From: Oscillospiraceae bacterium
GTDB taxonomy: Bacteria; Bacillota; Clostridia; Oscillospirales; Oscillospiraceae
Direction: 5' to 3'
Length of the DNA: 64,000 nt
NCBI GenBank assembly: GCA_017432615.1
Contig: JAFRIV010000013.1
Coordinates: 96,689 to 160,688, forward strand
Shown here: positions 1 to 64,000 of the stretch, in pieces
Numbering within the stretch: position 1 is the stretch's first letter
Layout of the letters: every line of letters begins with the position of its first letter
Program-made: the position numbers and the translations under genes
The notes under the pieces: generated by a model
The model's input: only the letters and a program-made list of their open reading frames with translations
Told to the model about the DNA's origin: nothing
Databases searched by the model: none

Positions 1-2
1 TT

Positions 3-704
3 GACTGGTGGTCTTACAACACAGATCTCTATTCAGATCTCCCGATCTCATCCTGGTGGGATGTCACGAAACCCGAATGGGCAGGCAAGTTTATTTTCCT
101 GGATCCGAACGGCGAGCCCGACCTCCCCGTCCTGTTCGCCTGCATGATCGAGAATGCCGATATGATGGCAGAGGAGTATGAAAAGGTCTTTGGCGAACCG
201 ATCGTTCTTGCTGCGGACGAGCCGAACGCCGGATATGCCTGGATCAAGAGAATGGCCCAGAACCATCCGATTATCGAGACCAAGAACGGCAATATCGTAA
301 AGGACGTCGGCGGGGCACCGGATATGAAGGAAGCTCCCATCGGATACGGTGTTTCCTCCAAACTCAGAGAGAGAGACAAGCAGGACTTCCGCCTGGGCGT
401 GAATCCTGCAAAGTTCGATACACCGACGACTGCCGTTTCCTTCATGGTCGCCCAGATTGCCGATCACGCACCGCACGTTGCAGCTGCCAAGCTCTTTGTC
501 CGGTTCATTTGCGGTGAAGCAGATCACAATGGCCCGGGTATCCGTCCGTTCATGACAGCAGGATCTTATTCCGTCTTCCCGGATGCCGTCAATACGGCAG
601 AGATGCCCGCGTACGATGATATTCCAAAGTTCGAGACGGACTTTGACTTCTGGTACGACAACTATCAGGACATCAGCGACTACTGGATCGCCGTCCAGCC
701 GTAA
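3..704 (+). CDS. ABC transporter substrate-binding protein, 3' part
   Basis: The reading frame is open from the left edge, so the N-terminus and any signal peptide are missing; 233 residues remain. The sequence resembles the C-terminal lobe of periplasmic-type binding proteins of the iron/spermidine/putrescine class: an early 'WWDVTKPEWAGK' stretch (the family's 'W.DL..PewkGki' region), then a hinge and an aromatic-rich end. It would capture a solute outside the cell and deliver it to an ABC permease encoded to the left of the window. The ligand cannot be told. A GC-rich hairpin follows the stop, so this is probably the last gene of its operon. The family call is moderately sure and the substrate is unknown. 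Confidence 0.7.
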   Translation, partial: DWWSYNTDLYSDLPISSWWDVTKPEWAGKFIFLDPNGEPDLPVLFACMIENADMMAEEYEKVFGEPIVLAADEPNAGYAWIKRMAQNHPIIETKNGNIVKDVGGAPDMKEAPIGYGVSSKLRERDKQDFRLGVNPAKFDTPTTAVSFMVAQIADHAPHVAAAKLFVRFICGEADHNGPGIRPFMTAGSYSVFPDAVNTAEMPAYDDIPKFETDFDFWYDNYQDISDYWIAVQP

Positions 705-746
705 ACAGGCACGCAGACGTACATTCCAAACGAAATCATGTTTTGT

Positions 747-775
747 CAGGGCCTTTTTATAAGGCCCTGGCTTTT
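747..775 (+). terminator. Rho-independent terminator after the binding-protein gene
   Basis: CAGGGCCTT and AAGGCCCTG form a perfect 9-bp stem around a TTTAT loop, followed by a short T-rich GCTTTT. The T-run is short, so termination may be partial with some read-through into the Nudix gene, whose ribosome site starts just after the hairpin. Confidence 0.6.
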
Positions 776-788
776 AAAGGAGAACACA

Positions 789-1331
789 ATGAATCTTGAA
801 GAGAAGACCCTGTCGTCTCAAGAACTCTACAAAAGCAAATCCTATTCCTTCACTGTTGACAAGGTCCTGGTTCCTGACGGCTGCGAACGTACCAGAGAAG
901 TTTTTCACCATCCCGGCGCCGTGGCAATCCTGGCCCTGAATAAAAAAAATCAGGTCGCTGTTGTTCGGCAATACCGGTATCCGGTGAAGCGGGTCCTTAC
1001 AGAGATCCCTGCGGGGAAAACGGATAAGGATCCCCATGAGACGATCCTCCAGGCAGCGCAAAGAGAACTGCGGGAAGAGACAGGATGCACGGCAGAGGTT
1101 TTTGAATTTCTGGGAGATATTCTGACGAGCCCCGGAGTCATGACGGAAGTGATTCACCTCTTTTTCGCAAAAGGGCTGAAAATCGGGAGACAGGATCTTG
1201 ATGAGGATGAATTCCTTGAGGACGGATGGATGGATATTGATGAACTCAAGGCCGGAATCGCATCCGGGGAGATCCAGGATGCAAAAACGATCATTGCAGT
1301 CAATTTCGCCTCTCTTAAGGGATTGATATGA
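789..1331 (+). CDS. Nudix hydrolase, ADP-ribose pyrophosphatase type
   Basis: A 180-residue protein with the Nudix signature RELREETG at about residues 92-99, preceded by the conserved E-x-P-A-G-K. This places it in the NudF/ADP-ribose pyrophosphatase group, which hydrolyses nucleoside diphosphate sugars such as ADP-ribose in the cytosol with Mg ions. The ATG at 789 is chosen because AAAGGAG lies just upstream; an in-frame ATG further upstream sits inside the preceding hairpin and would add a non-conserved tail. Its stop overlaps the next start as ATGA, implying translational coupling. The substrate is inferred from the family only. Confidence 0.88.
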   Translation: MNLEEKTLSSQELYKSKSYSFTVDKVLVPDGCERTREVFHHPGAVAILALNKKNQVAVVRQYRYPVKRVLTEIPAGKTDKDPHETILQAAQRELREETGCTAEVFEFLGDILTSPGVMTEVIHLFFAKGLKIGRQDLDEDEFLEDGWMDIDELKAGIASGEIQDAKTIIAVNFASLKGLI

Positions 1332-1717
1332 TGCATCATTCGGCAAGACTCTCCTATGCTTTTATGCTTAGCCTGCTCTTCCTTGGCATGGAGATCCTTT
1401 CGGCGACGTTATTGGTCGCTCCTCTTCATCGCCTGCTGGATGGAGTGGGCTTTCCTGCTGAAAACTATCTTTCGGGACTGATCATCGCGGTTTTGCCTAT
1501 CGCGGCGGGGGCAGTATTCCGGCTTTTCCTCAAGGACAGGCTCCTTGTCCCATGTGCCTTTGTTCTGCTTCTGATTTATACTGCTGTTGTTACCGTACTA
1601 TGCCTGATCAGGCAGGAAAATGAAATGGTCCTGACGTTTCTTCTCCCTACGCTGGGGGTTTGCTCGGGCGTGGGGAATCTTCTGTTCTGGGGAGTTTATT
1701 ATGCAGGAAAGAAATAG
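1328..1717 (+). CDS. Small integral membrane protein, function unknown
   Basis: This 129-residue protein has four hydrophobic stretches (about residues 9-32, 46-68, 74-94 and 102-125) joined by short loops, so it should span the membrane four times. No family is recognised. The start overlaps the Nudix stop (ATGA), and its own end overlaps the start of the following AraC gene by 17 bases, so the three genes form a tightly coupled operon. The coupling is the main evidence that it is a real gene. Nothing in the sequence suggests a specific substrate. Confidence 0.7.
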   Translation: MMHHSARLSYAFMLSLLFLGMEILSATLLVAPLHRLLDGVGFPAENYLSGLIIAVLPIAAGAVFRLFLKDRLLVPCAFVLLLIYTAVVTVLCLIRQENEMVLTFLLPTLGVCSGVGNLLFWGVYYAGKK

Positions 1718-2648
1718 GAATATCGAGCTGAAACCGTTCAAAGATTCTTTCAAGAACGATTTTGCGACAATTAATTCCATGACGGTTTACAGATCGGGGA
1801 AGCAAAGGTGCGCGCCGGGTTTCTGCAGACATAACCGAATCTATGAATTTTATATCCTGCACTATGTGACAAAGGGAAAAGGGACCTACACGATCAACGG
1901 CAAGACATATCCTGTCTGTGCCGGTGATGCGTTTTTGATCTATCCCGGGATATCCATCAGCAAGGAGACAGATCCGGAGGATCTGTGGGAATACTGCTGG
2001 GTCGGCTTTAACGGAACGGATGCGCAGATGCTGGTGAATATGACCCAGTTTACCCCGGACAATGCTGTTATCACATACAATCATCCGGAAATCGCACAGA
2101 AGATAGAAGATATCCACGAACAACGAGGCCATCAGTTATGCTCCAGCATCCGTATGACCGGGATGCTTTATGAGCTTTTTGCCTATCTGATCGAGACAGG
2201 GCAGAATCATCATGCAAGTACGCATATAAACGATAAGTATGTCTCTGCCGCCTGTGACTATATAGGAAAATCCTACAGTAATAAAAACCTTACGGTGGAG
2301 ATGATCGCAGAGCATATCTGTATTTCAAGGAGCCGCCTGTTTCGCGCCTTTAAGGATACACTTAACAAATCGCCCAAGATCTATCTTGAGGAGACAAGGA
2401 TCCGAGAGGCTTGCGTGCTGCTTCAGATGACAAATTTCTCTGTTTCCGAAGTCGCGGACAAAACAGGATATGCGGACCCTTTGTATTTTTCCAAGGTATT
2501 TAGACGGATGGTCGGCAAATCCCCTACTGACTTCAGAAAAGAGCCGGAGATCCCTGTACAGATGAAAAATACGGTCTTTGAGTTCTGCAGTCCTCCGTAT
2601 GTATCTTACCGCGGTGATTCCTGTCAGGGAGACGATCCTGACAGATAA
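1701..2648 (+). CDS. AraC-family transcriptional regulator
   Basis: A 315-residue protein with an N-terminal cupin-like sensor domain (about residues 35-120, including the 'KGKGTYTING' strand pair and a 'GDAFLIYPG' turn) and a C-terminal pair of helix-turn-helix motifs (about 190-285). The second carries the AraC signature 'VADKTGYADPLYFSKVFRR'. Such two-domain regulators usually bind a sugar or related ligand and activate a nearby promoter. It is the last gene of the Nudix/membrane protein/AraC operon. Its target is not evident; it could act on the short promoter-driven gene that follows. Confidence 0.92.
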   Translation: MQERNRNIELKPFKDSFKNDFATINSMTVYRSGKQRCAPGFCRHNRIYEFYILHYVTKGKGTYTINGKTYPVCAGDAFLIYPGISISKETDPEDLWEYCWVGFNGTDAQMLVNMTQFTPDNAVITYNHPEIAQKIEDIHEQRGHQLCSSIRMTGMLYELFAYLIETGQNHHASTHINDKYVSAACDYIGKSYSNKNLTVEMIAEHICISRSRLFRAFKDTLNKSPKIYLEETRIREACVLLQMTNFSVSEVADKTGYADPLYFSKVFRRMVGKSPTDFRKEPEIPVQMKNTVFEFCSPPYVSYRGDSCQGDDPDR

Positions 2649-2793
2649 AACGACCTGCCGGCTCCGCAATGAACATGCTGCCTGTAACAAATGACAAAAA
2701 ACTCATCAGAAGAGACATAAAATTCAGCAGATGTGCACAAAAACAACGAGCGATCCTTCCTGTATTCCCTCAAAGTTTGGATAATATTGGGAC

Positions 2794-2822
2794 TTGTTTC
2801 TCCCGGTGGAAAGGTCTATAAT
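2794..2822 (+). promoter_or_regulatory. Sigma-A-type promoter of the 42-residue ORF
   Basis: TTGTTT and a perfect TATAAT are separated by 17 bases. The -10 box is 30 bases upstream of an ORF that has a strong AAAGGAGG ribosome site, so this short gene has its own transcription unit. Confidence 0.7.
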
Positions 2823-2852
2823 ACCCCGCGAACTTGAGAGAAAGGAGGCGGA

Positions 2853-2981
2853 ATGACAGTGAGTGATGTTTATCAGATCTCCGCATTTTATGAGCTCGAG
2901 AGTGCGTCTCAGTTTCCCAATCTGCTGAAGGATAGGGATTTCGCCTATTATTATTGGACGCTGCCTTTCTGCAATTTATAA
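2853..2981 (+). CDS. Putative 42-residue microprotein
   Basis: A short ORF starting with ATG eight bases after AAAGGAGG, behind a good promoter and ahead of a strong double-stem terminator, so it is a complete minimal gene. The peptide begins MTVSDVYQIS and ends with an aromatic-rich tail, AYYYWTLPFCNL. It has no signal peptide or clear transmembrane helix. I do not recognise a family. The single Cys near the C-terminus and the aromatic tail could fit a signalling or modified peptide, but no processing enzyme or exporter is adjacent, so that is only a guess. It could also be the leader of a small regulatory RNA. Confidence 0.5.
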   Translation: MTVSDVYQISAFYELESASQFPNLLKDRDFAYYYWTLPFCNL

Positions 2982-2995
2982 CTGCAGAGGTTTAT

Positions 2996-3050
2996 AAAAG
3001 GGCTGTGAAGAAAAGGAGGAAAAGATCCTCCCGAACTTCACAGCCTTTTT
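2996..3050 (+). terminator. Strong terminator with nested hairpin
   Basis: GGCTGTGAAG (3001-3010) pairs perfectly with CTTCACAGCC (3036-3045), with flanking A and T runs that make it readable on either strand. An inner GGAGGA/TCCTCC stem lies in the loop. It closes the microprotein transcription unit. Confidence 0.85.
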
Positions 3051-3056
3051 CGCTTC

Positions 3057-3085
3057 TTGTATTTCTCCCCTGAAGCTGTTATACT
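3057..3085 (+). promoter_or_regulatory. Promoter of the DUF6273 gene
   Basis: TTGTAT, 17 bases, then TATACT, immediately after the terminator and 32 bases before the chosen start codon. Confidence 0.6.
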
Positions 3086-3117
3086 GTTTAAAAATAATTA
3101 TGGGGGACGATCAGGAT

Positions 3118-3819
3118 ATGAAACGCTGTCTGGCAATCCTTCTTTGCCTGAGCTTTTTCCTTTCGACGGGGCAAATTGCGTTTTCAGAAGGGAATGGGAT
3201 AACAGGAGACTTTGCTGCAGTCGGCAGCGTCGTCACCTTCGGACGTTATGAACAGGACAATGACCTCAGCAATGGCCCGGAACCGATCGAGTGGACGGTA
3301 CTTGACGTCCGGGACGGCAAAAGCCTGCTGATCAGCCGGTTCGGACTGGAGTGTCGGCCGTTCAACGATACAAATGCTCGTGTTACCTGGGATCGCTGCA
3401 CGCTCAGAAACTGGCTCAACGGAACCTTTTTCGAGAATGCATTTCATGCGGAAGAGCAGTCACAGATCCTGACAACGAGCGTCAGCGCCGCGGATGCAAA
3501 AAACCCAAAATACAACGTCAAGCCCGGTGACTCTACGGAAGATAAAATCTTTCTTCTCAGCATTCATGAAGCAAACAGCTATTTTGCATCGGACGAGGAA
3601 AGAAAATGCTTTCCGACCGCATTTGCGGCATCGCAGTTATGTATTATCAGCGAAGAAGGTCACTGCTGGTGGTGGCTGCGTTCTCCCGGCAGTGATTCCC
3701 TAAGCACAGCACTGGTTGACTTTTTCGGATTTCCGGACACCTATGGCTACCCGGTCTTTTACGAATTTTACGCTATCCGCCCGGTTTTGTGGGTCGACCT
3801 GAGTGCCATTGATGCCTGA
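3118..3819 (+). CDS. Secreted DUF6273-type protein
   Basis: A 233-residue protein whose first 24 residues are a typical signal peptide (MKRC, then a leucine/phenylalanine-rich core, then a cleavage site near AFS-E). The ATG at 3118 is chosen because the signal begins there and a GGGGGA ribosome site fits it; the ATG 18 bases upstream has none. The mature part shows the DUF6273 pattern: 'GRYEQD' early, 'PIEWTVLD', 'RNWLNGTFF', 'WWWLRSPG' and 'AIRPVLWVDL' at the end. These domains are common in secreted or surface proteins of gut Clostridia and resemble C-type-lectin or FGE-like folds. Function is unknown. Confidence 0.82.
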   Translation: MKRCLAILLCLSFFLSTGQIAFSEGNGITGDFAAVGSVVTFGRYEQDNDLSNGPEPIEWTVLDVRDGKSLLISRFGLECRPFNDTNARVTWDRCTLRNWLNGTFFENAFHAEEQSQILTTSVSAADAKNPKYNVKPGDSTEDKIFLLSIHEANSYFASDEERKCFPTAFAASQLCIISEEGHCWWWLRSPGSDSLSTALVDFFGFPDTYGYPVFYEFYAIRPVLWVDLSAIDA

Positions 3820-3902
3820 TCCTGCCGACGGCAGATATGCACTGCCGCTTCCGGCTATCCCGGAGTGAGTCCGGCAACGTCAAAAAATGCGGAAACAGCT
3901 GA

Positions 3903-3955
3903 AAAAACAGACAGGGTCTTTCGCGAAGGAATCGCCAAAAACCCTGTCTGTTTTT
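3903..3955. terminator. Bidirectional terminator between DUF6273 gene and rplA
   Basis: AAAAACAGACAGGGT (3903-3917) is the exact reverse complement of ACCCTGTCTGTTTTT (3941-3955). With an A-run on one side and a T-run on the other, it can end both the rplA operon and the convergent DUF6273 transcript. Confidence 0.9.
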
Positions 3956-3976
3956 CTAAGCAGATTACTCTGGTTA

Positions 3977-4669
3977 TCAGAGCTGCTTCTGTGCGTTGAT
4001 CTTTACGCCGGGGCCCATCGTGGACGCGGTGACGCAGGAACGGATGTACTGGCCTTTTGCACTGGCCGGTTTTGCCTTAATGATGGCACCGATCAAAGCA
4101 GCATAGTTTTCCGTGAGTTTTTCAGCACCGAAGCTGACTTTGCCGATGGGGCAGTGAATGATATTCGTCTTATCCAGACGATATTCCACTTTACCGGCTT
4201 TTGCTTCCTGGATAGCCTGGGTGATATTCGGAGTCACCGTACCGGCTTTGGGGGAAGGCATGAGGCCTTTCGGGCCGAGAATCTTACCGAGACGGCCGAC
4301 AACACCCATCATATCGGGAGAGGCAATCACGGTGTCAAACTCAAACCAGTTTTCCTTCTGGATCTTTTCTACGAGATCCTGACCGCCTGCATAGTCTGCA
4401 CCGGCGCCGAGGGCTTCCTCAACGCGCTCCGGTTTGCAGAAGACCAGGACGCGAACGGTTTTGCCGGTGCCGTTGGGAAGAACGATTGCACCGCGAACCT
4501 GCTGATCGGCATGACGACCGTCAACACCGAGCTTGACATGCAGTTCAACCGTTTCGTCAAACTTTGCCTTGCTGGCATCGCAGACGAGTTTGAAAGCATC
4601 CTGTGCTTCGTAAAGCATGGATTTATCAACGAGCTTTGCGCTCTCTTTATAATTCTTGCTTCTGAACAT
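3977..4669 (-). CDS. rplA: 50S ribosomal protein L1
   Basis: A full-length 230-residue L1, which builds the L1 stalk of the large subunit and helps release E-site tRNA; in many bacteria it also represses its own operon. Family motifs are clear, including '[27 protein letters not shown]' spread over the middle and '[14 protein letters not shown]' toward the end. It is the last gene of the operon rpmG-secE-nusG-rplK-rplA, closed by a strong terminator. rplJ and rplL, which commonly follow, are not here. Confidence 0.98.
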
Positions 4670-4685
4670 TCTCTATACCCTCCTG

Positions 4686-5111
4686 TCAGTCACCGACAAT
4701 AACGCCCATGGAACGGCAGGTACCGGCGATCATACTCATGGCGGATTCAATATCCGTGCAGTTGAGGTCGGGCATTTTCTGCTCGGCAATCTTGCGGACA
4801 TCTTCCTTGCTGATGGTGGCGACTTTGTCTCTCTGGGGGACACCGGAAGCCGTCTCAATACCGCATGCCTTCTTGATCAGCAGTGCTGCAGGAGGCGTCT
4901 TTGTAACGAAGGTGAAGCTGTGGTCGGCATAAACAGTGATGACCACAGGGATCATGAGCCCCATATCACCCTTGGTGCGCTCATTGAAGTCTTTTGTGAA
5001 CTGGCCGATGTTGACACCGTACTGACCGAGAGCCGGGCCAACAGGGGGAGCCGGAGTTGCCTTTCCGGCGGGAACCTGGAATCTTACGTATCCAACAACT
5101 TTCTGTGCCAA
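4686..5111 (-). CDS. rplK: 50S ribosomal protein L11
   Basis: A full-length 141-residue L11, the protein of the GTPase-associated centre that contacts elongation factors and, in stringent response, RelA. The N-terminal '[17 protein letters not shown]' proline-rich signature and the C-terminal RNA-binding domain ending '[10 protein letters not shown]' are intact. It sits 16 bases upstream of rplA and shares the operon. Confidence 0.98.
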
Positions 5112-5148
5112 ATTAAAGCACCTCTTTCTTCATCAAAATAAAAATCAC

Positions 5149-5673
5149 TCAATCTGTGAGAGCTTCGACCTGGTCAAGCTCCAGATCCACCGGAGTTTCT
5201 CTGCCAAACATGGAGACGATTACGCTGACGGAGTTGTTATCGACATCGAGTTCCTCCACCTTGCCGATAAAGCCGGTAAGGGGCCCGTCCGTCACCTTGA
5301 CGGAATCGCCGACGGCATATCCTACGTGAATCTCCCTGTGTTCGACACCGAGGTCGTAAATTTCCTGTTCTGTCAGCGGGATGGCTTTTCCATCCGCTCC
5401 GACAAAGCCCGTTGCACCGCGAACATTATGGACAAGATGCCAGCTGTCGTCCGTCAGGATCATCTTGATGAGCACATAGCCCGGGAAGACCTTCCGCTCG
5501 ACTGTTTTTTCACCGGCATCGGTGAATTCCGTCACCGTTTCCATAGGAATACGGACTTCATGGATCAGATCCGTCATCCGGCGGTTTTCTGCGGCTTTCA
5601 TTACTGCTGCCGCAACAGCGTTTTCATACCCGGAATAGGTATGAACGACGTACCATTTTGCCTCTTCCGCCAT
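5149..5673 (-). CDS. nusG: Transcription termination/antitermination factor NusG
   Basis: A 174-residue protein of standard NusG architecture: the NGN domain at the N-terminus ('WYVVHTYSGYE' and 'FPGYVLIKM') that binds RNA polymerase, and a C-terminal KOW domain ('DGPLTGFIGKVEEL') that binds Rho or S10. It couples transcription to translation or modulates pausing. It starts a few bases after secE ends, as in most bacteria. Confidence 0.98.
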   Translation of the reverse strand: MAEEAKWYVVHTYSGYENAVAAAVMKAAENRRMTDLIHEVRIPMETVTEFTDAGEKTVERKVFPGYVLIKMILTDDSWHLVHNVRGATGFVGADGKAIPLTEQEIYDLGVEHREIHVGYAVGDSVKVTDGPLTGFIGKVEELDVDNNSVSVIVSMFGRETPVDLELDQVEALTD

Positions 5674-5679
5674 TGCTGA

Positions 5680-5952
5680 TCAACCTGCGAGGGTGAGCAA
5701 AGCCTTCACCAGCAGCTGGGCAATCTCATCGAAGCCCCAGATCACAACAGAGGAAATAAGAATCATACCGACAGAGATCAGAGAGTTCTTAACAAGCTGG
5801 TCCTTTGAGGGCCAGATGACCTTCTTAAGCTCGCTCTTCATCTCACGAAACCACTTGCTGATCTTCTGCATGAGGGTCAGCTTGGTATCGTCCTTCTTAA
5901 CGGCGGTGACGGCTTTTGCGGGTGCACCCTGCGTTTTCTTTTCTTCAGCCAT
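5680..5952 (-). CDS. secE: Preprotein translocase subunit SecE
   Basis: A 90-residue single-span SecE. A charged Lys-rich cytosolic head is followed by the conserved 'KWFREMKSELKKVIWPSKDQL' region and one C-terminal transmembrane helix. It stabilises SecY in the translocon. The ATG at 5952 is chosen because AAGGA lies nine bases upstream; a GTG two codons earlier is too close to that site. Located between rpmG and nusG, the usual order. Confidence 0.96.
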   Translation of the reverse strand: MAEEKKTQGAPAKAVTAVKKDDTKLTLMQKISKWFREMKSELKKVIWPSKDQLVKNSLISVGMILISSVVIWGFDEIAQLLVKALLTLAG

Positions 5953-5973
5953 TTTCACACATCCTTTCAGAAG

Positions 5974-6135
5974 TTACTTTGTTTCAACATGCTTGGTATG
6001 CTTTCTGCAGAAGGGACAATACTTTTTCCGTTCAAGTTTTTCGCTCGTATTTTTCTTGTTCTTCATCGTATTGTAGTTCCTCTGCTTGCATTCCTCGCAT
6101 CTGAGAGTGATTTTTACTCGTGCATCTGCAGCCAT
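5974..6135 (-). CDS. rpmG: 50S ribosomal protein L33, zinc-ribbon form
   Basis: A 53-residue L33 with paired CxxC motifs (CEEC near residue 13 and CPFC near residue 40) that should bind zinc, the so-called C+ form. A GGAGGTG ribosome site precedes the ATG. A longer in-frame extension upstream has no ribosome site and no L33 character. It is the first gene of the secE-nusG-rplKA operon. Zinc-bearing L33 is often replaced by a Cys-less paralogue under zinc starvation; no paralogue is in this window. Confidence 0.96.
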
Positions 6136-6327
6136 ACTTTCGGCACCTCCTGTGTAATATTTTGCTGTAGTATTCAGCCTCCAAAAAGCCGAAAAAAACG
6201 CCGGACCACCGGATGACCGGATGCCGGGCGTACGCAATACCGGCGCACAAAAACGCCGGAAACATTTCTTGCGGCTCCGCCAGAGGCATGCCTCCCTGAA
6301 ACGGCAGGAACCCCCATCCGCACAGGT
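6136..6327 (-). other. Long 5' leader of the rpmG operon
   Basis: The promoter at 6334-6362 implies an untranslated leader of roughly 190 bases, long for a ribosomal operon. It is GC-rich with several CCGG/GCCGG-type self-complementary stretches that could fold. No known riboswitch was recognised, and no L1/L11-binding leader could be confirmed by eye. Confidence 0.35.
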
Positions 6328-6333
6328 AGAGAT

Positions 6334-6362
6334 AGAATAGCACAACAACGGCGAAGCGTCAA
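6334..6362 (-). promoter_or_regulatory. Promoter of the rpmG-secE-nusG-rplKA operon
   Basis: On the minus strand, TTGACG, exactly 17 bases, then TATTCT. It is the best sigma-A match in the divergent gap and faces rpmG. Confidence 0.75.
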
Positions 6363-6431
6363 CTGTTTTTTTCCCTTTTCGGAGGAAAAAGGGGAAAAAT
6401 TCGATACAAATTCGAATAGAGCGTTTTGTTC

Positions 6432-6460
6432 TTGCAGAAAACGGCGCCTCATACTATAAT
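6432..6460 (+). promoter_or_regulatory. Promoter of folC-ruvX
   Basis: TTGCAG, 17 bases, then a perfect TATAAT, 51 bases upstream of the folC ATG. The gap 6136-6511 is therefore a divergent promoter region with nothing else recognised. Confidence 0.7.
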
Positions 6461-6511
6461 ATTATTTTAAATCCAGGAAAAGTGTGTACATCATAAAGAG
6501 GAGATTCAGCT

Positions 6512-7780
6512 ATGACGGTCGAGGAAGCGCTTCAATATATCAACTCATCTGCCTGGTTTGACGACACCAGAGATCTCTCCCGCATGCAAACGCTTCTTGA
6601 TAAACTCGGCAATCCGCAGGAAAAACTGAAAACGATCCATATAGCGGGGACGAACGGAAAAGGAAGCTGCGCGGCCATGACGGCATCGGTATTAAAAGCC
6701 GCCGGATATAAAACAGGCCTTTTTACCTCCCCTTATCTTTACCGCTTTCATGAGAGAATGCAGATCAACGGGCAGCAGATCGGCGATGAGGCGCTCTCTA
6801 CCTGCATCACAAAGGTACGAAGTGCCGCGGAAGCGATGGAGAGACATCCGACAGCCTTTGAAATGATGACGGCAACAGCGTTTCTCTGGTTTGCCAAAGA
6901 AAGCTGTGACATTACCGTAATAGAAGTTGGGCTCGGCGGCCGGCTGGATGCGACCAATGTGATCCAAAAGCCGGAAGCGGCGGTGATCATGAACATCGGG
7001 CTGGACCATACGGGGATCCTCGGAAGTACGATACCGGAGATCGCGGGGGAAAAAGCCCGTATTATCAAACCCGGATGTGACTGCGTCCTTTATCAGCAGG
7101 GAGAGGAGGCGACCGAAGTCATCCGCGACTTCTGCAGGCAGCAGAAAGCGGCGCTTCACGAGGCGGACTTTGCACAGATCGTGACGGAATTTGACAGCCT
7201 GGAAGGGCAGGTGTTTTCCTATCGGGGAGAGACATATGCCATCCCGCTGCTGGGAGCTTTTCAGCGAAGGAATGCAGCGGTTGTGATCGAGCTTGTCAGA
7301 GTACTTCGGAATAGAAAATGGAAGATCTCCCCGGAGGCATTGGAACACGGCCTTTACGCCGTTTCCTGGCCCGCCCGATTTGAGGTACTTGCTGATGACC
7401 CTTATTTTGTGCTGGACGGCGGGCACAATCCCCAGTGTGCACAGGAAGTTGCAGAAAACCTGATGCATTATTTCCCGGAAGAGAAGCATATCCTGCTGGT
7501 CGGGGTGCTGCGGGACAAGGATGCGCGGGCAATCTTTTCCATTTTGAACGAGGCAGCAGATGAATATATCTGCATCAAACCGAACAGCAGCAGGGCACTG
7601 GAAGCCCGGGAGCTGGCAGAACTGCTTGGCCAGTTTGAAAAACCCGTCACCGTCTGCGAGACGATCGAAGAGGGAATTTACCGGGCGCAGCAGCGGGCAA
7701 AGGAGAGCTGCAGAATGGTTTGCGCAACAGGGTCTCTCTATATGGCGGGAGAGATCCGTGCCTGCTTCGGGTGTTATTGA
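6512..7780 (+). CDS. folC: Bifunctional folylpolyglutamate synthase/dihydrofolate synthase
   Basis: A 422-residue Mur-ligase-type enzyme that adds glutamates to folates in the cytosol using ATP. The phosphate-binding loop GTNGKGS is at residues 46-52. Further family motifs are 'TSPYLYRFHERMQING', 'EVGLGGRLDATNV', 'NIGLDHTGILG' and 'DGGHNP' near residue 300. Length is normal for the family. AGAGGAG precedes the ATG. It is followed 11 bases later by ruvX, a frequent neighbour in Clostridia. Confidence 0.95.
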   Translation: MTVEEALQYINSSAWFDDTRDLSRMQTLLDKLGNPQEKLKTIHIAGTNGKGSCAAMTASVLKAAGYKTGLFTSPYLYRFHERMQINGQQIGDEALSTCITKVRSAAEAMERHPTAFEMMTATAFLWFAKESCDITVIEVGLGGRLDATNVIQKPEAAVIMNIGLDHTGILGSTIPEIAGEKARIIKPGCDCVLYQQGEEATEVIRDFCRQQKAALHEADFAQIVTEFDSLEGQVFSYRGETYAIPLLGAFQRRNAAVVIELVRVLRNRKWKISPEALEHGLYAVSWPARFEVLADDPYFVLDGGHNPQCAQEVAENLMHYFPEEKHILLVGVLRDKDARAIFSILNEAADEYICIKPNSSRALEARELAELLGQFEKPVTVCETIEEGIYRAQQRAKESCRMVCATGSLYMAGEIRACFGCY

Positions 7781-7791
7781 GAGGAAAAACT

Positions 7792-8217
7792 ATGAGGATC
7801 ATGGCAATTGACTACGGGGATGCACGCATCGGCCTTGCGGTTTCCGACCTCACCGGGATGATCTGCGGAGAGGCCTGGACAATGGAGGAATGGAATATGG
7901 AGCGGGCAGCCCTGCGAATCGCGGAAGAGGCAGGCAGGAGAGAGGTTGAGACGCTGGTACTCGGCCTGCCGAAAAATATGGATGGGACGGAAGGGCCGCG
8001 GGCGGAAAAAAGCAGAGCTTTTCAGATCTTACTGACAGAAGCATCCGGCCTGCCGGTGGTACTGTGGGATGAACGACGCAGCAGTATTGAGGCACATGCA
8101 ATCCTTCATGCAAACGGGAAAAGAGAAAAAAAACACCGCCAGACGGTGGACGCCGTGGCGGCAAGCCTGATTCTGGAGGGATATCTGGGCAGAAGAGAAA
8201 ATCGGCAGAAAGAATGA
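7792..8217 (+). CDS. ruvX: Holliday junction resolvase-like RuvX (YqgF)
   Basis: A 141-residue RNase H-fold protein with the YqgF signature 'IDYGDARIGLAVSD' at the N-terminus, 'LPKNMDGTEGPRAEK' in the middle and 'WDERRSS' then 'DAVAASLIL' toward the end, carrying the acidic residues of the metal site. YqgF proteins take part in 16S rRNA 5'-end maturation and have been proposed as junction resolvases. The start at 7792 has GAGAGGAAAA upstream; longer in-frame forms run into folC. Co-transcribed with folC. Confidence 0.93.
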   Translation: MRIMAIDYGDARIGLAVSDLTGMICGEAWTMEEWNMERAALRIAEEAGRREVETLVLGLPKNMDGTEGPRAEKSRAFQILLTEASGLPVVLWDERRSSIEAHAILHANGKREKKHRQTVDAVAASLILEGYLGRRENRQKE

Positions 8218-8336
8218 GGAGATGGACAGCGCAGCAATCGGTGCTGCCACTTCCCGGAGCGCGCTTTCGGAAAGGCATCCGTCCCGGGGAACCTTCTTAT
8301 CCTGATCGGGATACGAAGCATCACCGGAGGCGTATT

Positions 8337-9716
8337 TTAAGCAATTCTGTCTGCAGCAGGCAGAGCTTTGCGGCGCTGATAAAAATAATAGATTAATTCG
8401 GTAACGCAGCAGAAAAACCATCCCACCGGATAACCGAAGCCCACGATACGCGGCGTGTTGGCAACAAAGCGGGTGACAAGAAACAGATAAATCTGCCGCA
8501 GCACCACAAAGTTTAAGAGCATGATGATCATCGGACCGCGGGAATCGCCTCTGCCGCGCAGGGCTCCTGCCAGCACATGACTGATACAGGCGAAGAGCAG
8601 AAATGCCACGTTGGTGCGAATAAAAAGGACGCCGTACCGGATCACTTCGGCATCCGGTGAAAAGAGGCGGACAGCCGGCGGCGCAAACACAAGAAGCAGT
8701 GCGCTGATCACACCGGTAACGCCGCAGGAAAGAAGAAGTGCCACACGAGTGCCTTTGTCTGCGCGGGATTCATTGCCTGCTCCGATGTTCTGGCTGACAA
8801 AGGTAGTGGCGGCCATGGCCATGCTCTGCATCGGAAGCATGATGAACTGGTCGAGCTTATTGTAACAGCCCCAGCCCGCCATGCAGTCGGAACCGAAAAA
8901 GTTGATATAGCTTTGCACGAACATGTTGGAAAAGGCTGTGATGACGGACTGAATGGCTGCCGGCATGCCGACGGAAAAAATCTTTTTCAGGATCGGGAAA
9001 TCCAGATGCAGTTCCCTCCACCGGAGACGGTAGATGTCTTTGGAGCGGGTCAGCAGCACGAGGATCAGGACACCGGAGAAAAACTGAGAGATGATGGTGG
9101 CAATCGCCGCACCTGCAATGCCGGCTTTCAGCACAAGGATGAAAAACAGATCCAGCACAATGTTCAGGATGCTGGTGAGGATGAGAAAATACAGAGGACG
9201 AGTGGAATCCCCCACGGCACGCAGGATCCCGCTGCCCATATTGTAGATCAGCAGCCCCGAGATCCCGCCGATATAGATCCTGAGATAGAGCACGGCGTCG
9301 GAAAACACATCATCCGGCGTACTCATAAAGTGCAGAAGCGGTTTTACAAGAAGGATCCCGAACACGGAAAAAAAGATGCTGAGAAGAAAGGTGCCGGCCA
9401 TCGTGGTCTCAATAGCCTTGTGCAGTTTTTCCAGTTCCCGGGCTCCGAAAAACTGCCCGATGATCACACTGGCACCGATGGAAAAACCGTTGAAGAAAAA
9501 CACCATCATGTTGACAATCATCGTCGTTGAGCCAATGGCTGCCAACGCCTGTTTGCTTACAAAATTGCCGACGATCACCGAATCGACGGTGTTATAGAGC
9601 ATCTGAAAAATATTGCCCAGCATCAGAGGAAGGGCAAAAAGCGTGAGCTGGCGAAAAATCGGGCCGACCGTCATATTTCTGGCGGTTGTTTTACCGGATC
9701 GGGAAGAGTTTATCAT
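8337..9716 (-). CDS. MATE-family multidrug/cation exporter
   Basis: A 459-residue membrane protein with about twelve hydrophobic helices in two repeated halves, typical of MATE antiporters ('PLMLGNIFQMLYNTVDSVIVG' in helix 1 and the related 'GMPAAIQSVITAFSNMFV' in helix 7). It would export drugs or metabolites in exchange for H or Na ions. AAGGA lies five bases before the start. It is convergent with ruvX and divergent from the next gene. The substrate is unknown. Confidence 0.93.
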   Translation of the reverse strand: MINSSRSGKTTARNMTVGPIFRQLTLFALPLMLGNIFQMLYNTVDSVIVGNFVSKQALAAIGSTTMIVNMMVFFFNGFSIGASVIIGQFFGARELEKLHKAIETTMAGTFLLSIFFSVFGILLVKPLLHFMSTPDDVFSDAVLYLRIYIGGISGLLIYNMGSGILRAVGDSTRPLYFLILTSILNIVLDLFFILVLKAGIAGAAIATIISQFFSGVLILVLLTRSKDIYRLRWRELHLDFPILKKIFSVGMPAAIQSVITAFSNMFVQSYINFFGSDCMAGWGCYNKLDQFIMLPMQSMAMAATTFVSQNIGAGNESRADKGTRVALLLSCGVTGVISALLLVFAPPAVRLFSPDAEVIRYGVLFIRTNVAFLLFACISHVLAGALRGRGDSRGPMIIMLLNFVVLRQIYLFLVTRFVANTPRIVGFGYPVGWFFCCVTELIYYFYQRRKALPAADRIA

Positions 9717-9862
9717 AAAAATCCTTCTTTTCCTGTTTCAGGTATTCTGATAGAGAAATTTTAAAACAAAAGGGTCCGCCTGTCAACGGAAAGAGCACAT
9801 TTCCTGCGTGCTGTCCGGGACGATAGCCATATAGCGGGATCATAAAAAAGAGAGGAAACAAA

Positions 9863-11374
9863 ATGACACAAACGCAACAGCAGGGAATTGTGGAACGCTG
9901 CCTGGGACGGAGCGCGGAGATCCTGAGAGAATACAGAGTCCCGATCCGGGCCTCCCTGGCAGCGGGCATGCTGACCCATGGGTTTGCTTTTACCAACAAG
10001 CTGCTCAACGGGGATGAGATCACCGCACTTTTCGGGAAGGGCGGCGGAATCGACTACGGACGATGGACAATCGGGTTAACAAGCTTTCTGTTTCCGGACG
10101 CCTCCATGCCCTGGATCTACGGGATACTAAGTATGCTTTTCTTTACGGCAATCGTGTGTATCACGATCCGGCTCTTTGCAATCAGCAACCCGTATCTGCA
10201 GGGCGTACTGGGCGCGGTTTTTCTGAGTTTCCCGTATATGACGGGGTTATACTGCTATATGTTCACCAGCATGCCGTTTGCGTTATCCCTGCTGCTGGCT
10301 GTCTTTTCGGTCTGTATGGGGTGCAGTGAAAACCGCCTGATCAGGCTGGGCGGGTGTCTGCCGCTGATCTTCAGCCTGGGGATCTATCAGGCGTATATTG
10401 CCGTGGCGGCAAGTTATTATGTTCTTCTGATGATCCGGCGGCTGCTGCGGGAAGAAGGTTCTCCGGAGGAAGTCTTTCTGTTCGGGGTAAAGGCACTTGC
10501 GCGGATGGGCATTGCGCTTGCTGTTTACTATATCGGCAGCCGTATCGCCCTGCACAGTATCGGGGAAAGTTATGCGGAACACGGCTTTTCGGAACACGGC
10601 ATTCTTTACCGCGTGGCGCTTGCCTACAATGCCCTGTGGAAGGCACTCGCTGCCGGATATTTCGGCTATGTGCCCACAAAGCTCTCCATGATCCTCCATG
10701 TCATGGGGGCCGGGATCGTGATCCTCCTTCTTGGCATGTGGTTTGCCCGGCATTATTCCCAGACAAAAAGAGCGGGGCTGCTCCTTTTGTGCCTGCTCCT
10801 TCTGCCGCTGGCAATGAACTGCGTGTTTCTTCTGGCAAATGTGGAAGTGATCCATACCATAGTGCTCTACAGCTTTGTCAGCGTCTATGTGCTGATCGCG
10901 ATCCTTCTGGAACAGGCTGAGGGGAACAGCACCACCGTGCTTCGAAACCTTACCCTGGCGGGGATGCTGCTGATCACGATCAGCAATATTTACTTCGGGA
11001 ATGAGACCTATCTGAAGATGTATCTTCAGTACGAAAATGCCTATTCCTATTATACTTCGGTAGTGACAAGAATAGAAATGACGGAAGGGTTTGACAGCGA
11101 CTGCACCATCGCACTGATGGGGCGGGGCGGGGCTGCTTTTTATGAGGTAGACCAGATCGATACCGGAGACCTCACCGGACCGGAAAAAAATCTTTTGAAC
11201 GTCTACAGCAAGGAAAGGATGATCCGGCAGTATCTCGGATTTGACGTGCCTTTTGCCACCTGGGAAGAACAACTGGAACTGGGCAAACTGGATGAAGTAA
11301 AAGCGATGCCGGAATATCCCTATCCGGGATCTGTAAAACGCGTGGAAAATTATATTGTTGTGATGCTTGGGTAA
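9863..11374 (+). CDS. GtrII-like membrane glucosyltransferase
   Basis: A 503-residue protein with about ten to eleven transmembrane helices and an N-terminal 'HGFAFTNKLLNGDEI' then 'GRWTIG' region, which matches the glucosyltransferase GtrII family (Glucos_trans_II). Members transfer sugars from a lipid-linked donor to surface polysaccharide or teichoic acid at the outer membrane face. A soluble extracytoplasmic C-terminal part of about 110 residues follows the last helix. AGAGGAAACAAA precedes the ATG. It stands alone, so its acceptor is unknown. Confidence 0.8.
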   Translation: MTQTQQQGIVERCLGRSAEILREYRVPIRASLAAGMLTHGFAFTNKLLNGDEITALFGKGGGIDYGRWTIGLTSFLFPDASMPWIYGILSMLFFTAIVCITIRLFAISNPYLQGVLGAVFLSFPYMTGLYCYMFTSMPFALSLLLAVFSVCMGCSENRLIRLGGCLPLIFSLGIYQAYIAVAASYYVLLMIRRLLREEGSPEEVFLFGVKALARMGIALAVYYIGSRIALHSIGESYAEHGFSEHGILYRVALAYNALWKALAAGYFGYVPTKLSMILHVMGAGIVILLLGMWFARHYSQTKRAGLLLLCLLLLPLAMNCVFLLANVEVIHTIVLYSFVSVYVLIAILLEQAEGNSTTVLRNLTLAGMLLITISNIYFGNETYLKMYLQYENAYSYYTSVVTRIEMTEGFDSDCTIALMGRGGAAFYEVDQIDTGDLTGPEKNLLNVYSKERMIRQYLGFDVPFATWEEQLELGKLDEVKAMPEYPYPGSVKRVENYIVVMLG

Positions 11375-11604
11375 TGCCTGACAAACAGAGAAATACGCAA
11401 CCGCTCAGCTGCGGGATGGAAAAAAGTATTTTTGCTGCCTTCGCAGTGTTACATATTGGAATATGAAGTGAAGACAAAATTCATCGACCGTCTGGTGTCT
11501 ATCGGCAATCCATATGCCAGGGGTGGATTATGATTGAGTTTCACAGATTAAGGAGCTTTATCGCGTAAACAGACTTAAGACCTGTAAGAAGAATACAAAA
11601 GATA

Positions 11605-11805
11605 ATGGTAATGAAAATGAAGAGATTTTCCAGAGTACTGAGTGCATTTTTTGCCGCCATAATGTTAGGCAGCAATTTATGCTCTTTTGCTGCAAATGCA
11701 GAGGCTGTTGACGGACCGGAGACACAAGAGATCACCTCGCTGCTGAGCCTTGCAACAGCGAAATACCTGTTCGGCAGGAAAACGGAACAGGACCTGGATC
11801 CGTGA
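11605..11805 (+). CDS. Small exported protein, unknown
   Basis: A 66-residue protein that begins with positive charges, a 20-residue hydrophobic stretch and an Ala-rich cleavage site (SFAANAEA), so it looks like a signal peptide with a mature tail of only about 30 residues. The start could be any of three close ATGs (11605, 11611 or 11617). Its stop overlaps the GTG of the next gene as GTGA. Either it is a small secreted peptide coupled to that gene, or it is the true N-terminus of the downstream protein separated by a frameshift. Confidence 0.5.
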   Translation: MVMKMKRFSRVLSAFFAAIMLGSNLCSFAANAEAVDGPETQEITSLLSLATAKYLFGRKTEQDLDP

Positions 11806-13148
11806 AACCCGTTTGTGCAAAATCCGCTCCCGGAGAAAGAACGAAGAATCTGACGCGGATCATTGATGCGGGAGGGATAGAGCAGTTTTATACCGGATAT
11901 AAAGATCAGTCTCCGGTTATGCTGCTGTCATACACTTTGAAAGAAACGGTTGTCCCGGAAAAGCTTCAGAGAGCGCTGGAAAAGGCAATTGAGCGTTTCC
12001 CGGTATTCAGAGTCAGGCTTGCACTGAATGAAAACCGGCAGCCGGTTTATGAGAAGAATGATCTTCTTCCCTGTATTTATGAAAATGACGGGAAAACGCA
12101 TACCTTCGGGAAAGCAAGCCGAGGCTATCTGTTTCGGGTCAGCTATCATAGCCGCAGGATCAGCCTCTCCATCCATCATATGCTTACGGACTTTTTCGGT
12201 GCAAATGAGTTCCTGAAGTATATTCTCCGCTGCTATCTGCATCAGCTTGACGAGTCTATTGGCACTTCGAAGGATACGATTGCTGTTGATCCGACAGATT
12301 TTCGGGATCCTTATGATTTGTATGGTAACGCCGATGCTGTCGGATATTATATGACGGACAAGTGGAAAAACGAGCTTCTCATTCCGAACAGGATGAACTA
12401 CAGCAGTGGCGTACCGCAGCAGATTCACAGCATTTCGTTCTCGTCGAGTATAATACTTGCGGCTGCGAAAAAAACGGACACATCTGTTTTCCCGCTTCTG
12501 ACATGGATGATGGCAAAGGCGATTGCCAATGCTTACGATGCGGAAGATAAAGTCGTGGTTGGCAGCGGTGCGGCAAACTTCAGAACATTCTATGACAGCA
12601 GGACACCGTTCTGCTTTTCCCATTCTTTCCCGACGGTCCTTCTTCCCGGGGATCGCAGCATGGATCTTGAGACACAAATGACAGTACAGCGTTTCCGGAT
12701 GGATCTGCGGCTGGGTCGGGAGACCGTAGATCGGGAAGTTGCAAAACGCCGGAAAGCCGCAAAACAGATGGACGGCCCGATCGAAAAATATGTGATGAAC
12801 CAGAAAGTTCTGGATCAGGAACGGAAAGCGAGAGAAAAGAAGAGCTCGTTCTTTATTTCCTATACGGGTAAAATGGATCTTCCAGAGGAGATTGCAGAAT
12901 ATGTAGACTCCTATATGCTTGACAGCCCTACCACGAGGGGACCTGTCAAGGCGGCATCATATTCCTGGCGGGGCCGCATGTACATCAATCTCATTGAACA
13001 GACCTGTGAAAAAAGGATCCTCCCGGAATTGGTGAAGATCCTGGACCAATTCGACGCAGCATGTACGGAAACAGATCTCGGCGATAAATACTATGATTAC
13101 TACCCGATGGAGGAACTGATTTCCGTGGACAGCACCTCGCGTCTGTGA
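11802..13148 (+). CDS. Condensation-domain/acyltransferase-fold protein
   Basis: A 448-residue protein of the chloramphenicol-acetyltransferase/condensation fold. It has 'GGIEQFYTGYKDQSPVM' at the N-terminus, 'ERFPVFRVRL', and the active-site motif HHMLTD (HHxxxD) near residue 128, followed by FFG; a later 'SYTGKMDLP' matches the family's second motif. Related stand-alone proteins in gut Clostridia are annotated as alcohol acetyltransferases. It may acylate an alcohol or amine. The GTG start at 11802 overlaps the upstream stop, and no independent ribosome site is obvious, which supports coupling or a frameshift. Confidence 0.72.
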   Translation: MKPVCAKSAPGERTKNLTRIIDAGGIEQFYTGYKDQSPVMLLSYTLKETVVPEKLQRALEKAIERFPVFRVRLALNENRQPVYEKNDLLPCIYENDGKTHTFGKASRGYLFRVSYHSRRISLSIHHMLTDFFGANEFLKYILRCYLHQLDESIGTSKDTIAVDPTDFRDPYDLYGNADAVGYYMTDKWKNELLIPNRMNYSSGVPQQIHSISFSSSIILAAAKKTDTSVFPLLTWMMAKAIANAYDAEDKVVVGSGAANFRTFYDSRTPFCFSHSFPTVLLPGDRSMDLETQMTVQRFRMDLRLGRETVDREVAKRRKAAKQMDGPIEKYVMNQKVLDQERKAREKKSSFFISYTGKMDLPEEIAEYVDSYMLDSPTTRGPVKAASYSWRGRMYINLIEQTCEKRILPELVKILDQFDAACTETDLGDKYYDYYPMEELISVDSTSRL

Positions 13149-13192
13149 TCCGGAAGGACCAAAAAGGCGCTGCAAAAAACAGCCAGAAAAAG

Positions 13193-13230
13193 AAACAGCG
13201 GGAGTCCAATTTCAGGATTCTCGCTGTTTT
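13193..13230 (+). terminator. Terminator after the condensation-fold gene
   Basis: AAACAGCGGGA pairs with TCTCGCTGTTT (one G-U pair), extended by GTCC/GGAT, and is followed by TTTTCTG. The rest of 13231-13333 is AT-rich with nothing recognised. Confidence 0.75.
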
Positions 13231-13333
13231 CTGTTATACCTGTACAATTACGATTACTCAGTTCTTCTCTTTATCTCAGAATCCTTTTTACAGGATTCCT
13301 ATATATCGGCGGTGTTGAAAATATGAACTTGTT

Positions 13334-14242
13334 TTAGGAATACTTTTTCATAAAGGAACGAATATCTTCAATCATATATTGATTGTACGTACTGTTCGGG
13401 TTTTTTGACAACAGATATACCGGCCAGGCCGGAGAATCTCCGCCAAGAGGAATATGTTTTAACTCACGGTATTTTTCAATTGTCTTGACAATAGGAAGCG
13501 GAGCAATTGACCAGTATCCGGGATTAGAGGATAAAAGTTTTTCTGCAAGACGAATATTATCGGAGCGAATCTGATATCGGGCAGAGCGGAACCAATATTC
13601 ATGCCATTTGGCATATTCAGGATTCCAGTAAATATAAATACATTTTTCCGGGTCAAGTTCTGACGGATGAATCTCTCCATTGTACTCTGCGCTGCTGCTG
13701 CATACAAGCACCATCTTATCTTCCCACACGGGTGTGGCCGGAAGTTTAGAAGATATTGTTCTGGTAAGCACCGCAGCATCCAGAGAATTCTCTTCAATCC
13801 CTGCATAACACTCGTTGCAGTGCATGGCGTGGATCTCCATAGAAATTGGTAAATTTCGAGACCAGAATGCCGAGCAGACGGAGGGCATTACATAACAGTT
13901 CAGTGCATAGGTAGCAGCTACACGATAGACGGGCCGCGGTTTTGAGATTGCTTTGCCAGAACGCGGTTTTGAGATTGCTTTGCCATCCTTCCATAGCATC
14001 TCCATCTTTTCTGCGATCACGTAAAACTCCCGTCCCTCAGCTGACAAGTTGAACTGTTTCTGCCTATGATCGCGTTCAAAAAGCTGATAACCCAGCGTTT
14101 TTTCAAGTGACTGAATACGATAGGTAAGTGCGGGCTGAGTGACAGACATCTGTTCAGCTGCTTTTGTTACTGAACCAGTCTGTACAACCGTGAGAAATGC
14201 TTCCAAATCATCAATTTTCACAGGTATGACCATCCATTGCAA
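13334..14242 (-). CDS. LysR-family transcriptional regulator
   Basis: A LysR regulator with an N-terminal winged helix-turn-helix ('DLEAFLTVVQTGSVTKAAEQMSVTQPAL', about residues 11-40) and a C-terminal periplasmic-binding-like effector domain. The longest form has 302 residues, but LysR proteins usually begin at the 'KIDDLEAFL' segment, so a GTG eight codons in is an equally good start. A 9-residue tandem duplication (GKAISKPRS/GKAISKPRP) lies at the junction of the linker and the effector domain. No divergent target gene is adjacent, so the regulon is unknown. Confidence 0.9.
   Translation of the reverse strand: MQWMVIPVKIDDLEAFLTVVQTGSVTKAAEQMSVTQPALTYRIQSLEKTLGYQLFERDHRQKQFNLSAEGREFYVIAEKMEMLWKDGKAISKPRSGKAISKPRPVYRVAATYALNCYVMPSVCSAFWSRNLPISMEIHAMHCNECYAGIEENSLDAAVLTRTISSKLPATPVWEDKMVLVCSSSAEYNGEIHPSELDPEKCIYIYWNPEYAKWHEYWFRSARYQIRSDNIRLAEKLLSSNPGYWSIAPLPIVKTIEKYRELKHIPLGGDSPAWPVYLLSKNPNSTYNQYMIEDIRSFMKKYS
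13935..13985 (-). repeat. In-frame 27-bp tandem duplication inside the LysR gene
   Basis: Two direct copies of a 27-base unit beginning CGCGGTTTTGAGATTGCTTT lie end to end (starts at 13935 and 13962). The copies are identical over at least 24 bases, so the duplication is recent or maintained. It adds nine residues without breaking the frame. Confidence 0.9.
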
Positions 14243-14349
14243 TAGACTCTTCTTATATTATAACAAAACGTTTTAAATTTTCAAGTATTTTCAGTTTCCA
14301 TTATTCGAGGAACAGGCAAAAGTTTTTATGAGTATGGAATGCCTGATAA

Positions 14350-14358
14350 TGGTATAAT
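14350..14358 (+). promoter_or_regulatory. Extended -10 promoter element
   Basis: TGGTATAAT is a perfect extended -10 (TGnTATAAT). No good -35 is seen, which is normal for this class. It points into a gene-free stretch. Confidence 0.35.
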
Positions 14359-14647
14359 TCCCGGGCCTATTCGGACTGCCCCACAGAGAAATCAGGCAAT
14401 ATGACAGGTACCGGTATGATAATCGACGGAGGGGTCGATTGCATAATGAAAAGACCGAGATACCCATAAAATGAGATCCCGGTTTATACCAATTACTATT
14501 CAAAGTATAAGACGGCTTTCCCTGCAACAGAATAATACATCCCATGCAATTGAGGAAAGACAACAAGATATTTTCCTTCTTGCACAGATCACACCGTTTT
14601 CCTTACCGGACTGAAGAACCAATTGTTCACGGACAGTTAGGAGTATC

Positions 14648-14683
14648 AACTATCCCAACTATCCCAGGTTTCCCAACTATCCC
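14648..14683. repeat. 9-bp tandem repeat, four units
   Basis: AACTATCCC occurs in units one, two and four; unit three is the variant AGGTTTCCC. The run is 36 bases long and lies in non-coding DNA. Confidence 0.85.
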
Positions 14684-14801
14684 TCTGTTTTCAGAATTTC
14701 GGTTACAAAACGGAAACGGAAGACTGATTTTTCTGTTTTCTCCTGCATACGCATATTCGCCTAACCTTCCTTCAAGGAGCAACAGATGTTCAAATAAAAA
14801 A

Positions 14802-14824
14802 TTGCCCGGCACAAGGCCGGGCAA
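14802..14824 (-). terminator. Terminator of the XRE-DUF6465 gene
   Basis: TTGCCCGGC and GCCGGGCAA form a perfect 9-bp stem with a 5-base loop. On the minus strand it is followed by TTTTTT. Confidence 0.92.
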
Positions 14825-14832
14825 AACGTTTT

Positions 14833-15270
14833 TTACCAAAGATCTATGCTTCCGGTTTCGTCACCGCGTACCCAGTAAGCTTTGTTTTCGTCTGCTCTCA
14901 CATAGATCTGATCTGCATCGCCGACTTTGGCGAGGATCTCAGCAGGTGTGATTTCCGTACCGAAAGGAGACTGGATGACGATCTTAGCACTCTTTTTTGC
15001 AGAAGAAGCAGCTGCCTTTTTGGGAGCGGCACTTTTTTTGGCGGCCTTGCCGGAAGCGGCCTTTTTTACAGGCTTCTTTGCGGCGGGAAGCTGAACGCCG
15101 TAAACTTCATTGATCTTTTCCAACACTTTATCACTCGGATGGATCCGGTCAGCTTCATAAGCGCCGACGGAAGCCGTGCTTATGCCAATCGATTTAGCAA
15201 ATGCGGCCTGGGAAAGCCCCTTGGCAGCACGAAGGTCTTTGATGGTAGTTATTTTTTTCTGTTTTGGCAT
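14833..15270 (-). CDS. XRE-type helix-turn-helix protein with DUF6465 tail
   Basis: A 145-residue protein in three parts: an N-terminal Cro/CI helix-turn-helix (about residues 8-55, 'LRAAKGLSQAAFAKSIGISTASVGAYE'-like), a Lys/Ala-rich linker resembling histone H1 tails (about 63-95), and a C-terminal DUF6465 domain ('EILAKVGDADQIYVRADENKAYWV'-like). It probably binds DNA both specifically and through its basic tail. The ATG at 15270 has GGAGG upstream; an earlier ATG overlaps that site and is rejected. A palindrome overlapping its promoter suggests autoregulation. Confidence 0.88.
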   Translation of the reverse strand: MPKQKKITTIKDLRAAKGLSQAAFAKSIGISTASVGAYEADRIHPSDKVLEKINEVYGVQLPAAKKPVKKAASGKAAKKSAAPKKAAASSAKKSAKIVIQSPFGTEITPAEILAKVGDADQIYVRADENKAYWVRGDETGSIDLW

Positions 15271-15302
15271 TAAATGAATCCTCCATTTCAAATTCCTGCG
15301 GC

Positions 15303-15331
15303 ATTATAGCAGAAAAAAACAGGAATGTCTA
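15303..15331 (-). promoter_or_regulatory. Promoter of the XRE-DUF6465 gene
   Basis: On the minus strand, TAGACA, 17 bases, then TATAAT. The -35 hexamer overlaps the edge of a palindromic operator. Confidence 0.7.
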
Positions 15332-15352
15332 TAGAAATATGCATTTTCTATA
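15330..15352. promoter_or_regulatory. Likely operator of the XRE regulator
   Basis: TATAGAAA and TTTCTATA are perfect 8-bp arms around a 7-base centre. The position against the -35 box of the XRE gene fits repression by its own product. The remaining bases to 15627 hold only the upstream region of the hydrolase. Confidence 0.5.
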
Positions 15353-15627
15353 CGGACTTGCGTTTGTTTCAGCAGCTCAGCACGGAACGAATAAATTCCC
15401 GGGAACACAGCTGCTGCGGACGGGTAAAGAAAAGGGCCGAAGGAGCGGTTTCCGCAGCGAGCCCGTTTTCCATAAAGAGAACTTTAATGGAGACCTGACG
15501 GGCAAGGTCCATTTTATGAATCCTGAATCAATTTCCCCCCAAATATGCCTGAATCTTCTTGACAGAAGAGCAACCATTCCCCAAAATAAGAAGAAAAGAA
15601 GAATGTGATAAAAAAGGAGAGCCAAAG

Positions 15628-16422
15628 ATGAAGGACGGACGTGTAGCGGTGGGCAATACGGAAATGGATTATGTTTCTTTCGGCAGAGGGAAAAAGAAAC
15701 TGGTTGTCTTGCCCGGGCTTTCAGACGGCCTGGCAACCGTGAAAGGGAAAGCCCGGATCCTGTCGCTGCCTTACAGGAAATTCTTACAGGATTATACCGT
15801 TTATCTATTCAGCAGGAAAAAAGAAATGCCGGGAGGATACACGATAGAGGACATGGCGGAGGATCAGGCAAGAGCCATGAGAAACCTGGGAATCGATCAG
15901 GCCTGCCTGCTCGGTGTATCAGAAGGAGGAATGATCTGCCAGGCGCTTGCCGTATATCACCCGGAAACGGCGGAAAAACTGATCCTTGCCGTGACAGCTC
16001 CCAATGCAAACAGCGTTGTGAAAGAAGCGGTTTCAGGCTGGATCGACATGGCAAAGCGGGGAGACCATACGGCGCTGATGGTCGATACCGCGGAAAAGAT
16101 GTATTCAGAGCGGTATCTGCAGAGAAACAGATGGTTCTTTCCTCTGCTTGCCAGATTTACGAAGCCTTCAGACTATGACCGCTTTTTGAAAAACGCCTAT
16201 GCAATCCTGGATTTTGATCTGCGGGACGAATTGAATAAAATAAGCTGCCCGACTCTCATTCTGGCGGGAAGTGATGATCAAACGGTCGGAACAGGCGCTG
16301 CTTCCGAGCTGAACGAAGGAATAACCGGCAGTGAATTGTTTGTATATGAAGGTCTGGGGCACGGCGCTTTTGAGGAGGCAAAAGACTTTTACGACAGGAT
16401 TTTTGCGTTTTGCAATCGATAA
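15628..16422 (+). CDS. Alpha/beta-fold hydrolase
   Basis: A 264-residue cytosolic hydrolase. The nucleophile elbow GVSEGG puts Ser at residue 98. The acid is probably an Asp in 'AGSDDQT' and the base His in 'GLGHGAF' near the C-terminus, so the triad is complete. The fold resembles proline iminopeptidase/esterase enzymes, and the substrate is unknown. The ATG at 15628 has AAGGAGAG upstream; a longer form lacks a ribosome site. It appears to be a single-gene unit. Confidence 0.85.
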   Translation: MKDGRVAVGNTEMDYVSFGRGKKKLVVLPGLSDGLATVKGKARILSLPYRKFLQDYTVYLFSRKKEMPGGYTIEDMAEDQARAMRNLGIDQACLLGVSEGGMICQALAVYHPETAEKLILAVTAPNANSVVKEAVSGWIDMAKRGDHTALMVDTAEKMYSERYLQRNRWFFPLLARFTKPSDYDRFLKNAYAILDFDLRDELNKISCPTLILAGSDDQTVGTGAASELNEGITGSELFVYEGLGHGAFEEAKDFYDRIFAFCNR

Positions 16423-16475
16423 GCGTTCCCTGTCCGCTTTCGGAAGACGCTGAGAAAGTGCCGTTCGGAATGCGC

Positions 16476-16503
16476 TTGCAATCTCCCGATTTTAGACTAT
16501 AAT
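16476..16503 (+). promoter_or_regulatory. Promoter of the HIT gene
   Basis: TTGCAA, 16 bases, then a perfect TATAAT, 78 bases before the HIT start codon. Confidence 0.6.
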
Positions 16504-16580
16504 AACAATGACCTTTGACAGGAGAAGGAGACCGGCAGGATATTGCCGAAAACGGATAGAAACAGGAAGGAGAAAACAAA

Positions 16581-17027
16581 ATGACACTGGAAGAAAGACA
16601 GGCCAAAAGCCCGCGCAGTGCCTGCGGATACTGTATGGGCGGAGAACTGCTAGGCGCGTTCGGGATCCCAATCTGTGAACTTGGCGTCAGCACACTGATC
16701 CTTTTTAAGGAGCAGAGCCATCCGGGGCGCTGCATTGTCGCCTACCGTGATCACGTCAGCGAGATCACAGATCTTACCGCGGAAGAGAGAAACGCCTTTA
16801 TGGAGGATATCCATCGGGCAGCAAAGGCAATCCATGCGGCATTCAAACCGGATAAGCTGAACTACGGCGCCTATGGAGACACCGGCTGCCATCTCCATGT
16901 GCATCTCGTCCCGAAATACGAAGGCGGAGAGGAATGGGGAGGCGTGTTTGCCATGAATCCCGGCAAGGTATTTCTGACAGATGAGGAATATGCCGAAACC
17001 ATTGCACGCATCCGGGCACAGCTATAA
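16581..17027 (+). CDS. HIT-family nucleotide-binding protein
   Basis: A 148-residue HIT protein with the histidine triad HLHVHLV at residues 104-110, which forms the catalytic site for nucleotidyl hydrolysis or transfer on substrates such as AMP-lysine, Ap4A or ADP-sugars. An N-terminal CGYC pair near residue 15 is unusual for the short HIT form and could bind a metal. AAGGAG precedes the start. The substrate is unknown. Confidence 0.9.
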   Translation: MTLEERQAKSPRSACGYCMGGELLGAFGIPICELGVSTLILFKEQSHPGRCIVAYRDHVSEITDLTAEERNAFMEDIHRAAKAIHAAFKPDKLNYGAYGDTGCHLHVHLVPKYEGGEEWGGVFAMNPGKVFLTDEEYAETIARIRAQL

Positions 17028-17138
17028 AAAATAAAAGAGAATCTGTACAAGCAATAACCGGGGGTCATCGCGACACCCCGGCTTTGCTGTAAAGCCGGAA
17101 GCGTCAATCAAGAGAAATGAAAAGTACCGGAGGGGAAG

Positions 17139-17579
17139 ATGAACCTCTATAAAAAAAGATTTCACGAACTGACGACGGAAGAACTCTATCAGATATTGAA
17201 ATTGAGAGTATCCGTTTTTGTGGTCGAGCAGAACTGCCCTTATATGGAGCTGGATGATCTCGACCAGAATGCGATCCACGTCTGGCTGGAGGATGAGGAA
17301 GGAAAGATCCAGGCTTATCTCCGGGTCATGGACAAGGGAGCAGAAAGCGAATTCGTCTCTATCGGGAGAGTGCTTGCCGTAAAACGCCGCTGCGGTGCAG
17401 GCAGCCGGATCCTTACAGAGGGAATCCGGGCGGCACAGGAGTTCTTCTCTGCGGAGCGTATTTACCTGGAGGCTCAGGTATACGCCAGAGGATTATATGA
17501 AAAGCAGGGCTTCCGGCAAATTTCAGAGGAATTCAGCCTGGACGGCATCCCCCATATAAAAATGTTGAGGGAAAAATAA
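17139..17579 (+). CDS. GNAT acetyltransferase, ElaA type
   Basis: A 146-residue GNAT protein of the ElaA group, shown by 'LYQILKLRVSVFVVEQNCPYMELDDLD' early (the family's hallmark) and 'SIGRVLAVKRRCGAGSRIL', the acetyl-CoA loop. It would move an acetyl group from acetyl-CoA to an unknown amine. A GGAGGGG ribosome site is eight bases upstream. It is monocistronic and followed by a short hairpin. Confidence 0.9.
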   Translation: MNLYKKRFHELTTEELYQILKLRVSVFVVEQNCPYMELDDLDQNAIHVWLEDEEGKIQAYLRVMDKGAESEFVSIGRVLAVKRRCGAGSRILTEGIRAAQEFFSAERIYLEAQVYARGLYEKQGFRQISEEFSLDGIPHIKMLREK

Positions 17580-17580
17580 A

Positions 17581-17603
17581 AACCCCCTTGTATAAGGGGT
17601 TGT
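17581..17603 (+). terminator. Terminator after the ElaA-like gene
   Basis: AACCCCCTT and AAGGGGTT pair around GTAT, followed by GTTTG. The T-run is weak, but the position directly after the stop fits. Confidence 0.55.
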
Positions 17604-17640
17604 TTGTGACGCTGCATCATGAGGTATTCTCAGCGGCAGG

Positions 17641-17811
17641 AGGTGTAATTATCTCTGCCCTGCATGCCATACCGTTTTTAAACCTACGCTGAAAGAAGCG
17701 TTCTGGGCAAATCATACACCGGCAACGCGGAAACTCACCTGTCCGGCTTGCGGACACCGCGGTTTTTGTGTGGAAGTGGCCTTAGAGACGGAGGAAAAAC
17801 GAAACGCGTAA
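17641..17811 (+). pseudogene. Decayed small zinc-ribbon protein gene
   Basis: One frame from 17641 to a TAA at 17809-17811 encodes two CPAC motifs 34 residues apart, with 'KPTLKEAFWANH' between and 'CGHRGFCVEV' after the second. This pattern matches a short double-CxxC zinc-ribbon protein seen in Clostridia. There is an AGGAGG ribosome-like site but no ATG, GTG or TTG in frame before the first CPAC, and a stop lies just upstream. The start appears to have been lost. An unusual start codon cannot be excluded. Confidence 0.45.
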
Positions 17812-17986
17812 AACGGAGCGGCAGTAATACCGGGGACTGAGGCAACCGAAAGCGTTCCGGAAGGGTACAGATCGAGCGGGGGCTGCAACAGATACAAATT
17901 GTTCATATGCTTTTCAGCCGTTTTTCAGAATGCGGCATTAGAATCCGTGCCGAAAAGAGAGAAAGACAGAAAGGCAGGCAACAGAA

Positions 17987-18688
17987 ATGTGTGTGAAAGT
18001 AACAAACCCGGTCGAAGTGATGTCCCGGCGGGAGATCAAATATCTTCTTTCATCCGAACAGACAGAGATGGTGAAGAAATGCCTGGAAGGGCATATGCAG
18101 GAAGATCAGTTCGGAAGAACGTCAATCGCTTCCATCTATTACGATACCCCGGATTACCGGCTGGTACGGGCGAGCCTGGAAAAGCCGGCTTTCAAGGAGA
18201 AGATACGCCTGCGCTCTTACGGGATCGCAGCGGAGGACACTCCCGTTTTTCTGGAACTGAAGAGGAAAGCGGGAGGCATCGTATACAAGAGAAGAGTTCA
18301 GAGTACGATCCCGGCGGTAAAACAGTTTATTGAAAAAGACGAGGACCTGGAAGAATCCGGACAGATTGAAAAAGAAATCAATTATTTCCGGCACTTTTAT
18401 GAAAAACTGCAGCCCGCCTGCCTGATCATCTATGACAGGACAGCTTATTTTGAGCCGGACGGGGACCTGCGCCTGACTATTGATGAGAACCCGAGATACC
18501 GTATCGACGATATCAGCCTGACCCACAATATGGAAGGAGATCTCCTTCTGCCGTACGGATCTTCCATTCTGGAGATCAAAGTACAGTGCAGCATTCCGCT
18601 GTGGCTTTGCCGCATGTTGTCTGAGCACCGGATCTATCAGGCAAGTTTTTCAAAATACGGCAGTGCTTATCAGAAAGCGATCGCATAA
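17987..18688 (+). CDS. VTC-domain polyphosphate polymerase
   Basis: A 233-residue VTC-type tunnel-fold protein. Typical elements are 'RREIKYLLS' near the N-terminus, 'SIYYDTPDY', 'KIRLRSYG', 'FLELKRK' and 'ILEIKV' near the end, supplying the Arg/Lys residues of the phosphate tunnel. Bacterial VTC proteins are believed to make polyphosphate from ATP. It is followed 12 bases later by a DUF4956 membrane protein, a pairing seen widely in bacteria, often with CotH kinases, which are absent here. The ATG at 17987 has only a weak ribosome site. The 300 bases upstream hold just the decayed zinc-ribbon fragment. Confidence 0.9.
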   Translation: MCVKVTNPVEVMSRREIKYLLSSEQTEMVKKCLEGHMQEDQFGRTSIASIYYDTPDYRLVRASLEKPAFKEKIRLRSYGIAAEDTPVFLELKRKAGGIVYKRRVQSTIPAVKQFIEKDEDLEESGQIEKEINYFRHFYEKLQPACLIIYDRTAYFEPDGDLRLTIDENPRYRIDDISLTHNMEGDLLLPYGSSILEIKVQCSIPLWLCRMLSEHRIYQASFSKYGSAYQKAIA

Positions 18689-18700
18689 GGAGGAGAGAAA

Positions 18701-19372
18701 ATGTTTCAGTCGATCTACAGTGCGGAACTGACGCCCGTACAGTTTTTCGCCATGGCGGCAGCGGCCTTGCTGGCCGGGGTTGTTTATTCCTGCGTGATGA
18801 GTTTGAGCATGCATTCCACCAGAAGATTTTTCCTCGTGGTGTCTGTGATTCCGGTGGTGGTGGGAAGCGTCCTCACCTTTGTAAACGGAAACATCGGGAC
18901 AGGGGTTGCCGTGGGCGGCGCATTTTCCCTGATCCGATTCCGTTCGGCACAGGGCAGTGCGGATGAAATTGCGGCAATTCTGATTGCAATGGGCGCAGGA
19001 ATCGCTTTCGGTATGGGATATCTTACTTACGGTGCGGTGATCCTGCTGGGGCTTTCGGCTGTATACTATCTGCTCAGCCGCTGCGCCTGGTTTGACCGCC
19101 CTGCTGCGGGGTGTGACAGGATGCTGTTGGTTACGGTGCCGGAGACCCTGTTTTATCAGGAAGAGTTCAAAGATATTTTTGACAGATATCTTCTGCGGGC
19201 AGAAAATATCGGAGTGAAAACCAGCAATATGGGATCCATGTTCAAGCTGACATACCGGATCCGGATGAAAGAAGCGGATCAAGAGAAAAAAATGATCGAC
19301 GAGATCCGCACCCGAAACGGAAACCTGGAAATTGCCGTGCTGCCGTATACGGAGCAGAACAATCAGCTGTAA
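18701..19372 (+). CDS. DUF4956 membrane protein
   Basis: A 223-residue protein with an N-terminal membrane domain of about four helices containing the DUF4956 signature 'GGAFSLIRFRSAQGSADEI' and a soluble C-terminal part. It probably partners the upstream VTC protein in polyphosphate handling at the membrane; this is an inference from gene pairing. GGAGGAGAG precedes the start. Confidence 0.9.
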   Translation: MFQSIYSAELTPVQFFAMAAAALLAGVVYSCVMSLSMHSTRRFFLVVSVIPVVVGSVLTFVNGNIGTGVAVGGAFSLIRFRSAQGSADEIAAILIAMGAGIAFGMGYLTYGAVILLGLSAVYYLLSRCAWFDRPAAGCDRMLLVTVPETLFYQEEFKDIFDRYLLRAENIGVKTSNMGSMFKLTYRIRMKEADQEKKMIDEIRTRNGNLEIAVLPYTEQNNQL

Positions 19373-19417
19373 AAAATGCATGATGGAGAAAGAATCATTC
19401 CCCATCATGCATTTTTT
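19371..19417. terminator. Bidirectional terminator
   Basis: AAAAAATGCATGATGG (19371-19386) is the exact reverse complement of CCATCATGCATTTTTT (19402-19417). It serves the VTC-DUF4956 operon and the convergent flavodoxin-type gene. Confidence 0.93.
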
Positions 19418-19438
19418 AGCGTTTCTTCGCGCTCTCTA

Positions 19439-20065
19439 TTATTTCCCGTCGGGAAAGCTGGTGAAGAAGCCGTGTTCCTCAGCCGGAAGACCGGATCTGG
19501 CTTTTTCCGCCTGAATGGCGCGGATCAGAAAAGCCATATTCCGGGCGAGATTGCGCATCGTCTGCAGACCTTCCAGATCTTTTTTTACATCCTCAGCCGA
19601 AAAGCCGTGGACCTGATTCCAATAAGTGCTGGAAACGACCGGCATCCCGGAAATGGTAAAATACTTGTTCAGAACATCAAAGGATGCGGTGTTTCCGCCT
19701 CTGCGGCAGCTGACAACCGCAGCTCCCACTTTCATGTGTTTGGAAAAAGAAGTGCTGTAGAAAAGCCTGTCAAGGAAGGCGAGGATCGTTCCGTTCGGGG
19801 AACCGTAGTATACGGGACTGCCGATGACAAGCCCGTCTGCCTGCTCAAACTTCGGCGCAATTTCATTGACCAGATCATTAAAAACGCAGCGGTTGTTTTT
19901 CCCGCAGAAATTGCAGGAGATACAGCCGCGGATCTCCCGGCTGCCTACGTGGACCAGCTCTGTTTCTATGTTTTCCGCCTGCAGGGAAGTGATGACCTCC
20001 TGCAGGGCTGTGGCGGTACAGCCGTTTGCTTTCGGGCTGCCGTTCAATAACAGTACTTTTGGCAT
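19439..20065 (-). CDS. Flavodoxin-fold NAD(P)H-dependent reductase
   Basis: A 208-residue protein with the FMN-binding start 'LLLNGSPKANGCT', then 'CISCNFCGKNNRC', a Cys cluster typical of iron-sulfur flavoprotein relatives, and 'GSPVYYGSPNGTI' as the second FMN loop. It likely reduces quinones, azo or nitro compounds, or acts as an electron carrier. Whether an iron-sulfur cluster is bound is uncertain, although the CxxCxxxxxxC spacing would allow it. It appears to be monocistronic. Confidence 0.88.
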   Translation of the reverse strand: MPKVLLLNGSPKANGCTATALQEVITSLQAENIETELVHVGSREIRGCISCNFCGKNNRCVFNDLVNEIAPKFEQADGLVIGSPVYYGSPNGTILAFLDRLFYSTSFSKHMKVGAAVVSCRRGGNTASFDVLNKYFTISGMPVVSSTYWNQVHGFSAEDVKKDLEGLQTMRNLARNMAFLIRAIQAEKARSGLPAEEHGFFTSFPDGK

Positions 20066-20201
20066 TTCTGTTTCCTCCTGATAATAAAGAATCCACAGTG
20101 CATATCATATCATAATAAACGAGGCAGTTCAAAAGCTTTTCTGAAAAATTCTCAGTTTGAGTCAGGTAGGGCAGGCTGCACCGTAACCTGCCCTGCTGCC
20201 T

Positions 20202-20900
20202 TTACGGTTTGCGATTTCCCTTATGAAACGGGCATCGTTTTCCGATGCACTGGTTATTCTGCTTTGAATAGGAACATACGATCTCCGGTTTCTCCATTTC
20301 TATTCCGAAGTTCTCCTTCGCAAAGTCGACAGCAGCCAGGATCGACAGAAAAGAATCTCTTTTACAGCACCGCGGACCGCCGATCTCTCCGATGGAACTC
20401 AGGGATTTTGCCGTCATCCGGTGAGAGAGGGCAAAAGCTTCCTGCGCCAAAGGGGTTGAGCCGGTGAGGATCGAAACAAACATTCCGGAACTGATCCCTG
20501 CCCCGCAGGCACCCCAGAATCCGCAAGCTCCGCCGGGAACTTCCTTTCCGCGGCTTATCATCTCTGTAAGGGCGGCCGACAGATCAATCTCGGCACCTGC
20601 GTTGCGACAGGCAGTCAGCAGGGCTGCGCCGACCATTACATGGTGCTCCGGGCCGTGCATGTGACAAAACGGCTGCGCCATCATCTGTTCCAGGATCTCC
20701 ACCGGATTTTTGGAACGGTTTTCAAGACACAGACCTATAATACTGTCCATCCCGGCAGTGTGGCAAGAATTGCATACATAATGGCCATTTGTACAGCGGG
20801 TCTTGCTGTTCTCCCGCTTGTGGCAGATGGCGCATTCCATCGGCTCATCTGTCTCCAGGTACTCCAGAGGAGCGCCGCAGATCAGGCATTCATCCTTCAT
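20202..20900 (-). CDS. DUF5714 Cys-rich protein
   Basis: A 232-residue protein with an N-terminal zinc-ribbon-like region holding at least eight Cys in CxxC pairs (CLIC, CAIC, CNSC), followed by the DUF5714 core: 'MHGPEHHVMVGAALLTA', 'GGACGFWGACGAGIS' and 'GGPRCCKRDS'. It ends with a further Cys pair near 'CIGKRCPFH'. The family occurs in anaerobes and archaea; its function is not established, and the conserved His and Cys suggest metal binding. The ATG at 20900 has AGGAGG upstream. Confidence 0.85.
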   Translation of the reverse strand: MKDECLICGAPLEYLETDEPMECAICHKRENSKTRCTNGHYVCNSCHTAGMDSIIGLCLENRSKNPVEILEQMMAQPFCHMHGPEHHVMVGAALLTACRNAGAEIDLSAALTEMISRGKEVPGGACGFWGACGAGISSGMFVSILTGSTPLAQEAFALSHRMTAKSLSSIGEIGGPRCCKRDSFLSILAAVDFAKENFGIEMEKPEIVCSYSKQNNQCIGKRCPFHKGNRKP

Positions 20901-20987
20901 ATTCTTCAATCCTCCTGTGCGTCCTCTTATCACGGATGGACGGATTATTAAAGGTACCTCTTCATCTTATTCTTTTTGCTGTCGTTG

Positions 20988-21185
20988 TCAAGGGAAAACA
21001 CAGACGAAAAAAGACACGGAAGAAGGATCGTCCTGCATCCAATTCCGTGCCTTTTTTCTGTTGTATGCTTTCGGATTTTTGCTTTTTCGGGTGACCGGGC
21101 TGATAGGCCAGGTTTCCCTGCGCTGTGCGTCCAGCGCTCTCCTGCGTTTTTTGGAGAGTTTTTCGTAAGGGGTGAATCTTTCCAT
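20988..21185 (-). CDS. Conserved small basic protein
   Basis: A 65-residue basic protein starting MERFTPYEKLSKK and containing 'NPVTRKS' and 'NPKAYNRKKA'-like motifs that I recall from short conserved hypothetical proteins of Clostridia; function unknown. AGGAGG lies 12 bases before the start. The last third of the gene also contains the stem-loop of its own terminator, so coding and termination signals overlap. Confidence 0.72.
   Translation of the reverse strand: MERFTPYEKLSKKRRRALDAQRRETWPISPVTRKSKNPKAYNRKKARNWMQDDPSSVSFFVCVFP
21007..21057 (-). terminator. Terminator overlapping the 3' end of the small protein gene
   Basis: AAAAAAGACACGGAA (21007-21021) pairs with TTCCGTGCCTTTTTT (21043-21057) with one mismatch, and GGATC/GATCC-type bases pair in the loop. 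On the minus strand it ends in a T-run. Confidence 0.7.
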
Positions 21186-21294
21186 GCTCTATACATCCTC
21201 CTGACTTGTATTGCCAGGATCATTATATGATTTTTCAGAGAGAAGTCAAGCAGGGACTTCTGTCGGGATTCATGGCATTTTGTATATGGTTCGT

Positions 21295-21323
21295 TTGACG
21301 AACGGAAACAGATTTGATACAAT
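21295..21323 (+). promoter_or_regulatory. Promoter of the secreted esterase gene
   Basis: TTGACG, 17 bases, then TACAAT, 26 bases before the start codon of the esterase. Confidence 0.75.
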
Positions 21324-21348
21324 AAAAACGGAAAGGAGAGGCGGCGAT

Positions 21349-22242
21349 ATGCGAAAAAGACTGTTTCTCACGATTGTACTGGCTGTTACCCTGGCTGTAA
21401 ACAGCTGTGCACAGGCGGCAGCGGAATCCCGAGCCTTATCCGATATTGTGAATCTGAAAAACAACTGCTATTCCTGCAGTTTTGAAGGCGTCAAGCATGA
21501 TTTTATCCTGTACTTTCCGGAAAAGGCAGAGGGGGCGCCGCTGGTCGTACTGCTGCCGGGGTATGGGAATACGGCAGAGAGTTTTCAAAATTCCACCCAT
21601 TTTGAACAGACAGCAAACAAAGAGGGATACGCGGTTGTTTATGTAACCGGGGCTCCAAATCCAAATGACCCCGTTTCAGCCGTGGGATGGAATTCGGGAA
21701 TCGGCACAGAGGGCAATGATGATGTGGCCTTCCTTGCATCACTGGCAGAAGCACTGCAGGAACAGTACGCCCTGGACAAGACGAGGATTTTTGCAGTCGG
21801 GTTTTCAAACGGAGCTTTTATGACGCATCGGCTTGCGATGGAGGCGGGCAACACATTTTCGGCTTTTGTCAGCGTAGCAGGGCTGATGCCGGAAAAAGTC
21901 TGGGATGACCGAAAGGGAAAAAACGATATCAGCTTCTTTCAGATCACCGGAGAAAAAGATGACGTTGTCCCTAAAAACAGCGACGGGAGCGCTGAATACG
22001 CGCCTGCGCCTGCCATCGAGGATGTAATGACATACTGGGCAATGTCCAACGGGCTTGAGAAGTGCGAATCCGAAGAAATCGGAAAAGGGTCTATACTCAC
22101 GAAGTATCGGAGTGATGAAAAAAAGAATCAGGTCTGGACGCTTTTCATAAAAAACGGACGTCATTCCTGGCCGAATGAAAAATGGTGCGGCATTGATGCA
22201 AACAGCCTGATCCTTGCCTTTTTTGAAACGGTTTCGGACTGA
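21349..22242 (+). CDS. Secreted PHB-depolymerase/feruloyl-esterase-like hydrolase
   Basis: A 297-residue alpha/beta hydrolase with an N-terminal signal peptide (MRKR plus a hydrophobic core, cleavage near AQAAA). The core has 'LVVLLPGYGN' (oxyanion region), the nucleophile elbow GFSNGAF with Ser at 153, an Asp in 'EKDDVVP' and a His in 'GRHSWP'. The layout matches the poly(3-hydroxybutyrate) depolymerase/LpqC family, whose gut members often cleave ferulate or acetyl esters of plant polysaccharides. A longer upstream start is rejected because the signal peptide begins at 21349 with GGAGAGG before it. Confidence 0.87.
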   Translation: MRKRLFLTIVLAVTLAVNSCAQAAAESRALSDIVNLKNNCYSCSFEGVKHDFILYFPEKAEGAPLVVLLPGYGNTAESFQNSTHFEQTANKEGYAVVYVTGAPNPNDPVSAVGWNSGIGTEGNDDVAFLASLAEALQEQYALDKTRIFAVGFSNGAFMTHRLAMEAGNTFSAFVSVAGLMPEKVWDDRKGKNDISFFQITGEKDDVVPKNSDGSAEYAPAPAIEDVMTYWAMSNGLEKCESEEIGKGSILTKYRSDEKKNQVWTLFIKNGRHSWPNEKWCGIDANSLILAFFETVSD

Positions 22243-22295
22243 GGGCCGGTTTTACAGAAGAGAAAAGCATTTCACAGAAGCAGGAGGAACGGTAT

Positions 22296-22886
22296 ATGGG
22301 CAACATCCCGGAGCAACTGATAGAGCGGCTTGAAAAAAAAGACAGGATCCTGATCGCCATCGACGGAAGATGCGGCTGCGGAAAAAGCAGCCTGGGTGCG
22401 GAGCTGGCAAAGCAAACGGGCGGGAATCTTTTCCATATGGATGATTACTATCTGCCATTCCGGCTTCGAGAGGAAAACTGGAAGACGATTCCCGCGGGAA
22501 ATATGGATCTGAAACGGTTTCGAAAGGACGTGCTGGAACCGGCGGCAGCGGGAGAAGAAGTGCATTACCGTGCATTTTCCTGCCCGGAAAGACAGTATCT
22601 TCCAGAGAAAGTGTTTCGGGCAAAACGGGTAACCATCGTGGAGGGAAGTTATTCGCAGCATCCGGAACTGGCAGATGCATACGATTTAAAACTCTTCGTC
22701 ACAGCCGGGAGAAAAGTTCAGGAAGCACGCCTGCGGGAGCGGGAAGGGAACCATTACAAGGCATTTGAAGAGATCTGGATCCCGATGGAAGAACTGTACT
22801 TCCGAAAACTTCTCATCGAAGAGAAAGCGGACTGCATTATACGGACAGATGAAAACCCAGCCTGCTGGGATTGGAAAAAGTGTTGA
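22296..22886 (+). CDS. Uridine-kinase-like P-loop kinase (copy 1)
   Basis: A 196-residue P-loop kinase. The Walker A loop is GRCGCGKS near residues 24-31, followed by 'NLFHMDDYYLP' (catalytic Asp region), 'AGNMDL' and 'EGSYSQHP'. It resembles uridine kinase/phosphoribulokinase-type enzymes but is a separate subgroup with unknown substrate. A close paralogue lies at 57485. AGGAGG precedes the start. Its stop codon lies inside the -35 box of the next operon's promoter. Confidence 0.85.
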   Translation: MGNIPEQLIERLEKKDRILIAIDGRCGCGKSSLGAELAKQTGGNLFHMDDYYLPFRLREENWKTIPAGNMDLKRFRKDVLEPAAAGEEVHYRAFSCPERQYLPEKVFRAKRVTIVEGSYSQHPELADAYDLKLFVTAGRKVQEARLREREGNHYKAFEEIWIPMEELYFRKLLIEEKADCIIRTDENPACWDWKKC

Positions 22887-22930
22887 CACGATGTCAGAAC
22901 ACTGGTATACTGTGTTCTGACATCGTGTCA
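22883..22930 (+). promoter_or_regulatory. Promoter inside a perfect 19-bp inverted repeat (operator)
   Basis: TTGACA (22883-22888), 17 bases, TATACT (22906-22911) is a near-consensus promoter. TGACACGATGTCAGAACAC (22884-22902) is the exact reverse complement of 22912-22930, with the -10 box as the loop. Each arm contains GACACGATGTC, itself nearly palindromic, so the site can be read as two TetR-type operators flanking the -10. No T-run follows, so it is not a typical terminator. Confidence 0.85.
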
Positions 22931-22957
22931 TAATATATTCACAAGGAGGAACCCGCC

Positions 22958-23905
22958 ATGAAAAAAGGGTGTATTTTACTGCTGCTTGTTCTTATTCTTT
23001 CGTTTTCCCTTAAGACTGCTGCACTGGCAGATGAACAGGTGCCCGCCGTATATTTCACATCGGACATTTCACCGGACGGCCTGCAGAAAGTATATGATGC
23101 TCTGGACTGGATGCCCTCCGGCAGGCTGGCCGTAAAAGTCTCCACAGGGGAACCACCTGCCAGCAACTATCTCCGCGCCGAGTTGATCGGGCCTCTGGTA
23201 CAGGCGCTTGACGGCACTATCGTGGAATGCAACACTGCCTATGGCGGTTCCCGCAGCAGCTCGGCAATGCACAGACAGGTGGCTGAAGATCACGGATTTA
23301 CCTCATTTGCGGAATTTGATCTGATGGATGAGGAAGGCGAAGTCCAGTGGCCGGTGACGGACGGACAACGACTGGAGCATGCCATCGTCGGTAGCCATGC
23401 GGAAAACTATTCCGACTTTCTTGTCCTTTCCCACTTCAAGGGCCACGCCATGGCGGGCTTCGGCGGGGCAATCAAGAATGTAGCCATCGGCATGTCCTCG
23501 CCTGCCGGGAAAGTCTATGTACATTCCGCCGGAACACGTACGAGCGGCAGCATCATGCATCACAATCAGGATGCATGGCTGGAAGCAATGGCGGAGATGG
23601 TCACCGCTGTGCGCGACCATGCGGGACCGGAGCACATCGTTTACATCAACGTCATGAACCGGCTGAGTGTGGACTGTGACTGCGACGGACGCCCTGCGGA
23701 GCCGGATATCCACGATATCGGCATTCTGGCCTCCGGTGACCCGGTGGCACTGGACCAGGCATGCATCGACCTCGTCTGGCAGGCAGAGGGGAACGCTTCC
23801 CTGATCCGCCGGATCGAGTCTCGCAACGGCCTGCATACCCTGGAGTATGCGGAAAAGATCGGGCTCGGAAGCCGCAGCTATACGCTGATAAACCTTGATG
23901 AGTAA
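22958..23905 (+). CDS. Secreted DUF362 protein
   Basis: A 315-residue protein with a signal peptide (MKKG then a Leu-rich core, cleavage near ALA-D). It is a DUF362 protein, shown by 'LSHFKGHAMAGFGGAIKNVAIG' and 'GDPVALDQACIDLV'. DUF362 proteins are often linked with iron-sulfur ferredoxin domains; none is fused here. First gene of an apparent operon with a TetR regulator and redox enzymes, directly downstream of the inverted-repeat promoter. Function is unknown; a role in redox or metal handling outside the membrane is inferred from context. Confidence 0.85.
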   Translation: MKKGCILLLLVLILSFSLKTAALADEQVPAVYFTSDISPDGLQKVYDALDWMPSGRLAVKVSTGEPPASNYLRAELIGPLVQALDGTIVECNTAYGGSRSSSAMHRQVAEDHGFTSFAEFDLMDEEGEVQWPVTDGQRLEHAIVGSHAENYSDFLVLSHFKGHAMAGFGGAIKNVAIGMSSPAGKVYVHSAGTRTSGSIMHHNQDAWLEAMAEMVTAVRDHAGPEHIVYINVMNRLSVDCDCDGRPAEPDIHDIGILASGDPVALDQACIDLVWQAEGNASLIRRIESRNGLHTLEYAEKIGLGSRSYTLINLDE

Positions 23906-23947
23906 AATAATGCATCGGAAAGAACCGGAAGAAAGGAGGGATTGAAA

Positions 23948-24577
23948 ATGCCAAAAGGTTCACCTGAACTGACCAATGCCAGGAAAGAGGAGATCATTAC
24001 TGCATGCCGAAAACTCTATGAAACCATGAGCTTTAAGGACATTACGATCAAGGAGATCGGACAGCAAACCTCCTTTACCCGCACCTCAATCTACAATTAT
24101 TTTGAGACGAAGGAGGAGATCTTTCTCGCTTTGTTTGCGCAGGAATACGATCTCTTTACCGAAGACCTTGACGGACTGTGCGGAAGGACAGGGAAACTGA
24201 GTCTGGAGGAACTGGCATCCGAGCTTGCCCGTGCCCTGGAACGCCGTCCATTAATGCTAAAACTTCTGAGCATGAATCTCTATGATATGGAAGCCAACTC
24301 CCGTATGGATCGTCTGGTGGAATTTAAAAAAGCATACGGAGCATCAAAAGACGCATTGGAGCGCTGCCTGGAGACCCATTGCCCCGGCCTCGGAGAAAAA
24401 GAAAGGCAGACTTTTCTGTACGCCTTTCTGCCATTTGTTTACGGACTGTATCCCTATACCGTGGTGACGGAAAAACAACGACAGGCTATGAAAGAGGCAA
24501 AGATCTCCTATGTTTATATGAGCACTTATGAAATGGCTTATGCCTTTATCCGGACACTTCTGAAAGGCCTGCAATAA
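23948..24577 (+). CDS. TetR-family regulator of the redox operon
   Basis: A 209-residue TetR protein. The N-terminal helix-turn-helix includes 'FKDITIKEIGQQTSFTRTSIYNYFETKEEI', the family pattern, and the rest is a helical ligand-binding domain. GGAGGG lies seven bases before the ATG at 23948. As the second gene of the operon it is the obvious candidate for binding the inverted repeat at 22884-22930 and so regulating itself, DUF362 and the downstream flavodoxins. Confidence 0.93.
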   Translation: MPKGSPELTNARKEEIITACRKLYETMSFKDITIKEIGQQTSFTRTSIYNYFETKEEIFLALFAQEYDLFTEDLDGLCGRTGKLSLEELASELARALERRPLMLKLLSMNLYDMEANSRMDRLVEFKKAYGASKDALERCLETHCPGLGEKERQTFLYAFLPFVYGLYPYTVVTEKQRQAMKEAKISYVYMSTYEMAYAFIRTLLKGLQ

Positions 24578-24597
24578 AATACAAAAAAGGAGCATTT

Positions 24598-24927
24598 ATG
24601 ATTACGATCCATCTTTACTATACCGGGAAGAACGGCTCTGCACGGCGGTTTGCTGAGGAGATGACGGGCAGCGGCATCGCGGCGGATATCCGGGCAGAGG
24701 AGGGCAACCTGCGATACGAATACTATTTCCCGATGGACGATCCAGAAACCGTGCTGCTGATCGATCAATGGCGGGATCAGGCGACTATCGACCTGCATCA
24801 CGCCTCGCCCATGATGGCCCAGATCACGGCGCTGCGGGAAAAATATGATCTACATATGAAAGTGGAGCGATTTGTCTCCGAGGATTCCGGCTTACCGGAA
24901 AAGGATCTGAAATATATTAAACAATAA
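24598..24927 (+). CDS. ABM-type quinol monooxygenase-like protein
   Basis: A 109-residue dimeric alpha/beta-barrel protein of the ABM family: 'RYEYYFPMDDPETVLLIDQWRDQATID'-like strand-helix order and 'HHASPMM', as in YgiN-type quinol monooxygenases. Such proteins act on quinols or polyphenols without cofactor. It sits 20 bases after tetR and 12 bases before the CMD gene. Confidence 0.85.
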   Translation: MITIHLYYTGKNGSARRFAEEMTGSGIAADIRAEEGNLRYEYYFPMDDPETVLLIDQWRDQATIDLHHASPMMAQITALREKYDLHMKVERFVSEDSGLPEKDLKYIKQ

Positions 24928-24939
24928 AAGGGGAAAACT

Positions 24940-25296
24940 ATGAGCAAGAAGATCACACAAACCGCAGGCCGGGCGCAGCTTGGTGAATTTGCGCCGATGT
25001 TTGCCCATCTCAACGACGATGTACTGTTCGGCGAGGTGTGGAATGAAGAGGCACTCGATGTCAAGACCAAATGCATCATTACCGTCGTTTCTCTCATGGC
25101 ATCGGGGATCACGGATTCATCTCTCGGTTATCACCTGCAAAATGCGAAAAACAACGGGGTAACAAAAGAAGAAATCGCCGCCGTCATTACCCATGCCACC
25201 ATGTATGTGGGCTGGCCCAAAGGCTGGGCAGTATTCCGCCAGGCCAAAGAGATCTGGAATGAGGAGATCCCCGACCGGATCGGAAAAGATGCCTAG
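24940..25296 (+). CDS. Carboxymuconolactone decarboxylase-family protein
   Basis: A 118-residue CMD/AhpD-like protein: 'LNDDVLFGEVWNEEALDVKTKCIITVVSLMA'-like helices, then 'YHLQNAKNNGVTKEEI' and 'VGWPKGW'. It lacks the CxxC redox pair of true AhpD, with 'SSLGYHLQNA' in place of that site. Enzymatic function is uncertain. Members are frequent in regulons responding to quinone or aldehyde stress, in line with its neighbours. Confidence 0.88.
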   Translation: MSKKITQTAGRAQLGEFAPMFAHLNDDVLFGEVWNEEALDVKTKCIITVVSLMASGITDSSLGYHLQNAKNNGVTKEEIAAVITHATMYVGWPKGWAVFRQAKEIWNEEIPDRIGKDA

Positions 25297-25353
25297 AGGA
25301 CCGCGGGAAGCTTTGAGAATCTTTTAAATAATACAGATAGAAAGGGAATCATC

Positions 25354-26031
25354 ATGAGCAGAAAACTGATTATAGTAATGCTGGTTGCAGGAATGCTTGT
25401 TTCCGCGGGATGCGGCAGCATACAGGCACAGGCGGTTCCGGCTACCCCGGTACCTGCGGCAGCAGACGTGCAGGAGCCCCAAAATGTCCCCGCAACTGCA
25501 CAGGAGATAAAACCAACACAAACAGGGGCGGAAAAAACCATGCGTGAACCATCCAGGGAGAACACAGCCGTTGTTGTCTTTTTCTCGGCTACCGGCACTA
25601 CGCGTGGGGTTGCCGAGAAGATTGCAGCACTCACCGGGGCGGAACTTGCAGAAATCGTTCCTGCGCAGCTTTATACGGCGGAGGATCTGGACTATAATGA
25701 CGGTACGACCCGTGCCACTGTGGAACAGAATACGCCGGATGCCCGCCCGGAGATTGCCAACGACATCGATCTTAGCGGTTATACGACCGTATATCTCGGA
25801 TATCCGATTTGGTGGGGACAGGCCCCGCGCATTTTGAGCAGTTTTGTGGAGAGCCATGACTTTACCGGGATGACGGTGATCCCCTTCTGCACCTCAGCCA
25901 GCAGCGGTGCCGGGCGCACAGGGGAAGCACTGGGGGAACAGGCCGGAACGGGAACTTTTCTTTCCTCCACCCGACTCAGTGCAGGGATATCGGATGCCGA
26001 TCTGCAGAATTGGATCGACAAGCAGAAATGA
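25354..26031 (+). CDS. Lipoprotein flavodoxin
   Basis: A 225-residue protein with a lipoprotein signal (lipobox VSAGC, Cys at 20), a Pro/Ala/Gln-rich spacer to about residue 65, then a flavodoxin-like domain: 'VVFFSATGTTRGVAEKIA' (FMN phosphate loop), 'YLGYPIWWGQAPR' and 'FCTSASSGAG' (isoalloxazine loops). A membrane-tethered extracellular flavodoxin would be a short-range electron carrier. Directly upstream of a fusion gene carrying another flavodoxin of the same type. Confidence 0.9.
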   Translation: MSRKLIIVMLVAGMLVSAGCGSIQAQAVPATPVPAAADVQEPQNVPATAQEIKPTQTGAEKTMREPSRENTAVVVFFSATGTTRGVAEKIAALTGAELAEIVPAQLYTAEDLDYNDGTTRATVEQNTPDARPEIANDIDLSGYTTVYLGYPIWWGQAPRILSSFVESHDFTGMTVIPFCTSASSGAGRTGEALGEQAGTGTFLSSTRLSAGISDADLQNWIDKQK

Positions 26032-26054
26032 TCTGAAATCAGGAGGACAGAATC

Positions 26055-28208
26055 ATGCAGGGTATAAAACGAAACAGATTTCGGAAGATCGTGGATATTT
26101 GCATGGTCATTCTCCTGCTTTGCCTGATGTCTTATCAGGTCACCGGTGAGGAAAAACACGAGTGGATCGGGATCGTCATGACTTTGACCGTGATTCTTCA
26201 TCAGATCCTGAACCGGCATTGGTATGCGGGTCTTTTCAAAGGAAAGTACCATGCCTACCGAATCGCTACAACGATAGTTAATCTGCTGCTGGTTGCAGGG
26301 ATGCTGATGACGGCAATCTGCGGGATGGCAATGAGCGAGTACTCGGTGCCGTTCCTCTATTGGCCGCGGGGGTTGTTTTTTGTGCGTCCGACGCATCTTG
26401 CCATGAGTCACTGGACGTTTGTCCTGATGGGGCTGCATCTGGGGCTTCATGTACCGCTTATATTCAGAAAGAGCGGGGAAAACGGGAAAAAACTCGTTGC
26501 AATCATCGGGACAGGCCTCGCAGGGGTCGGCTTCTGGCTGTTTTTGAAAAACAGAATGCCAGCCTATCTTTTTTTCCGCGTGCCGTTTGCCTTCCTGGAT
26601 TATGAAAAGCCTATCTGGCATGTCTTCCTGGAAAACATGCTGATGCTGAGCTCCTGGGTGTTTGCCGGGGCACAGGTCGCTGCTTTGTGTATGAGAGAGA
26701 AAAATAAGCCGAAAAAAAATCCTGCCCTTCTCGTGGGCAGCATTGCGGCGGCGGCAGTATTCGGGTTTGCACTTCATGCAGCTTTTCCGGGAGAAAGCGA
26801 TTTCGGCTTTCACTCATCCGAGTGGACGACCATACCGGAGGTGAAAAGCGAAGAATATACTTCGACACCTCTTACGGGGGAAATATCACCGGCCGATGCT
26901 GATGACAGCTTTGTGCTGATGCCGGCAGGCAGTTTTCTCATGGGAAGCCCGGAGACGGAAAACTGGCGGATTGAAGATGAGATACAGCATGAGGTAAGTT
27001 TAAGCGCATTCTATATCGATCCGTACGAAACGACGCAGGAAGACTACGAACGGCTGATGGGAAACAACCCCAGCGACTTTGCCGGGACAAAGCTGCCGGT
27101 GGAGAACATTTCCTGGCTGGATGCAGTCCTGTATGCAAACGCCCGGAGCAAAGAAGCCGGACTCACACCGGTTTATACAATCACCGGACAGAGCGTAACC
27201 TGGGACCGAAGCGCTGCAGGCTACCGACTGCCGACCGAGGCAGAGTGGGAATATGCCTGCCGGGCAGGAACGGCGACACCTTTTAATCTGGAAAAATCTC
27301 TCGATGCGACGGAAGCAAATTTCTATGGGCATTATCCCTATGAGATTGAAGAAAACTATTTTAACGACTCCGTTCTGGAGGCAAGACCCGGACAGTATCG
27401 TGCCGAAACGGTTCCGGTCGGCAGTTTTTCTCCCAATCCCTGGGGACTGTATGACTGCCACGGAAACGTAAATGAGTGGTGCTGGGATTATTATGGCCCT
27501 TATGACCCTGCACAGAATAGCGATCCCGCGGGGCCTGACAGCGGAACACGCCATGTATACCGCGGCGGGGGTTGGAATGATTTCGGGAAAAATATGCGCA
27601 GCGCCTACCGGGCTGCAGGACAGGCAGATCTGAAAAGCTATAACCTCGGGGTCCGCCTGGTGCGGAATGCAGCACCTCTTTCAGGAACTGTTACGGTACG
27701 GGAGGGAATTCCGAGCGCTGCAGGCGGAAAAGTGCTGATAGCGTTTTTCTCCTGGAGCAGGAACACGCGCGGCATTGCCCGGGAGATCCAGCGACAGACA
27801 AATGCGGATCTTTTCGAAATCACGCTTGTCTCTCCGTATTCCTCAGATTACAACACCGTACTGATGGAGGCACAGCGTGACCAGCACGACAAGGCACGCC
27901 CGAAAATCGCGGAGCATCTGGAGAATATGGATGAGTATGAAACGATCCTTCTGGGTTATCCGAACTGGTGGGCGTCCATCCCAATGCCGATTGCGTCCTT
28001 TCTGGAGGAATATGATTTCTCCGGAAAACAGATCATACCCTTCTGCTCCCATGGAGGAGGCCGCTTCGGGCAGAGCCTGACAGCGATTGCCAAGCTTGTG
28101 CCGAACGCAAATATGGGAGAAGGACTTTCCGTCCACTATTCCGGCGGCAGCGGACTTGCGGAAAATGTGAGCGCCTGGCTGGAAAGAAATAACATCAGAC
28201 ACGATTAA
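26055..28208 (+). CDS. DUF4405-SUMF-fold-flavodoxin fusion protein
   Basis: A 717-residue three-domain protein. Residues about 1-255 are a membrane domain with roughly six helices and several His (HQILNRHWY, HWTFVLMGLHLGLH), matching DUF4405, a cytochrome-b-like family. Residues about 285-545 form a sulfatase-modifying-factor/FGE fold ('MPAGSFLMGSPE', 'RLPTEAEWEYACRAG', 'NVNEWCWDYYG', 'YRGGGWND', 'GVRLVR'). It lacks the active-site Cys pair of true FGEs near 'RGGGW', so formylglycine generation is unlikely. Residues about 565-715 are a flavodoxin ('FFSWSRNTRGIA', 'GYPNWWASIPMP'). It may relay electrons from membrane haem to an external FMN. GGAGGA precedes the start. Confidence 0.85.
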   Translation: MQGIKRNRFRKIVDICMVILLLCLMSYQVTGEEKHEWIGIVMTLTVILHQILNRHWYAGLFKGKYHAYRIATTIVNLLLVAGMLMTAICGMAMSEYSVPFLYWPRGLFFVRPTHLAMSHWTFVLMGLHLGLHVPLIFRKSGENGKKLVAIIGTGLAGVGFWLFLKNRMPAYLFFRVPFAFLDYEKPIWHVFLENMLMLSSWVFAGAQVAALCMREKNKPKKNPALLVGSIAAAAVFGFALHAAFPGESDFGFHSSEWTTIPEVKSEEYTSTPLTGEISPADADDSFVLMPAGSFLMGSPETENWRIEDEIQHEVSLSAFYIDPYETTQEDYERLMGNNPSDFAGTKLPVENISWLDAVLYANARSKEAGLTPVYTITGQSVTWDRSAAGYRLPTEAEWEYACRAGTATPFNLEKSLDATEANFYGHYPYEIEENYFNDSVLEARPGQYRAETVPVGSFSPNPWGLYDCHGNVNEWCWDYYGPYDPAQNSDPAGPDSGTRHVYRGGGWNDFGKNMRSAYRAAGQADLKSYNLGVRLVRNAAPLSGTVTVREGIPSAAGGKVLIAFFSWSRNTRGIAREIQRQTNADLFEITLVSPYSSDYNTVLMEAQRDQHDKARPKIAEHLENMDEYETILLGYPNWWASIPMPIASFLEEYDFSGKQIIPFCSHGGGRFGQSLTAIAKLVPNANMGEGLSVHYSGGSGLAENVSAWLERNNIRHD

Positions 28209-28213
28209 AAAAA

Positions 28214-28243
28214 TTCCTTTGCAGGTGTTGAACTGCAGAGGAA
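28214..28243 (-). terminator. Terminator of the convergent TetR gene
   Basis: TTCCTTTGCAG pairs with CTGCAGAGGAA (one G-U) around an 8-base loop. On the minus strand it is followed by seven T. It may also slow transcription coming from the fusion gene. Confidence 0.8.
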
Positions 28244-28257
28244 ATATACAAAAAACT

Positions 28258-28860
28258 TCACAGCTTTTTCAGAGCCGTATATCCACCCTCAAGAAATGTA
28301 AGGAGGACTTTCTGCACCTGGTACCAGGACTCGTCCTTCTTCCAGCCCATAGAGCGGTTGACAGCAAAAGCGCCCGTTACGCCGAACAGGAAAATTTTAT
28401 CTGCCTGTTCGGCGTTTATATTATAGTTTTCCGTCAGATACGGCAGCATGTGATCCCTTTCCCGACGGTAAATATTCATCAGCATATATTCTGAAACGAA
28501 AGGATCTTTGAAAAGGACTTTGTATTTCGGATTATCCGCAACACGCTGACAGACAGGCAGCAACTCCATATATGGGGCGAGCAAAGAGGGGTCTGTTGTT
28601 TCCCGCATTTTGGATGCGAGCTGAAGAATACCGGAGACACCCGGACTTTTTGCCCGTTTTGTCGCCTGAATCGCATCTTCCGCCAGCTCGTCAATGACAT
28701 CCGTCAGCCCGGTGTAATGTGTATAAAACGTAGCCCTGCCGACACCGGCCTCCCGGCATAGAGCAGAAACGGTGATATAATTAAAAACTGTCAGAGAGAG
28801 GAGTTCCAGCATCCCTTCTTTGATGGCAGTTTTCGTGATTTGCGTGCGTTTGTCAGCCAT
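28258..28860 (-). CDS. TetR-family regulator next to the GH3 gene
   Basis: A 200-residue TetR protein with helix-turn-helix 'VSALCREAGVGRATFYTHYTGLTDV' near residues 28-52 and a C-terminal domain like that of Clostridial TetR/AcrR 'TetR_C' types. The frame continues open upstream, but the ATG at 28860 has GAGGT before it and starts the family's MADKRTQITK. It is divergent from the GH3 gene, and an inverted repeat in the shared gap is its likely operator. Confidence 0.93.
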   Translation of the reverse strand: MADKRTQITKTAIKEGMLELLSLTVFNYITVSALCREAGVGRATFYTHYTGLTDVIDELAEDAIQATKRAKSPGVSGILQLASKMRETTDPSLLAPYMELLPVCQRVADNPKYKVLFKDPFVSEYMLMNIYRRERDHMLPYLTENYNINAEQADKIFLFGVTGAFAVNRSMGWKKDESWYQVQKVLLTFLEGGYTALKKL

Positions 28861-28903
28861 TGTGCCAACCTCACTTTCAGGTGTGTTGTTTAATCTGACT
28901 GAA

Positions 28904-28934
28904 TTATAGACACTTTTCCGAGATTTGTCTATAA
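28904..28934. promoter_or_regulatory. Inverted-repeat operator in the TetR/GH3 gap
   Basis: TTATAGACA and TGTCTATAA are perfect 9-bp arms separated by 13 bases. An adjacent imperfect pair, ACTTTTCC and GGAAAGT, overlaps it. The spacing fits binding by a TetR dimer. Confidence 0.6.
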
Positions 28935-29035
28935 CTTCCGAAATTACAGGAAAGTGTATTGGTGTTTTTCTTCTTTTTTTGGTAATATTTGCCCATAATA
29001 CACCGGCACAGACCGGAAAAAGAAAGGAAAACACC

Positions 29036-32005
29036 ATGATCTCTTTTGAAATGGAAGACCTGATCGGCGTGCTGCAGGGGCTTGTCCCGTATTTTATTGC
29101 CATAGGGCTTGCTCTGGCAGCAGCAATAGCAGTCAGTATCGCCGTGAAGAAACTCCCGAAGGCAAAGAAAAAGTTCCTCCGTGGGGAGACGTGGATGGCT
29201 GCACTGCTGGCCATTATCCTCGTAATCAATCTGATCTGCATCGGACCGATGTCCGCTTTGCTGAACCTTGTCGGCAGTGTACCGACCCCTACGAAGGTCT
29301 CGGATGCACTGGCGCAGGAAGCCTCTGCCGTAGCACTGAAAATTGCAGAGGAAGGTTTTGTTCTGCTGGAAAATGAAGGAATCCTTCCGCTGAAGGATAC
29401 AAAGAAGCTCAATCTCTTCGGATGGAGTTCTACCAACCCGGTATACGGCGGGGCGGGCTCAGGCGGCATCAATGATCTGTATACAAAGGTGAGCCTGATT
29501 GAAGCAATCCGGAATGCCGGGTTTGAAATAAACCAGGATCTGATCGATTTTTATACCGGGTATGCAGAAAACCGTGCGGCAGTTTCTATTACAGCACAGA
29601 ACTGGAACCTTCCGGAACCGCCGGTAAAGAACTACGGGGAAGAACTGATAGAAAATGCAAAGGCATTTTCTGACACGGCTGTCATCGTAATCTCCCGCCT
29701 TGCGGGAGAAGGCCACAACGATATTCCACAGGATATGGCCAACTGCGAGATCTATACAGACAACTCGGAAGAATATCCTGACTGGAATGAAGGAGACCAT
29801 TATCTCCAACTTAACAACACGGAGAAAGATATGGTCAAGCTGGTGTGTGATAACTTTGAAAACGTTATTGTCGTCTATAACGGCGCCTATGCTTTTGAAC
29901 TCGGGTTTGCAGAGGAATTTGATTCCATCAAAGGTGTTGTATGGGCAGCAGGTCCCGGCAATGTGGGTTTTACAGCTCTTGGCGAGATCCTGGCGGGGAC
30001 GGTGAACCCGTCCGGCAGGACCAATGATACCTTTGTTTATGATATGAAGACAACTCCGTACTGGAACAACGCAGAAAAACGCGATTACACCAATATGCTG
30101 CATATGATGGTGGAAGGCATGAACGCCGGCGTCCCCACCAACTATGCACCGGCCTTCATCAACTATGTGGAAGGCATTTATGTTGGATACAAATTCTATG
30201 AAACTGCTTACCGGGAATCCCTGCTGTGCGCAGAGGAAGCGGAGACTGCCAATGCAGAAGCGTCTGCTGCGGAAACGGCAGAGGAAGAGAAATCTAAACC
30301 CGCTCCTGCTGCAGAGCCTGCCTTTACCTTTGATTATGACAGTATCGTGCAGTATCCTTTTGGCTACGGTCTGAGCTACACTACCTTTACACAGGAAATG
30401 TCTGATCTCCGGGAAGACGGGAATTCACTGAGCTTTGATGTGCTGGTGACAAATACCGGAGACATTGCCGGCAAAGATGTTGTGGAAGTCTACTTTGATC
30501 CTCCCTATACCAACGGCGGGATTGAGAAAGCAAGCGCCAATCTGGTCCGTTATGAAAAAACGGGTATGATTGAGCCGGGGCAGAGTGAGACAGTGACCAT
30601 CACGCTGGAGAAAGAAGATCTTGCCGCTTATGATGATCTGGGAGCGCAGTGCTATGTCCTGGAAGCCGGGGATTACACCATTGCTGTCAAGGCAGATTCC
30701 CACAGGGAACTGGACAGCCGCGTATATACCGTGAAAGAAACGGTAAATTATGATGAGAACAATCCTCGCCCGTCTGACGATATCGCTGCAGTGAATGTTC
30801 TGGACGATGCCCGCGGCGTATGCGAATATCTCTCCCGTGCCGACCATTTTGCCAATTATGATACGGCAACAGCAGCGCCCGCTGATCTGGATATGCCGGA
30901 GCAATACATTGAAGGTTATCATCTCAATTCAAACTATGACCCGAATGCCTACATCGACCCGAATGAAACCATGCCTACCCTCGGTGCAAAGAACGGCCTG
31001 AAGCTTTTGGATCTGCGCGGAAAAACATATGACGATCCCCAGTGGGAGAAACTGCTTGATCAGCTCACTGTGAATGAAATGGCAGACATGATCGCACTTT
31101 CCGGTTACCAGACTCCGGCTATCCCCTCTATCGGGAAGGTTCAGAATGTTGATTCTGACGGACCTGCTGCCATTAATAACAACTTTACCGGCGGCGGTTC
31201 AGTCGGCTACCCGATTGAAGTGGTGATTACCTGCACCTGGAGCCATGAACTGGCACAGCAGTGGGGTGAGATGATGGGTAAAATGGCTAAGGAGCTTGGT
31301 TCTACCGGCTGGTATGCCCCGGCGATGAATACCCACCGGTCCGCTTTTACCGCCCGCAACTATGAGTACTTCTCCGAAGATGGGGTGTTGGCAGGCTTTA
31401 TGGCGGCAGATGCCGTAAAGGGAGCTCTGAAAGAAGGGGTCTACTCCACAATCAAGCACTATGCCATGTACGACTGCAACGGGAAGATGGTCTGCGCCTG
31501 GGCTACCGAGCAAAGCATGCGAGAGATCTATCTCAAACCCTTTGAAATCGCAACCAAGGCAGTGGATGTGAATGCGGCAATGGCATCCTGGGCTTATATC
31601 GGCAATATCTGGGTCGGAGAGAGCAGCGCTCTGATGAAAACAATCCTCCGGGATGAATGGGGCTTCCGCGGTTTCGTGGTGTCTGACTTTTTCCGAAACA
31701 ACGGTCACGGCTTTATGAACGCAGATGAAGCACTGGCAAACGGTGTGGATGCAATGCTCTCTACCTTTGCAGGCGGCCCGAACCAGGTAAGCGACAAATC
31801 GGCTGCTTCCAATGTGAAGTATATGCGGGAAGCAACGCATAACATTCTTTACACAACGGTGAACAGCTGGGCGTATGATGAAGAACACACACAGACAGGA
31901 ATGGCGACCTGGAAGAAGATCCTGATCGGTGCAGACGCAGCAGCAGGCATCCTGCTCCTCGCAGGCGCATACCTGATCTACAGAAAGTACAAAAAAACCA
32001 AGTAA
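29036..32005 (+). CDS. Membrane-anchored GH3 glycosidase with swapped domain order
   Basis: A 989-residue GH3 protein. Two N-terminal hydrophobic segments (about 10-35 and 55-75) and one at the C-terminus (about 960-982, then Lys-rich) anchor it at both ends. The usual GH3 order is reversed: the alpha/beta sandwich comes first (about 90-395), then an Ala/Glu-rich insert (about 398-430), a fibronectin-III-like domain (about 450-570), and the TIM barrel last (about 655-950). The nucleophile is Asp 884 in VVSDFF, and 'KHYAMYD' and 'RNYEYFSED' match substrate-binding motifs. It probably cleaves beta-glucosides near the cell surface. AGAAAGGA precedes the start. Confidence 0.9.
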   Translation: MISFEMEDLIGVLQGLVPYFIAIGLALAAAIAVSIAVKKLPKAKKKFLRGETWMAALLAIILVINLICIGPMSALLNLVGSVPTPTKVSDALAQEASAVALKIAEEGFVLLENEGILPLKDTKKLNLFGWSSTNPVYGGAGSGGINDLYTKVSLIEAIRNAGFEINQDLIDFYTGYAENRAAVSITAQNWNLPEPPVKNYGEELIENAKAFSDTAVIVISRLAGEGHNDIPQDMANCEIYTDNSEEYPDWNEGDHYLQLNNTEKDMVKLVCDNFENVIVVYNGAYAFELGFAEEFDSIKGVVWAAGPGNVGFTALGEILAGTVNPSGRTNDTFVYDMKTTPYWNNAEKRDYTNMLHMMVEGMNAGVPTNYAPAFINYVEGIYVGYKFYETAYRESLLCAEEAETANAEASAAETAEEEKSKPAPAAEPAFTFDYDSIVQYPFGYGLSYTTFTQEMSDLREDGNSLSFDVLVTNTGDIAGKDVVEVYFDPPYTNGGIEKASANLVRYEKTGMIEPGQSETVTITLEKEDLAAYDDLGAQCYVLEAGDYTIAVKADSHRELDSRVYTVKETVNYDENNPRPSDDIAAVNVLDDARGVCEYLSRADHFANYDTATAAPADLDMPEQYIEGYHLNSNYDPNAYIDPNETMPTLGAKNGLKLLDLRGKTYDDPQWEKLLDQLTVNEMADMIALSGYQTPAIPSIGKVQNVDSDGPAAINNNFTGGGSVGYPIEVVITCTWSHELAQQWGEMMGKMAKELGSTGWYAPAMNTHRSAFTARNYEYFSEDGVLAGFMAADAVKGALKEGVYSTIKHYAMYDCNGKMVCAWATEQSMREIYLKPFEIATKAVDVNAAMASWAYIGNIWVGESSALMKTILRDEWGFRGFVVSDFFRNNGHGFMNADEALANGVDAMLSTFAGGPNQVSDKSAASNVKYMREATHNILYTTVNSWAYDEEHTQTGMATWKKILIGADAAAGILLLAGAYLIYRKYKKTK

Positions 32006-32017
32006 ACAAACAGAGGG

Positions 32018-32061
32018 AAAGATCCCCGATCCCGGCAGAGAGCCAGGCATCGGGGATCTTT
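32018..32061. terminator. Terminator after the GH3 gene
   Basis: AAAGATCCCCGAT and ATCGGGGATCTTT are perfect 13-bp arms. They end GH3 and can also end the convergent panE-like operon. Confidence 0.9.
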
Positions 32062-32086
32062 CCTGTTATTGGGCGCGATATGGGCG

Positions 32087-33010
32087 CTATATGCCTCGGG
32101 CATTCCTGCTTTCCAGTGCATGGATGAGCGTTACAACCATTTCATGGCAGGGGACAGCAATCCCGTGGGCTTTCGCCCTTTCCACCACATAGCCGCTGAT
32201 GTAATCCACTTCGCTCTTCTGCCCGGTTTTTACATGGGTGTAGATCGAGGTATATCCGCCTATGCCGTTTGAAATGACCTCGTGAATACTGTCGATCACG
32301 GCTTGTTCATCAAACTGCGCGATACCCTCTGCGTTGGCGACCTCGACAGCCTCGTGGGCCATTTTCAGCATCAGGGAGTGGGCATAGGGATCTTCCAGAA
32401 TGAAGCCCTGCGCAACCTGCAAAACTGCTGTGAGGGAGGAGGAAGAGGTGTTGATGAACAGCTTTTCCCAGATCTGTTTCCGGATGGAGGCGGATACAGT
32501 GCAGGGAAAGCCGCAGGCTGTCAGCTCATCCGCCACGGCGGAGGAGTCTGTCCTGCCGCTGACAAATCCGACGGAAGTTGAGCCCGTTCCGCTGTGAAAC
32601 ACCTTTCCGGGTTCCAGAATGCAGCTTCCGTGGCGGGTCGAACCGATCAGAGCATGGTCGGCATCGACATACTGCAGGAGTCTTTTCTCGTGGCCGGCAC
32701 CATTCTGAAGTGTTAAAAGGCAGGTATTTTGCCCGATCAGTGCCCTGTTTGCCTCCAGCGCCTCTATGGTATCCATCACCCTTACAAACAGGATGACGAG
32801 ATCCATCTCCGGCAGGCCGCTGCAGGCTGAAACTGCATGGGGATGATAGAGCGTTTCTAACCCGTCCTTTTCCCTGAGAAGGATCCCCTTTTCATCCAGC
32901 ATCTTCTGTTTCTCCGGGTTGTGCCCGATCAGATAGACAGTATTGCGTTTTGAGAGATAACAGCTGAACAGGCTGCCCATTGCGCCTGCGCCAAGAACTG
33001 CAATATTCAT
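32087..33010 (-). CDS. Ketopantoate-reductase-like dehydrogenase
   Basis: A 307-residue NADP-dependent 2-dehydropantoate 2-reductase family (PanE/ApbA) protein. The Rossmann loop GAGAMG opens the protein, with 'LTLQNGAGHE' in the middle and 'RKQIWEKLFINTSSSSLTAV' supplying the catalytic Lys and Asn. It would reduce a 2-keto acid to a 2-hydroxy acid. As the last gene of a catabolic operon with no panB/panC nearby, it more likely acts on a pathway 2-keto acid than in pantothenate synthesis. The ATG at 33010 has AAGGGA upstream. Confidence 0.85.
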   Translation of the reverse strand: MNIAVLGAGAMGSLFSCYLSKRNTVYLIGHNPEKQKMLDEKGILLREKDGLETLYHPHAVSACSGLPEMDLVILFVRVMDTIEALEANRALIGQNTCLLTLQNGAGHEKRLLQYVDADHALIGSTRHGSCILEPGKVFHSGTGSTSVGFVSGRTDSSAVADELTACGFPCTVSASIRKQIWEKLFINTSSSSLTAVLQVAQGFILEDPYAHSLMLKMAHEAVEVANAEGIAQFDEQAVIDSIHEVISNGIGGYTSIYTHVKTGQKSEVDYISGYVVERAKAHGIAVPCHEMVVTLIHALESRNARGI

Positions 33011-33026
33011 ATACTTATCCCTTTTG

Positions 33027-33893
33027 TCAGGCAAAGCGGTTGGCCAGTTGGTCGATGGTGATGCCGCCCTTGCCCGACCAGTCGATCTCTACGGCGTCAA
33101 ATTCCGGTGCGCGGAAGCCGTTCAGCTTTTTGTAATCCTTCGGTTCCATGGTAAAGGCAAGGGAGGCAAGGTTTTCCTGGATCCTTTCTTTGCTGGTGCT
33201 CTTGACGATCGCACCGATCTTTTTTTCTTTCAGGATCCAGTTCAGAATGACCTGATTCTGGGTCTTCTGATATTTTTGAGAGAGCTCCAGCAAAAGAGGA
33301 TAATTTCTGCCCGCGGTGCGGTTCCGACGCAGAGGCTGGAAGCAGAAAAAGCGGATATCCTGTTCCCTGCAGTAATTCAGGATGCCGACGTCTTCACACC
33401 GTTTGCATTCCAGATTGTACAACCCCTCGCAGAAATCGAGCCCGATCTCCTGATGCAGCTGCTTTACCAGATCAATGCCTGCATTGCTAATGCCAATATA
33501 GCGTACTTTGCCCTTTGAAACCAGATCTTTGATGGCCCCGTATACCTCCGTCAAAGGAATCTCCGAAAACCACGGATGATGGACCTCCAGGCTGTCCACA
33601 TAGGAAATGCCCAGAATATCCAGGTATTCGTCCAGCTGCTTTTCAACATCGGCAGTGGAGGAGATTTTTCCTTCTAGGTTGGTGTTGATGAACAGATTGT
33701 CTCGCCCTGCGACATCGACGAATTTTCGGGTCTGCCTTACGATTTCTCCGTTTTCATACAGCATATAAAGAGACAGGTAATTCTGGCCGCCGGAAACGGA
33801 GGTCAGCAGTGCCTCCAGATCCGCATCAAAATGATCCTTGTCAATTTTCCATGTTCCGATCCCAAGGGGAAATATGCTGCTCCTGTCAATCAT
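33027..33893 (-). CDS. Aldo/keto reductase-like protein with altered tetrad
   Basis: A 288-residue TIM-barrel protein of the aldo/keto reductase family, shown by 'LGIGTWKID', 'YLDILGISYVDSLEVHHPW' and 'VRYIGISNAGIDLV'. Of the catalytic Asp-Tyr-Lys-His tetrad, Tyr (LYENGE) and His (VHHPW) are present, but the Lys position in the 'LFINTNLEGK' strand reads Asn and the Asp before the Tyr is not seen. Reductase activity may be lost or changed, perhaps to an isomerase or binding role. The ATG at 33893 has AAAGGAG. It sits 16 bases upstream of the panE-like gene. Confidence 0.8.
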   Translation of the reverse strand: MIDRSSIFPLGIGTWKIDKDHFDADLEALLTSVSGGQNYLSLYMLYENGEIVRQTRKFVDVAGRDNLFINTNLEGKISSTADVEKQLDEYLDILGISYVDSLEVHHPWFSEIPLTEVYGAIKDLVSKGKVRYIGISNAGIDLVKQLHQEIGLDFCEGLYNLECKRCEDVGILNYCREQDIRFFCFQPLRRNRTAGRNYPLLLELSQKYQKTQNQVILNWILKEKKIGAIVKSTSKERIQENLASLAFTMEPKDYKKLNGFRAPEFDAVEIDWSGKGGITIDQLANRFA

Positions 33894-33938
33894 TTTGCCA
33901 CTCCTTTCATACTCGGTTTCTGCCTCTGACAGGGCCAT

Positions 33939-34499
33939 CTATGATCTTCCGTATCGCATTTTTTTGACCTGATCATGTACAGCCATGAGAAAAGTTCTTC
34001 TCAGGCGAACGGTTTTCCATTTCTTCCCAGACGCTTTGACAAGAAGGCTTTCAAACGTCTCGGCACTTCTGTAAGATCCGTCTTTCAGGCTCACCATATA
34101 GGCCTGCTGGGGATTGATAAAGAGGTAGTGGTAGATCCCGTCCTTTGCCAGGCTGTATAAATCAGAATAGGGGATCCTCTTTTTCAGATCCCCTGCCTCT
34201 GTAACAAAACTTTCCTGATAAAAATAATAGGTGACTTTCCGGTATCTTTCCGGTGTTCCGGAGAGCGCTTTTGAAGCATCTCTCTCATACATGAAATTGG
34301 TGCTGTAGAAGAAGAACACAGCCAGGGTGATCATGACAGCTCCCCATGTTGTATCAAAGCCGACGTAAGCGGCAATGATGAGGGGAATCGCGGAAAAAAG
34401 AATCCGAAACAGCAGCCTTAGCTTTCCGTAGCACTTGTCCTGAACAAGGGCAAGCCTCAGGCAGGTCTCTTCATTGTATTCGATTTCAGCTTTTATCAT
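33939..34499 (-). CDS. YcxB-like membrane protein
   Basis: A 186-residue protein with a short N-terminal cytosolic part, two adjacent transmembrane helices (about residues 30-70) and a C-terminal YcxB-like domain ('KRIPYSDLYSLAKDGIYHYLFINPQQAYMV'-like). The function of the family is unknown. It is inserted in a catabolic operon between the CoA-transferase and the aldo/keto reductase with small gaps, so it is co-transcribed, but its role there is unclear. Confidence 0.72.
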   Translation of the reverse strand: MIKAEIEYNEETCLRLALVQDKCYGKLRLLFRILFSAIPLIIAAYVGFDTTWGAVMITLAVFFFYSTNFMYERDASKALSGTPERYRKVTYYFYQESFVTEAGDLKKRIPYSDLYSLAKDGIYHYLFINPQQAYMVSLKDGSYRSAETFESLLVKASGKKWKTVRLRRTFLMAVHDQVKKMRYGRS

Positions 34500-34521
34500 C
34501 GGTCCTTCTCCCGGATCAGAT

Positions 34522-36081
34522 TCAGGAATTCTGTGCCCAGAGCTCCTTCAGGCCCATTCTGCCTGTGCTGAACAATTCTGCGGGCATCGGCTTCAGATCA
34601 TCAGCGATGAGCGGCCTGTAATCCATCTGAGCGAAGATATCCCGCTCCATGTCAATACCCGGGGCAATTTCTACCAGGGTCAGGCCGTCTTTCCGAAGTT
34701 CAAAAACACAGCGCTCGGTAATGAAAACCACGCGCTTTCCCTTTTCGATAGCGCGTTTGCCGCTGAAGGTGATTTGCTGGACCTGATTGACGAATTTCCG
34801 AATTGTACCCTGTTCCAGGACAGTTACCTTCCCGTCCGCAATCCTCACTTTGCTTTTTGCGCAGAGCGTTCCGCCGAAGACAATTTTCTTCGTCTCCTGG
34901 GAGATGTCAATAAATCCGCCGCAGCCGGTGACGCTCTTGCCGAGCTTGCTGACATTTACGTTGCCCCAAAAGTCTGTCTCGGCAGCGCTGAGGCAGGTTG
35001 CATCCAGAATGCCGCCATGGTACAGATCGTGCTGTACGGGATGGTCCAGGATGATACGGGGGTTCATCATGATGCCAGCATCAAGACCCATGACGGGAAC
35101 ACCGCCGGACTGCCCCTGCTCCAGGGAAAGGGTGATTTGCTCCCAACAGCCCTCTTCGGAGAGGATGATCGGCACACCGTTGGATACCCCAACCCCGATG
35201 TTGACGAGCATGCCGGGACGCAGTTCCATAGCCTGTCGCCTGGCGATGAATTTCCGCTCGTCGATTCCTTCTTTTGGCCACTGCATGGTGACAGGCTCGC
35301 GGCTAGCACCGCAGTAGCCGGGCCGGTAGAAATAGTCATTGCTCTGCGTCTGGTTAGGGTCTACGACAACATAATCCACCAGATAACCCGGAATTTTGAT
35401 TTTGGAGACGTCGATGGAATTCCTTTCCACCAGATATTTTACCTGAACGATCACAATGCCGCCGTTGTTTTTTGCTGCGGCAGCCATTGCGGCGACTTCG
35501 TCGTAGTGCGCCTCTTCTTCCAGGCTGATATAACCGTCTGGATCGGAGGAGGTGCCCCGAATGATTGCTACGTCGACAGGAATCGGCTTGTAGCGCAGCC
35601 ACTCTTCTCCGTCAATTTCGATCAGCTCGACCAGGTCCTCTTTGGCAGACTGATTCATCTTTCCGCCGGACTGGCGCGGGTCGACAAAAGTATCCAGGCC
35701 GATCTTCGTGATCACGCCGGGACCGTGGGCTGACATATCACGCATGAGTTGTGCCAGCACACCCTGGGGGAGATTATACGCCTCCAGTTCTTCCTGAACA
35801 GCCAGCTCTCCCATTTTTGGGCTCATGCCCCAATGCCCGCCGATGACCCGTTTGCATAATCCTTTGTGCGCAAACCTCGCAAGGCCAGTGTCGTTTTTAT
35901 TCCCTTCACCCTGAGGATGCAGCAGCGTGATGGATCGGGGCTCCCCGCTCTCCAGATAACGGTCCTCAATGGCTTTGTAAACAGCATCCGGGACCAGGCA
36001 GGCTGCACTGGAGCCGCTCACGGCGATACATTTGCTGTTCGGAATCAGTTCGGCTGCCTCTTTTGCAGTAAGAATTTTCAT
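34522..36081 (-). CDS. Family I CoA-transferase (copy A)
   Basis: A 519-residue fused alpha-beta CoA-transferase of the acetate/propionate or 3-oxoacid type. The N-terminal half has 'SGSSAACLVPDAVYKAIEDRY' and the C-terminal half has the catalytic Glu in SLEQGQSGGVP, which forms the CoA thioester intermediate. It moves CoA from a donor such as acetyl-CoA to a carboxylic acid. The ATG at 36081 has GGAAGGGA upstream. It is the fifth gene after lacI in the minus-strand TRAP module, and a clear paralogue is at 41850. Confidence 0.93.
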   Translation of the reverse strand: MKILTAKEAAELIPNSKCIAVSGSSAACLVPDAVYKAIEDRYLESGEPRSITLLHPQGEGNKNDTGLARFAHKGLCKRVIGGHWGMSPKMGELAVQEELEAYNLPQGVLAQLMRDMSAHGPGVITKIGLDTFVDPRQSGGKMNQSAKEDLVELIEIDGEEWLRYKPIPVDVAIIRGTSSDPDGYISLEEEAHYDEVAAMAAAAKNNGGIVIVQVKYLVERNSIDVSKIKIPGYLVDYVVVDPNQTQSNDYFYRPGYCGASREPVTMQWPKEGIDERKFIARRQAMELRPGMLVNIGVGVSNGVPIILSEEGCWEQITLSLEQGQSGGVPVMGLDAGIMMNPRIILDHPVQHDLYHGGILDATCLSAAETDFWGNVNVSKLGKSVTGCGGFIDISQETKKIVFGGTLCAKSKVRIADGKVTVLEQGTIRKFVNQVQQITFSGKRAIEKGKRVVFITERCVFELRKDGLTLVEIAPGIDMERDIFAQMDYRPLIADDLKPMPAELFSTGRMGLKELWAQNS

Positions 36082-36112
36082 TGTGGTTCCCTTCCAGACA
36101 ATAAGGTGTTGT

Positions 36113-37501
36113 TTATTTGTTGTAGCAGAGATATTCGATGCCGGTGATCCCACAGAAATGCTTCAGGACCTTTGCATATTTTCCATAGACCGTATGGAGA
36201 TGATTGGCATTGATGGTCCTGAAAAAAGCATCATAATCGATATCGGCATGAATGAACTGTGTGGGATAACTGTAATTGGTCTTGCGAAGCTCTTCCCGCG
36301 GTTTTTCAATCATTTCGCCTTCAAAACAGGTAAGAAGATACTTCCCGTCCTTTCGGATAAAGCGCGCCACAGTGACAGGACCCTTTCTGCCCACCATCTG
36401 AACGGCACCGCCCCCGGCTTCGCCGAATACATGATGGAGAAGATACGATTCCTTCAGGGCATGGTCGGGGTCTTCCGGATCCGCGTAATAGGGAGCCATT
36501 GCACCACAGTTGGCAAGGATAAATTCCTTCTCTTCTCCGCTGAAATAGCGGATATCCACAAGGCAGGAGGGCTTTCCGCCAGCACAGAGGGAAAGAACGC
36601 GCATGGTGAGTGCACCGTCACAGTCACATTCACAGGAAGTGGGGATGGGAGCTTTCTCTCCATCTGCATCCATGTTGTTGTTCAGCAGGCTTACACCCAG
36701 ACATTGCAGGACAAAATGATCGCTCATATCAGGCTGGCATTTCACACCCATAAAATCATAACAGTGCTCTTTTGCCATGTCTTTCAGGGCAAGATAGCTC
36801 CTGACCTGTTTTTCCAGCGTCGCTTCTGTGAAGAGGTCACTGAAAAAGATGGAGAAATGGTCTTTCACCCAGGAGAGATGCCGCTGAACCCGTGCCTCTT
36901 CCTGCTGCTGTGCCCGCCAGACAATTTCATACTGGTCACAGTGATCAAATTCGACGCCGAAGAGATTCTGCCACTGCGTTGGGTCTGCCACAGTGGTTCC
37001 GATCCCGATGCTCCGCCCGCCGATCATCCCGTAGCTGCTGCGTTTCAGCCCTTCCGCAACGGCAACGGCATCGAGCATGGAGGTGACGGATTCCCAGACG
37101 GAAGGATCTTCAATATCGCCGATCACACGGACGTGAGGTTTTCCCACCTGGCTCAGAAGTCCGCCTGTTGCCAGAAGGGCGACTGTGCTGGAACTGTCTT
37201 TTCGGGTGTTCCCGAAAAGAATCACAGGGTAAGGTGTTGCAGAAGCAATGCGAAAGACAAAGTTTGGCGTGCACCAGATCGGGATGTGAATGATAACCTG
37301 CGTAATCAGGCGCCTGCGGATCTCATCGGCAACAGCCAGGCCTTCCTCAATGCTGAAAACAGGTGCCGGCGCGTATACGGAATACTTTTTTTCAAGACCG
37401 GCGATCAGTTTTTCGGTTTCAGATTCTGCAATGTTCCGGCGCGTCTCGTAAAACGGAAGACGGCAGTCACCCAGATTGATGACAGCAATTTCCTTTTTCA
37501 T
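36113..37501 (-). CDS. L-fucose/arabinose-isomerase-fold protein
   Basis: A 462-residue protein with the fold of L-fucose and L-arabinose isomerases. It has an N-terminal domain ending 'IPIWCTPNFVFRIAS', a middle 'LFGNTRKDSSSTVALLATGGLL', and a C-terminal domain with 'ECDCDGALTMRVLSLCAGGKP' and 'HHVFGEAGGGAVQMVGRKGPVTVARF'. Conserved Glu, Asp and His there could bind Mn. A ketose/aldose isomerisation is likely in this operon, but the sugar is not known; members outside the named groups are often called 'fucose isomerase-like'. Confidence 0.8.
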   Translation of the reverse strand: MKKEIAVINLGDCRLPFYETRRNIAESETEKLIAGLEKKYSVYAPAPVFSIEEGLAVADEIRRRLITQVIIHIPIWCTPNFVFRIASATPYPVILFGNTRKDSSSTVALLATGGLLSQVGKPHVRVIGDIEDPSVWESVTSMLDAVAVAEGLKRSSYGMIGGRSIGIGTTVADPTQWQNLFGVEFDHCDQYEIVWRAQQQEEARVQRHLSWVKDHFSIFFSDLFTEATLEKQVRSYLALKDMAKEHCYDFMGVKCQPDMSDHFVLQCLGVSLLNNNMDADGEKAPIPTSCECDCDGALTMRVLSLCAGGKPSCLVDIRYFSGEEKEFILANCGAMAPYYADPEDPDHALKESYLLHHVFGEAGGGAVQMVGRKGPVTVARFIRKDGKYLLTCFEGEMIEKPREELRKTNYSYPTQFIHADIDYDAFFRTINANHLHTVYGKYAKVLKHFCGITGIEYLCYNK

Positions 37502-37534
37502 AAATCTTTCCTCTTTCTCAATCTGTGACGACCA

Positions 37535-38803
37535 TCAGCCGAACAGACTGCTGATCTGGGGGAAGAATGCCAGCAGGATCACAACGATCAGCGACATGGA
37601 GATATACGGGATTGCCGCTTTGAACGCTTTTTGTATCGGCATATCCGCAATTTTGGATCCGAGCATCAGGCAGACTCCGTAGGGCGGTGTGATCTGCCCG
37701 ATGGCAAGGGTGATAACGATGACGATCCCCATCTGAACAGATGTGACTCCGACGGCTTCAGCGGACTTCAGAAGGATCGGCGCAAAGAGGATAATGGCCG
37801 GGACGGCGTCCATAAACGTCCCGAGGAAGAGATACAGCACGATAACAAGGAGCATAAAGATGATGCGGTTGCCGACATAGGTGCTGAAGAAATACTTGAC
37901 ATAGGCAGAAAGATTATAATATGCGAGAAGCTGGCCCATTGCGTTTGCGGCGGCAAGCGCAAACAGTGAGACGGAGTTCAGGCACAGCGTATCGACCAGC
38001 AGCGGAGGAATATCCTTCGGCTTGATGGTGCGGAAAACGACCATCCCGAGGAAGAGCGCATAGAAGCAGGCAACGCAGGCAGACTCTGTGGCAGTCATGA
38101 AGCCGCCGAGCACACCGCCAAGGATTATGACCGGCGTAAGCAGGCCGGGCAGACTTCGGAGAGTCACTTCCTTGATCTTCTTCCAGGAAGCCTTTTCATG
38201 GGCGGGAAAATGATATTTTGTATCCAGATAACGGATCATCAGCATCTGCCCAAGGCCGATCATAATACCGGGGACGATGCCTGCAATGAACAGGGCGCTG
38301 ATAGAGCAGCTTGCCACGCTGCTGTAAACCACCATCGGGATGCTCGGCGGGATAACAACACCGAGCGTAGAGGAGGAGATCGTTACGCCGACTGCCGTCT
38401 CCTGCGGATAGCCTTCATCGATCATGCCGGGGATCAGGATCTTTCCGATGCCTGCGGTATCAGCCTGGGAAGAACCGGAAATGCCGGCAAAGACCATGGA
38501 AACGAGAACGTTGGCATAAGCAGTGCCGCCCTTGATATGCCCGACGAAGGTCACGCAGAAATCAACGAGCTGCTGGGAGATGTTGCCGATGTTCATCAGG
38601 TTGGCTGCCATAATAAACATAGGGACGGCTAGCAGCGTAAAGGAGTTCAGACCGCTTACCATACGCTGCATGACGGTAATCAGTTCCACATTCGGAATAA
38701 AGGCCATACCGAACAGCGTTGTGGCGACCATGCCGTATCCGATCGGGAGCCCCATCAGCAGGAGGACAATGAAGAGAACAACGCTGATCACCATGATCGT
38801 CAT
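37535..38803 (-). CDS. dctM: TRAP transporter large permease (module A)
   Basis: A 422-residue DctM/TRAP-M protein with about 12 transmembrane helices. Motifs 'LAVPMFIMAANLM', 'FAGISGSSQADTAGIGK' and 'GVVIPPSIPMVVY' are typical. It carries Na-driven solute import. It overlaps the upstream dctQ as ATGA. The solute is probably an organic acid. Confidence 0.95.
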   Translation of the reverse strand: MTIMVISVVLFIVLLLMGLPIGYGMVATTLFGMAFIPNVELITVMQRMVSGLNSFTLLAVPMFIMAANLMNIGNISQQLVDFCVTFVGHIKGGTAYANVLVSMVFAGISGSSQADTAGIGKILIPGMIDEGYPQETAVGVTISSSTLGVVIPPSIPMVVYSSVASCSISALFIAGIVPGIMIGLGQMLMIRYLDTKYHFPAHEKASWKKIKEVTLRSLPGLLTPVIILGGVLGGFMTATESACVACFYALFLGMVVFRTIKPKDIPPLLVDTLCLNSVSLFALAAANAMGQLLAYYNLSAYVKYFFSTYVGNRIIFMLLVIVLYLFLGTFMDAVPAIILFAPILLKSAEAVGVTSVQMGIVIVITLAIGQITPPYGVCLMLGSKIADMPIQKAFKAAIPYISMSLIVVILLAFFPQISSLFG

Positions 38804-39324
38804 GATTTACTGCCCTCCGCATCTGCCTGCTCAAGGAGCTTGTCGGCTTCATTTTTAATGGCACGGGTTGAAGGATCGTCGATGAATTTCAAAAAGGCCT
38901 CCAGCACATACAGCGTACTTGTGGCGCCGGAAATCGGCAGACACAGCCAGAGCCAGATCCTGCTGACGTTGAACATGGAACTCAGGTGCCAGCTCTTGAA
39001 AAGGATGCAGAGGCGGACGCCATGAACCAGCATGATAACACTGATGGCGAGGAGAATGCAGAGACAGAGAAATTCGTTGATCCAGAACGCTTTGCCCTTC
39101 AGCTTTTCTGCAAAACCGGTAAAACGGTAGTGCTCATATCGGCGCAGCATGATCGGAGAACCCATGAATGCTGTCCACAGAAAGCAGATCCTTGCAAATT
39201 CCTCAGTAAAATAAGCAGGAAACGGTGTAAAACGGGCGATTACCTGATAACCGACCATCAGAATAAAGCCGCTCAGCACGACGCAGCCAACAACGGTCTG
39301 GATCTTCATAATGACATCATTCAT
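38800..39324 (-). CDS. dctQ: TRAP transporter small permease (module A)
   Basis: A 174-residue TRAP-Q protein with four helices and the central 'FARICFLWTAFMGSPIMLRRYEHYRF' pattern. The ATG at 39324 has no ribosome site nearby. A strong GGAGGG sits six bases before an in-frame ACG at 39354, ten codons earlier, giving a natural-looking N-terminus 'KPLIKAFEKMNDV'. The real start may be that ACG or a mutated ATG. It couples to dctM by overlap. Confidence 0.9.
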   Translation of the reverse strand: MNDVIMKIQTVVGCVVLSGFILMVGYQVIARFTPFPAYFTEEFARICFLWTAFMGSPIMLRRYEHYRFTGFAEKLKGKAFWINEFLCLCILLAISVIMLVHGVRLCILFKSWHLSSMFNVSRIWLWLCLPISGATSTLYVLEAFLKFIDDPSTRAIKNEADKLLEQADAEGSKS

Positions 39325-39411
39325 CTTTTCAAAGGCTTTGATTAACGGTTTCGTAGCGATCCCTCCTTTCAGGGGAAAAGATGTGATATGAAATTGCTTC
39401 TTTTAAGAATG

Positions 39412-39434
39412 CCGGAGCAGAGAATCTGCCCCGA
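39412..39434 (-). terminator. Intra-operon hairpin after dctP (module A)
   Basis: CCGGAGCAGA pairs with TCTGCCCCGA around GAA with a G-U and a terminal mismatch. There is no strong T-run, so it may only reduce permease expression relative to the binding protein. Confidence 0.45.
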
Positions 39435-39468
39435 CATCCCGAGTGTTATTCCTGTGGATTTTCTGGAA

Positions 39469-40461
39469 TCAGCCGGCGGCCTTGATCAGGTCATAGCCTT
39501 CGGTGACACCGAGCTTCTCGGCAATTTCGCCAAGGATCGGCGTTGCAATCTCAGCCATCTCGCTGGAATCGAATTCGATGAATTTGGCACCCTGCTCTTC
39601 AAGCTGTGCACGGCAGGTCTCAGAGTAGTCATAATCATACTCCCACTGGATCTCAGCGGCATACTCGCTCGCCTCATCGACCCAAGCTTTCTGCTCATCC
39701 GTCAGGGAGTTGTACTTCATGGCGCTGCACACGAGGAAGCGGGTTGCAAAGTCATGCTCGGTGAGCGTGATATACGGTGCTGGCTCGTAGAACTTCATGT
39801 TCAGGATGTTGGCAATATCATTCTCAGCGGCATCGATCACGTTATTCTGCATGGCGGAGTAAATCTCATTATATGCCACGGCAGTCGGGTTGAAGCCATA
39901 GGCAGACCAGAGTTTGTAAACATTTTCAGACTGTTTTACACGAATAGTGATGCCCTTCATGTCTTCCAGGGTGTTGATCGGTTTGGTGCAGAAGATGCTG
40001 CGGATACCGCACATGAAGTAGCAGAGGACTTTGAAGTTGCCGCCATCGTCGACAAACTTTGCAAAGTATTTGCCGGCGTCTCCGCCAACAGCCGCTTTCC
40101 ACTGGTCAAAGCTGCTGTAGAGGAAAGGCAGTGCGAGAATGTCGACCTGAGGAACAGCATTGGAGAGGTCACCCGGGGAGACAACGATGACATCACACGT
40201 GCCGGAAGCAACTTTTTCCATGAGTTCCGTCTCATCACCGCCAAGCTCACCGTTGGCATGGATCTCAACAGTCATGGCACCGTCAGAGAGCTCTTCCAGC
40301 TTCTCCTTGAATGCTGTGAGGCCGGCATGATAAGAGGACTCCTCATTGTTGACATGGGCGGCGATCAGGGTTACCTGCGGGACGACCGCGGCAGATGCAG
40401 AGGCAGCACCCAGAGAAAACACCAGGCACAGTGCGAGCGCGAGGGCAAGGATCTTTTTCAT
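39469..40461 (-). CDS. dctP: TRAP transporter substrate-binding protein (module A)
   Basis: A 330-residue DctP-family binding protein with a Sec signal peptide (MKKI, Leu/Ala core, cleavage near ASA-A). The mature protein has 'GELGGDETELMEKVASGTCDV', 'ITIRVKQSENVYKLW' (the Arg in the strand that clamps the ligand carboxylate) and 'YNEIYSAMQNNVIDAAEND'. It binds a carboxylate outside the membrane and hands it to DctQM. It lies 37 bases after lacI. Confidence 0.95.
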   Translation of the reverse strand: MKKILALALALCLVFSLGAASASAAVVPQVTLIAAHVNNEESSYHAGLTAFKEKLEELSDGAMTVEIHANGELGGDETELMEKVASGTCDVIVVSPGDLSNAVPQVDILALPFLYSSFDQWKAAVGGDAGKYFAKFVDDGGNFKVLCYFMCGIRSIFCTKPINTLEDMKGITIRVKQSENVYKLWSAYGFNPTAVAYNEIYSAMQNNVIDAAENDIANILNMKFYEPAPYITLTEHDFATRFLVCSAMKYNSLTDEQKAWVDEASEYAAEIQWEYDYDYSETCRAQLEEQGAKFIEFDSSEMAEIATPILGEIAEKLGVTEGYDLIKAAG

Positions 40462-40498
40462 TTCGGTTTCTCCTTTTTCTTTTTATTTTTCGCCTTTC

Positions 40499-41587
40499 TC
40501 AAGGTCGAATTACAAGATTGTCAGTGCGTGGCACACCGGTGCTCTCCCGTTCCACGAGGTGTACGGGAACGAGAAGATCATTCGGGACTTCACGGCTGTC
40601 GGAACGATCCGGCAGGGCTTCCAGCCTGTCGATCATAAACTGCATCAGGGTTTTTCCCCATTCGTATTTTTCGAGAGCGACCGTTGTCAGGGAGGGATTG
40701 GTAAACTCAGAAAAAAAGGAATCATCAAAGCCCATCACGGAATACTCTTCCGGAACGCGGATCTTCCTGTTGCGGAGCTCTGCACAGACACCCAGAGCCA
40801 TGATGTCATTCATACAAAGAATCGCTGTGACTTCCGGGCTCCTCTCAAGCAGCATCTGCACAGATGCCCTGCCGCGGTCTGCATCTCCGTTTTTCGTGTT
40901 GTCCGCAAGATCGGCTTCTTCCTGATAGACATACAGATAGCGTTCATTAAATGCAATCCCGCTTTTCTGAAGTGCCTGCCGATATCCCTGCAGTTTGTCG
41001 GCGCGGATCTGGCAGTTAATCTCATTGATGATCAGGGCAATCTTTTTGTGACCGAGGGAGATGAGATGTTCCACAGCGATTTCCGCCTCCCGGACCTTGT
41101 CTGTCTGAAAGTTATAAGCGCCGGGATACGCAAAATTGCGACCGCAGAGAGATACCAGAATGCCACCGCGTTCAACGAACTGTTCCAGGCTGGGTGTTGT
41201 GCGGTCAATGTAAACAGAGAGGATACCCTTGATGTTGTGTTCCAGCATGGTCTGAACCTGGAGATCTGTCAGAGCGTATTCCCTGTCACAGTTGCTGAGA
41301 TAGATGGAAAATCCATGACCCACTGCCACATCCGACATTCCGCGGACAAGCTGGGGATAGAAGGGGTTGTCAATAGAGGGAATGATTACTCCGACGGAAG
41401 CGTTGTTCTGCGTTTTCAGCCCTCTGGCCTGAATATTCGGAATGTAGTTCAGTTCCTTAGCTACTCTGAGGATTTTGCTCCGGACATTTTCACTCACCGG
41501 ATGATTTGAACTCCCCATCACACGGGATACAGTGCTGGGAGACACACCAGCTTTTTTCGCTACATCATAGATTGTAATATTTTTCAC
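40499..41587 (-). CDS. LacI-family regulator (module A)
   Basis: A 362-residue LacI/GalR protein with N-terminal helix-turn-helix 'ITIYDVAKKAGVSPSTVSRVM' and hinge 'LNYIPNIQARGL', followed by a periplasmic-binding-like effector domain ('GVIIPSIDNPFYPQLV'). It heads the minus-strand operon and shares a divergent control region with the CoA-transferase at 41850. Effectors are likely a substrate or intermediate of the pathway. Confidence 0.95.
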   Translation of the reverse strand: MKNITIYDVAKKAGVSPSTVSRVMGSSNHPVSENVRSKILRVAKELNYIPNIQARGLKTQNNASVGVIIPSIDNPFYPQLVRGMSDVAVGHGFSIYLSNCDREYALTDLQVQTMLEHNIKGILSVYIDRTTPSLEQFVERGGILVSLCGRNFAYPGAYNFQTDKVREAEIAVEHLISLGHKKIALIINEINCQIRADKLQGYRQALQKSGIAFNERYLYVYQEEADLADNTKNGDADRGRASVQMLLERSPEVTAILCMNDIMALGVCAELRNRKIRVPEEYSVMGFDDSFFSEFTNPSLTTVALEKYEWGKTLMQFMIDRLEALPDRSDSREVPNDLLVPVHLVERESTGVPRTDNLVIRP

Positions 41588-41647
41588 ATCTTCTAGTTCC
41601 AGATTCCAGAAATTCAGACGGCAATCGATTTCCTCTTCGCTAATATC

Positions 41648-41676
41648 AATATACTACAGTAAATCGAATAATGCAA
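41648..41676 (-). promoter_or_regulatory. Promoter of the minus-strand lacI-TRAP operon
   Basis: On the minus strand, TTGCAT, 17 bases, then TATATT, 61 bases upstream of lacI. Confidence 0.65.
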
Positions 41677-41759
41677 TCTCGCAAATTAGACAAAAAATCA
41701 GCACATGTTTTGTGCAATATTAACAAAAACCGGCAATTATTTTTTTACAAAATGCCTAA

Positions 41760-41788
41760 TAGACAAAAAAGAAACTTTTTGATAAAAT
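41760..41788 (+). promoter_or_regulatory. Promoter of the plus-strand CoA-transferase operon
   Basis: TAGACA, 17 bases, then TAAAAT. The palindrome at 41802-41819 lies just past the expected transcription start, the usual place for a repressor roadblock. Confidence 0.65.
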
Positions 41789-41801
41789 ACAGACCAAGAA
41801 G

Positions 41802-41819
41802 AATGAAAACGTTTTCATT
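41802..41819. promoter_or_regulatory. 18-bp palindromic operator (LacI/CcpA cre type)
   Basis: AATGAAAACGTTTTCATT is a perfect palindrome with the central CG typical of LacI-family sites. The core TGAAAACGTTTTCA also fits the catabolite-responsive element consensus TGWAANCGNTNWCA, so either the local LacI protein or CcpA could bind it. Confidence 0.85.
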
Positions 41820-41849
41820 TCTATTCTCTTTTATCAGGGGAGCTTGATT

Positions 41850-43400
41850 ATGTCAAAGATTATGACGAGAGAAGAAGCTGCCGCACTGATCCATGACGGA
41901 GATACGGTTGCCCTGACCGGCAGCGGCGGCGGGGTTATGGAACCGGTCTTCCTGCTTGAGGGGATCGAGCAGCGGTTTCTGGAAACCGGAAGCCCGAACA
42001 ACCTGACGCTTTACCATGCTTCCGGAATTGGAGATAAGGCACGGGCAGGCATTACCCGATTTGCACATGCAGGGATGGTAAAGCGAGTGATCGGCGGGCA
42101 CTGGGGCTGGTCGCCTGAAATGCAGGCGATGGCAGTAAATAATGAAATTGAAGCATATAACTTTTCACAGGGGGTTCTCTGCCAGCTGTATCGCGAGATT
42201 GCGGCACACCGACCCGGGCTGATTACCAAAGTGGGTAAATATACGTTTGTGGATCCCCGCATCTCCGGAGGAAAACTCAACAGTGTAACGAAGGAAGACC
42301 TGGTTGAACTGATCCGGGTCGGGGGAGAGGAATACCTCTGGTACAAGGCTTTTCCAATTCAGGTTTCCATTATCCGTGGGACTTTCGCCGATGAAGACGG
42401 CAATATCAGCCTTGACCAGGAGCCGGCGAAGCTTGAACTGCTTGCCGCGGCGCAGGCGGCACATAACAGCGGCGGTATTGTGATTGCTCAGGTAAAGTAT
42501 CTGGCAGGAAAAGGAAGCCTGGGGAGCAAAAGAGTTGCAATACCGGGTAGTTATGTGGATGCAGTGGTTGTCGATCCGCACCAGATGCAGACGGGAGAGG
42601 GAGAATACAATCCTGCATTCTGCGGAGATATGATGGTCCCGCTGGAAAATCTGAAACCATTTCCCCTGTCAGCCAGAAAGATTGTTGCCCGCAGAGCATT
42701 TATGGAACTTAAGGCAGGGTCTGTGATCAATCTCGGCTTCGGAATGGCGGACGGAGTTGCTGCAGTGGCAGCAGAGGAAGGTTTTTCCGACCGGATGACA
42801 ATGACTATTGAGCAGGGAATCTATGGAGGAATCCCTGCACAGGGGACTATTTTCGGCGTGGCGAGCAATGCGGTCGCTGTGATCGACGAATGCGCACAAT
42901 TTGACTTTTATTCCGGCCGTGGTCTGGACGCGGCATTTCTCGGCCTGGCGCAGGCGGATCAGACGGGAAATGTCAATGTAAGCAAATTCGGCTCAACGAT
43001 TGCTGGCAGCGGAGGATTTATTGATATTTCACAGTCTGCAAAAAAAGTTGTGTTCTGCGGAACTTTTACAACGGGTGGGCTGAAGGAAGAGATATCTGAC
43101 GGACAGCTCAGGATCCTGCAGGAAGGCAGGATCAGGAAATTCGTAGACAAGGTTGAACATATTACATTCGCCTCCCGGTATGCCAGAGAGGAAGGACAGC
43201 AGATCATGTATATAACCGAGCGCTGTGTTTTTGTGCTTGGTGAAAACAGGCCTGTGCTTACCGAAATTGCTCCCGGCATGGACCTGCAGAAAGATGTGCT
43301 TGATAGGATGGGTTTTGTGCCGGAGATCTCTCCTGCCCTAAGGCTTATGGATGAAAAACTTTTCCGACCGGAAAGGCTCCGCTGTAAACAGGAAGAATAA
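41850..43400 (+). CDS. Family I CoA-transferase (copy B)
   Basis: A 516-residue CoA-transferase closely related to that at 34522. The catalytic Glu is in TIEQGIYGGIP, and shared blocks include 'RVIGGHWG', 'VDPR', 'DLVELI' and 'ITERCVF'. It is the first gene of the plus-strand operon. The ATG at 41850 has AGGGGAG upstream; a TTG six bases earlier is possible but weaker. It would activate an imported acid as a CoA ester. Confidence 0.93.
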   Translation: MSKIMTREEAAALIHDGDTVALTGSGGGVMEPVFLLEGIEQRFLETGSPNNLTLYHASGIGDKARAGITRFAHAGMVKRVIGGHWGWSPEMQAMAVNNEIEAYNFSQGVLCQLYREIAAHRPGLITKVGKYTFVDPRISGGKLNSVTKEDLVELIRVGGEEYLWYKAFPIQVSIIRGTFADEDGNISLDQEPAKLELLAAAQAAHNSGGIVIAQVKYLAGKGSLGSKRVAIPGSYVDAVVVDPHQMQTGEGEYNPAFCGDMMVPLENLKPFPLSARKIVARRAFMELKAGSVINLGFGMADGVAAVAAEEGFSDRMTMTIEQGIYGGIPAQGTIFGVASNAVAVIDECAQFDFYSGRGLDAAFLGLAQADQTGNVNVSKFGSTIAGSGGFIDISQSAKKVVFCGTFTTGGLKEEISDGQLRILQEGRIRKFVDKVEHITFASRYAREEGQQIMYITERCVFVLGENRPVLTEIAPGMDLQKDVLDRMGFVPEISPALRLMDEKLFRPERLRCKQEE

Positions 43401-43486
43401 TGGGAATTCCAGCCGCATGAAAACGGCTGTTCCGGATCAATATCTGTAAAATGCGTAGCACAAAAAAACAAATTAAGGAGGAAAAC

Positions 43487-44506
43487 ATGAAAAAAGAAAT
43501 ATCCATCGTACTTTCCCTGGTTATGATCTTTGCACTGTGCATCACAGCCCATGCGGAAACCCCTGAAGGATTTGCCGCAAAGCCTGATTTTGTTCTCCGC
43601 TGCGGCTCCAACCACGCTTCGACCTTCTGCACTTCAGTTGCACTCCAGGACTGGGCAGACATGGTTTATGAGCGTACAAACGGACGGATCAAGATAGAGC
43701 TTTATTTTGATGCTGTCCTCGGAGAAGAAAAGGCAATGCTTGAACAGGTATCTTATGGCGGCCTTGACTTTGTACGCGGCAATATCAGCCCTCTGTGCGA
43801 GTTTGTCGATGACTTCAATGCACTGTGTATGCCGTACATCTATCAGAGTGACGAGCACTTCTGGAAAGCACTGGAAACCATCGGCATGGACATGCTGCAT
43901 AGTGACAACATGCTCAATGCCGGCCTGTGGGGTCTTACCTGGTATGATGGAGGTTCCCGCAACTTCTACAACAACGACAAAGAGGTCCATTCTCCCGCTG
44001 ATATGGCCGGAATGAACATCCGTGTTCAGGAATCCAGCCTGATGATGAGCATGGTACAGTGCCTCGGCGCATCTGCTGTTGCAATGCCTTACGCAGATGT
44101 CTATTCCGGGCTCCAGACCAACACGATCGACGGAGCAGAGAACTCCTTTGTCCAGTGGATCGAAGTATCCCACTGCGAGGTTGCTCCTTACTTCACCAAG
44201 GATGCACATACCCGTGCACCTGACACACTCATCATGAGCAAAGCCACCAAGGACAAGCTGGATCCCGCCGATGTGGAGATCATCGAGCAGGCAGCATATG
44301 AGTCCTGGCTGAACCAGCGTGAGTACTGGAAGCAGGCTGATGCCGAAGCACAGGAAAAGCTGGACGCTCTCGGAATCGACTACACGATTACAGAGCTGAC
44401 GGCGGAAGAAGTCCAGGCATTTGCGGATGCCTGCCAGCCCCTGTGGTCCACCTATGCGGACGGCAAGTATCTCCCGATCATTGAGGAGATTCAGGCCCTC
44501 GCCTGA
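43487..44506 (+). CDS. dctP: TRAP transporter substrate-binding protein (module B)
   Basis: A 339-residue DctP protein with a signal peptide (MKKE, cleavage near AHA-E). Motifs include 'LEQVSYGGLDFVRGNISPL', 'MNIRVQESSLMM' (ligand-clamping Arg) and 'YADVYSGLQTNTIDGAENS'. It clearly differs from the module A protein, so the two transporters may take different acids. GGAGG precedes the ATG at 43487. Confidence 0.95.
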   Translation: MKKEISIVLSLVMIFALCITAHAETPEGFAAKPDFVLRCGSNHASTFCTSVALQDWADMVYERTNGRIKIELYFDAVLGEEKAMLEQVSYGGLDFVRGNISPLCEFVDDFNALCMPYIYQSDEHFWKALETIGMDMLHSDNMLNAGLWGLTWYDGGSRNFYNNDKEVHSPADMAGMNIRVQESSLMMSMVQCLGASAVAMPYADVYSGLQTNTIDGAENSFVQWIEVSHCEVAPYFTKDAHTRAPDTLIMSKATKDKLDPADVEIIEQAAYESWLNQREYWKQADAEAQEKLDALGIDYTITELTAEEVQAFADACQPLWSTYADGKYLPIIEEIQALA

Positions 44507-44551
44507 TTATTCTGTCAAATAGAATAGAATTATCGCATAAGCAATGTTTAT

Positions 44552-44590
44552 GGCGGTCTGGCTTTGCTACGCGGCCAGGCCGCCTTTTTT
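44552..44590 (+). terminator. Intra-operon terminator after dctP (module B)
   Basis: GGCGGTCTGGC pairs with GCCAGGCCGCC (one G-T) and is followed by TTTTTT. It is placed to give high binding-protein mRNA and lower expression of the rest. Confidence 0.8.
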
Positions 44591-44633
44591 CCAAAGTTTC
44601 TTATATCCCTTTTCCAAGGAGGTCAGACTGCTT

Positions 44634-45515
44634 ATGAAAAACGGCTTTATTACAGGGAAAACCAGGTGTTTCGCAATTATCGGAGATCCGGTGGAACAGA
44701 CGCTATCCCCAATTATCCAGAACGGAGGGATGAACGCAGCCGGAGAGGATGCCCTGATGGTCGGGCTGCATGTCAGAAAAGAGAATCTGAAGGAAGCAAT
44801 CGATGGCGTTAGAGCTCTCCATCTTGCAGGGCTGTCTGTTACAATGCCGCTTAAAACGGCAATCATACCGTATCTTGATGAATGTGCAGAAAACATCCGT
44901 TATATCGGCGCGGTCAATGTGGTAACAAATCATGATGGGTACCTGAAAGGCTACAATACAGATGGAGAAGGGTTCGTGCTGAGCATGAAAGACAGCGGTG
45001 CGGATCCGAAGGGAAAATCGATGCTGATGTTCGGGGCAGGAGGAGCGGCAAAAGGGATTGCTTATGCATTTCTGGAGTCCGGGATTTCCTCTCTGACTGT
45101 CTGCAACCGGTCCAAGGAGCATGCACTGGAGATGCTCTCTCTGCTGAGGGAGAAATTCGATACACCGATGGAGGCGGTTTCCGCTGACGAGGAAACGTTT
45201 GCTTCGGTGTGTACCTCAGCAGATATTGTTATGAATGCGACCAATATGGGAATGGGAGGCGCTCCCTCACCGCATATCAAATGGATACCATGGGAAACAC
45301 TCAAACCGGATATCTGGATCTGTGATGTTGTCAACAAGCCGGTTGAGACAGACTATATCAAAAAGGCTCAACAGTGCGGCTTTCGTACTTTTACGGGAGA
45401 CGCAATGACACTTTATCAGGCACGAATTGCTTATCACTTGTTTTTTGAAACGGATAAAGTTCCGTTTGACGGGATGAGAGAGGCTCTTGAAAGAAAAATG
45501 GTGGTGAACGAATGA
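44634..45515 (+). CDS. Shikimate/quinate dehydrogenase homologue
   Basis: A 293-residue AroE-fold enzyme. The substrate site is recognisable: LSPIIQN (Ser 25), TMPLK (Lys 74) and NTDGEGF (Asp 110). 'FGAGGAAKGIA' is the NADP loop, and 'NATNMGM' and 'TGDAMTLYQ' also match. An enzyme that oxidises or reduces shikimate-like hydroxyls fits, but its place between dctP and dctQ of a TRAP operon argues for catabolism rather than aromatic amino acid synthesis. AAGGAGG precedes the ATG at 44634. The stop overlaps dctQ by four bases. Confidence 0.88.
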   Translation: MKNGFITGKTRCFAIIGDPVEQTLSPIIQNGGMNAAGEDALMVGLHVRKENLKEAIDGVRALHLAGLSVTMPLKTAIIPYLDECAENIRYIGAVNVVTNHDGYLKGYNTDGEGFVLSMKDSGADPKGKSMLMFGAGGAAKGIAYAFLESGISSLTVCNRSKEHALEMLSLLREKFDTPMEAVSADEETFASVCTSADIVMNATNMGMGGAPSPHIKWIPWETLKPDIWICDVVNKPVETDYIKKAQQCGFRTFTGDAMTLYQARIAYHLFFETDKVPFDGMREALERKMVVNE

Positions 45516-46135
45516 AAACGATCAAAACGATACTGATCGGTATTTTCAATATTTCCTATCGGATCCTGTGTGAATATTCCAAATATGTCCTGCTGGTGAT
45601 CGTGGGAATTGTATGTGCCGATGTATTTAAACGCAATATTCTTTCCGGGAGTATTATGTGGGCACAGGAAATCGCTCTTCTGCTGATCGTGTGGATGTGC
45701 TTTCTGAGTATGGCGATAGGGGCAGAGAATGATCTCCACATTTCAGTACATATGTTTTACAACCGGATGCCGAAAACGGTGCAGAAAGTGCTGTACTATT
45801 TCAATAAATTTGTAACGATGTCGGTCGGGATCTTTGTCGGTGTATATGGCATCAAGCTTGTCCGGGCTACCTGGCGGCAGTTCCTTCCTGCATCGAAGCT
45901 GCCAGCCGGAATGCTGTATCTGATGATGCCTGTCGGCGGCTTCCTGATGGCTTATTTTATGCTTCTTGATCTGTTCAACTGGAAGAAAGACAAAATCACT
46001 GTGTTTTCGGATGCAGAAGCAGAAGACGAGGATGAAGCGAATCTTGCAGAAAAAGAAGAGCTGCTCCAAAAACAGATTGAAGAGAAGAGAATGCACAAAA
46101 AACTGAAAGAGAAGGAAACAGACAATGGGAAATGA
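45512..46135 (+). CDS. dctQ: TRAP transporter small permease (module B)
   Basis: A 207-residue TRAP-Q protein with four helices ('WAQEIALLLIVWMCFLSMAIGAENDLHISV' pattern) plus an unusual 45-residue C-terminal tail rich in Glu and Lys that is predicted to be helical. Start overlaps the aroE-like stop; end overlaps dctM by 11 bases. Confidence 0.93.
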   Translation: MKTIKTILIGIFNISYRILCEYSKYVLLVIVGIVCADVFKRNILSGSIMWAQEIALLLIVWMCFLSMAIGAENDLHISVHMFYNRMPKTVQKVLYYFNKFVTMSVGIFVGVYGIKLVRATWRQFLPASKLPAGMLYLMMPVGGFLMAYFMLLDLFNWKKDKITVFSDAEAEDEDEANLAEKEELLQKQIEEKRMHKKLKEKETDNGK

Positions 46136-47432
46136 ATCATTTGCGATTGCGTTATTACTGGTTTCATTTGCGGTGCTGGTAATCTGCAAGCAGCCGGTAT
46201 CATTTGCGCTGATGATTTCCTCAATCATCACGATGCTTTATCTGAAGGTGCCTCTGATGACGATGGTACAGACACTTGCCAAGTCGGTCAATTCCTTCTC
46301 ACTGCTTGCGATTCCGTTTTTCATCCTGATGGGAGAGATCATGGGCGCAGGAGGCATTTCGGACAGATTGTTCAGATTTGCAAATATGCTGGTCGGGCGG
46401 CTTCCGGGAGGCCTGGCGCATGTTAATGTTCTGGCATCCATGTTTTTCGGTGGGATTTCCGGGTCGGCGGTGGCAGATGTGGCATCGCTCGGCAAGATCG
46501 AAATCCCGATGATGGAAAATGCCGGCTACAGCAAGCAGTTTTCCATTGCGGTTACAGCGGCGTCTGCCTGTCAGGGACTTATTATTCCACCGAGCCATAA
46601 TATGGTGGTATACGCCATGGCTGCCGGCGGAGTTTCGGTTGGACGACTGTTCCTTGCCGGTTATGCGCCGGGGGTACTGCTTGGCGTGATGCTGATGATC
46701 CTATGCGCCTACTTCGCCATCAAACGTAACTATCCGAGAGGAGAGAAGATTACGCTGAAAGAAGCGCTCCGTATCACATGGGAGGCCTTCTTTGCAATCC
46801 TTTCCATGGTCATTGTTGTAGGAGGTGTGGTATGCGGCTGGTTTACCGCAACAGAGGCAGCTGCCATTGCCAGTGTATACTGCTTCATTGTTGCTACATG
46901 CATCTACAAACAGCTGAAGCTTAAAATGATGGGACGTGTGCTCTTCAACACAGTGAAGACACTATCCATGGTTTATATTCTGATTGCAGCTGCAGGAGCT
47001 TTCGGCTGGGTGCTTGCTTATCTGCGTGTCCCGGCCAAGTTTGCAGCTTTCATTCTTGGAATCAGCGATAACCGTGTTGTTATTCTTCTTTTGATTAACC
47101 TGCTGCTTCTGTTCCTCGGATGCATTATGGATATGGCCCCTCTGATTCTGATCATGACGCCGATCCTTTTGCCGATTGTAAGATCTGTCGGAATGGGAGA
47201 GATACAATTCGGCATCATGCTGATCATGAATCTGGCTATCGGCCTGCTCACGCCGCCTGTCGGATCCTGCCTGTTTGCCGCTTGCTCAGTCGGTGAATCG
47301 GATATTGAAAGTGTTACCAAGGAGCTGCTGCCTTTTTATGCAATGATGGTCATCACACTGCTGCTGATTACATTTGTCCCGGCTATCAGCCTTACGATAC
47401 CCGACTGGCTGATGCCCATTGGAAAAAGATGA
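46125..47432 (+). CDS. dctM: TRAP transporter large permease (module B)
   Basis: A 435-residue TRAP-M protein with about 12 helices. 'LAIPFFILMGEIMGAGGISDRLF', 'FGGISGSAVADVASLGK' and 'GLIIPPSHNMVVYAMAAGG' are typical. It completes the second transporter. Confidence 0.95.
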   Translation: MGNESFAIALLLVSFAVLVICKQPVSFALMISSIITMLYLKVPLMTMVQTLAKSVNSFSLLAIPFFILMGEIMGAGGISDRLFRFANMLVGRLPGGLAHVNVLASMFFGGISGSAVADVASLGKIEIPMMENAGYSKQFSIAVTAASACQGLIIPPSHNMVVYAMAAGGVSVGRLFLAGYAPGVLLGVMLMILCAYFAIKRNYPRGEKITLKEALRITWEAFFAILSMVIVVGGVVCGWFTATEAAAIASVYCFIVATCIYKQLKLKMMGRVLFNTVKTLSMVYILIAAAGAFGWVLAYLRVPAKFAAFILGISDNRVVILLLINLLLLFLGCIMDMAPLILIMTPILLPIVRSVGMGEIQFGIMLIMNLAIGLLTPPVGSCLFAACSVGESDIESVTKELLPFYAMMVITLLLITFVPAISLTIPDWLMPIGKR

Positions 47433-47484
47433 AAATCATCCGGGAAGAGAAGAAAATTAGAATACCAGTTACAGGAGAAAAGAA

Positions 47485-48237
47485 ATGAAGCAGTTTTTTC
47501 ACAAGGATGAACTATTGAGCAAGCACTCTCCGGAAGAGATGGGGCTCAGATACGGATCTGTGCAGCGGATTGAAGTTCAGGAACCGGTCTGCCTCGAAAG
47601 CGGAGAAGAGGAGCTTTGTATCCTTGTAATCGACGGAGAAATCGAGTATGAAACAGATGGGTTCTCTGGAACGGCAGTAATGCCGGATATGCTCTATCTT
47701 CCGACCCATTCACGGATCCGTTTTTCTGCAAAGCATGGAGGAACGCTGATGCGCTATGGTGCACCCTGCAGCAGAGAGACAAAGTTCGGACATATCCGTT
47801 TTGCAGAAGCAGATCAGGATGACCGGCACAAGGTTTATGGAAAGACAGAAGACGGAACCCGACGGGATGTGTGGAACATGATCGATGAGAACTTTGATTC
47901 TTCCCGCTTCCTGACAGGGGTCTGTAAAGGATCGAACGGAGGATGGACAGCCTGGCCGCCTCATGAGCACGGACGGGAAAGAGAAGAGATCTATGTATAT
48001 TTCAACATGGGGGATTCGTTTGGTGCTCAGTTTGTCTATGATGAAATGGATAAACCGATAGTGGCAGAAATCGTTCGCGATGGGGATGTTGTGACGATTC
48101 CGCACGGATATCATCCGAATGTCGGCTGTCCCTGCGGAGGAATATTTTATGCATATGTCATGGTGTCCACAACTGCAGAAGACAGGAACTTTATGGCTCT
48201 CCGTACCCAGAAAATCTATGGCGATCGGCTGGAATAA
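47485..48237 (+). CDS. IolB/KduI-like bicupin isomerase
   Basis: A 250-residue bicupin of the 5-deoxy-glucuronate isomerase (IolB) family, with the metal motif 'WPPHEHGREREEIYVYF' and 'TIPHGYHPNVG' in the second cupin. IolB converts 5-deoxyglucuronate to a ketose acid in inositol breakdown. No other iol gene is here, so it likely isomerises another uronate-like or deoxy acid. An AGGAGAA ribosome site fits the ATG. Confidence 0.85.
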   Translation: MKQFFHKDELLSKHSPEEMGLRYGSVQRIEVQEPVCLESGEEELCILVIDGEIEYETDGFSGTAVMPDMLYLPTHSRIRFSAKHGGTLMRYGAPCSRETKFGHIRFAEADQDDRHKVYGKTEDGTRRDVWNMIDENFDSSRFLTGVCKGSNGGWTAWPPHEHGREREEIYVYFNMGDSFGAQFVYDEMDKPIVAEIVRDGDVVTIPHGYHPNVGCPCGGIFYAYVMVSTTAEDRNFMALRTQKIYGDRLE

Positions 48238-48252
48238 GGGGAAATCAGTATT

Positions 48253-48945
48253 ATGGAGCAGATGTTAATCAATTGCCCGTCGCTTGCCAACAGCAGCCTG
48301 ATGGAACTGGCGGAGGATGTGAAGCTTCTTTACGAAGGCGGAGCGAGATGGTTTCATGTGGATATCATGGATGGGCATTATGTTCCAAACCTCTGTTATC
48401 CTGTACGCGCAATTTCGGATCTTAAACGGAAATATCCGGATATCACGGCAGATATACACCTGATGGTAACAGATCCGCTTGCCTATATTGACAGGCTGAA
48501 GGCGGCTGGTGCCGATTATGTCAGTTTTCATGCAGACTGCACGCCGTTTGTTGTCCGGTCACTGCGGGCAATTCACGATGCAGGGATGAAAGCCGGCGTG
48601 GTAATCAACCCGTCACAGAAAACAGACATAATAGAGCCATATCTGCAATGGCTGGATTATGTTGTTCTGATGTCAGTGGAGCCGGGGTTTGCCGGGCAGA
48701 AGTTTATGCCGGAGGCAGTGCCGCGTGTTGCGGAACTGTCTGCACTTCGAGAAAGAAGCGGGCACCAGTTTCTGATCTCTGTTGACGGAGGGATCAATTA
48801 TCCAAATGTTCAGCCCTGCGTGCGAAACGGTGCGAATATCTTTATTACGGGAATCTATACTGTTTATCAGCAGGAGGACGGAATTGTTTCCGCCTGCCAT
48901 CGGTTTGAAGAGGAAATGAAGAAGGGTCTGCAACAGATAAAATAA
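48253..48945 (+). CDS. Ribulose-phosphate 3-epimerase family protein
   Basis: A 230-residue TIM-barrel epimerase. 'FHVDIMDGHYVPNL' gives the metal-binding His and catalytic Asp, 'DIHLMV' the second His, 'SVEPGFAGQKF' the phosphate loop region, and 'ISVDGGIN' the second Asp. Standard Rpe or allulose-6-phosphate 3-epimerase (AlsE) are equally possible. It follows the IolB-like gene by 15 bases and ends the first plus-strand gene block. Confidence 0.9.
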   Translation: MEQMLINCPSLANSSLMELAEDVKLLYEGGARWFHVDIMDGHYVPNLCYPVRAISDLKRKYPDITADIHLMVTDPLAYIDRLKAAGADYVSFHADCTPFVVRSLRAIHDAGMKAGVVINPSQKTDIIEPYLQWLDYVVLMSVEPGFAGQKFMPEAVPRVAELSALRERSGHQFLISVDGGINYPNVQPCVRNGANIFITGIYTVYQQEDGIVSACHRFEEEMKKGLQQIK

Positions 48946-48947
48946 AA

Positions 48948-48974
48948 CGGAGAAACGGATTTACCGTTTCTCCG
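48948..48974. terminator. Hairpin between convergent genes
   Basis: CGGAGAAACGG and CCGTTTCTCCG are perfect 11-bp arms with a 5-base loop. The right arm overlaps the end of the minus-strand isomerase gene. No clear T-run is present on either side. Confidence 0.55.
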
Positions 48975-49779
48975 CAAAGCGGCAGAGAGCTTCCGTGCTT
49001 TTTATCAGATCTGCTTCCAGGTTTTCCCGGATGTTGCCTTCAAGTGCAAGGGTCCCCTGATAATCAATACTCTGCAGAAACCGAAAGACTTCCCCAAAAT
49101 CAATACTGCCAAAACCGGGGAAATACCGATTGTCGTCAGACAGATGCAGGTTCTCGATTCTATTTCGATACCGCAGAATTGAATCCCGCGGATCTGTTTC
49201 TTCATAAAACATGTGATAAGTGTCCGGAAGAATGCGTAAATCGGGATTTTCGACAGCACTGCAGACCGATGCTGCCTCGTCGAGTGTACGAACGACACAG
49301 GTCTCTCGCCGGTTTGTAGCTTCCAGCAATACAGGGACGCCGGATTTTTTCCTCGCACACAGCTCCGATACTGACTTGCAAAAGAAGTGCTCAGGAGTGG
49401 CGGAGTCAGCCTGAGGTCCGCCTTTGAAAAAGCCGAGAATAATTCCTGCGTGCATTTCTGCAGCATAGTCAGCATTTTCCAAAGCACCGTTTACGGCGGA
49501 AATGCGGGAGATCTCTGATGATGTGGAAAGCGACAGTGAACGGGCTTTCGCAAAGGCGCCCGTGGCAAGATAAGTCAGCTTCAAATCATACTCACCCAAC
49601 ATAGCGGCAAGATTATCCGGGGAAAGCACATCCAGATCCGGCAGATTCAGTTCAATACCCCAAAATCCAAGCTCCTGGAGAAGACGGAGAAGTTTTTCAA
49701 AAGAAGAAAGAGTATCAGACCGGGAGAAAACTGTCTGCAGACAAAGACGGAGCGGAAGATAATCTTTTACATTAAGCAT
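48961..49779 (-). CDS. Sugar phosphate isomerase/epimerase (AP endonuclease 2 fold)
   Basis: A 272-residue TIM-barrel protein of the xylose-isomerase-like/AP_endonuc_2 family: 'GFWGIELNLPDLD', 'LLEATNRRETCVVR', 'ILPDTYHMFYEE', 'HLSDDNRYFPGFGSIDF' and 'ALEGNI' give the metal-binding Glu, Asp, His and Glu pattern. It probably isomerises or epimerises a sugar acid in the island's pathway. It is transcribed alone, divergently from the second LacI gene. Confidence 0.83.
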   Translation of the reverse strand: MLNVKDYLPLRLCLQTVFSRSDTLSSFEKLLRLLQELGFWGIELNLPDLDVLSPDNLAAMLGEYDLKLTYLATGAFAKARSLSLSTSSEISRISAVNGALENADYAAEMHAGIILGFFKGGPQADSATPEHFFCKSVSELCARKKSGVPVLLEATNRRETCVVRTLDEAASVCSAVENPDLRILPDTYHMFYEETDPRDSILRYRNRIENLHLSDDNRYFPGFGSIDFGEVFRFLQSIDYQGTLALEGNIRENLEADLIKSTEALCRFAEKR

Positions 49780-49812
49780 AGTTAAGATCCTCTTTTCCTT
49801 GCAGTTTAGAAA

Positions 49813-49841
49813 ATTATAACGGCAGAAGACAAATCATGCAA
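49813..49841 (-). promoter_or_regulatory. Promoter of the sugar-phosphate isomerase gene
   Basis: On the minus strand, TTGCAT, 17 bases, then TATAAT. The -35 box lies inside the inverted repeat at 49829-49850. Confidence 0.7.
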
Positions 49842-49850
49842 GTGATTTGT
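49829..49850. promoter_or_regulatory. Inverted-repeat operator next to lacI (module B)
   Basis: ACAAATCA and TGATTTGT are perfect 8-bp arms with a 6-base centre, overlapping the -35 of the divergent gene, so binding of the adjacent LacI protein would block transcription. Confidence 0.6.
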
Positions 49851-49884
49851 ATCCGTATCAGAAAAAACAGACAGGAATAAAGCA

Positions 49885-50886
49885 ATGACAGCTACCATAC
49901 GAGACGTTGCAAAAAAGGCTGGTGTTTCCTGCAGTACAGTTTCACGGGCTCTGATGGGAAACGTCCCGGTAAAAGAGAATACAAAGCGGCGCATTTTTGA
50001 AGCAGTGAAAGAATTGAACTATATACCGGTACAGTCTGCCCGTGCATTGAAGATGGGAAGGACAAAAACACTGCAGTTGATTTTACCAAACAACCTCAAC
50101 CCGTTCTATCCAAAGCTTCTGAACTGCCTCAACAACGAAATCAAAAAGTACGGATATGCAACTTTTTTGAGTGTAAGCAACGATTCAAAAGAAGAAGAGA
50201 AAATGAGCTTCCAGATGGCGAGATCTTTTTCTGTGGATGGAATTATCTATCTGCCGACAACGGATGACTGCAATCATATGGGAGAGCTCGTTTCCGCAAA
50301 TATCCCGACGGTGATTATCAACCGCGTCTGGGATCTAGGATTTCCTTGCGTTTCAATTGACAATCAAAGCGGTGCTTATCGCACAGTCGAATATCTGATT
50401 CAAAACGGCCACAGACGGATTGCCTGTTTTCTTGGTGATATCTCTCTCCAGCATATGCGGGAACGTGAGGCAGGATGCCGAAAAGCATTCAGAGATTACG
50501 GAATCAGAGAGGGGGAAGCCCGGTTTCTTTATGGAACACAGACCTATGAGGTCTATGAAAAAATGTGTAGCCTGATGAAGGAGAAGAAAGAAAAACGAAT
50601 AACCGGTTGTTTTGCTTCAAGTGACTGGATGGCTGTTGGGATGTACAGCGCGATTATGAAGAGCGGCCTTTCCATCCCGGGTGACATTTCAGTTGTGGGT
50701 TTTGATGACATCGAAGATGCCCGTTTTATGATTCCTCCGCTGACAACATGGCACCATCCTGTGGAACAGATTGCCAAAGTTGCGGTAGATCTGTTGATTC
50801 GACAGATCGAAAAGGGAGAGGATACGAAAGAAAAAATCATCATTCCAAGCAAAATTGTGGAAAGAGAATCAGTAAGAAGGATTTGA
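49885..50886 (+). CDS. LacI-family regulator (module B)
   Basis: A 333-residue LacI protein with N-terminal helix-turn-helix 'ATIRDVAKKAGVSCSTVSRALMG' and effector domain ('LILPNNLNPFYPKLLNCLNN'). It heads the second block of the plus-strand module and is related to the module A regulator only in general family features. Its ribosome site is AGGAATAAAGCA. Confidence 0.95.
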   Translation: MTATIRDVAKKAGVSCSTVSRALMGNVPVKENTKRRIFEAVKELNYIPVQSARALKMGRTKTLQLILPNNLNPFYPKLLNCLNNEIKKYGYATFLSVSNDSKEEEKMSFQMARSFSVDGIIYLPTTDDCNHMGELVSANIPTVIINRVWDLGFPCVSIDNQSGAYRTVEYLIQNGHRRIACFLGDISLQHMREREAGCRKAFRDYGIREGEARFLYGTQTYEVYEKMCSLMKEKKEKRITGCFASSDWMAVGMYSAIMKSGLSIPGDISVVGFDDIEDARFMIPPLTTWHHPVEQIAKVAVDLLIRQIEKGEDTKEKIIIPSKIVERESVRRI

Positions 50887-50920
50887 AAAGACAATATCCT
50901 TGTTTTGAGGGAGGAATTAT

Positions 50921-51688
50921 ATGGGAAGGGTTCTGGCAGTAACAGGAGGCAGCAGGGGAATCGGGTTTGGAATCGCAAAGCGTTTTGCGGAAGACGGATA
51001 TCAGGTGGCAATCCTGGATATAAATGCGGAGGCGGACTATCGATTCAATCTTAACATTCTGGACGAAATGGGCGCAGACTGGTTTTATCTGCAGGGTGAT
51101 ACCCGCATCAGGGAGGACAGAGAACAATTTGTGTCGGAAATCGTGGCACGTTTCGGAAGAATTGACGTGCTTGTCAATAATGCCGGCGTGGCGCCAAAAG
51201 TGCGAACAGATGTCCTGGATATGACAGAGGAAAGCTTTGATTATGTTGTCGGTACAAACCTGAAAGGAACGATGTTCATGACACAGATCGTTGCCAAACA
51301 GATGCTCCGACAGGAATGGACAGGTGTGAAAAGAGGGACAATCGTTAATATCGGTTCGGCATCTGCAACAGTTTCATCCTCGAATCGCTGCGAATACTGC
51401 GTCTCAAAAGCAGGGGTTATGATGCTGACAAGTGTGTATGCTGAACGGCTTGCAGCAGAAGGAATCATGGTTCATGAGATCCGGCCAGGTGTAATCGACA
51501 CAGATATGACGAAAGTTGTCCATGAAAAATATACGCGTCTGATTGCAGAAGGCCAGTTTCCCATAGCACGATGGGGAACGCCGGAAGACGTTGCATCGGT
51601 TGTGAGTGTAGTTTGTGATGATCGTTATATCTACACAACCGGAAACTACATTGATGTGGACGGGGGGTTCCACATCAGAAAACTGTAA
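50921..51688 (+). CDS. SDR oxidoreductase (copy 1)
   Basis: A 255-residue short-chain dehydrogenase with TGGSRGIG as the cofactor loop, NNAGV, a catalytic Ser in 'NIGSAS', and Tyr/Lys in YCVSK. The end 'TTGNYIDVDGGFHIRKL' is shared with the paralogue at 54795. It is a 3-oxoacyl reductase or hydroxyacid/alcohol dehydrogenase. It is co-transcribed with lacI and the MaoC genes. Confidence 0.93.
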   Translation: MGRVLAVTGGSRGIGFGIAKRFAEDGYQVAILDINAEADYRFNLNILDEMGADWFYLQGDTRIREDREQFVSEIVARFGRIDVLVNNAGVAPKVRTDVLDMTEESFDYVVGTNLKGTMFMTQIVAKQMLRQEWTGVKRGTIVNIGSASATVSSSNRCEYCVSKAGVMMLTSVYAERLAAEGIMVHEIRPGVIDTDMTKVVHEKYTRLIAEGQFPIARWGTPEDVASVVSVVCDDRYIYTTGNYIDVDGGFHIRKL

Positions 51689-51707
51689 AACAGGAAGGAG
51701 AATAGCA

Positions 51708-52148
51708 GTGGATAAACTGAGTCTGACAGAAAAGGAAAAAACCGTCGAGTCAATTCCAATGGGGCTGCGTGCCTACTACTCAAAAACAATCACCGGCGCT
51801 GATGCCGCAATTTTCGCCGGAGTAACGGGAGATTTCCAGCCTCTTACGTTCAACGAAGCCTTGGCAAGGGAAAATGGGATGGAGCGCTGTCCCATTCAAA
51901 ATGAACTTCTTGCCAGTTATACCTGGCCGGTATCCACACAGATTGCAAGTCCGGGCGCAGTGACGATTGGGCAGGAACTTACTTTTTATAAACCTGCTTT
52001 TATCGGTGATACTGTTACTGTAGTCGGAGAGGTAAACAAAAAAGTCCCGGAGAAAAAATTTGTCTATGTCCAGACAACGATTTACAATCAAAATGATGAA
52101 GTGCTCGCAGATGGTTTTGTGCTTGAACTGATGCGGGTACACTCCTGA
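51708..52148 (+). CDS. MaoC-fold hydratase-like protein, 1 of 3
   Basis: A 146-residue hot-dog-fold protein like (R)-specific enoyl-CoA hydratases. The usual GDxxPxH motif reads GDFQPLT, so the catalytic His is replaced by Thr, and the HGM segment is altered too. It may be a structural, substrate-binding subunit. The GTG at 51708 has AAGGAG before it; a longer frame upstream runs inside the SDR gene. Confidence 0.8.
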   Translation: MDKLSLTEKEKTVESIPMGLRAYYSKTITGADAAIFAGVTGDFQPLTFNEALARENGMERCPIQNELLASYTWPVSTQIASPGAVTIGQELTFYKPAFIGDTVTVVGEVNKKVPEKKFVYVQTTIYNQNDEVLADGFVLELMRVHS

Positions 52149-52160
52149 AGGAGGTGCAGT

Positions 52161-52592
52161 ATGCAGGTCATATATCAGAAAAGAATACCGGAAGAACTGG
52201 AAATAGGAGCATTTTCGCTGTTCCCCAAAACTGTCAGTGATTCTGATGTGATGATGTTTTGCGGAGAGACAGGAGATCTCAGTCCCATCTATCTGGATGC
52301 CCGGTTTGCCGGAAATACTTCACTCGAGGCTCAGACAGTTCCCCCAATGCTGATTGCGTCCATGCTCGGCGGAGCGGTCTATCGCCTTCTCAGCCCGGAT
52401 GCGTATCCGCTGAAAAGAGAATTCGAACTGCTGAAACCTGTGCATGTAGGTGATACTTTGACGGCACGCGCTGAGATTACAGGTGTTGACAAAGAAAAAC
52501 GACAGGTTACTCTGCTTCTGGAAGCATACAACAGTGAAAAAGAGCTGGTAATGAAGGGCACAAGCCTTGAACAGCTCGTCGTCAGAAAGTGA
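52161..52592 (+). CDS. MaoC-fold hydratase-like protein, 2 of 3
   Basis: A 143-residue hot-dog-fold protein. The catalytic motif reads GDLSPIY, with Tyr in place of His, so it is likely inactive alone. The C-terminal 'ELLKPVHVGDTLTARAEI' strands are typical. AAGGAGG precedes the start. Confidence 0.8.
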   Translation: MQVIYQKRIPEELEIGAFSLFPKTVSDSDVMMFCGETGDLSPIYLDARFAGNTSLEAQTVPPMLIASMLGGAVYRLLSPDAYPLKREFELLKPVHVGDTLTARAEITGVDKEKRQVTLLLEAYNSEKELVMKGTSLEQLVVRK

Positions 52593-52599
52593 GGAGTGT

Positions 52600-53040
52600 A
52601 TGGAAGCTGTAGCATTCAACCGAAAGACAGTAAACGATATTCAGGTTGGGGACAGGGCTTATTTCGCCAGAACTGTGACAGAAGCTGATGTGATGATGTT
52701 TGCTCAACTCAGTGGAGATTTTGCCCCTCAGCATGTCAGCAAGGCGTTTGGAGAGACTACGCTGTTCGGCAGCAGGATTGCCCACGGGATGCTGACGGTC
52801 GGCCTTACTGCACCGGTCCTGACCAAGCTGTGCGGGGACGCATCAAGAACGGTATTTCAGAATATCCGTTTCCGGAGCGCTGTCATACTGGGAGATACCG
52901 TAGATGTAGAAGGTGTAGTTACGGAAATCGATCCGGATGAAGGAATCGTCAGTGTCGATATTACGGCAAAAAGGCACAATGCCGCAGAAGGAGATCGCCC
53001 GTTTATCACCGGTATTTTCCGCCAGACTCTCAAGATCTGA
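52600..53040 (+). CDS. MaoC-fold enoyl-CoA hydratase, 3 of 3
   Basis: A 146-residue hot-dog-fold protein with an intact catalytic pair, Asp and His in GDFAPQH, and the supporting 'GSRIAHGMLTVG'. It should hydrate or dehydrate an enoyl-CoA in an (R)-specific manner, perhaps together with one or both of the two preceding subunits. The ATG at 52600 has GAGGAG upstream. Confidence 0.9.
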   Translation: MEAVAFNRKTVNDIQVGDRAYFARTVTEADVMMFAQLSGDFAPQHVSKAFGETTLFGSRIAHGMLTVGLTAPVLTKLCGDASRTVFQNIRFRSAVILGDTVDVEGVVTEIDPDEGIVSVDITAKRHNAAEGDRPFITGIFRQTLKI

Positions 53041-53057
53041 GAAAGCAGAGGGAAAGC

Positions 53058-53459
53058 ATGATCCGTAAGCTGAATATTTACAAAGAACTGGAAGGGACGG
53101 AATTTCCCGCCGGACGGAGGACGAGGGTATTTGTCGGAGCTGATAGTCCACTTCAGGCAGATCGTTATGTCGTGGGGACGGCAGATGTTCATCCCGGAGG
53201 AGGAGTCCCGGAACATGCCCATGAAACAGAAGAAACCTATATTATTCTTTCCGGGACCGGTGTTATGCTCGTAGATGGAGAGGAAGTGCCAATCGGGCCA
53301 AATGATGTGATCTATCTCGAACCGATGCAGCCTCATGAGTTGCGGAACACTGGAGATACCGAGATGCGAACAATGTTTGTTTATGCTCCTAAAATGGTAG
53401 TCGACCACTGGGCGCAGGAGACCAGCGGTGAACTGAAAATGCGAAATCAGGATTCATAA
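53058..53459 (+). CDS. Single-domain cupin protein
   Basis: A 133-residue cupin with metal motif 'PEHAHETEETYIILSGTG' (two His and Glu) and a third His in 'QPHELRNTG'. It may be an isomerase, a hydrolase or a metal-binding protein of unknown substrate. It lies between the MaoC trio and the RpiB-like gene with 17- and 21-base gaps. Confidence 0.83.
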   Translation: MIRKLNIYKELEGTEFPAGRRTRVFVGADSPLQADRYVVGTADVHPGGGVPEHAHETEETYIILSGTGVMLVDGEEVPIGPNDVIYLEPMQPHELRNTGDTEMRTMFVYAPKMVVDHWAQETSGELKMRNQDS

Positions 53460-53480
53460 AAAACGGAAAGGAAAGAGAAA

Positions 53481-53951
53481 ATGAAAAAAGTGATTCTTGC
53501 CAGCGAGATGAGTTCTGTGGGATTAAAGGAGGCAGTAAAAAAACGGCTGGAGAACGCAGGATATGAGGTAACAGATGTGGGACAGCAGGTCGGAGGTGAT
53601 CCGGTGCTGTATTACACCGCAGCAGAACGTGTCGCACGGGCGATTCAAAACAAGGAATTTGAGCGTGGAATAGTGATTTGCGGTACAGGAGCGGGAGTTA
53701 GTATGATTGCCAATAAATTCAGAGGTGTCTACTGTGTAGCATGTGAGAGCGTGTTTACAGCAGAAAAAATCTCTCTGATCAACAATGCAAATGTGCTGGC
53801 AATGGGAGAACGTGTAGTCAGCTACGATATGGGAGGCGAGATGGCGGAAAAGTTCCTCGCAGGAAAATGGTGCGAAGGATTTGCGCCGGAACGCAAAAAG
53901 AATAATGAAAACGGGTTTCAAAGACTGCAGGAGCTGGAGGAACAGTTCTAA
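53481..53951 (+). CDS. RpiB/LacAB-like sugar-phosphate isomerase
   Basis: A 156-residue protein of the RpiB/LacAB/AlsB family. The active-site Cys loop CGTGAGVSM and 'NNANVLAMGERVV' are present. The N-terminal DHAG-type motif of RpiB is replaced by 'SEMSSVG', so substrate or mechanism may differ. It converts a sugar phosphate or a related acid; the exact compound is unknown. Confidence 0.85.
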   Translation: MKKVILASEMSSVGLKEAVKKRLENAGYEVTDVGQQVGGDPVLYYTAAERVARAIQNKEFERGIVICGTGAGVSMIANKFRGVYCVACESVFTAEKISLINNANVLAMGERVVSYDMGGEMAEKFLAGKWCEGFAPERKKNNENGFQRLQELEEQF

Positions 53952-54002
53952 CTGACAGTCAGCTGAAAATAACAGGATTATTGTATTGAGGGAGAAAAAA
54001 CA

Positions 54003-54761
54003 ATGAGCGAATTTATCCAAACCGAAATTCATGATAAAGTGCTTTTGCTGCAGATCACTTATGAAAAAACATTAAACTGCCTGAATAACGATATTCTGGG
54101 AGAAATTGCCGAAACACTCCGGGCGTTCAACAGAAATCCTCAATTGCGTGCACTGGTGCTCACTGGTGCAGGAAGGTCCTTCTGCACAGGCGCGGATCTC
54201 AAGGTCTTTACCGAATTAAGCCAGGAGGACTGTGTCGATTACAGTGTTGATTATGAGGAAGACATCTTTCGGATACTCTCATCCTCACGCAAGCCGACGA
54301 TTGCGGCAGTCAATGGTTATGCATTAGGTGGGGGAATGGAACTTGCGCTTGCCTGTGATTTCCGAATCGGAGTAGAAAAATGTCAGTTCAGTGCACCGGA
54401 ATATAATTTCGGATGGGTCCCGGGCTGGGGAGGAGTGCATCGCCTTGCAACTTTAGTCGGGCCGAATAAAGCGAAAGAAATTCTTTTGCTGAGAAAGAAA
54501 ATACGCGGTCCTGAGGCACTGGAAATTGGCCTTCTCAACGAATTGGTGGATGATCCGGAGCAGCTGATTGCCCGCGCTCTTGAGATGGCAGCCTCACTTG
54601 CAGAGCTGAACCCTCTCACAGTGACTTATACCAAAACGATCCTGAATGATTTCTATGTTCCACCCTATGATTCCCTTGCACAGGGACTGACAAACAGTAT
54701 CACATCGAAATCTCCTTATGCAAAAGCCCGCGTGGAGGAATTTTTCAACAGGAAAAAATAA
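54003..54761 (+). CDS. Enoyl-CoA hydratase/isomerase (crotonase family)
   Basis: A 252-residue crotonase with the oxyanion-hole segment 'GRSFCTGADLKVF' and 'NGYALGGGMELALACDFRIG'. Both catalytic Glu positions are conserved ('SAPEYNFGWVPGWGG' and 'KAKEI'), as in enoyl-CoA hydratase. It acts on a CoA thioester, supporting a CoA-bound pathway after the CoA-transferase step. Confidence 0.93.
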   Translation: MSEFIQTEIHDKVLLLQITYEKTLNCLNNDILGEIAETLRAFNRNPQLRALVLTGAGRSFCTGADLKVFTELSQEDCVDYSVDYEEDIFRILSSSRKPTIAAVNGYALGGGMELALACDFRIGVEKCQFSAPEYNFGWVPGWGGVHRLATLVGPNKAKEILLLRKKIRGPEALEIGLLNELVDDPEQLIARALEMAASLAELNPLTVTYTKTILNDFYVPPYDSLAQGLTNSITSKSPYAKARVEEFFNRKK

Positions 54762-54794
54762 GAACCTTCAAAAATAGAAACAGGAGAATATCAA

Positions 54795-55562
54795 ATGGAG
54801 AAAACTGCAATTGTAACGGGGTCCAGCAGAGGAATCGGCTTTGCTACGGCAAAACAGCTTTGCAGCGAAGGATACAACCTTGTCATGGTGGCGACCGGGA
54901 CACGCGAGAAAAATCAGGCTGCAATTGCCGAAGCAGAAACTTTCGGCACGAAGGTTCTGTATGTGCAGGCGAGCATTTCTGATCATGATGACAGGCTCCG
55001 TATTGTGGAGGAGACAGTTCGCGCATTTGGGAGAATAGATGTACTTGTTAACAATGCCGGAGTTGCTCCAAAGGAAAGAGCGGACCTGCTTACGATGTCT
55101 GAGGAGAGCTTTGACCGCGTGGTCGGAACCAATACAAAAGGCAACATGTTTCTAACGCAGGCAGTTGCCAATCAGATGATTCGCCAGGAGATGGTAAACG
55201 GAAGAAGAGGTGTAATTGTGAACATCTCAAGCTGTTCTGCAGTGGTAAGCAGCACGAATAGAGGAGAGTACTGCGTATCAAAGGCAGGAGTCTCTATGCT
55301 GACAACACTCTATGCGGATCGCCTGGCACCGGAAGGAATCCTGGTACATGAGATTCGTCCTGGTGTTATTGATACAGATATGACGGGTACCGTACACGAG
55401 AAATATGACCGGTTGATTGCAGCAGGAGAATTCCCGATTGCACGCTGGGGGACACCTCAGGACATCGCCAATGCTGTCAGCCTGCTCGTTTCTGACAAGC
55501 TGATGTATACGACAGGAAATTATATTGACGTAGACGGCGGATTTCATATCAGGAGACTGTGA
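54795..55562 (+). CDS. SDR oxidoreductase (copy 2)
   Basis: A 255-residue short-chain dehydrogenase, clearly paralogous to the one at 50921: both have 'VNNAGVAPK', a YCVSKAG catalytic pair, 'HEIRPGVIDTDMT' and an identical-style C-terminus 'TTGNYIDVDGGFHIR'. The pair probably oxidises or reduces two hydroxyls of one ring or chain. Confidence 0.93.
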   Translation: MEKTAIVTGSSRGIGFATAKQLCSEGYNLVMVATGTREKNQAAIAEAETFGTKVLYVQASISDHDDRLRIVEETVRAFGRIDVLVNNAGVAPKERADLLTMSEESFDRVVGTNTKGNMFLTQAVANQMIRQEMVNGRRGVIVNISSCSAVVSSTNRGEYCVSKAGVSMLTTLYADRLAPEGILVHEIRPGVIDTDMTGTVHEKYDRLIAAGEFPIARWGTPQDIANAVSLLVSDKLMYTTGNYIDVDGGFHIRRL

Positions 55563-55565
55563 GAA

Positions 55566-57485
55566 ATGAACATCCGGGAAATCATAGAGGTAAATACCTG
55601 CATCGTCGGCTCCGGGGCGGCGGGCTATAATGCAGCGGACCGGCTCTGGCAGTATGGTCAGCATTCTATTCTGCTCATCAGTGAAAATATAGAAGGCGGA
55701 ACAAGCCGAAATACAGGAAGCGATAAGCAGACGTATTATAAGCTGACGCTGTCTTCGGATACACCGGACAGTGTCTATGAGATGGCGAAGACCCTGTATG
55801 ACGGGAAATGTGTTGACGGCGATCTTGCACTGTGTGAAGCTGCCCTCAGTGTCCCGTCCTTTCTGCGGCTTGTAGAGCTTGGGGTGCCGTTTCCGGTGAA
55901 CCGTTACGGCGAATATGTCGGATATAAGACGGATCATGACCCCAGAAATCGCGCAACCAGTGTTGGCCCTTATACGAGCCGGGAAATGACCCGTGTACTG
56001 GAACAGCAATGCCGGGAATATGGAATTCCGGTAAGAGATCATCTTCAGGTGATCCGGATCCTTTCTGACGGGGAAAAGGTTTATGGGCTGCTTTGCCTGG
56101 ATCGGGCAGCAGAAGATGAATTTGTCCTGATCAAGTGCCCGAATGTTATTTATGCCACCGGAGGACCGGCTGCTATTTACCGAAATTGTGTTTATCCGGC
56201 TTCTCAGTTCGGTGCTACTGGCCTTGCACTGGAGGCAGGGGCACTGGGGAAAAATCTGACGGAATGGCAGTTCGGGCTAGCTTCTGTCCGTCCCCGCTGG
56301 AATGTGTCCGGCACTTACATGCAGGTGCTGCCGCGCGTTGTCTCTACAGACCAGAATGGAAGCGATGAACGCGAATTTCTGCTGGACTTCTTTTCCAATC
56401 CAGAGGAAATGCTCTCGATGCTCTTCCTGAAGGGATATCAGTGGCCTTTCGATGTACGAAAGGTTGACGGAGGATCTTCTGTCATCGATATTCTGGTCTA
56501 TCTGGAACTCTGCAAGGACAGGAGAGTGTTTCTGGACTTTCGAAGGGATGCTGCAGACGGCAGATTCTCTTTTGAAAAACTTTCAGAAGAAGCGCGGGAA
56601 TATCTCACAAGGGCGAATGCACTGATGCCACTCCCGATAGATAGACTGAAAGTGATGAACCAGCCGGCAATCGATTTTTATCTGGATAACGGGGTGGATC
56701 TTACTAAGGAAATGCTGGAGATTTCACTTTGCGCACAGCACAACAACGGCGGAATCGATATCGATTATCATTGGCAGAGCTGTGTAGAAGGGCTGTTTGT
56801 GGTCGGTGAGGCGGCAGGGAGTCATGGCGTTTATCGACCGGGAGGATCAGCACTGAATGCTGGACAGGTCGGTTCTACCCGAGCTGCACTCTATATAGCG
56901 AAACGAAGAGAGAAAGTACAGGCGGATGATGCAGTTTTCTCTGCACTGGCGGAGAAGACTGCTGCTGAGATGAGCGGGATTGCGGAAGCGGTCTACGGCA
57001 GTGAGAGCAATATCATGGAACTGAAAGACAGAGTCTCCGGGCTTATGAGCACAGTAGCCGGGGCAATCCGAAACAGCGATAAAATCAGGGAAGCATTGCA
57101 GGAGGTCGAACTGCTGTCTGATAGATTTAATGAACAGGTGAGGATTGATAAGCCCAGTCAGCTGCAATGGGTATATCGACTCAGAGACATGCTGATTTCG
57201 ATTCGCTGTTATATGACGGCTATGCTGGATTATGCCGCTTCCGGCGGAAAGAGTCGTGGGAGTGCCCTTTATACTGATTTGAACGGGAAAAAACCATATG
57301 ATCAGCTTCCGGATGAATTCATCTTTCAAGTGGATGATGGAAAACTGGACGAGATGATCCAGACCGTCGGATATGATGGGAAAGAGTGTTCTATACAGTG
57401 GAGATCGCGACGCCCGATTCCTGAGAACAATGATTTTTTCGAAGTGGTTTGGAAAAGCTATCGGGAATCCGGAAATATTGACTGA
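55566..57485 (+). CDS. Fumarate-reductase-type flavoprotein
   Basis: A 639-residue FAD enzyme of the fumarate reductase/aspartate oxidase superfamily. 'TCIVGSGAAGYNAADRL' is the FAD loop, with 'GGTSRNTGSDKQ', 'IYATGGPAAIYRN', 'HNNGGIDID' and 'GEAAGSHGVYRPGGSALN' as further FAD contacts. There is no signal peptide or haem site, so it is a cytosolic dehydrogenase or enoate reductase rather than a respiratory subunit. Its ribosome site lies in the tail of the preceding SDR gene. Confidence 0.9.
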   Translation: MNIREIIEVNTCIVGSGAAGYNAADRLWQYGQHSILLISENIEGGTSRNTGSDKQTYYKLTLSSDTPDSVYEMAKTLYDGKCVDGDLALCEAALSVPSFLRLVELGVPFPVNRYGEYVGYKTDHDPRNRATSVGPYTSREMTRVLEQQCREYGIPVRDHLQVIRILSDGEKVYGLLCLDRAAEDEFVLIKCPNVIYATGGPAAIYRNCVYPASQFGATGLALEAGALGKNLTEWQFGLASVRPRWNVSGTYMQVLPRVVSTDQNGSDEREFLLDFFSNPEEMLSMLFLKGYQWPFDVRKVDGGSSVIDILVYLELCKDRRVFLDFRRDAADGRFSFEKLSEEAREYLTRANALMPLPIDRLKVMNQPAIDFYLDNGVDLTKEMLEISLCAQHNNGGIDIDYHWQSCVEGLFVVGEAAGSHGVYRPGGSALNAGQVGSTRAALYIAKRREKVQADDAVFSALAEKTAAEMSGIAEAVYGSESNIMELKDRVSGLMSTVAGAIRNSDKIREALQEVELLSDRFNEQVRIDKPSQLQWVYRLRDMLISIRCYMTAMLDYAASGGKSRGSALYTDLNGKKPYDQLPDEFIFQVDDGKLDEMIQTVGYDGKECSIQWRSRRPIPENNDFFEVVWKSYRESGNID

Positions 57486-58117
57486 TGACAAAAGATGTAT
57501 TACCCGGCAGAAGGATATCCGTGATAGAGAAGGACCTGATGCGGTTTTCGAGAGATGGCTGCAGGCTGTTTATTGCAATTGATGGGCGATGTGGCTGCGG
57601 GAAAAGTCGGTTGGGTGAAGAACTTGCTGAATTGCTGAACGGGAATCTTTTCCATATGGATGACTATTATCTTCCGTTTCGTGACAGGCAGGAAAACTGG
57701 GAGAATATCCCAGCCGGGAACATGGATCTGATCCGATTTCAAAAAGAAGTGCTCGAACCGGCCGGAAACGGACAGGAAGTCTTCTACAGGGCTTTCTCCT
57801 GCCCAAAAAGATGTTATCTTCCGGAGAAGAGAATGGTGCCAAGACAGGTGAATATTGTGGAAGGAAGTTATTCCCAGCATCCTGTTCTTTCAGCAGCCTA
57901 CGATGTGAAGCTCTTTGTTACAGCAGGCAGAGCTGTACAGAAAGAACGTCTTCGTGCGCGGGAAGGAGCTCATTTCAGTGCTTTTGAAACAATCTGGATT
58001 CCGATGGAGGAAAGATATTTCCAGCATTTCTCTATTGAAGAACTCGCCGACTGCGTGATTAAAACGGATACGCAACCTGTTGCCTGGAACTGGAAGACAG
58101 AAGAAAGCCGATGCTGA
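57485..58117 (+). CDS. Uridine-kinase-like P-loop kinase (copy 2)
   Basis: A 210-residue kinase with GRCGCGKS as Walker A and the same blocks as the copy at 22296: 'GNLFHMDDYYLPF', 'IPAGNMDL' and 'EGSYSQHP'. Its start overlaps the flavoprotein stop (TGATG), so it is translationally coupled to the catabolic operon and probably phosphorylates a metabolite there. The substrate is unknown. Confidence 0.87.
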   Translation: MTKDVLPGRRISVIEKDLMRFSRDGCRLFIAIDGRCGCGKSRLGEELAELLNGNLFHMDDYYLPFRDRQENWENIPAGNMDLIRFQKEVLEPAGNGQEVFYRAFSCPKRCYLPEKRMVPRQVNIVEGSYSQHPVLSAAYDVKLFVTAGRAVQKERLRAREGAHFSAFETIWIPMEERYFQHFSIEELADCVIKTDTQPVAWNWKTEESRC

Positions 58118-58126
58118 CAGAAACAG

Positions 58127-58169
58127 GAACTGCTGCAGAAAGTGACAAAATCGCTTCCTGCAGCAGTTC
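58127..58169 (+). terminator. Large hairpin between the kinase and GH94 genes
   Basis: GAACTGCTGCAG (58127-58138) and CTGCAGCAGTTC (58158-58169) are perfect arms, with AAGTGA/TCGCTT continuing the stem. There is no T-run, so it may act as a pause site, an RNA-stability element or a weak terminator. Confidence 0.5.
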
Positions 58170-58317
58170 TGCTGCTATAAGGTCTGCCATAAGGGACTTT
58201 GTCTGCGGCGGCTGACAAAAATAGACAAGAAGAGGCATTTTCAGTTCTTTCAGAGAGTACAGAAACCCTGTATAATAAATGTATCTTCCCATCTCGGGAT
58301 CAATACAGGAGAGAGCA

Positions 58318-60699
58318 ATGCAATACGGATATTTCGACAATGAAAGGCGGGAATATGTAATCGAACGGGTCGATCTGCCCGTTTCTTGGACCAATTATAT
58401 CGGTATCCACGACATGTATGGAGTTTTTAACCATACTGCCGGAGGATATCTCCTCTATAAAAGTCCGGAATACCACCGCATTACACGTTTTAGGCCGAAC
58501 GGTGTGCCCATGGATGGACCGGGACACTATGTCTACCTCAGGGATGATGAGAACGGAGATTATTGGACGATTTCATGGCAGCCGACAGGAAAACCGAAGG
58601 AGCATTATTCCTGCCGGCATGGATTGAGCTATATCAGGTATCACTCTGACTACAGCGATATTGATGCTACACAGACGCTTTTTGTGGCAATGGATGACCC
58701 TGTTGAGATCTGGGACGTTCGCCTGCGCAATGACAGCGGCAGACCGCGTAAACTTGCTGTTTTTTCGTATCTGGAATTCAGCTTTCACCAGATCGATATG
58801 GATAACCGAAACTTCCAGATGAGCCTGTATGCAGCCGGGAGCAGATTTAAAGACGGAGTGATCGAGCATGATCTCTATTATGAAGAGAACGGCTATCAGT
58901 TTTTTACCAGCAGCTTTGAGCCGGACGGATTTGACTGTCTTCGGGATACGTTTCTGGGTCCATACCGCACCGAACGGAATCCGATTGCAGTGGAAAACGG
59001 CTGCTGCAGAGGAAGCTTTGAAAAAGGGGGTAATCATTGCGGATGCCTGCAGAAGAAGCTTGTACTGCAGCCGGGAGAAGAAGTACGCCTTCTGTTCCTG
59101 CTGGGAGAAGGCGGACTGGCTGAAGGAAAACGTATAAGGGAGAAGTATTCCTTCAAGAAAGCAGATGAAGACTTTCGCCGGCTTGGTGAATTCTGGGAGG
59201 AAAAGCTTTCCTGCCTTCAGGTTCAAACTCCCAATGCGGGGATGAACACAGAATTGAATATATGGAATCTGTACCAGAGTGAGATCAATGTAATGTTTTC
59301 ACGATTTACCTCATTTATCGAGGTAGGGGGAAGAACAGGGCTGGGATACCGTGATACGGCACAGGATGCCATGATGGTGCCACATGCAGATCCGGATACA
59401 TGCCGGAAAAGGCTGATAGAATTACTGCGGGCTTTGACAAAAGAGGGGTACGGACTGCATCTGTTTGAACCACGATGGTTTGAAGAACACCAGGAAGAAC
59501 AATCCTTCCGTTCCCCTACGGTCATACCTCAGCCGGACAGGAAACAGTTTGTGCATGGGATCCAGGATGCCTGCGCGGATGATGCGCTCTGGCTGGTATC
59601 TGCGGTGGTACAGTATATAAAAGAAACCGGAGATCTTTCTTTTGCTCGACAGACCGTGACCTATGCAGACGGCGGAGAGGGGACGGTCTATGAGCATCTG
59701 ACCCGTATCTTGAATTTTTCCGCTAGAGAAGTCGGGCAGAACGGTATCTGTAAAGGCCTGAGGGCGGACTGGAATGACTGCCTGAACCTCGGAGGAGGAG
59801 AAAGTGCGATGGTCAGCTTCCTGCATATTTGGGCGATGCACCGTTTTTGCGAACTGGCGAATGCACTTGGCAGAAAGGAAGATGCACAACATTATGCAAA
59901 GCTTGCCGGACGGCTGAAGAAGGAATGTGCACAGATTCTGTGGGATGGAGAATGGTTTATTCGGGGAATTACAGCAGATAATCGAAGAATCGGAACACAG
60001 AGAGATACAGAAGGAAAAGTACACATGGAATCAAACACGTGGGCAGTGATCTCGGGTGCTGCTTCGCTGGAACAGGGACTTGCCGCAATGGACAGCATAG
60101 ACCGGTATCTCTACACGGAATTTGGCCTGATGCTCAATGCTCCATGTTATACAAAGCCGGATGATGCCATCGGATTTGTGACAAGAGTTTACCCGGGACT
60201 CAAGGAGAACGGAGCTGTGTTCAGCCATCCCAACCCATGGGCATGGTGTGCGGAAGCTATCCTCGGAAGGGGAGAGCGTGCAATGAAATATTACAATGCA
60301 CTCTGTCCGGCTCTTCAGAATGACAGGATCGAGATCCGCCAGTCGGAGCCGTACAGTTACTGCCAGTTTGTTGTCGGAAAGGATCATCCGGCATTCGGAA
60401 GGGCGAGGCATCCCTTTATGACAGGCTCGTCCGGCTGGGCATATTATGCTGCAACACAGTATATTCTCGGCATCCGCCCTGAATTTGACGGGCTGACGGT
60501 GGATCCATGCATCCCTGCAGAATGGGGAGAATTCTCAGTGACCAGAAAATGGCGGGGCAGTATTTATTATATCCACGTTACCAATCCGAACAGAGTACAA
60601 AAGGGCGTCTGCCGGATTGTGGCAGACGGAAAGGAAGTACGGATCCTGCCGATGCTGCCGGCCGACAGCGTTTGTCATGCAGAAGTAACCATGGGATAA
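58318..60699 (+). CDS. GH94 disaccharide phosphorylase
   Basis: A 793-residue GH94 protein, the length of cellobiose, chitobiose or cellobionate phosphorylases. It starts 'QYGYFDNERREYVI', has a beta-sandwich N-domain, a linker and an (alpha/alpha)6 barrel whose DWND motif (residues 484-487) holds the general acid Asp. It splits a beta-disaccharide with phosphate to a sugar 1-phosphate. The exact disaccharide is unclear. The mutase that follows supports alpha-glucose 1-phosphate as product. AGGAGAG precedes the ATG at 58318. Confidence 0.92.
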   Translation: MQYGYFDNERREYVIERVDLPVSWTNYIGIHDMYGVFNHTAGGYLLYKSPEYHRITRFRPNGVPMDGPGHYVYLRDDENGDYWTISWQPTGKPKEHYSCRHGLSYIRYHSDYSDIDATQTLFVAMDDPVEIWDVRLRNDSGRPRKLAVFSYLEFSFHQIDMDNRNFQMSLYAAGSRFKDGVIEHDLYYEENGYQFFTSSFEPDGFDCLRDTFLGPYRTERNPIAVENGCCRGSFEKGGNHCGCLQKKLVLQPGEEVRLLFLLGEGGLAEGKRIREKYSFKKADEDFRRLGEFWEEKLSCLQVQTPNAGMNTELNIWNLYQSEINVMFSRFTSFIEVGGRTGLGYRDTAQDAMMVPHADPDTCRKRLIELLRALTKEGYGLHLFEPRWFEEHQEEQSFRSPTVIPQPDRKQFVHGIQDACADDALWLVSAVVQYIKETGDLSFARQTVTYADGGEGTVYEHLTRILNFSAREVGQNGICKGLRADWNDCLNLGGGESAMVSFLHIWAMHRFCELANALGRKEDAQHYAKLAGRLKKECAQILWDGEWFIRGITADNRRIGTQRDTEGKVHMESNTWAVISGAASLEQGLAAMDSIDRYLYTEFGLMLNAPCYTKPDDAIGFVTRVYPGLKENGAVFSHPNPWAWCAEAILGRGERAMKYYNALCPALQNDRIEIRQSEPYSYCQFVVGKDHPAFGRARHPFMTGSSGWAYYAATQYILGIRPEFDGLTVDPCIPAEWGEFSVTRKWRGSIYYIHVTNPNRVQKGVCRIVADGKEVRILPMLPADSVCHAEVTMG

Positions 60700-60712
60700 G
60701 GGGGAAAAGAAA

Positions 60713-62122
60713 ATGATCCGATTTGGAACAGGTGGCTGGAGAGCCATTATTGCAGATGGTTTTACAAAAGAGAACCTGCGGCTGCTTGCAGCAGGTGTCT
60801 GTCGTCTGCTGGAAAAGGAAGGATTGTCCGGCGCAAAGATCGCAGTGGGGTACGACAGGCGATTTCTTGCCAAAGAGTCTGCCCACTGGATCGCAGAGGT
60901 ACTCGCGGGAAACGGCTTTCAGGTGATGATGGTAGACCGGTCTTCTCCCACGCCTCTGCTGATGTATGCTGTTAAGACAGAAAAACTGCCATGCGGACTT
61001 ATGGTGACAGCAAGCCATAATCCTGCCGTTTATAATGGTGTAAAAGTATTTATTGCAGGCGGGAGAGATGCGGAGCGCGCCGTGACAGATCGAATCGAAG
61101 CGGAAATTACGCAAGTGATTCCGGAAGAGATCCGGAGCATGGATTATGATAAAGCTGTCAAACACGGGATCGTGCAGGAGGAAAACCCGACTAACGAATA
61201 CATTGACAGTATACTGGACCTGATCGACACCAAGGCCATACGCAATGCAAGACTGAAAATAGCACTGGATCCGATGTATGGCGTGAGCCAGACTAGCCTG
61301 CGTACGATTCTGGCGACGTGCCGATGTGATCTGGAAGTGATCCATGACCGGCATGATACTCTCTTTGGAGGGAAATTGCCTGCACCCAATGCCGCAACAC
61401 TCTCAACCCTGGCTTATGTAGTGAAGGATGCAAACTGCAATTTCGGCATAGCGACGGATGGCGATGCAGACCGCCTCGGAGTGATTGACGAAAAGGGAAA
61501 CTTTGTCCATCCAAACCATCTGCTGGTGCTTTTATACTATTATCTGGTGAAGACACGCGGATGGAAAGGACCATGCGTTCGAAACAATTCCACAACACAC
61601 CTGCTGGACCGAGTGGCACAAGGTCTTGGCCAGCGCTGTTATGAGGTGCCGGTCGGATTTAAGTATGTTTCGGCGAAAATGACAGAGACGGATGCTGTCA
61701 TCGGCGGAGAAAGCTCGGGCGGACTTTCTGTTCGGGGCCATATTTCCGGCAAAGATGGGATCTATGCCGGAGCGCTGCTGGCAGAAATGGTTGCCGTGAC
61801 GGGAAAATCTATTACAGAGCTTTATCGGGAGATTACCGATCGATATGGAGTGCTGATTTATCGGGAAACGGACCACCGGATGACACCGGAACACAAGGCA
61901 GCTTTGCAGGATAGACTTTTTCTCCGAGAGGAAATGCCGGCTTTTGATCGGATAGAGAGAGTCGACCGGACAGACGGTGTAAAGATCTGGTTTTCAGACG
62001 AAAGCTGGGTGATCTGCAGATTCTCCGGGACAGAGCCACTCCTTCGGATGGCCTCAGAGGCAGAGAATGCAGAACAGGCGGAGTGCTATCTGAAAATCTG
62101 GCGGGATTATCTGGAACTGTAG
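60713..62122 (+). CDS. Phosphoglucomutase/phosphomannomutase
   Basis: A 469-residue alpha-D-phosphohexomutase. The phosphoserine loop TASHNP puts Ser at 101, the metal loop is 'DGDADRLGV', 'GESSGGLSV' is the sugar-binding loop, and the C-terminal 'RFSGTEPLLRM' binds phosphate. It would convert glucose 1-phosphate from GH94 to glucose 6-phosphate. GGGGGA precedes the start, 13 bases after GH94. Confidence 0.95.
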   Translation: MIRFGTGGWRAIIADGFTKENLRLLAAGVCRLLEKEGLSGAKIAVGYDRRFLAKESAHWIAEVLAGNGFQVMMVDRSSPTPLLMYAVKTEKLPCGLMVTASHNPAVYNGVKVFIAGGRDAERAVTDRIEAEITQVIPEEIRSMDYDKAVKHGIVQEENPTNEYIDSILDLIDTKAIRNARLKIALDPMYGVSQTSLRTILATCRCDLEVIHDRHDTLFGGKLPAPNAATLSTLAYVVKDANCNFGIATDGDADRLGVIDEKGNFVHPNHLLVLLYYYLVKTRGWKGPCVRNNSTTHLLDRVAQGLGQRCYEVPVGFKYVSAKMTETDAVIGGESSGGLSVRGHISGKDGIYAGALLAEMVAVTGKSITELYREITDRYGVLIYRETDHRMTPEHKAALQDRLFLREEMPAFDRIERVDRTDGVKIWFSDESWVICRFSGTEPLLRMASEAENAEQAECYLKIWRDYLEL

Positions 62123-62188
62123 CAACCATGCGGGTAGGGGGGATGCATCCCCCCGCTGTGAGCTTTTATCGGAGGAGGGAATGCTGCA

Positions 62189-63880
62189 ATGAAAAGAACG
62201 GACAGCCCCATGTCGCTCCATTCAAGACTTTTAACAGCTGTACTGTTGTGCTGGATTCTACCTGTGCTGATTGTAATCGTGCTGGCTGGATCATTGATTG
62301 GAAATAGTTACGAAAGATCTTCACAGATGGAGCTGAAAAACCGGGCTGAGAATGCTCTGGAGCAGATCGGAATACGCTTCAATTCTGTACTGGAAGCATC
62401 CAAGGCGGTTTCATACGATGGAGTGGTCCGCAATTCCTACCGGCTTTACCAGAGGAACAGAGATAATGCAGCACTATACCGGACTGTTACGGAGTATCTG
62501 AATCAGAATTTCACAAGAGATGAAAGAATTCTGGCTGGTTTTATCTCTTTCTGGGAGGATGTTGAGATACGGCCTTATGTGGCATCCCGGGGGGACTTTG
62601 GATACAGTGCTCAGCGGGAATACCGGGAGCAAATCGAGCAGGATCTGTTGGAGAAAATGAAAGATGTGGACACAGGAATCCTGCTCCTGGAGTATGATGG
62701 GGAGCTGTATGTTGCCAGAAACCTGCTGGACAGCCGTTTTCAGCCATATGCCTCTATTGTGCTCCTCTGTGACAAGGAGGTCCTGTTCCAATCACTTGAG
62801 CCGATACACCAGATCAGCGATACGGTAACGCTTCTCCTCGATGACAGACTACTGCTTACAGATGGAAATAATCTCTGTACCATTTCCCAAACTGCCGGAC
62901 TTCCGGAGGGACAGATGTTTTCAGATACATTTTCCGGGCATACATTCTGCCTTACAGCAGATGTTAAATCATTCGATTTCTGGAGGGATGTGCCGGAAAT
63001 CCGAACGGCAGGACTTGCTGTGGCACTGTTGGTGATTCCTCTGCTTTTCGTTGTTCTGCTGCTGTTTCGCAGATATGTAGCCAGGCCGATGGATATCCTT
63101 GTGCAGGCAAGCAGACATCTTCAGAAGGGAGAAAGAGGTTACCACATTGAGGAAAAGGCGGAAAGCAGGGAATTTGAAACACTTTTCGAGCATTTTAACT
63201 CCATGTCGACCGAGATGAAATACCAGTTTGAACATTCCTATCAGGAACAGCAGGCTTTGCAGCAGGCACAGATCAAGGCATTGCAGTTCCAGATCAATCC
63301 ACATTTTCTTAACAATACATTGGAAATCATAAACTGGGAGGCCAGGCTTGCAGAGAATGACCGTGTCAGCGCTATGATTGAGGCACTCTCCACACTGATG
63401 GACGGAGCACTTGCAAGGGATGGACGCAGCCAGATCCTTCTGCGGGAAGAGCTGCGATATACAGATGCGTATCTGTACATTATTCAGGAACGACTGGGAG
63501 ATCGACTGAAAGTGGAAAAGGAAATTGCAGCCGGACTGGAGGAAGTTCCGGTGCCTCGCCTGGTACTTCAACCACTGGCAGAAAATGCGGTAGAGTACGA
63601 TCTCACACCGCGTCGGGGAGGAATGCTTTGCCTGCGTGTTAAAACAGAAGAGGGAAAAATGATCATGGAGGTAGAACATGATGGCGTAATGACGGAGGAA
63701 GACCGTCATTCTGTGGAAGCCATGCTCGTCTCTGCGGATACTGACAGCGGGATCTCCGGTCACGTGGGAATCCGAAATGTCAGCCAGCGGTTGAGGCTGC
63801 TTTACGGAGACAGAGGCACAATACAGGTTATGCAGGCAACACCGGACAAGATCCTAGCCAGAGTGTCTTTCCCAATCTGA
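62189..63880 (+). CDS. YesM-type sensor histidine kinase
   Basis: A 563-residue sensor kinase with a transmembrane helix near residues 13-35, an extracellular sensor domain to about 270, a second helix (about 272-295), a HAMP linker, then His_kinase with 'INPHFLNNTLEIINWEA' (phospho-acceptor His 372) and a HATPase domain ('PLAENAVEYDLTPRRGG', 'GHVGIRNVSQRLRL'). The GLGI-type box reads GHVGI. Such kinases pair with AraC-type response regulators that switch on sugar-uptake genes; the partner presumably lies to the right of the window. Confidence 0.93.
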   Translation: MKRTDSPMSLHSRLLTAVLLCWILPVLIVIVLAGSLIGNSYERSSQMELKNRAENALEQIGIRFNSVLEASKAVSYDGVVRNSYRLYQRNRDNAALYRTVTEYLNQNFTRDERILAGFISFWEDVEIRPYVASRGDFGYSAQREYREQIEQDLLEKMKDVDTGILLLEYDGELYVARNLLDSRFQPYASIVLLCDKEVLFQSLEPIHQISDTVTLLLDDRLLLTDGNNLCTISQTAGLPEGQMFSDTFSGHTFCLTADVKSFDFWRDVPEIRTAGLAVALLVIPLLFVVLLLFRRYVARPMDILVQASRHLQKGERGYHIEEKAESREFETLFEHFNSMSTEMKYQFEHSYQEQQALQQAQIKALQFQINPHFLNNTLEIINWEARLAENDRVSAMIEALSTLMDGALARDGRSQILLREELRYTDAYLYIIQERLGDRLKVEKEIAAGLEEVPVPRLVLQPLAENAVEYDLTPRRGGMLCLRVKTEEGKMIMEVEHDGVMTEEDRHSVEAMLVSADTDSGISGHVGIRNVSQRLRLLYGDRGTIQVMQATPDKILARVSFPI

Positions 63881-64000
63881 AATCAGCTGGAAATCAGATT
63901 TGGGTAAGAAGCACAATAAGAGGCAAGAAAAGGCAAGCGGAAATCTTTCATTTTTGGCAGTTTTTCTTTATAATGAGACCATCGATACCGAATGGTATTC
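63881..64000 (+). promoter_or_regulatory. Intergenic control region at the window edge
   Basis: Contains a perfect TATAAT (63969-63974) with a poor -35, and a small inverted repeat ATACC-GAAT-GGTAT at 63985-63998 near the expected transcription start. No coding sequence is visible to the right edge. Confidence 0.4.

Follow-up and report, generated by a model that had tools for sequence, protein, structure and literature searches.

A divergent TRAP transporter and CoA-transferase island in an Oscillospiraceae genome with a possible role in CoA-linked sugar-acid catabolism

Two modules diverging from a shared control region

We analysed a 64,000-nt stretch of an Oscillospiraceae genome (hereafter, the window) in which positions 32087–58117 hold two gene modules that diverge from a control region at 41588–41849. 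This layout, with a LacI regulator, TRAP P, Q and M genes and a family I CoA-transferase in each module, had been proposed in a preliminary description, and a Pfam scan of 40 window proteins (20 were scanned with NCBIfam) bears it out: the minus-strand regulator LacI_m ends at 41587 and the ATG of the plus-strand CoA-transferase lies at 41850, leaving a gap of 262 nt. Pfam matches comprise LacI, DctP, DctQ, DctM, CoA_trans and SDR twice each and MaoC three times, together with Shikimate_dh_N, KduI/IolB, Ribul_P_3_epim, LacAB_rpiB, ECH_1 and FAD_binding_2. Thus the genes named earlier are all present as long, tightly ordered ORFs of the stated families, but the list had omitted the cupin, the epimerase at 48961–49779, and the FucI-like, aldo/keto reductase and PanE/ApbA-like genes. 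The features are as follows.

32087–33010, minus strand: PanE/ApbA-like 2-oxoacid reductase (Pfam ApbA 111.9 bits; TIGR00745 226.4 bits, above the cut-off of 141.35)
33027–33938, minus: aldo/keto reductase (Pfam Aldo_ket_red)
33939–34499, minus: small protein, no match in the Pfam scan
34522–36081, minus: family I CoA-transferase CoAT_m, YdiF-like (CoA_trans 99.5 bits; 43% identity to E. coli YdiF; Glu aligned)
36113–37501, minus: L-fucose-isomerase-like protein (Fucose_iso_C/N1/N2 above cut-offs; below NCBIfam equivalog cut-offs)
37535–38803, minus: TRAP DctM (Pfam)
38800–39324, minus: TRAP DctQ (Pfam)
39469–40461, minus: TRAP solute-binding protein DctP_m (Pfam; nearest solved chains 4nx1, 4p47, 4pc9)
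40499–41587, minus: LacI-family regulator LacI_m (Pfam)
41802–41819, no strand: perfect 18-nt palindrome AATGAAAACGTTTTCATT inside the 262-nt gap, candidate LacI-type (or cre-like) operator
41850–43400, plus: family I CoA-transferase CoAT_p (CoA_trans 89.5 bits; 46% to the CoA-transferase of an E. coli operon, see below; tree)
43487–44506, plus: TRAP DctP_p, nearest the hexuronate-bound group (Pfam, solved relatives; ORF opens at 43451)
44634–45515, plus: AroE/YdiB-type dehydrogenase paralogue (Shikimate_dh_N; 32% to YdiB; ORF opens at 44544)
45512–46135, plus: TRAP DctQ (Pfam)
46125–47432, plus: TRAP DctM (Pfam; 45% to DctM of the E. coli operon)
47485–48237, plus: KduI/IolB-family isomerase (Pfam; IolB equivalog 80.1 bits, below the cut-off of 205)
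48253–48945, plus: ribulose-phosphate 3-epimerase family, Rpe-like (Pfam, NCBIfam)
48961–49779, minus: TIM-barrel epimerase/isomerase (Pfam, NCBIfam; nearest solved relative TM_0416)
49885–50886, plus: LacI-family regulator LacI_p (Pfam)
50921–51688, plus: SDR1, PRK12745 family (297 bits, above the cut-off of 250)
51615–52148, plus: MaoC1, lacking the catalytic His (Pfam; true start probably downstream, e.g. 51759)
52161–52592, plus: MaoC2, lacking the catalytic His (Pfam, alignment)
52600–53040, plus: MaoC3, Asp/His pair kept (Pfam, alignment)
53058–53459, plus: cupin (Pfam; cupin relatives in 5 of the 80 loci that hold the best relatives of the FAD protein)
53481–53951, plus: RpiB/LacAB-family isomerase (Pfam 127.6 bits; TIGR00689 subfamily 102.2 bits, above the cut-off of 88.3)
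54003–54761, plus: crotonase-family protein (Pfam; both hydratase Glu positions present)
54795–55562, plus: SDR2, PRK12745 family (320.5 bits, above the cut-off of 250)
55566–57485, plus: FAD protein, separate clade of the fumarate reductase/L-aspartate oxidase superfamily (Pfam, NCBIfam, alignments)
57485–58117, plus: kinase-like protein (no Pfam match; best NCBIfam match 51.6 bits, cut-off 173)

Because the minus-strand epimerase gene at 48961–49779 is interposed, the plus side is split into three transcription units, 41850–48945 (plus), 48961–49779 (minus) and 49885–58117 (plus), with a terminator-like stem of 12 pairs at 48947–48975 on the minus strand. With gene starts as called here, spacers within units range from −11 to 83 nt, the exceptions being 144 nt between DctQ and DctP of the minus module and 127 nt between DctP_p and the AroE paralogue. 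Promoter-like sites gave no signal (16 found, 20.2 expected). G+C content is even across the whole window (0.45–0.53 in 2-kb steps), and hence gives no compositional sign of recent acquisition. A GH94 protein downstream, nearest to chitobiose phosphorylase (1026 bits), and the mutase-family protein that follows it were left out of the pathway.

Family membership, gene order and most catalytic residues are established by these comparisons. Both CoA-transferases have the CoA_trans domain and an aligned Glu, which we take to be the catalytic Glu of family I. The two conserved Glu residues of the crotonase-family protein are presumably the hydratase positions. Of what had been described as three MaoC-fold proteins, all three carry the domain but MaoC3 alone keeps the D..H hydratase pair; likewise, the 'kinase' has weak NCBIfam matches only. 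The AroE paralogue is closer to YdiB (32%) than to AroE (26.5%), falls below the aroE models (best NCBIfam aroE model 203.7 bits against 252; TIGR00507 193.4 against 200.2), and differs from AroE at some residues that we assume to be on the substrate side. The score for the SftI equivalog of the sulfoquinovose isomerase route was far below its cut-off (58.6 bits against 700). The FAD protein has the FAD_binding_2 domain (67.8 bits against 20.4) expected of its superfamily but is not FrdA, SdhA or NadB proper, its best score being 110.4 bits against 718 at the level of equivalog and subfamily cut-offs. Its Arg424 aligns with an Arg of L-aspartate oxidase; the position of the oxidase His is Gln391, with an invariant His392 one residue on. 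We assume that the His and Arg compared are active-site residues of the oxidase.

Recurrence of the core families in E. coli and other genomes

An operon at ytfB-rplI in E. coli combines a TetR regulator with genes for an SDR, a TIM-barrel isomerase, a crotonase, a CoA-transferase and an FAD protein, followed by TRAP Q, M and P genes or, alternatively, by a D-galactonate-type MFS importer (314 bits to the D-galactonate transporter subfamily, its nearest, for which the cut-off is 395). Of 5426 complete E. coli genomes, 3095 cover 80% or more of the five-enzyme stretch; K-12 lacks the operon. Where the operon occurs, its genes are annotated with family names only. By BLAST, its products match CoAT_p (46%), the FAD protein (37%), SDR2 (37%) and the crotonase (31%), and its transporter is nearer to the plus module (DctM_p 45%, DctM_m 34%; DctP_p 31%, DctP_m 26%). 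However, its TIM-barrel protein has no BLAST match to that of the window, its DctQ matches only the minus-module DctQ (27%) and not DctQ_p, and other loci hold closer relatives of the crotonase (up to 38% over the full length) and of CoAT_p (54%). This unevenness counts against the sugar-acid explanation proposed below. The operon also differs from the island in lacking AroE, IolB, Rpe, RpiB, MaoC, cupin and kinase genes, and TetR replaces LacI.

We also inspected the loci of the best 80 of at least 583 relatives of the FAD protein, within at most 10 kb (several loci being shorter), with ORFs from a simple in-house ORF caller. Several seeds for the neighbour search came from searched loci (e.g. 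L071, L076 and L105), each of which matches itself, and MaoC and CaiB in L071 and the Liv transporter genes were named by eye. Loci from Clostridia, spirochaetes and actinomycetes have the SDR-FAD pair, LacI and the cupin in common with the island. The commoner partners were an SDR (66 of the 80) and an OYE-type flavoprotein (44 of 80; absent from the 40 Pfam-scanned window proteins); unlike the island, loci also carry a Zn-ADH (18) or an IlvD-type dehydratase (13). CoA-transferase seeds matched in four loci, two of family I (L057, L103) and two CaiB-type (L054, L071), and neither seed matched within the available 10 kb or less in the other 76. A classical uronate marker was present in 15 of the 80. 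The uronate markers favour the sugar-acid explanation given below, whereas the scarcity of CoA-transferases, the frequency of OYE-type partners and the shifted His of the FAD protein count against it. One locus, L061, resembles the third plus-side unit (SDR1 70%, LacI_p 42%, cupin 52%, FAD protein 58%), with no CoA-transferase found near it.

In a tree of 27 CoA-transferases built by a quick method, the four FAD-linked proteins group with CoAT_m, YdiF and a Paraburkholderia protein, with support of 91/85 (below the star mark), and 20 sequences from the relatives' loci lie apart. Among the neighbourhoods listed for CoAT_p relatives we saw, by eye, look-alikes of acyl-CoA dehydrogenase, thiolase, ETF and 4-hydroxybutyryl-CoA dehydratase; given these surroundings, CoAT_p homology alone is uninformative on substrate.

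Co-occurrence in related genomes had been suggested as a check on the island. Part of it is found again elsewhere: genes for a CoA-transferase, a crotonase, an SDR, an FAD protein, a TIM-barrel enzyme and a TRAP transporter stand together in the E. coli operon and, more loosely, in L057 and L103, but the whole island was absent from the genomes sampled. Close copies of the AroE paralogue and the FucI-like protein were found only in their own genome among 245 searched, and those of the IolB-like protein only there among 391; the FucI-like protein had no match among plasmids. Thus the exact island is rare and the kernel is not.

Transport proteins and the likely class of substrate

The best solved relatives of DctP_p are 4x8r, 4n8y, 4n15, 4ln5 and 4mhf. 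4X8R is described with glucuronate and 4N8Y with galacturonate (PMC11668362), and 4MHF is Bpro_3107, a binder of D-glucuronate and D-galacturonate (PMC7660916); the former also cautions that ligands in TRAP crystals may be co-purified rather than native (PMC11668362). On the carboxylate side, both Arg residues and the Asn of the hexuronate-bound group are conserved in DctP_p, which has Asp at the variable site. On the sugar side, compared with the STM3169 group (STM3169 itself being outside the alignment), Asn, Glu and Asp are kept and Gln is replaced by His, a site at which 4x8r has Thr-His. As a control, a DctP that lies about 3.5 kb from a UxaC gene elsewhere in this genome (contig C14) also has 4n8y, 4x8r and 4n15 as its top matches. 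DctP_m matches 4xfe and 4x8r too, lower in its list, so the argument depends on rank.

Since DctP_p is nearest to hexuronate-bound TRAP proteins, a sugar acid, one of the options raised in the preliminary description, appears better supported as the substrate than quinate or shikimate. Yet unlike hexuronate TRAP systems such as those of the STM3169 and Bpro_3107 group, the island has no UxaC or UxuA match on its contig (PF02614, PF03786); the genome has UxaC (three matches) and UxuA elsewhere, on contigs C13, C14, C23 and C42. Plain hexuronates would therefore need no second route.

A possible CoA-linked route and its alternatives

The gene set agrees with the earlier proposal of an acid-import island with CoA-thioester chemistry. 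We put at slightly less than even the chance that the island serves the inducible breakdown of one or two sugar acids, hexuronate or aldonate in size, by a CoA-linked route with a core in common with E. coli. The plus-side TRAP transporter would import a hexuronate-like acid, which the IolB, Rpe, RpiB and TIM-barrel isomerases and epimerases, with the AroE-type and SDR dehydrogenases, would convert to keto acids. The family I CoA-transferase would then load an acid intermediate with CoA taken from acetyl-CoA or a comparable donor. The crotonase and MaoC3, the latter perhaps complexed with MaoC1 and MaoC2, which lack the His, would act on the thioester by dehydration, hydration or cleavage, while the FAD protein would reduce or form a C=C bond beside a carboxylate. 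This route, whose substrate, reaction order and redox direction we infer, would be separate from the UxaC/UxuA route of the genome. Because the plus side has three units, the third with its own LacI, that these are regulated together and act jointly is also something we infer.

More tentatively, the route may be an unnamed, CoA-dependent and partly reductive one for sugar acids, with a kernel in E. coli (SDR, TIM-barrel enzyme, crotonase, CoA-transferase, FAD protein and acid transporter) served by swappable TRAP or MFS importers and enlarged here by local additions (AroE, IolB, Rpe, RpiB, MaoC and kinase). As stated earlier, no named pathway with this gene set was found; nor was a description of the island or the E. 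coli operon, in openly licensed literature searched from titles and abstracts, older E. coli locus tags being outside the search. If the proposal is correct, 3095 of the 5426 complete E. coli genomes carry a five-enzyme pathway for which we found no substrate assignment, and a gut Clostridium has it in enlarged form. It would be a CoA-linked sugar-acid path distinct from the UxaC/UxuA, aldarate and inositol routes, a new gut source of short acids, and a function for a large, so far unassigned clade of the fumarate reductase superfamily. The E. coli version makes the function open to direct testing.

Catabolism of inositol or an inositol-derived acid is very improbable. Thermotoga uses IolM, IolN and IolO in its inositol route, and the island has IolB-like, RpiB/Rpe-like and IolO-like enzymes, the last nearest to TM_0416; however, curated cut-offs are missed for IolB (given above) and IolO (128.8 against 300 bits), no IolN appears in the match lists of the 20 NCBIfam-scanned proteins (at most 25 families each), and the DctP proteins belong to acid-binding kinds. 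Quinate or shikimate, likewise among the options of the preliminary description, also seems improbable, though less so. The AroE/YdiB-type enzyme and SDRs would oxidize the ring, CoA would be loaded, and MaoC, crotonase and FAD proteins would dehydrate and reduce towards cyclohexane carboxylates. The affinity of the AroE paralogue to YdiB fits this, as do AroE-family genes in 3 of the 80 FAD-protein loci (L064, L075, L071) and the ydiB-aroD-ydiF-ydiO region of E. coli K-12, where a YdiB/AroE-type dehydrogenase gene lies near that of the family I CoA-transferase YdiF (48% to CoAT_p, 43% to CoAT_m). That region, though, differs from the island in its aroD, acyl-CoA dehydrogenase and ETF genes and has no annotated TRAP or MaoC genes. 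Further against quinate or shikimate, DctP_p groups with hexuronate binders, some substrate-side residues of the paralogue are unlike those of AroE, the E. coli operon lacks AroE and has an alternative transporter nearest the D-galactonate subfamily, and a search for type I dehydroquinate dehydratase, the only type sought, found none in the assembly, which is 87% complete.

The sugar-acid reading must also be weighed against two or three unrelated neighbouring operons handling one acid each, namely the TRAP, CoA-transferase, IolB and Rpe genes, the LacI, SDR, MaoC and FAD genes, and the minus module. This we regard as unlikely, though less so than the two preceding alternatives: the three plus-side units, the separate LacI regulators, the convergent gene at 48961–49779 with its terminator-like stem, and the recurrence in L061 of parts of the third unit, no CoA-transferase being found near them, all speak for it. 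Against it, the E. coli operon joins a CoA-transferase, crotonase, FAD protein, SDR and TRAP transporter, which are parts of units 1 and 3.

Gene content, residues and control region

The island lies on contig C1 of an assembly of 2.40 Mb with an estimated completeness of 87%. ORF listing together with Pfam and NCBIfam scans recovered both LacI genes, both TRAP systems and both family I CoA-transferases of the preliminary description, as well as the enzymes that it had listed for the plus strand, the 'kinase' aside; a gene is present at that place, but it gave no Pfam match and only weak NCBIfam matches. The minus module additionally encodes a FucI-like isomerase, an aldo/keto reductase and a PanE-like reductase, and two genes are additional to the earlier list:

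48961-49779, minus strand, TIM-barrel epimerase
53058-53459, cupin

The minus-strand epimerase gene divides the plus side into three units.

Both CoA-transferases keep the Glu that aligns with the YdiF Glu, the crotonase retains both hydratase Glu positions, and of the three MaoC proteins only MaoC3 has the Asp/His pair, the His being absent from MaoC1 and MaoC2; we take these CoA-transferase, crotonase and MaoC residues to have their assigned catalytic roles. The FAD protein is a member of the fumarate reductase/L-aspartate oxidase superfamily but scores far under the cut-offs of the named members. Its Arg424, invariant in 17 of 17 aligned sequences, aligns with the L-aspartate oxidase active-site Arg, and Gln391 stands at the position of the active-site His, one residue before an invariant His392; we assume that this His and Arg are active-site residues of L-aspartate oxidase. 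On this alignment a carboxylate site is likely.

The divergent control region is 262 nt long and contains a perfect palindrome, AATGAAAACGTTTTCATT (41802-41819), whose 14-nt core occurs twice in the window with up to two mismatches, against 0.33 occurrences expected. The palindrome, a candidate operator, fits the LacI type and also a cre box, so that its regulator may be of either kind.

Conservation and FAD-protein neighbourhoods

The preliminary description treated the genes as an island that should co-occur in related genomes. In genomes sampled evenly from the larger taxonomic groups, the whole island is not conserved. A core of its enzyme families, with TRAP genes, recurs in an E. coli operon. 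Searches for the AroE paralogue among 245 genomes of the order (E ≤ 1e-45) and for the IolB-like protein among 391 of the class (E ≤ 1e-35) each gave a single genome, the island's own. Counts that likewise include this genome were 5/245 for the FucI-like protein (E ≤ 1e-20; the other four at 24-28% identity), 24/391 for MaoC2 (remainder 25-33%), 33/149 relatives for the crotonase (remainder 28-38%, except for two short, incomplete hits of 41% and 50%), 33/245 for the FAD protein (E ≤ 1e-60) and 23/245 for the plus-side CoA-transferase, CoAT_p (E ≤ 1e-110; identity up to 54%). Judged from gene names assigned by eye, the CoAT_p relatives' loci among the matches listed resemble acyl-CoA oxidation.

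A scan of GTDB genomes with the FAD protein gave at least 583 relatives. For the best 80 we retrieved flanks of up to 10 kb per side, some contigs being too short for the full flank, and sought neighbours by tblastn (E ≤ 1e-10). Among these best 80 loci, a relative of the short-chain dehydrogenase SDR2 was present in 66, an OYE-type flavoprotein in 44, Zn-ADH in 18, an IlvD-type dehydratase in 13, cupin in five, AroE in three and crotonase in one. Family I and CaiB-type CoA-transferases were each found in two, and no CoA-transferase was detected near the FAD protein in the other 76. Any classical uronate marker was found in 15 of the 80. Ten of these come from Halanaerobium (five) and Cellulomonadaceae (five), so the independent cases are fewer, and some search seeds were taken from such loci.

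In one locus (L057) the FAD protein, crotonase and CoA-transferase stand together; a second (L103) has LacI, a TIM-barrel enzyme, SDR, TRAP, CoA-transferase and the FAD protein, and a third (L071) has the FAD protein, LacI, a TIM-barrel enzyme, SDR, AroE and, judged by eye, genes of MaoC-like and CaiB-like proteins. CoA-transferase-linked members occupy four separate positions on the FAD-protein tree.

Other arrangements were also seen. Two Oscillibacter MAG loci (L064:146-13759 and L075:8268-21240) combine an AroE paralogue, SDR, FAD protein, TRAP, two glycyl radical enzymes and an activase-like gene; L064 additionally has a cupin, and one of its two glycyl radical enzymes passes the general PFL2-3 model, with neither passing a named equivalog. 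L105:5034-11929 and similar clostridial operons carry the IlvD-type dehydratase (that of the 13 loci among the best 80), together with an OYE-type flavoprotein, Zn-ADH, SDR and FAD protein; some also have genes that by eye look like a Liv-type ABC transporter.

An E. coli operon between ytfB and rplI

Searching plasmid records with the FAD protein by tblastn revealed an E. coli stretch flanked by ytfB and rplI, with the order TetR, SDR, TIM-barrel isomerase, crotonase, CoA-transferase, FAD protein and TRAP Q, M and P. The identical arrangement also occurs on a chromosome. Other strains, including CFT073, have an MFS gene instead of the TRAP genes, whose product scores best in NCBIfam against the D-galactonate transporter subfamily (314 bits, cut-off 395). 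Requiring a cover of at least 80%, we counted the five-enzyme stretch in 3095 of 5426 E. coli genomes, the MFS gene in 1673 and the TRAP trio in 1439, with 1107 further genomes matching the TRAP genes more weakly or in part; the MFS and TRAP counts add up to 3112, close to 3095, as a comparison of totals rather than genome by genome. The operon (L184:7044-16827 and L187:7045-15323) is thus common among E. coli genomes, its importer being of either the TRAP or the MFS kind. K-12 lacks the operon, its rplI-ytfB interval holding yjfZ and the ytfA pseudogene, a region of which matches residues 83-215 of the operon TetR at 100%; the pseudogene is a remnant of this TetR.

CoAT_p is 46% identical to the E. 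coli operon's CoA-transferase, which itself is 39% identical to E. coli's own YdiF. Identities to the operon were 45% for the plus-side DctM and 34% for the minus-module copy, 37% for the FAD protein, 37% for SDR2, 31% for the crotonase, and 31% and 26% for the plus-side and minus-module DctP proteins. The E. coli DctQ matched only the minus-module DctQ (27%), and the window's TIM-barrel protein gave no match to that of E. coli. In a 27-row CoA-transferase tree, the four FAD-linked proteins group with the minus-module CoA-transferase, YdiF and a protein of Paraburkholderia (support 91/85, not starred), separate from 20 rows taken from relatives' loci. The FAD-linked label requires two changes on this tree, a number as low being reached in 3 of 500 shuffles.

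A Paraburkholderia caribensis plasmid locus (L193:1832-9181) holds MaoC, TetR, CoA-transferase, a DHDPS-family protein, a TIM-barrel protein and MFS together. Its CoA-transferase is 49% identical to CoAT_p, and its TIM-barrel and MFS proteins are 54% and 22% identical to those of E. coli; this may be a further CoA-transferase locus serving a sugar acid.

Substrate and proposed pathway

The closest solved chains to the plus-side DctP are 4x8r, 4n8y, 4n15, 4ln5 and 4mhf. Glucuronate is given as the ligand of 4X8R and galacturonate as that of 4N8Y (PMC11668362), and both for 4MHF (PMC7660916). The plus-side DctP shares 35% identity with 4x8r (103/297 positions) and retains the Arg, Arg and Asn ligands in alignments. 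A DctP from contig C14 of this genome, whose gene lies ~3.5 kb away from one for UxaC, served as a positive control and likewise had 4n8y, 4x8r and 4n15 as top relatives; those of the minus-module DctP come in a different order (4nx1, 4p47, 4pc9, 4nq8, then 4xfe and 4x8r). UxaC (three matches) and UxuA are encoded elsewhere in this genome; hence, plain hexuronates have a classical route, and the island is likely to serve another hexuronate-size sugar acid or a different fate of hexuronate.

In the pathway that we propose, a sugar acid would be imported, isomerised and oxidised; CoA would be loaded onto the acid intermediate, the thioester would be dehydrated/hydrated or cleaved, and a flavin reaction would take place adjoining a carboxylate. 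We give this reading just short of an even chance. The sequences show the families, most of the residues and the recurrence; for the substrate, reaction order and direction we rely on inference. Against it we count the 76 of 80 FAD loci (best 80 of at least 583) with no CoA-transferase found nearby, the lack of an OYE-type flavoprotein among the 40 window proteins scanned with Pfam and the division of the plus side into three units. We found no description of the island or the E. coli operon in the openly licensed literature searched.

Outside the island, the window encodes one protein (26055-28208) that unusually joins a DUF4405-like part and an FGE-sulfatase (SUMF1) domain to a flavodoxin domain at the C-terminus, and a GH3 protein with its C-terminal domain ahead of the N-terminal domain (28925-32005). 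A GH94 protein closely related to chitobiose phosphorylase (1026 bits to 1v7v) is followed by a phosphohexomutase-family protein (58279-62122).
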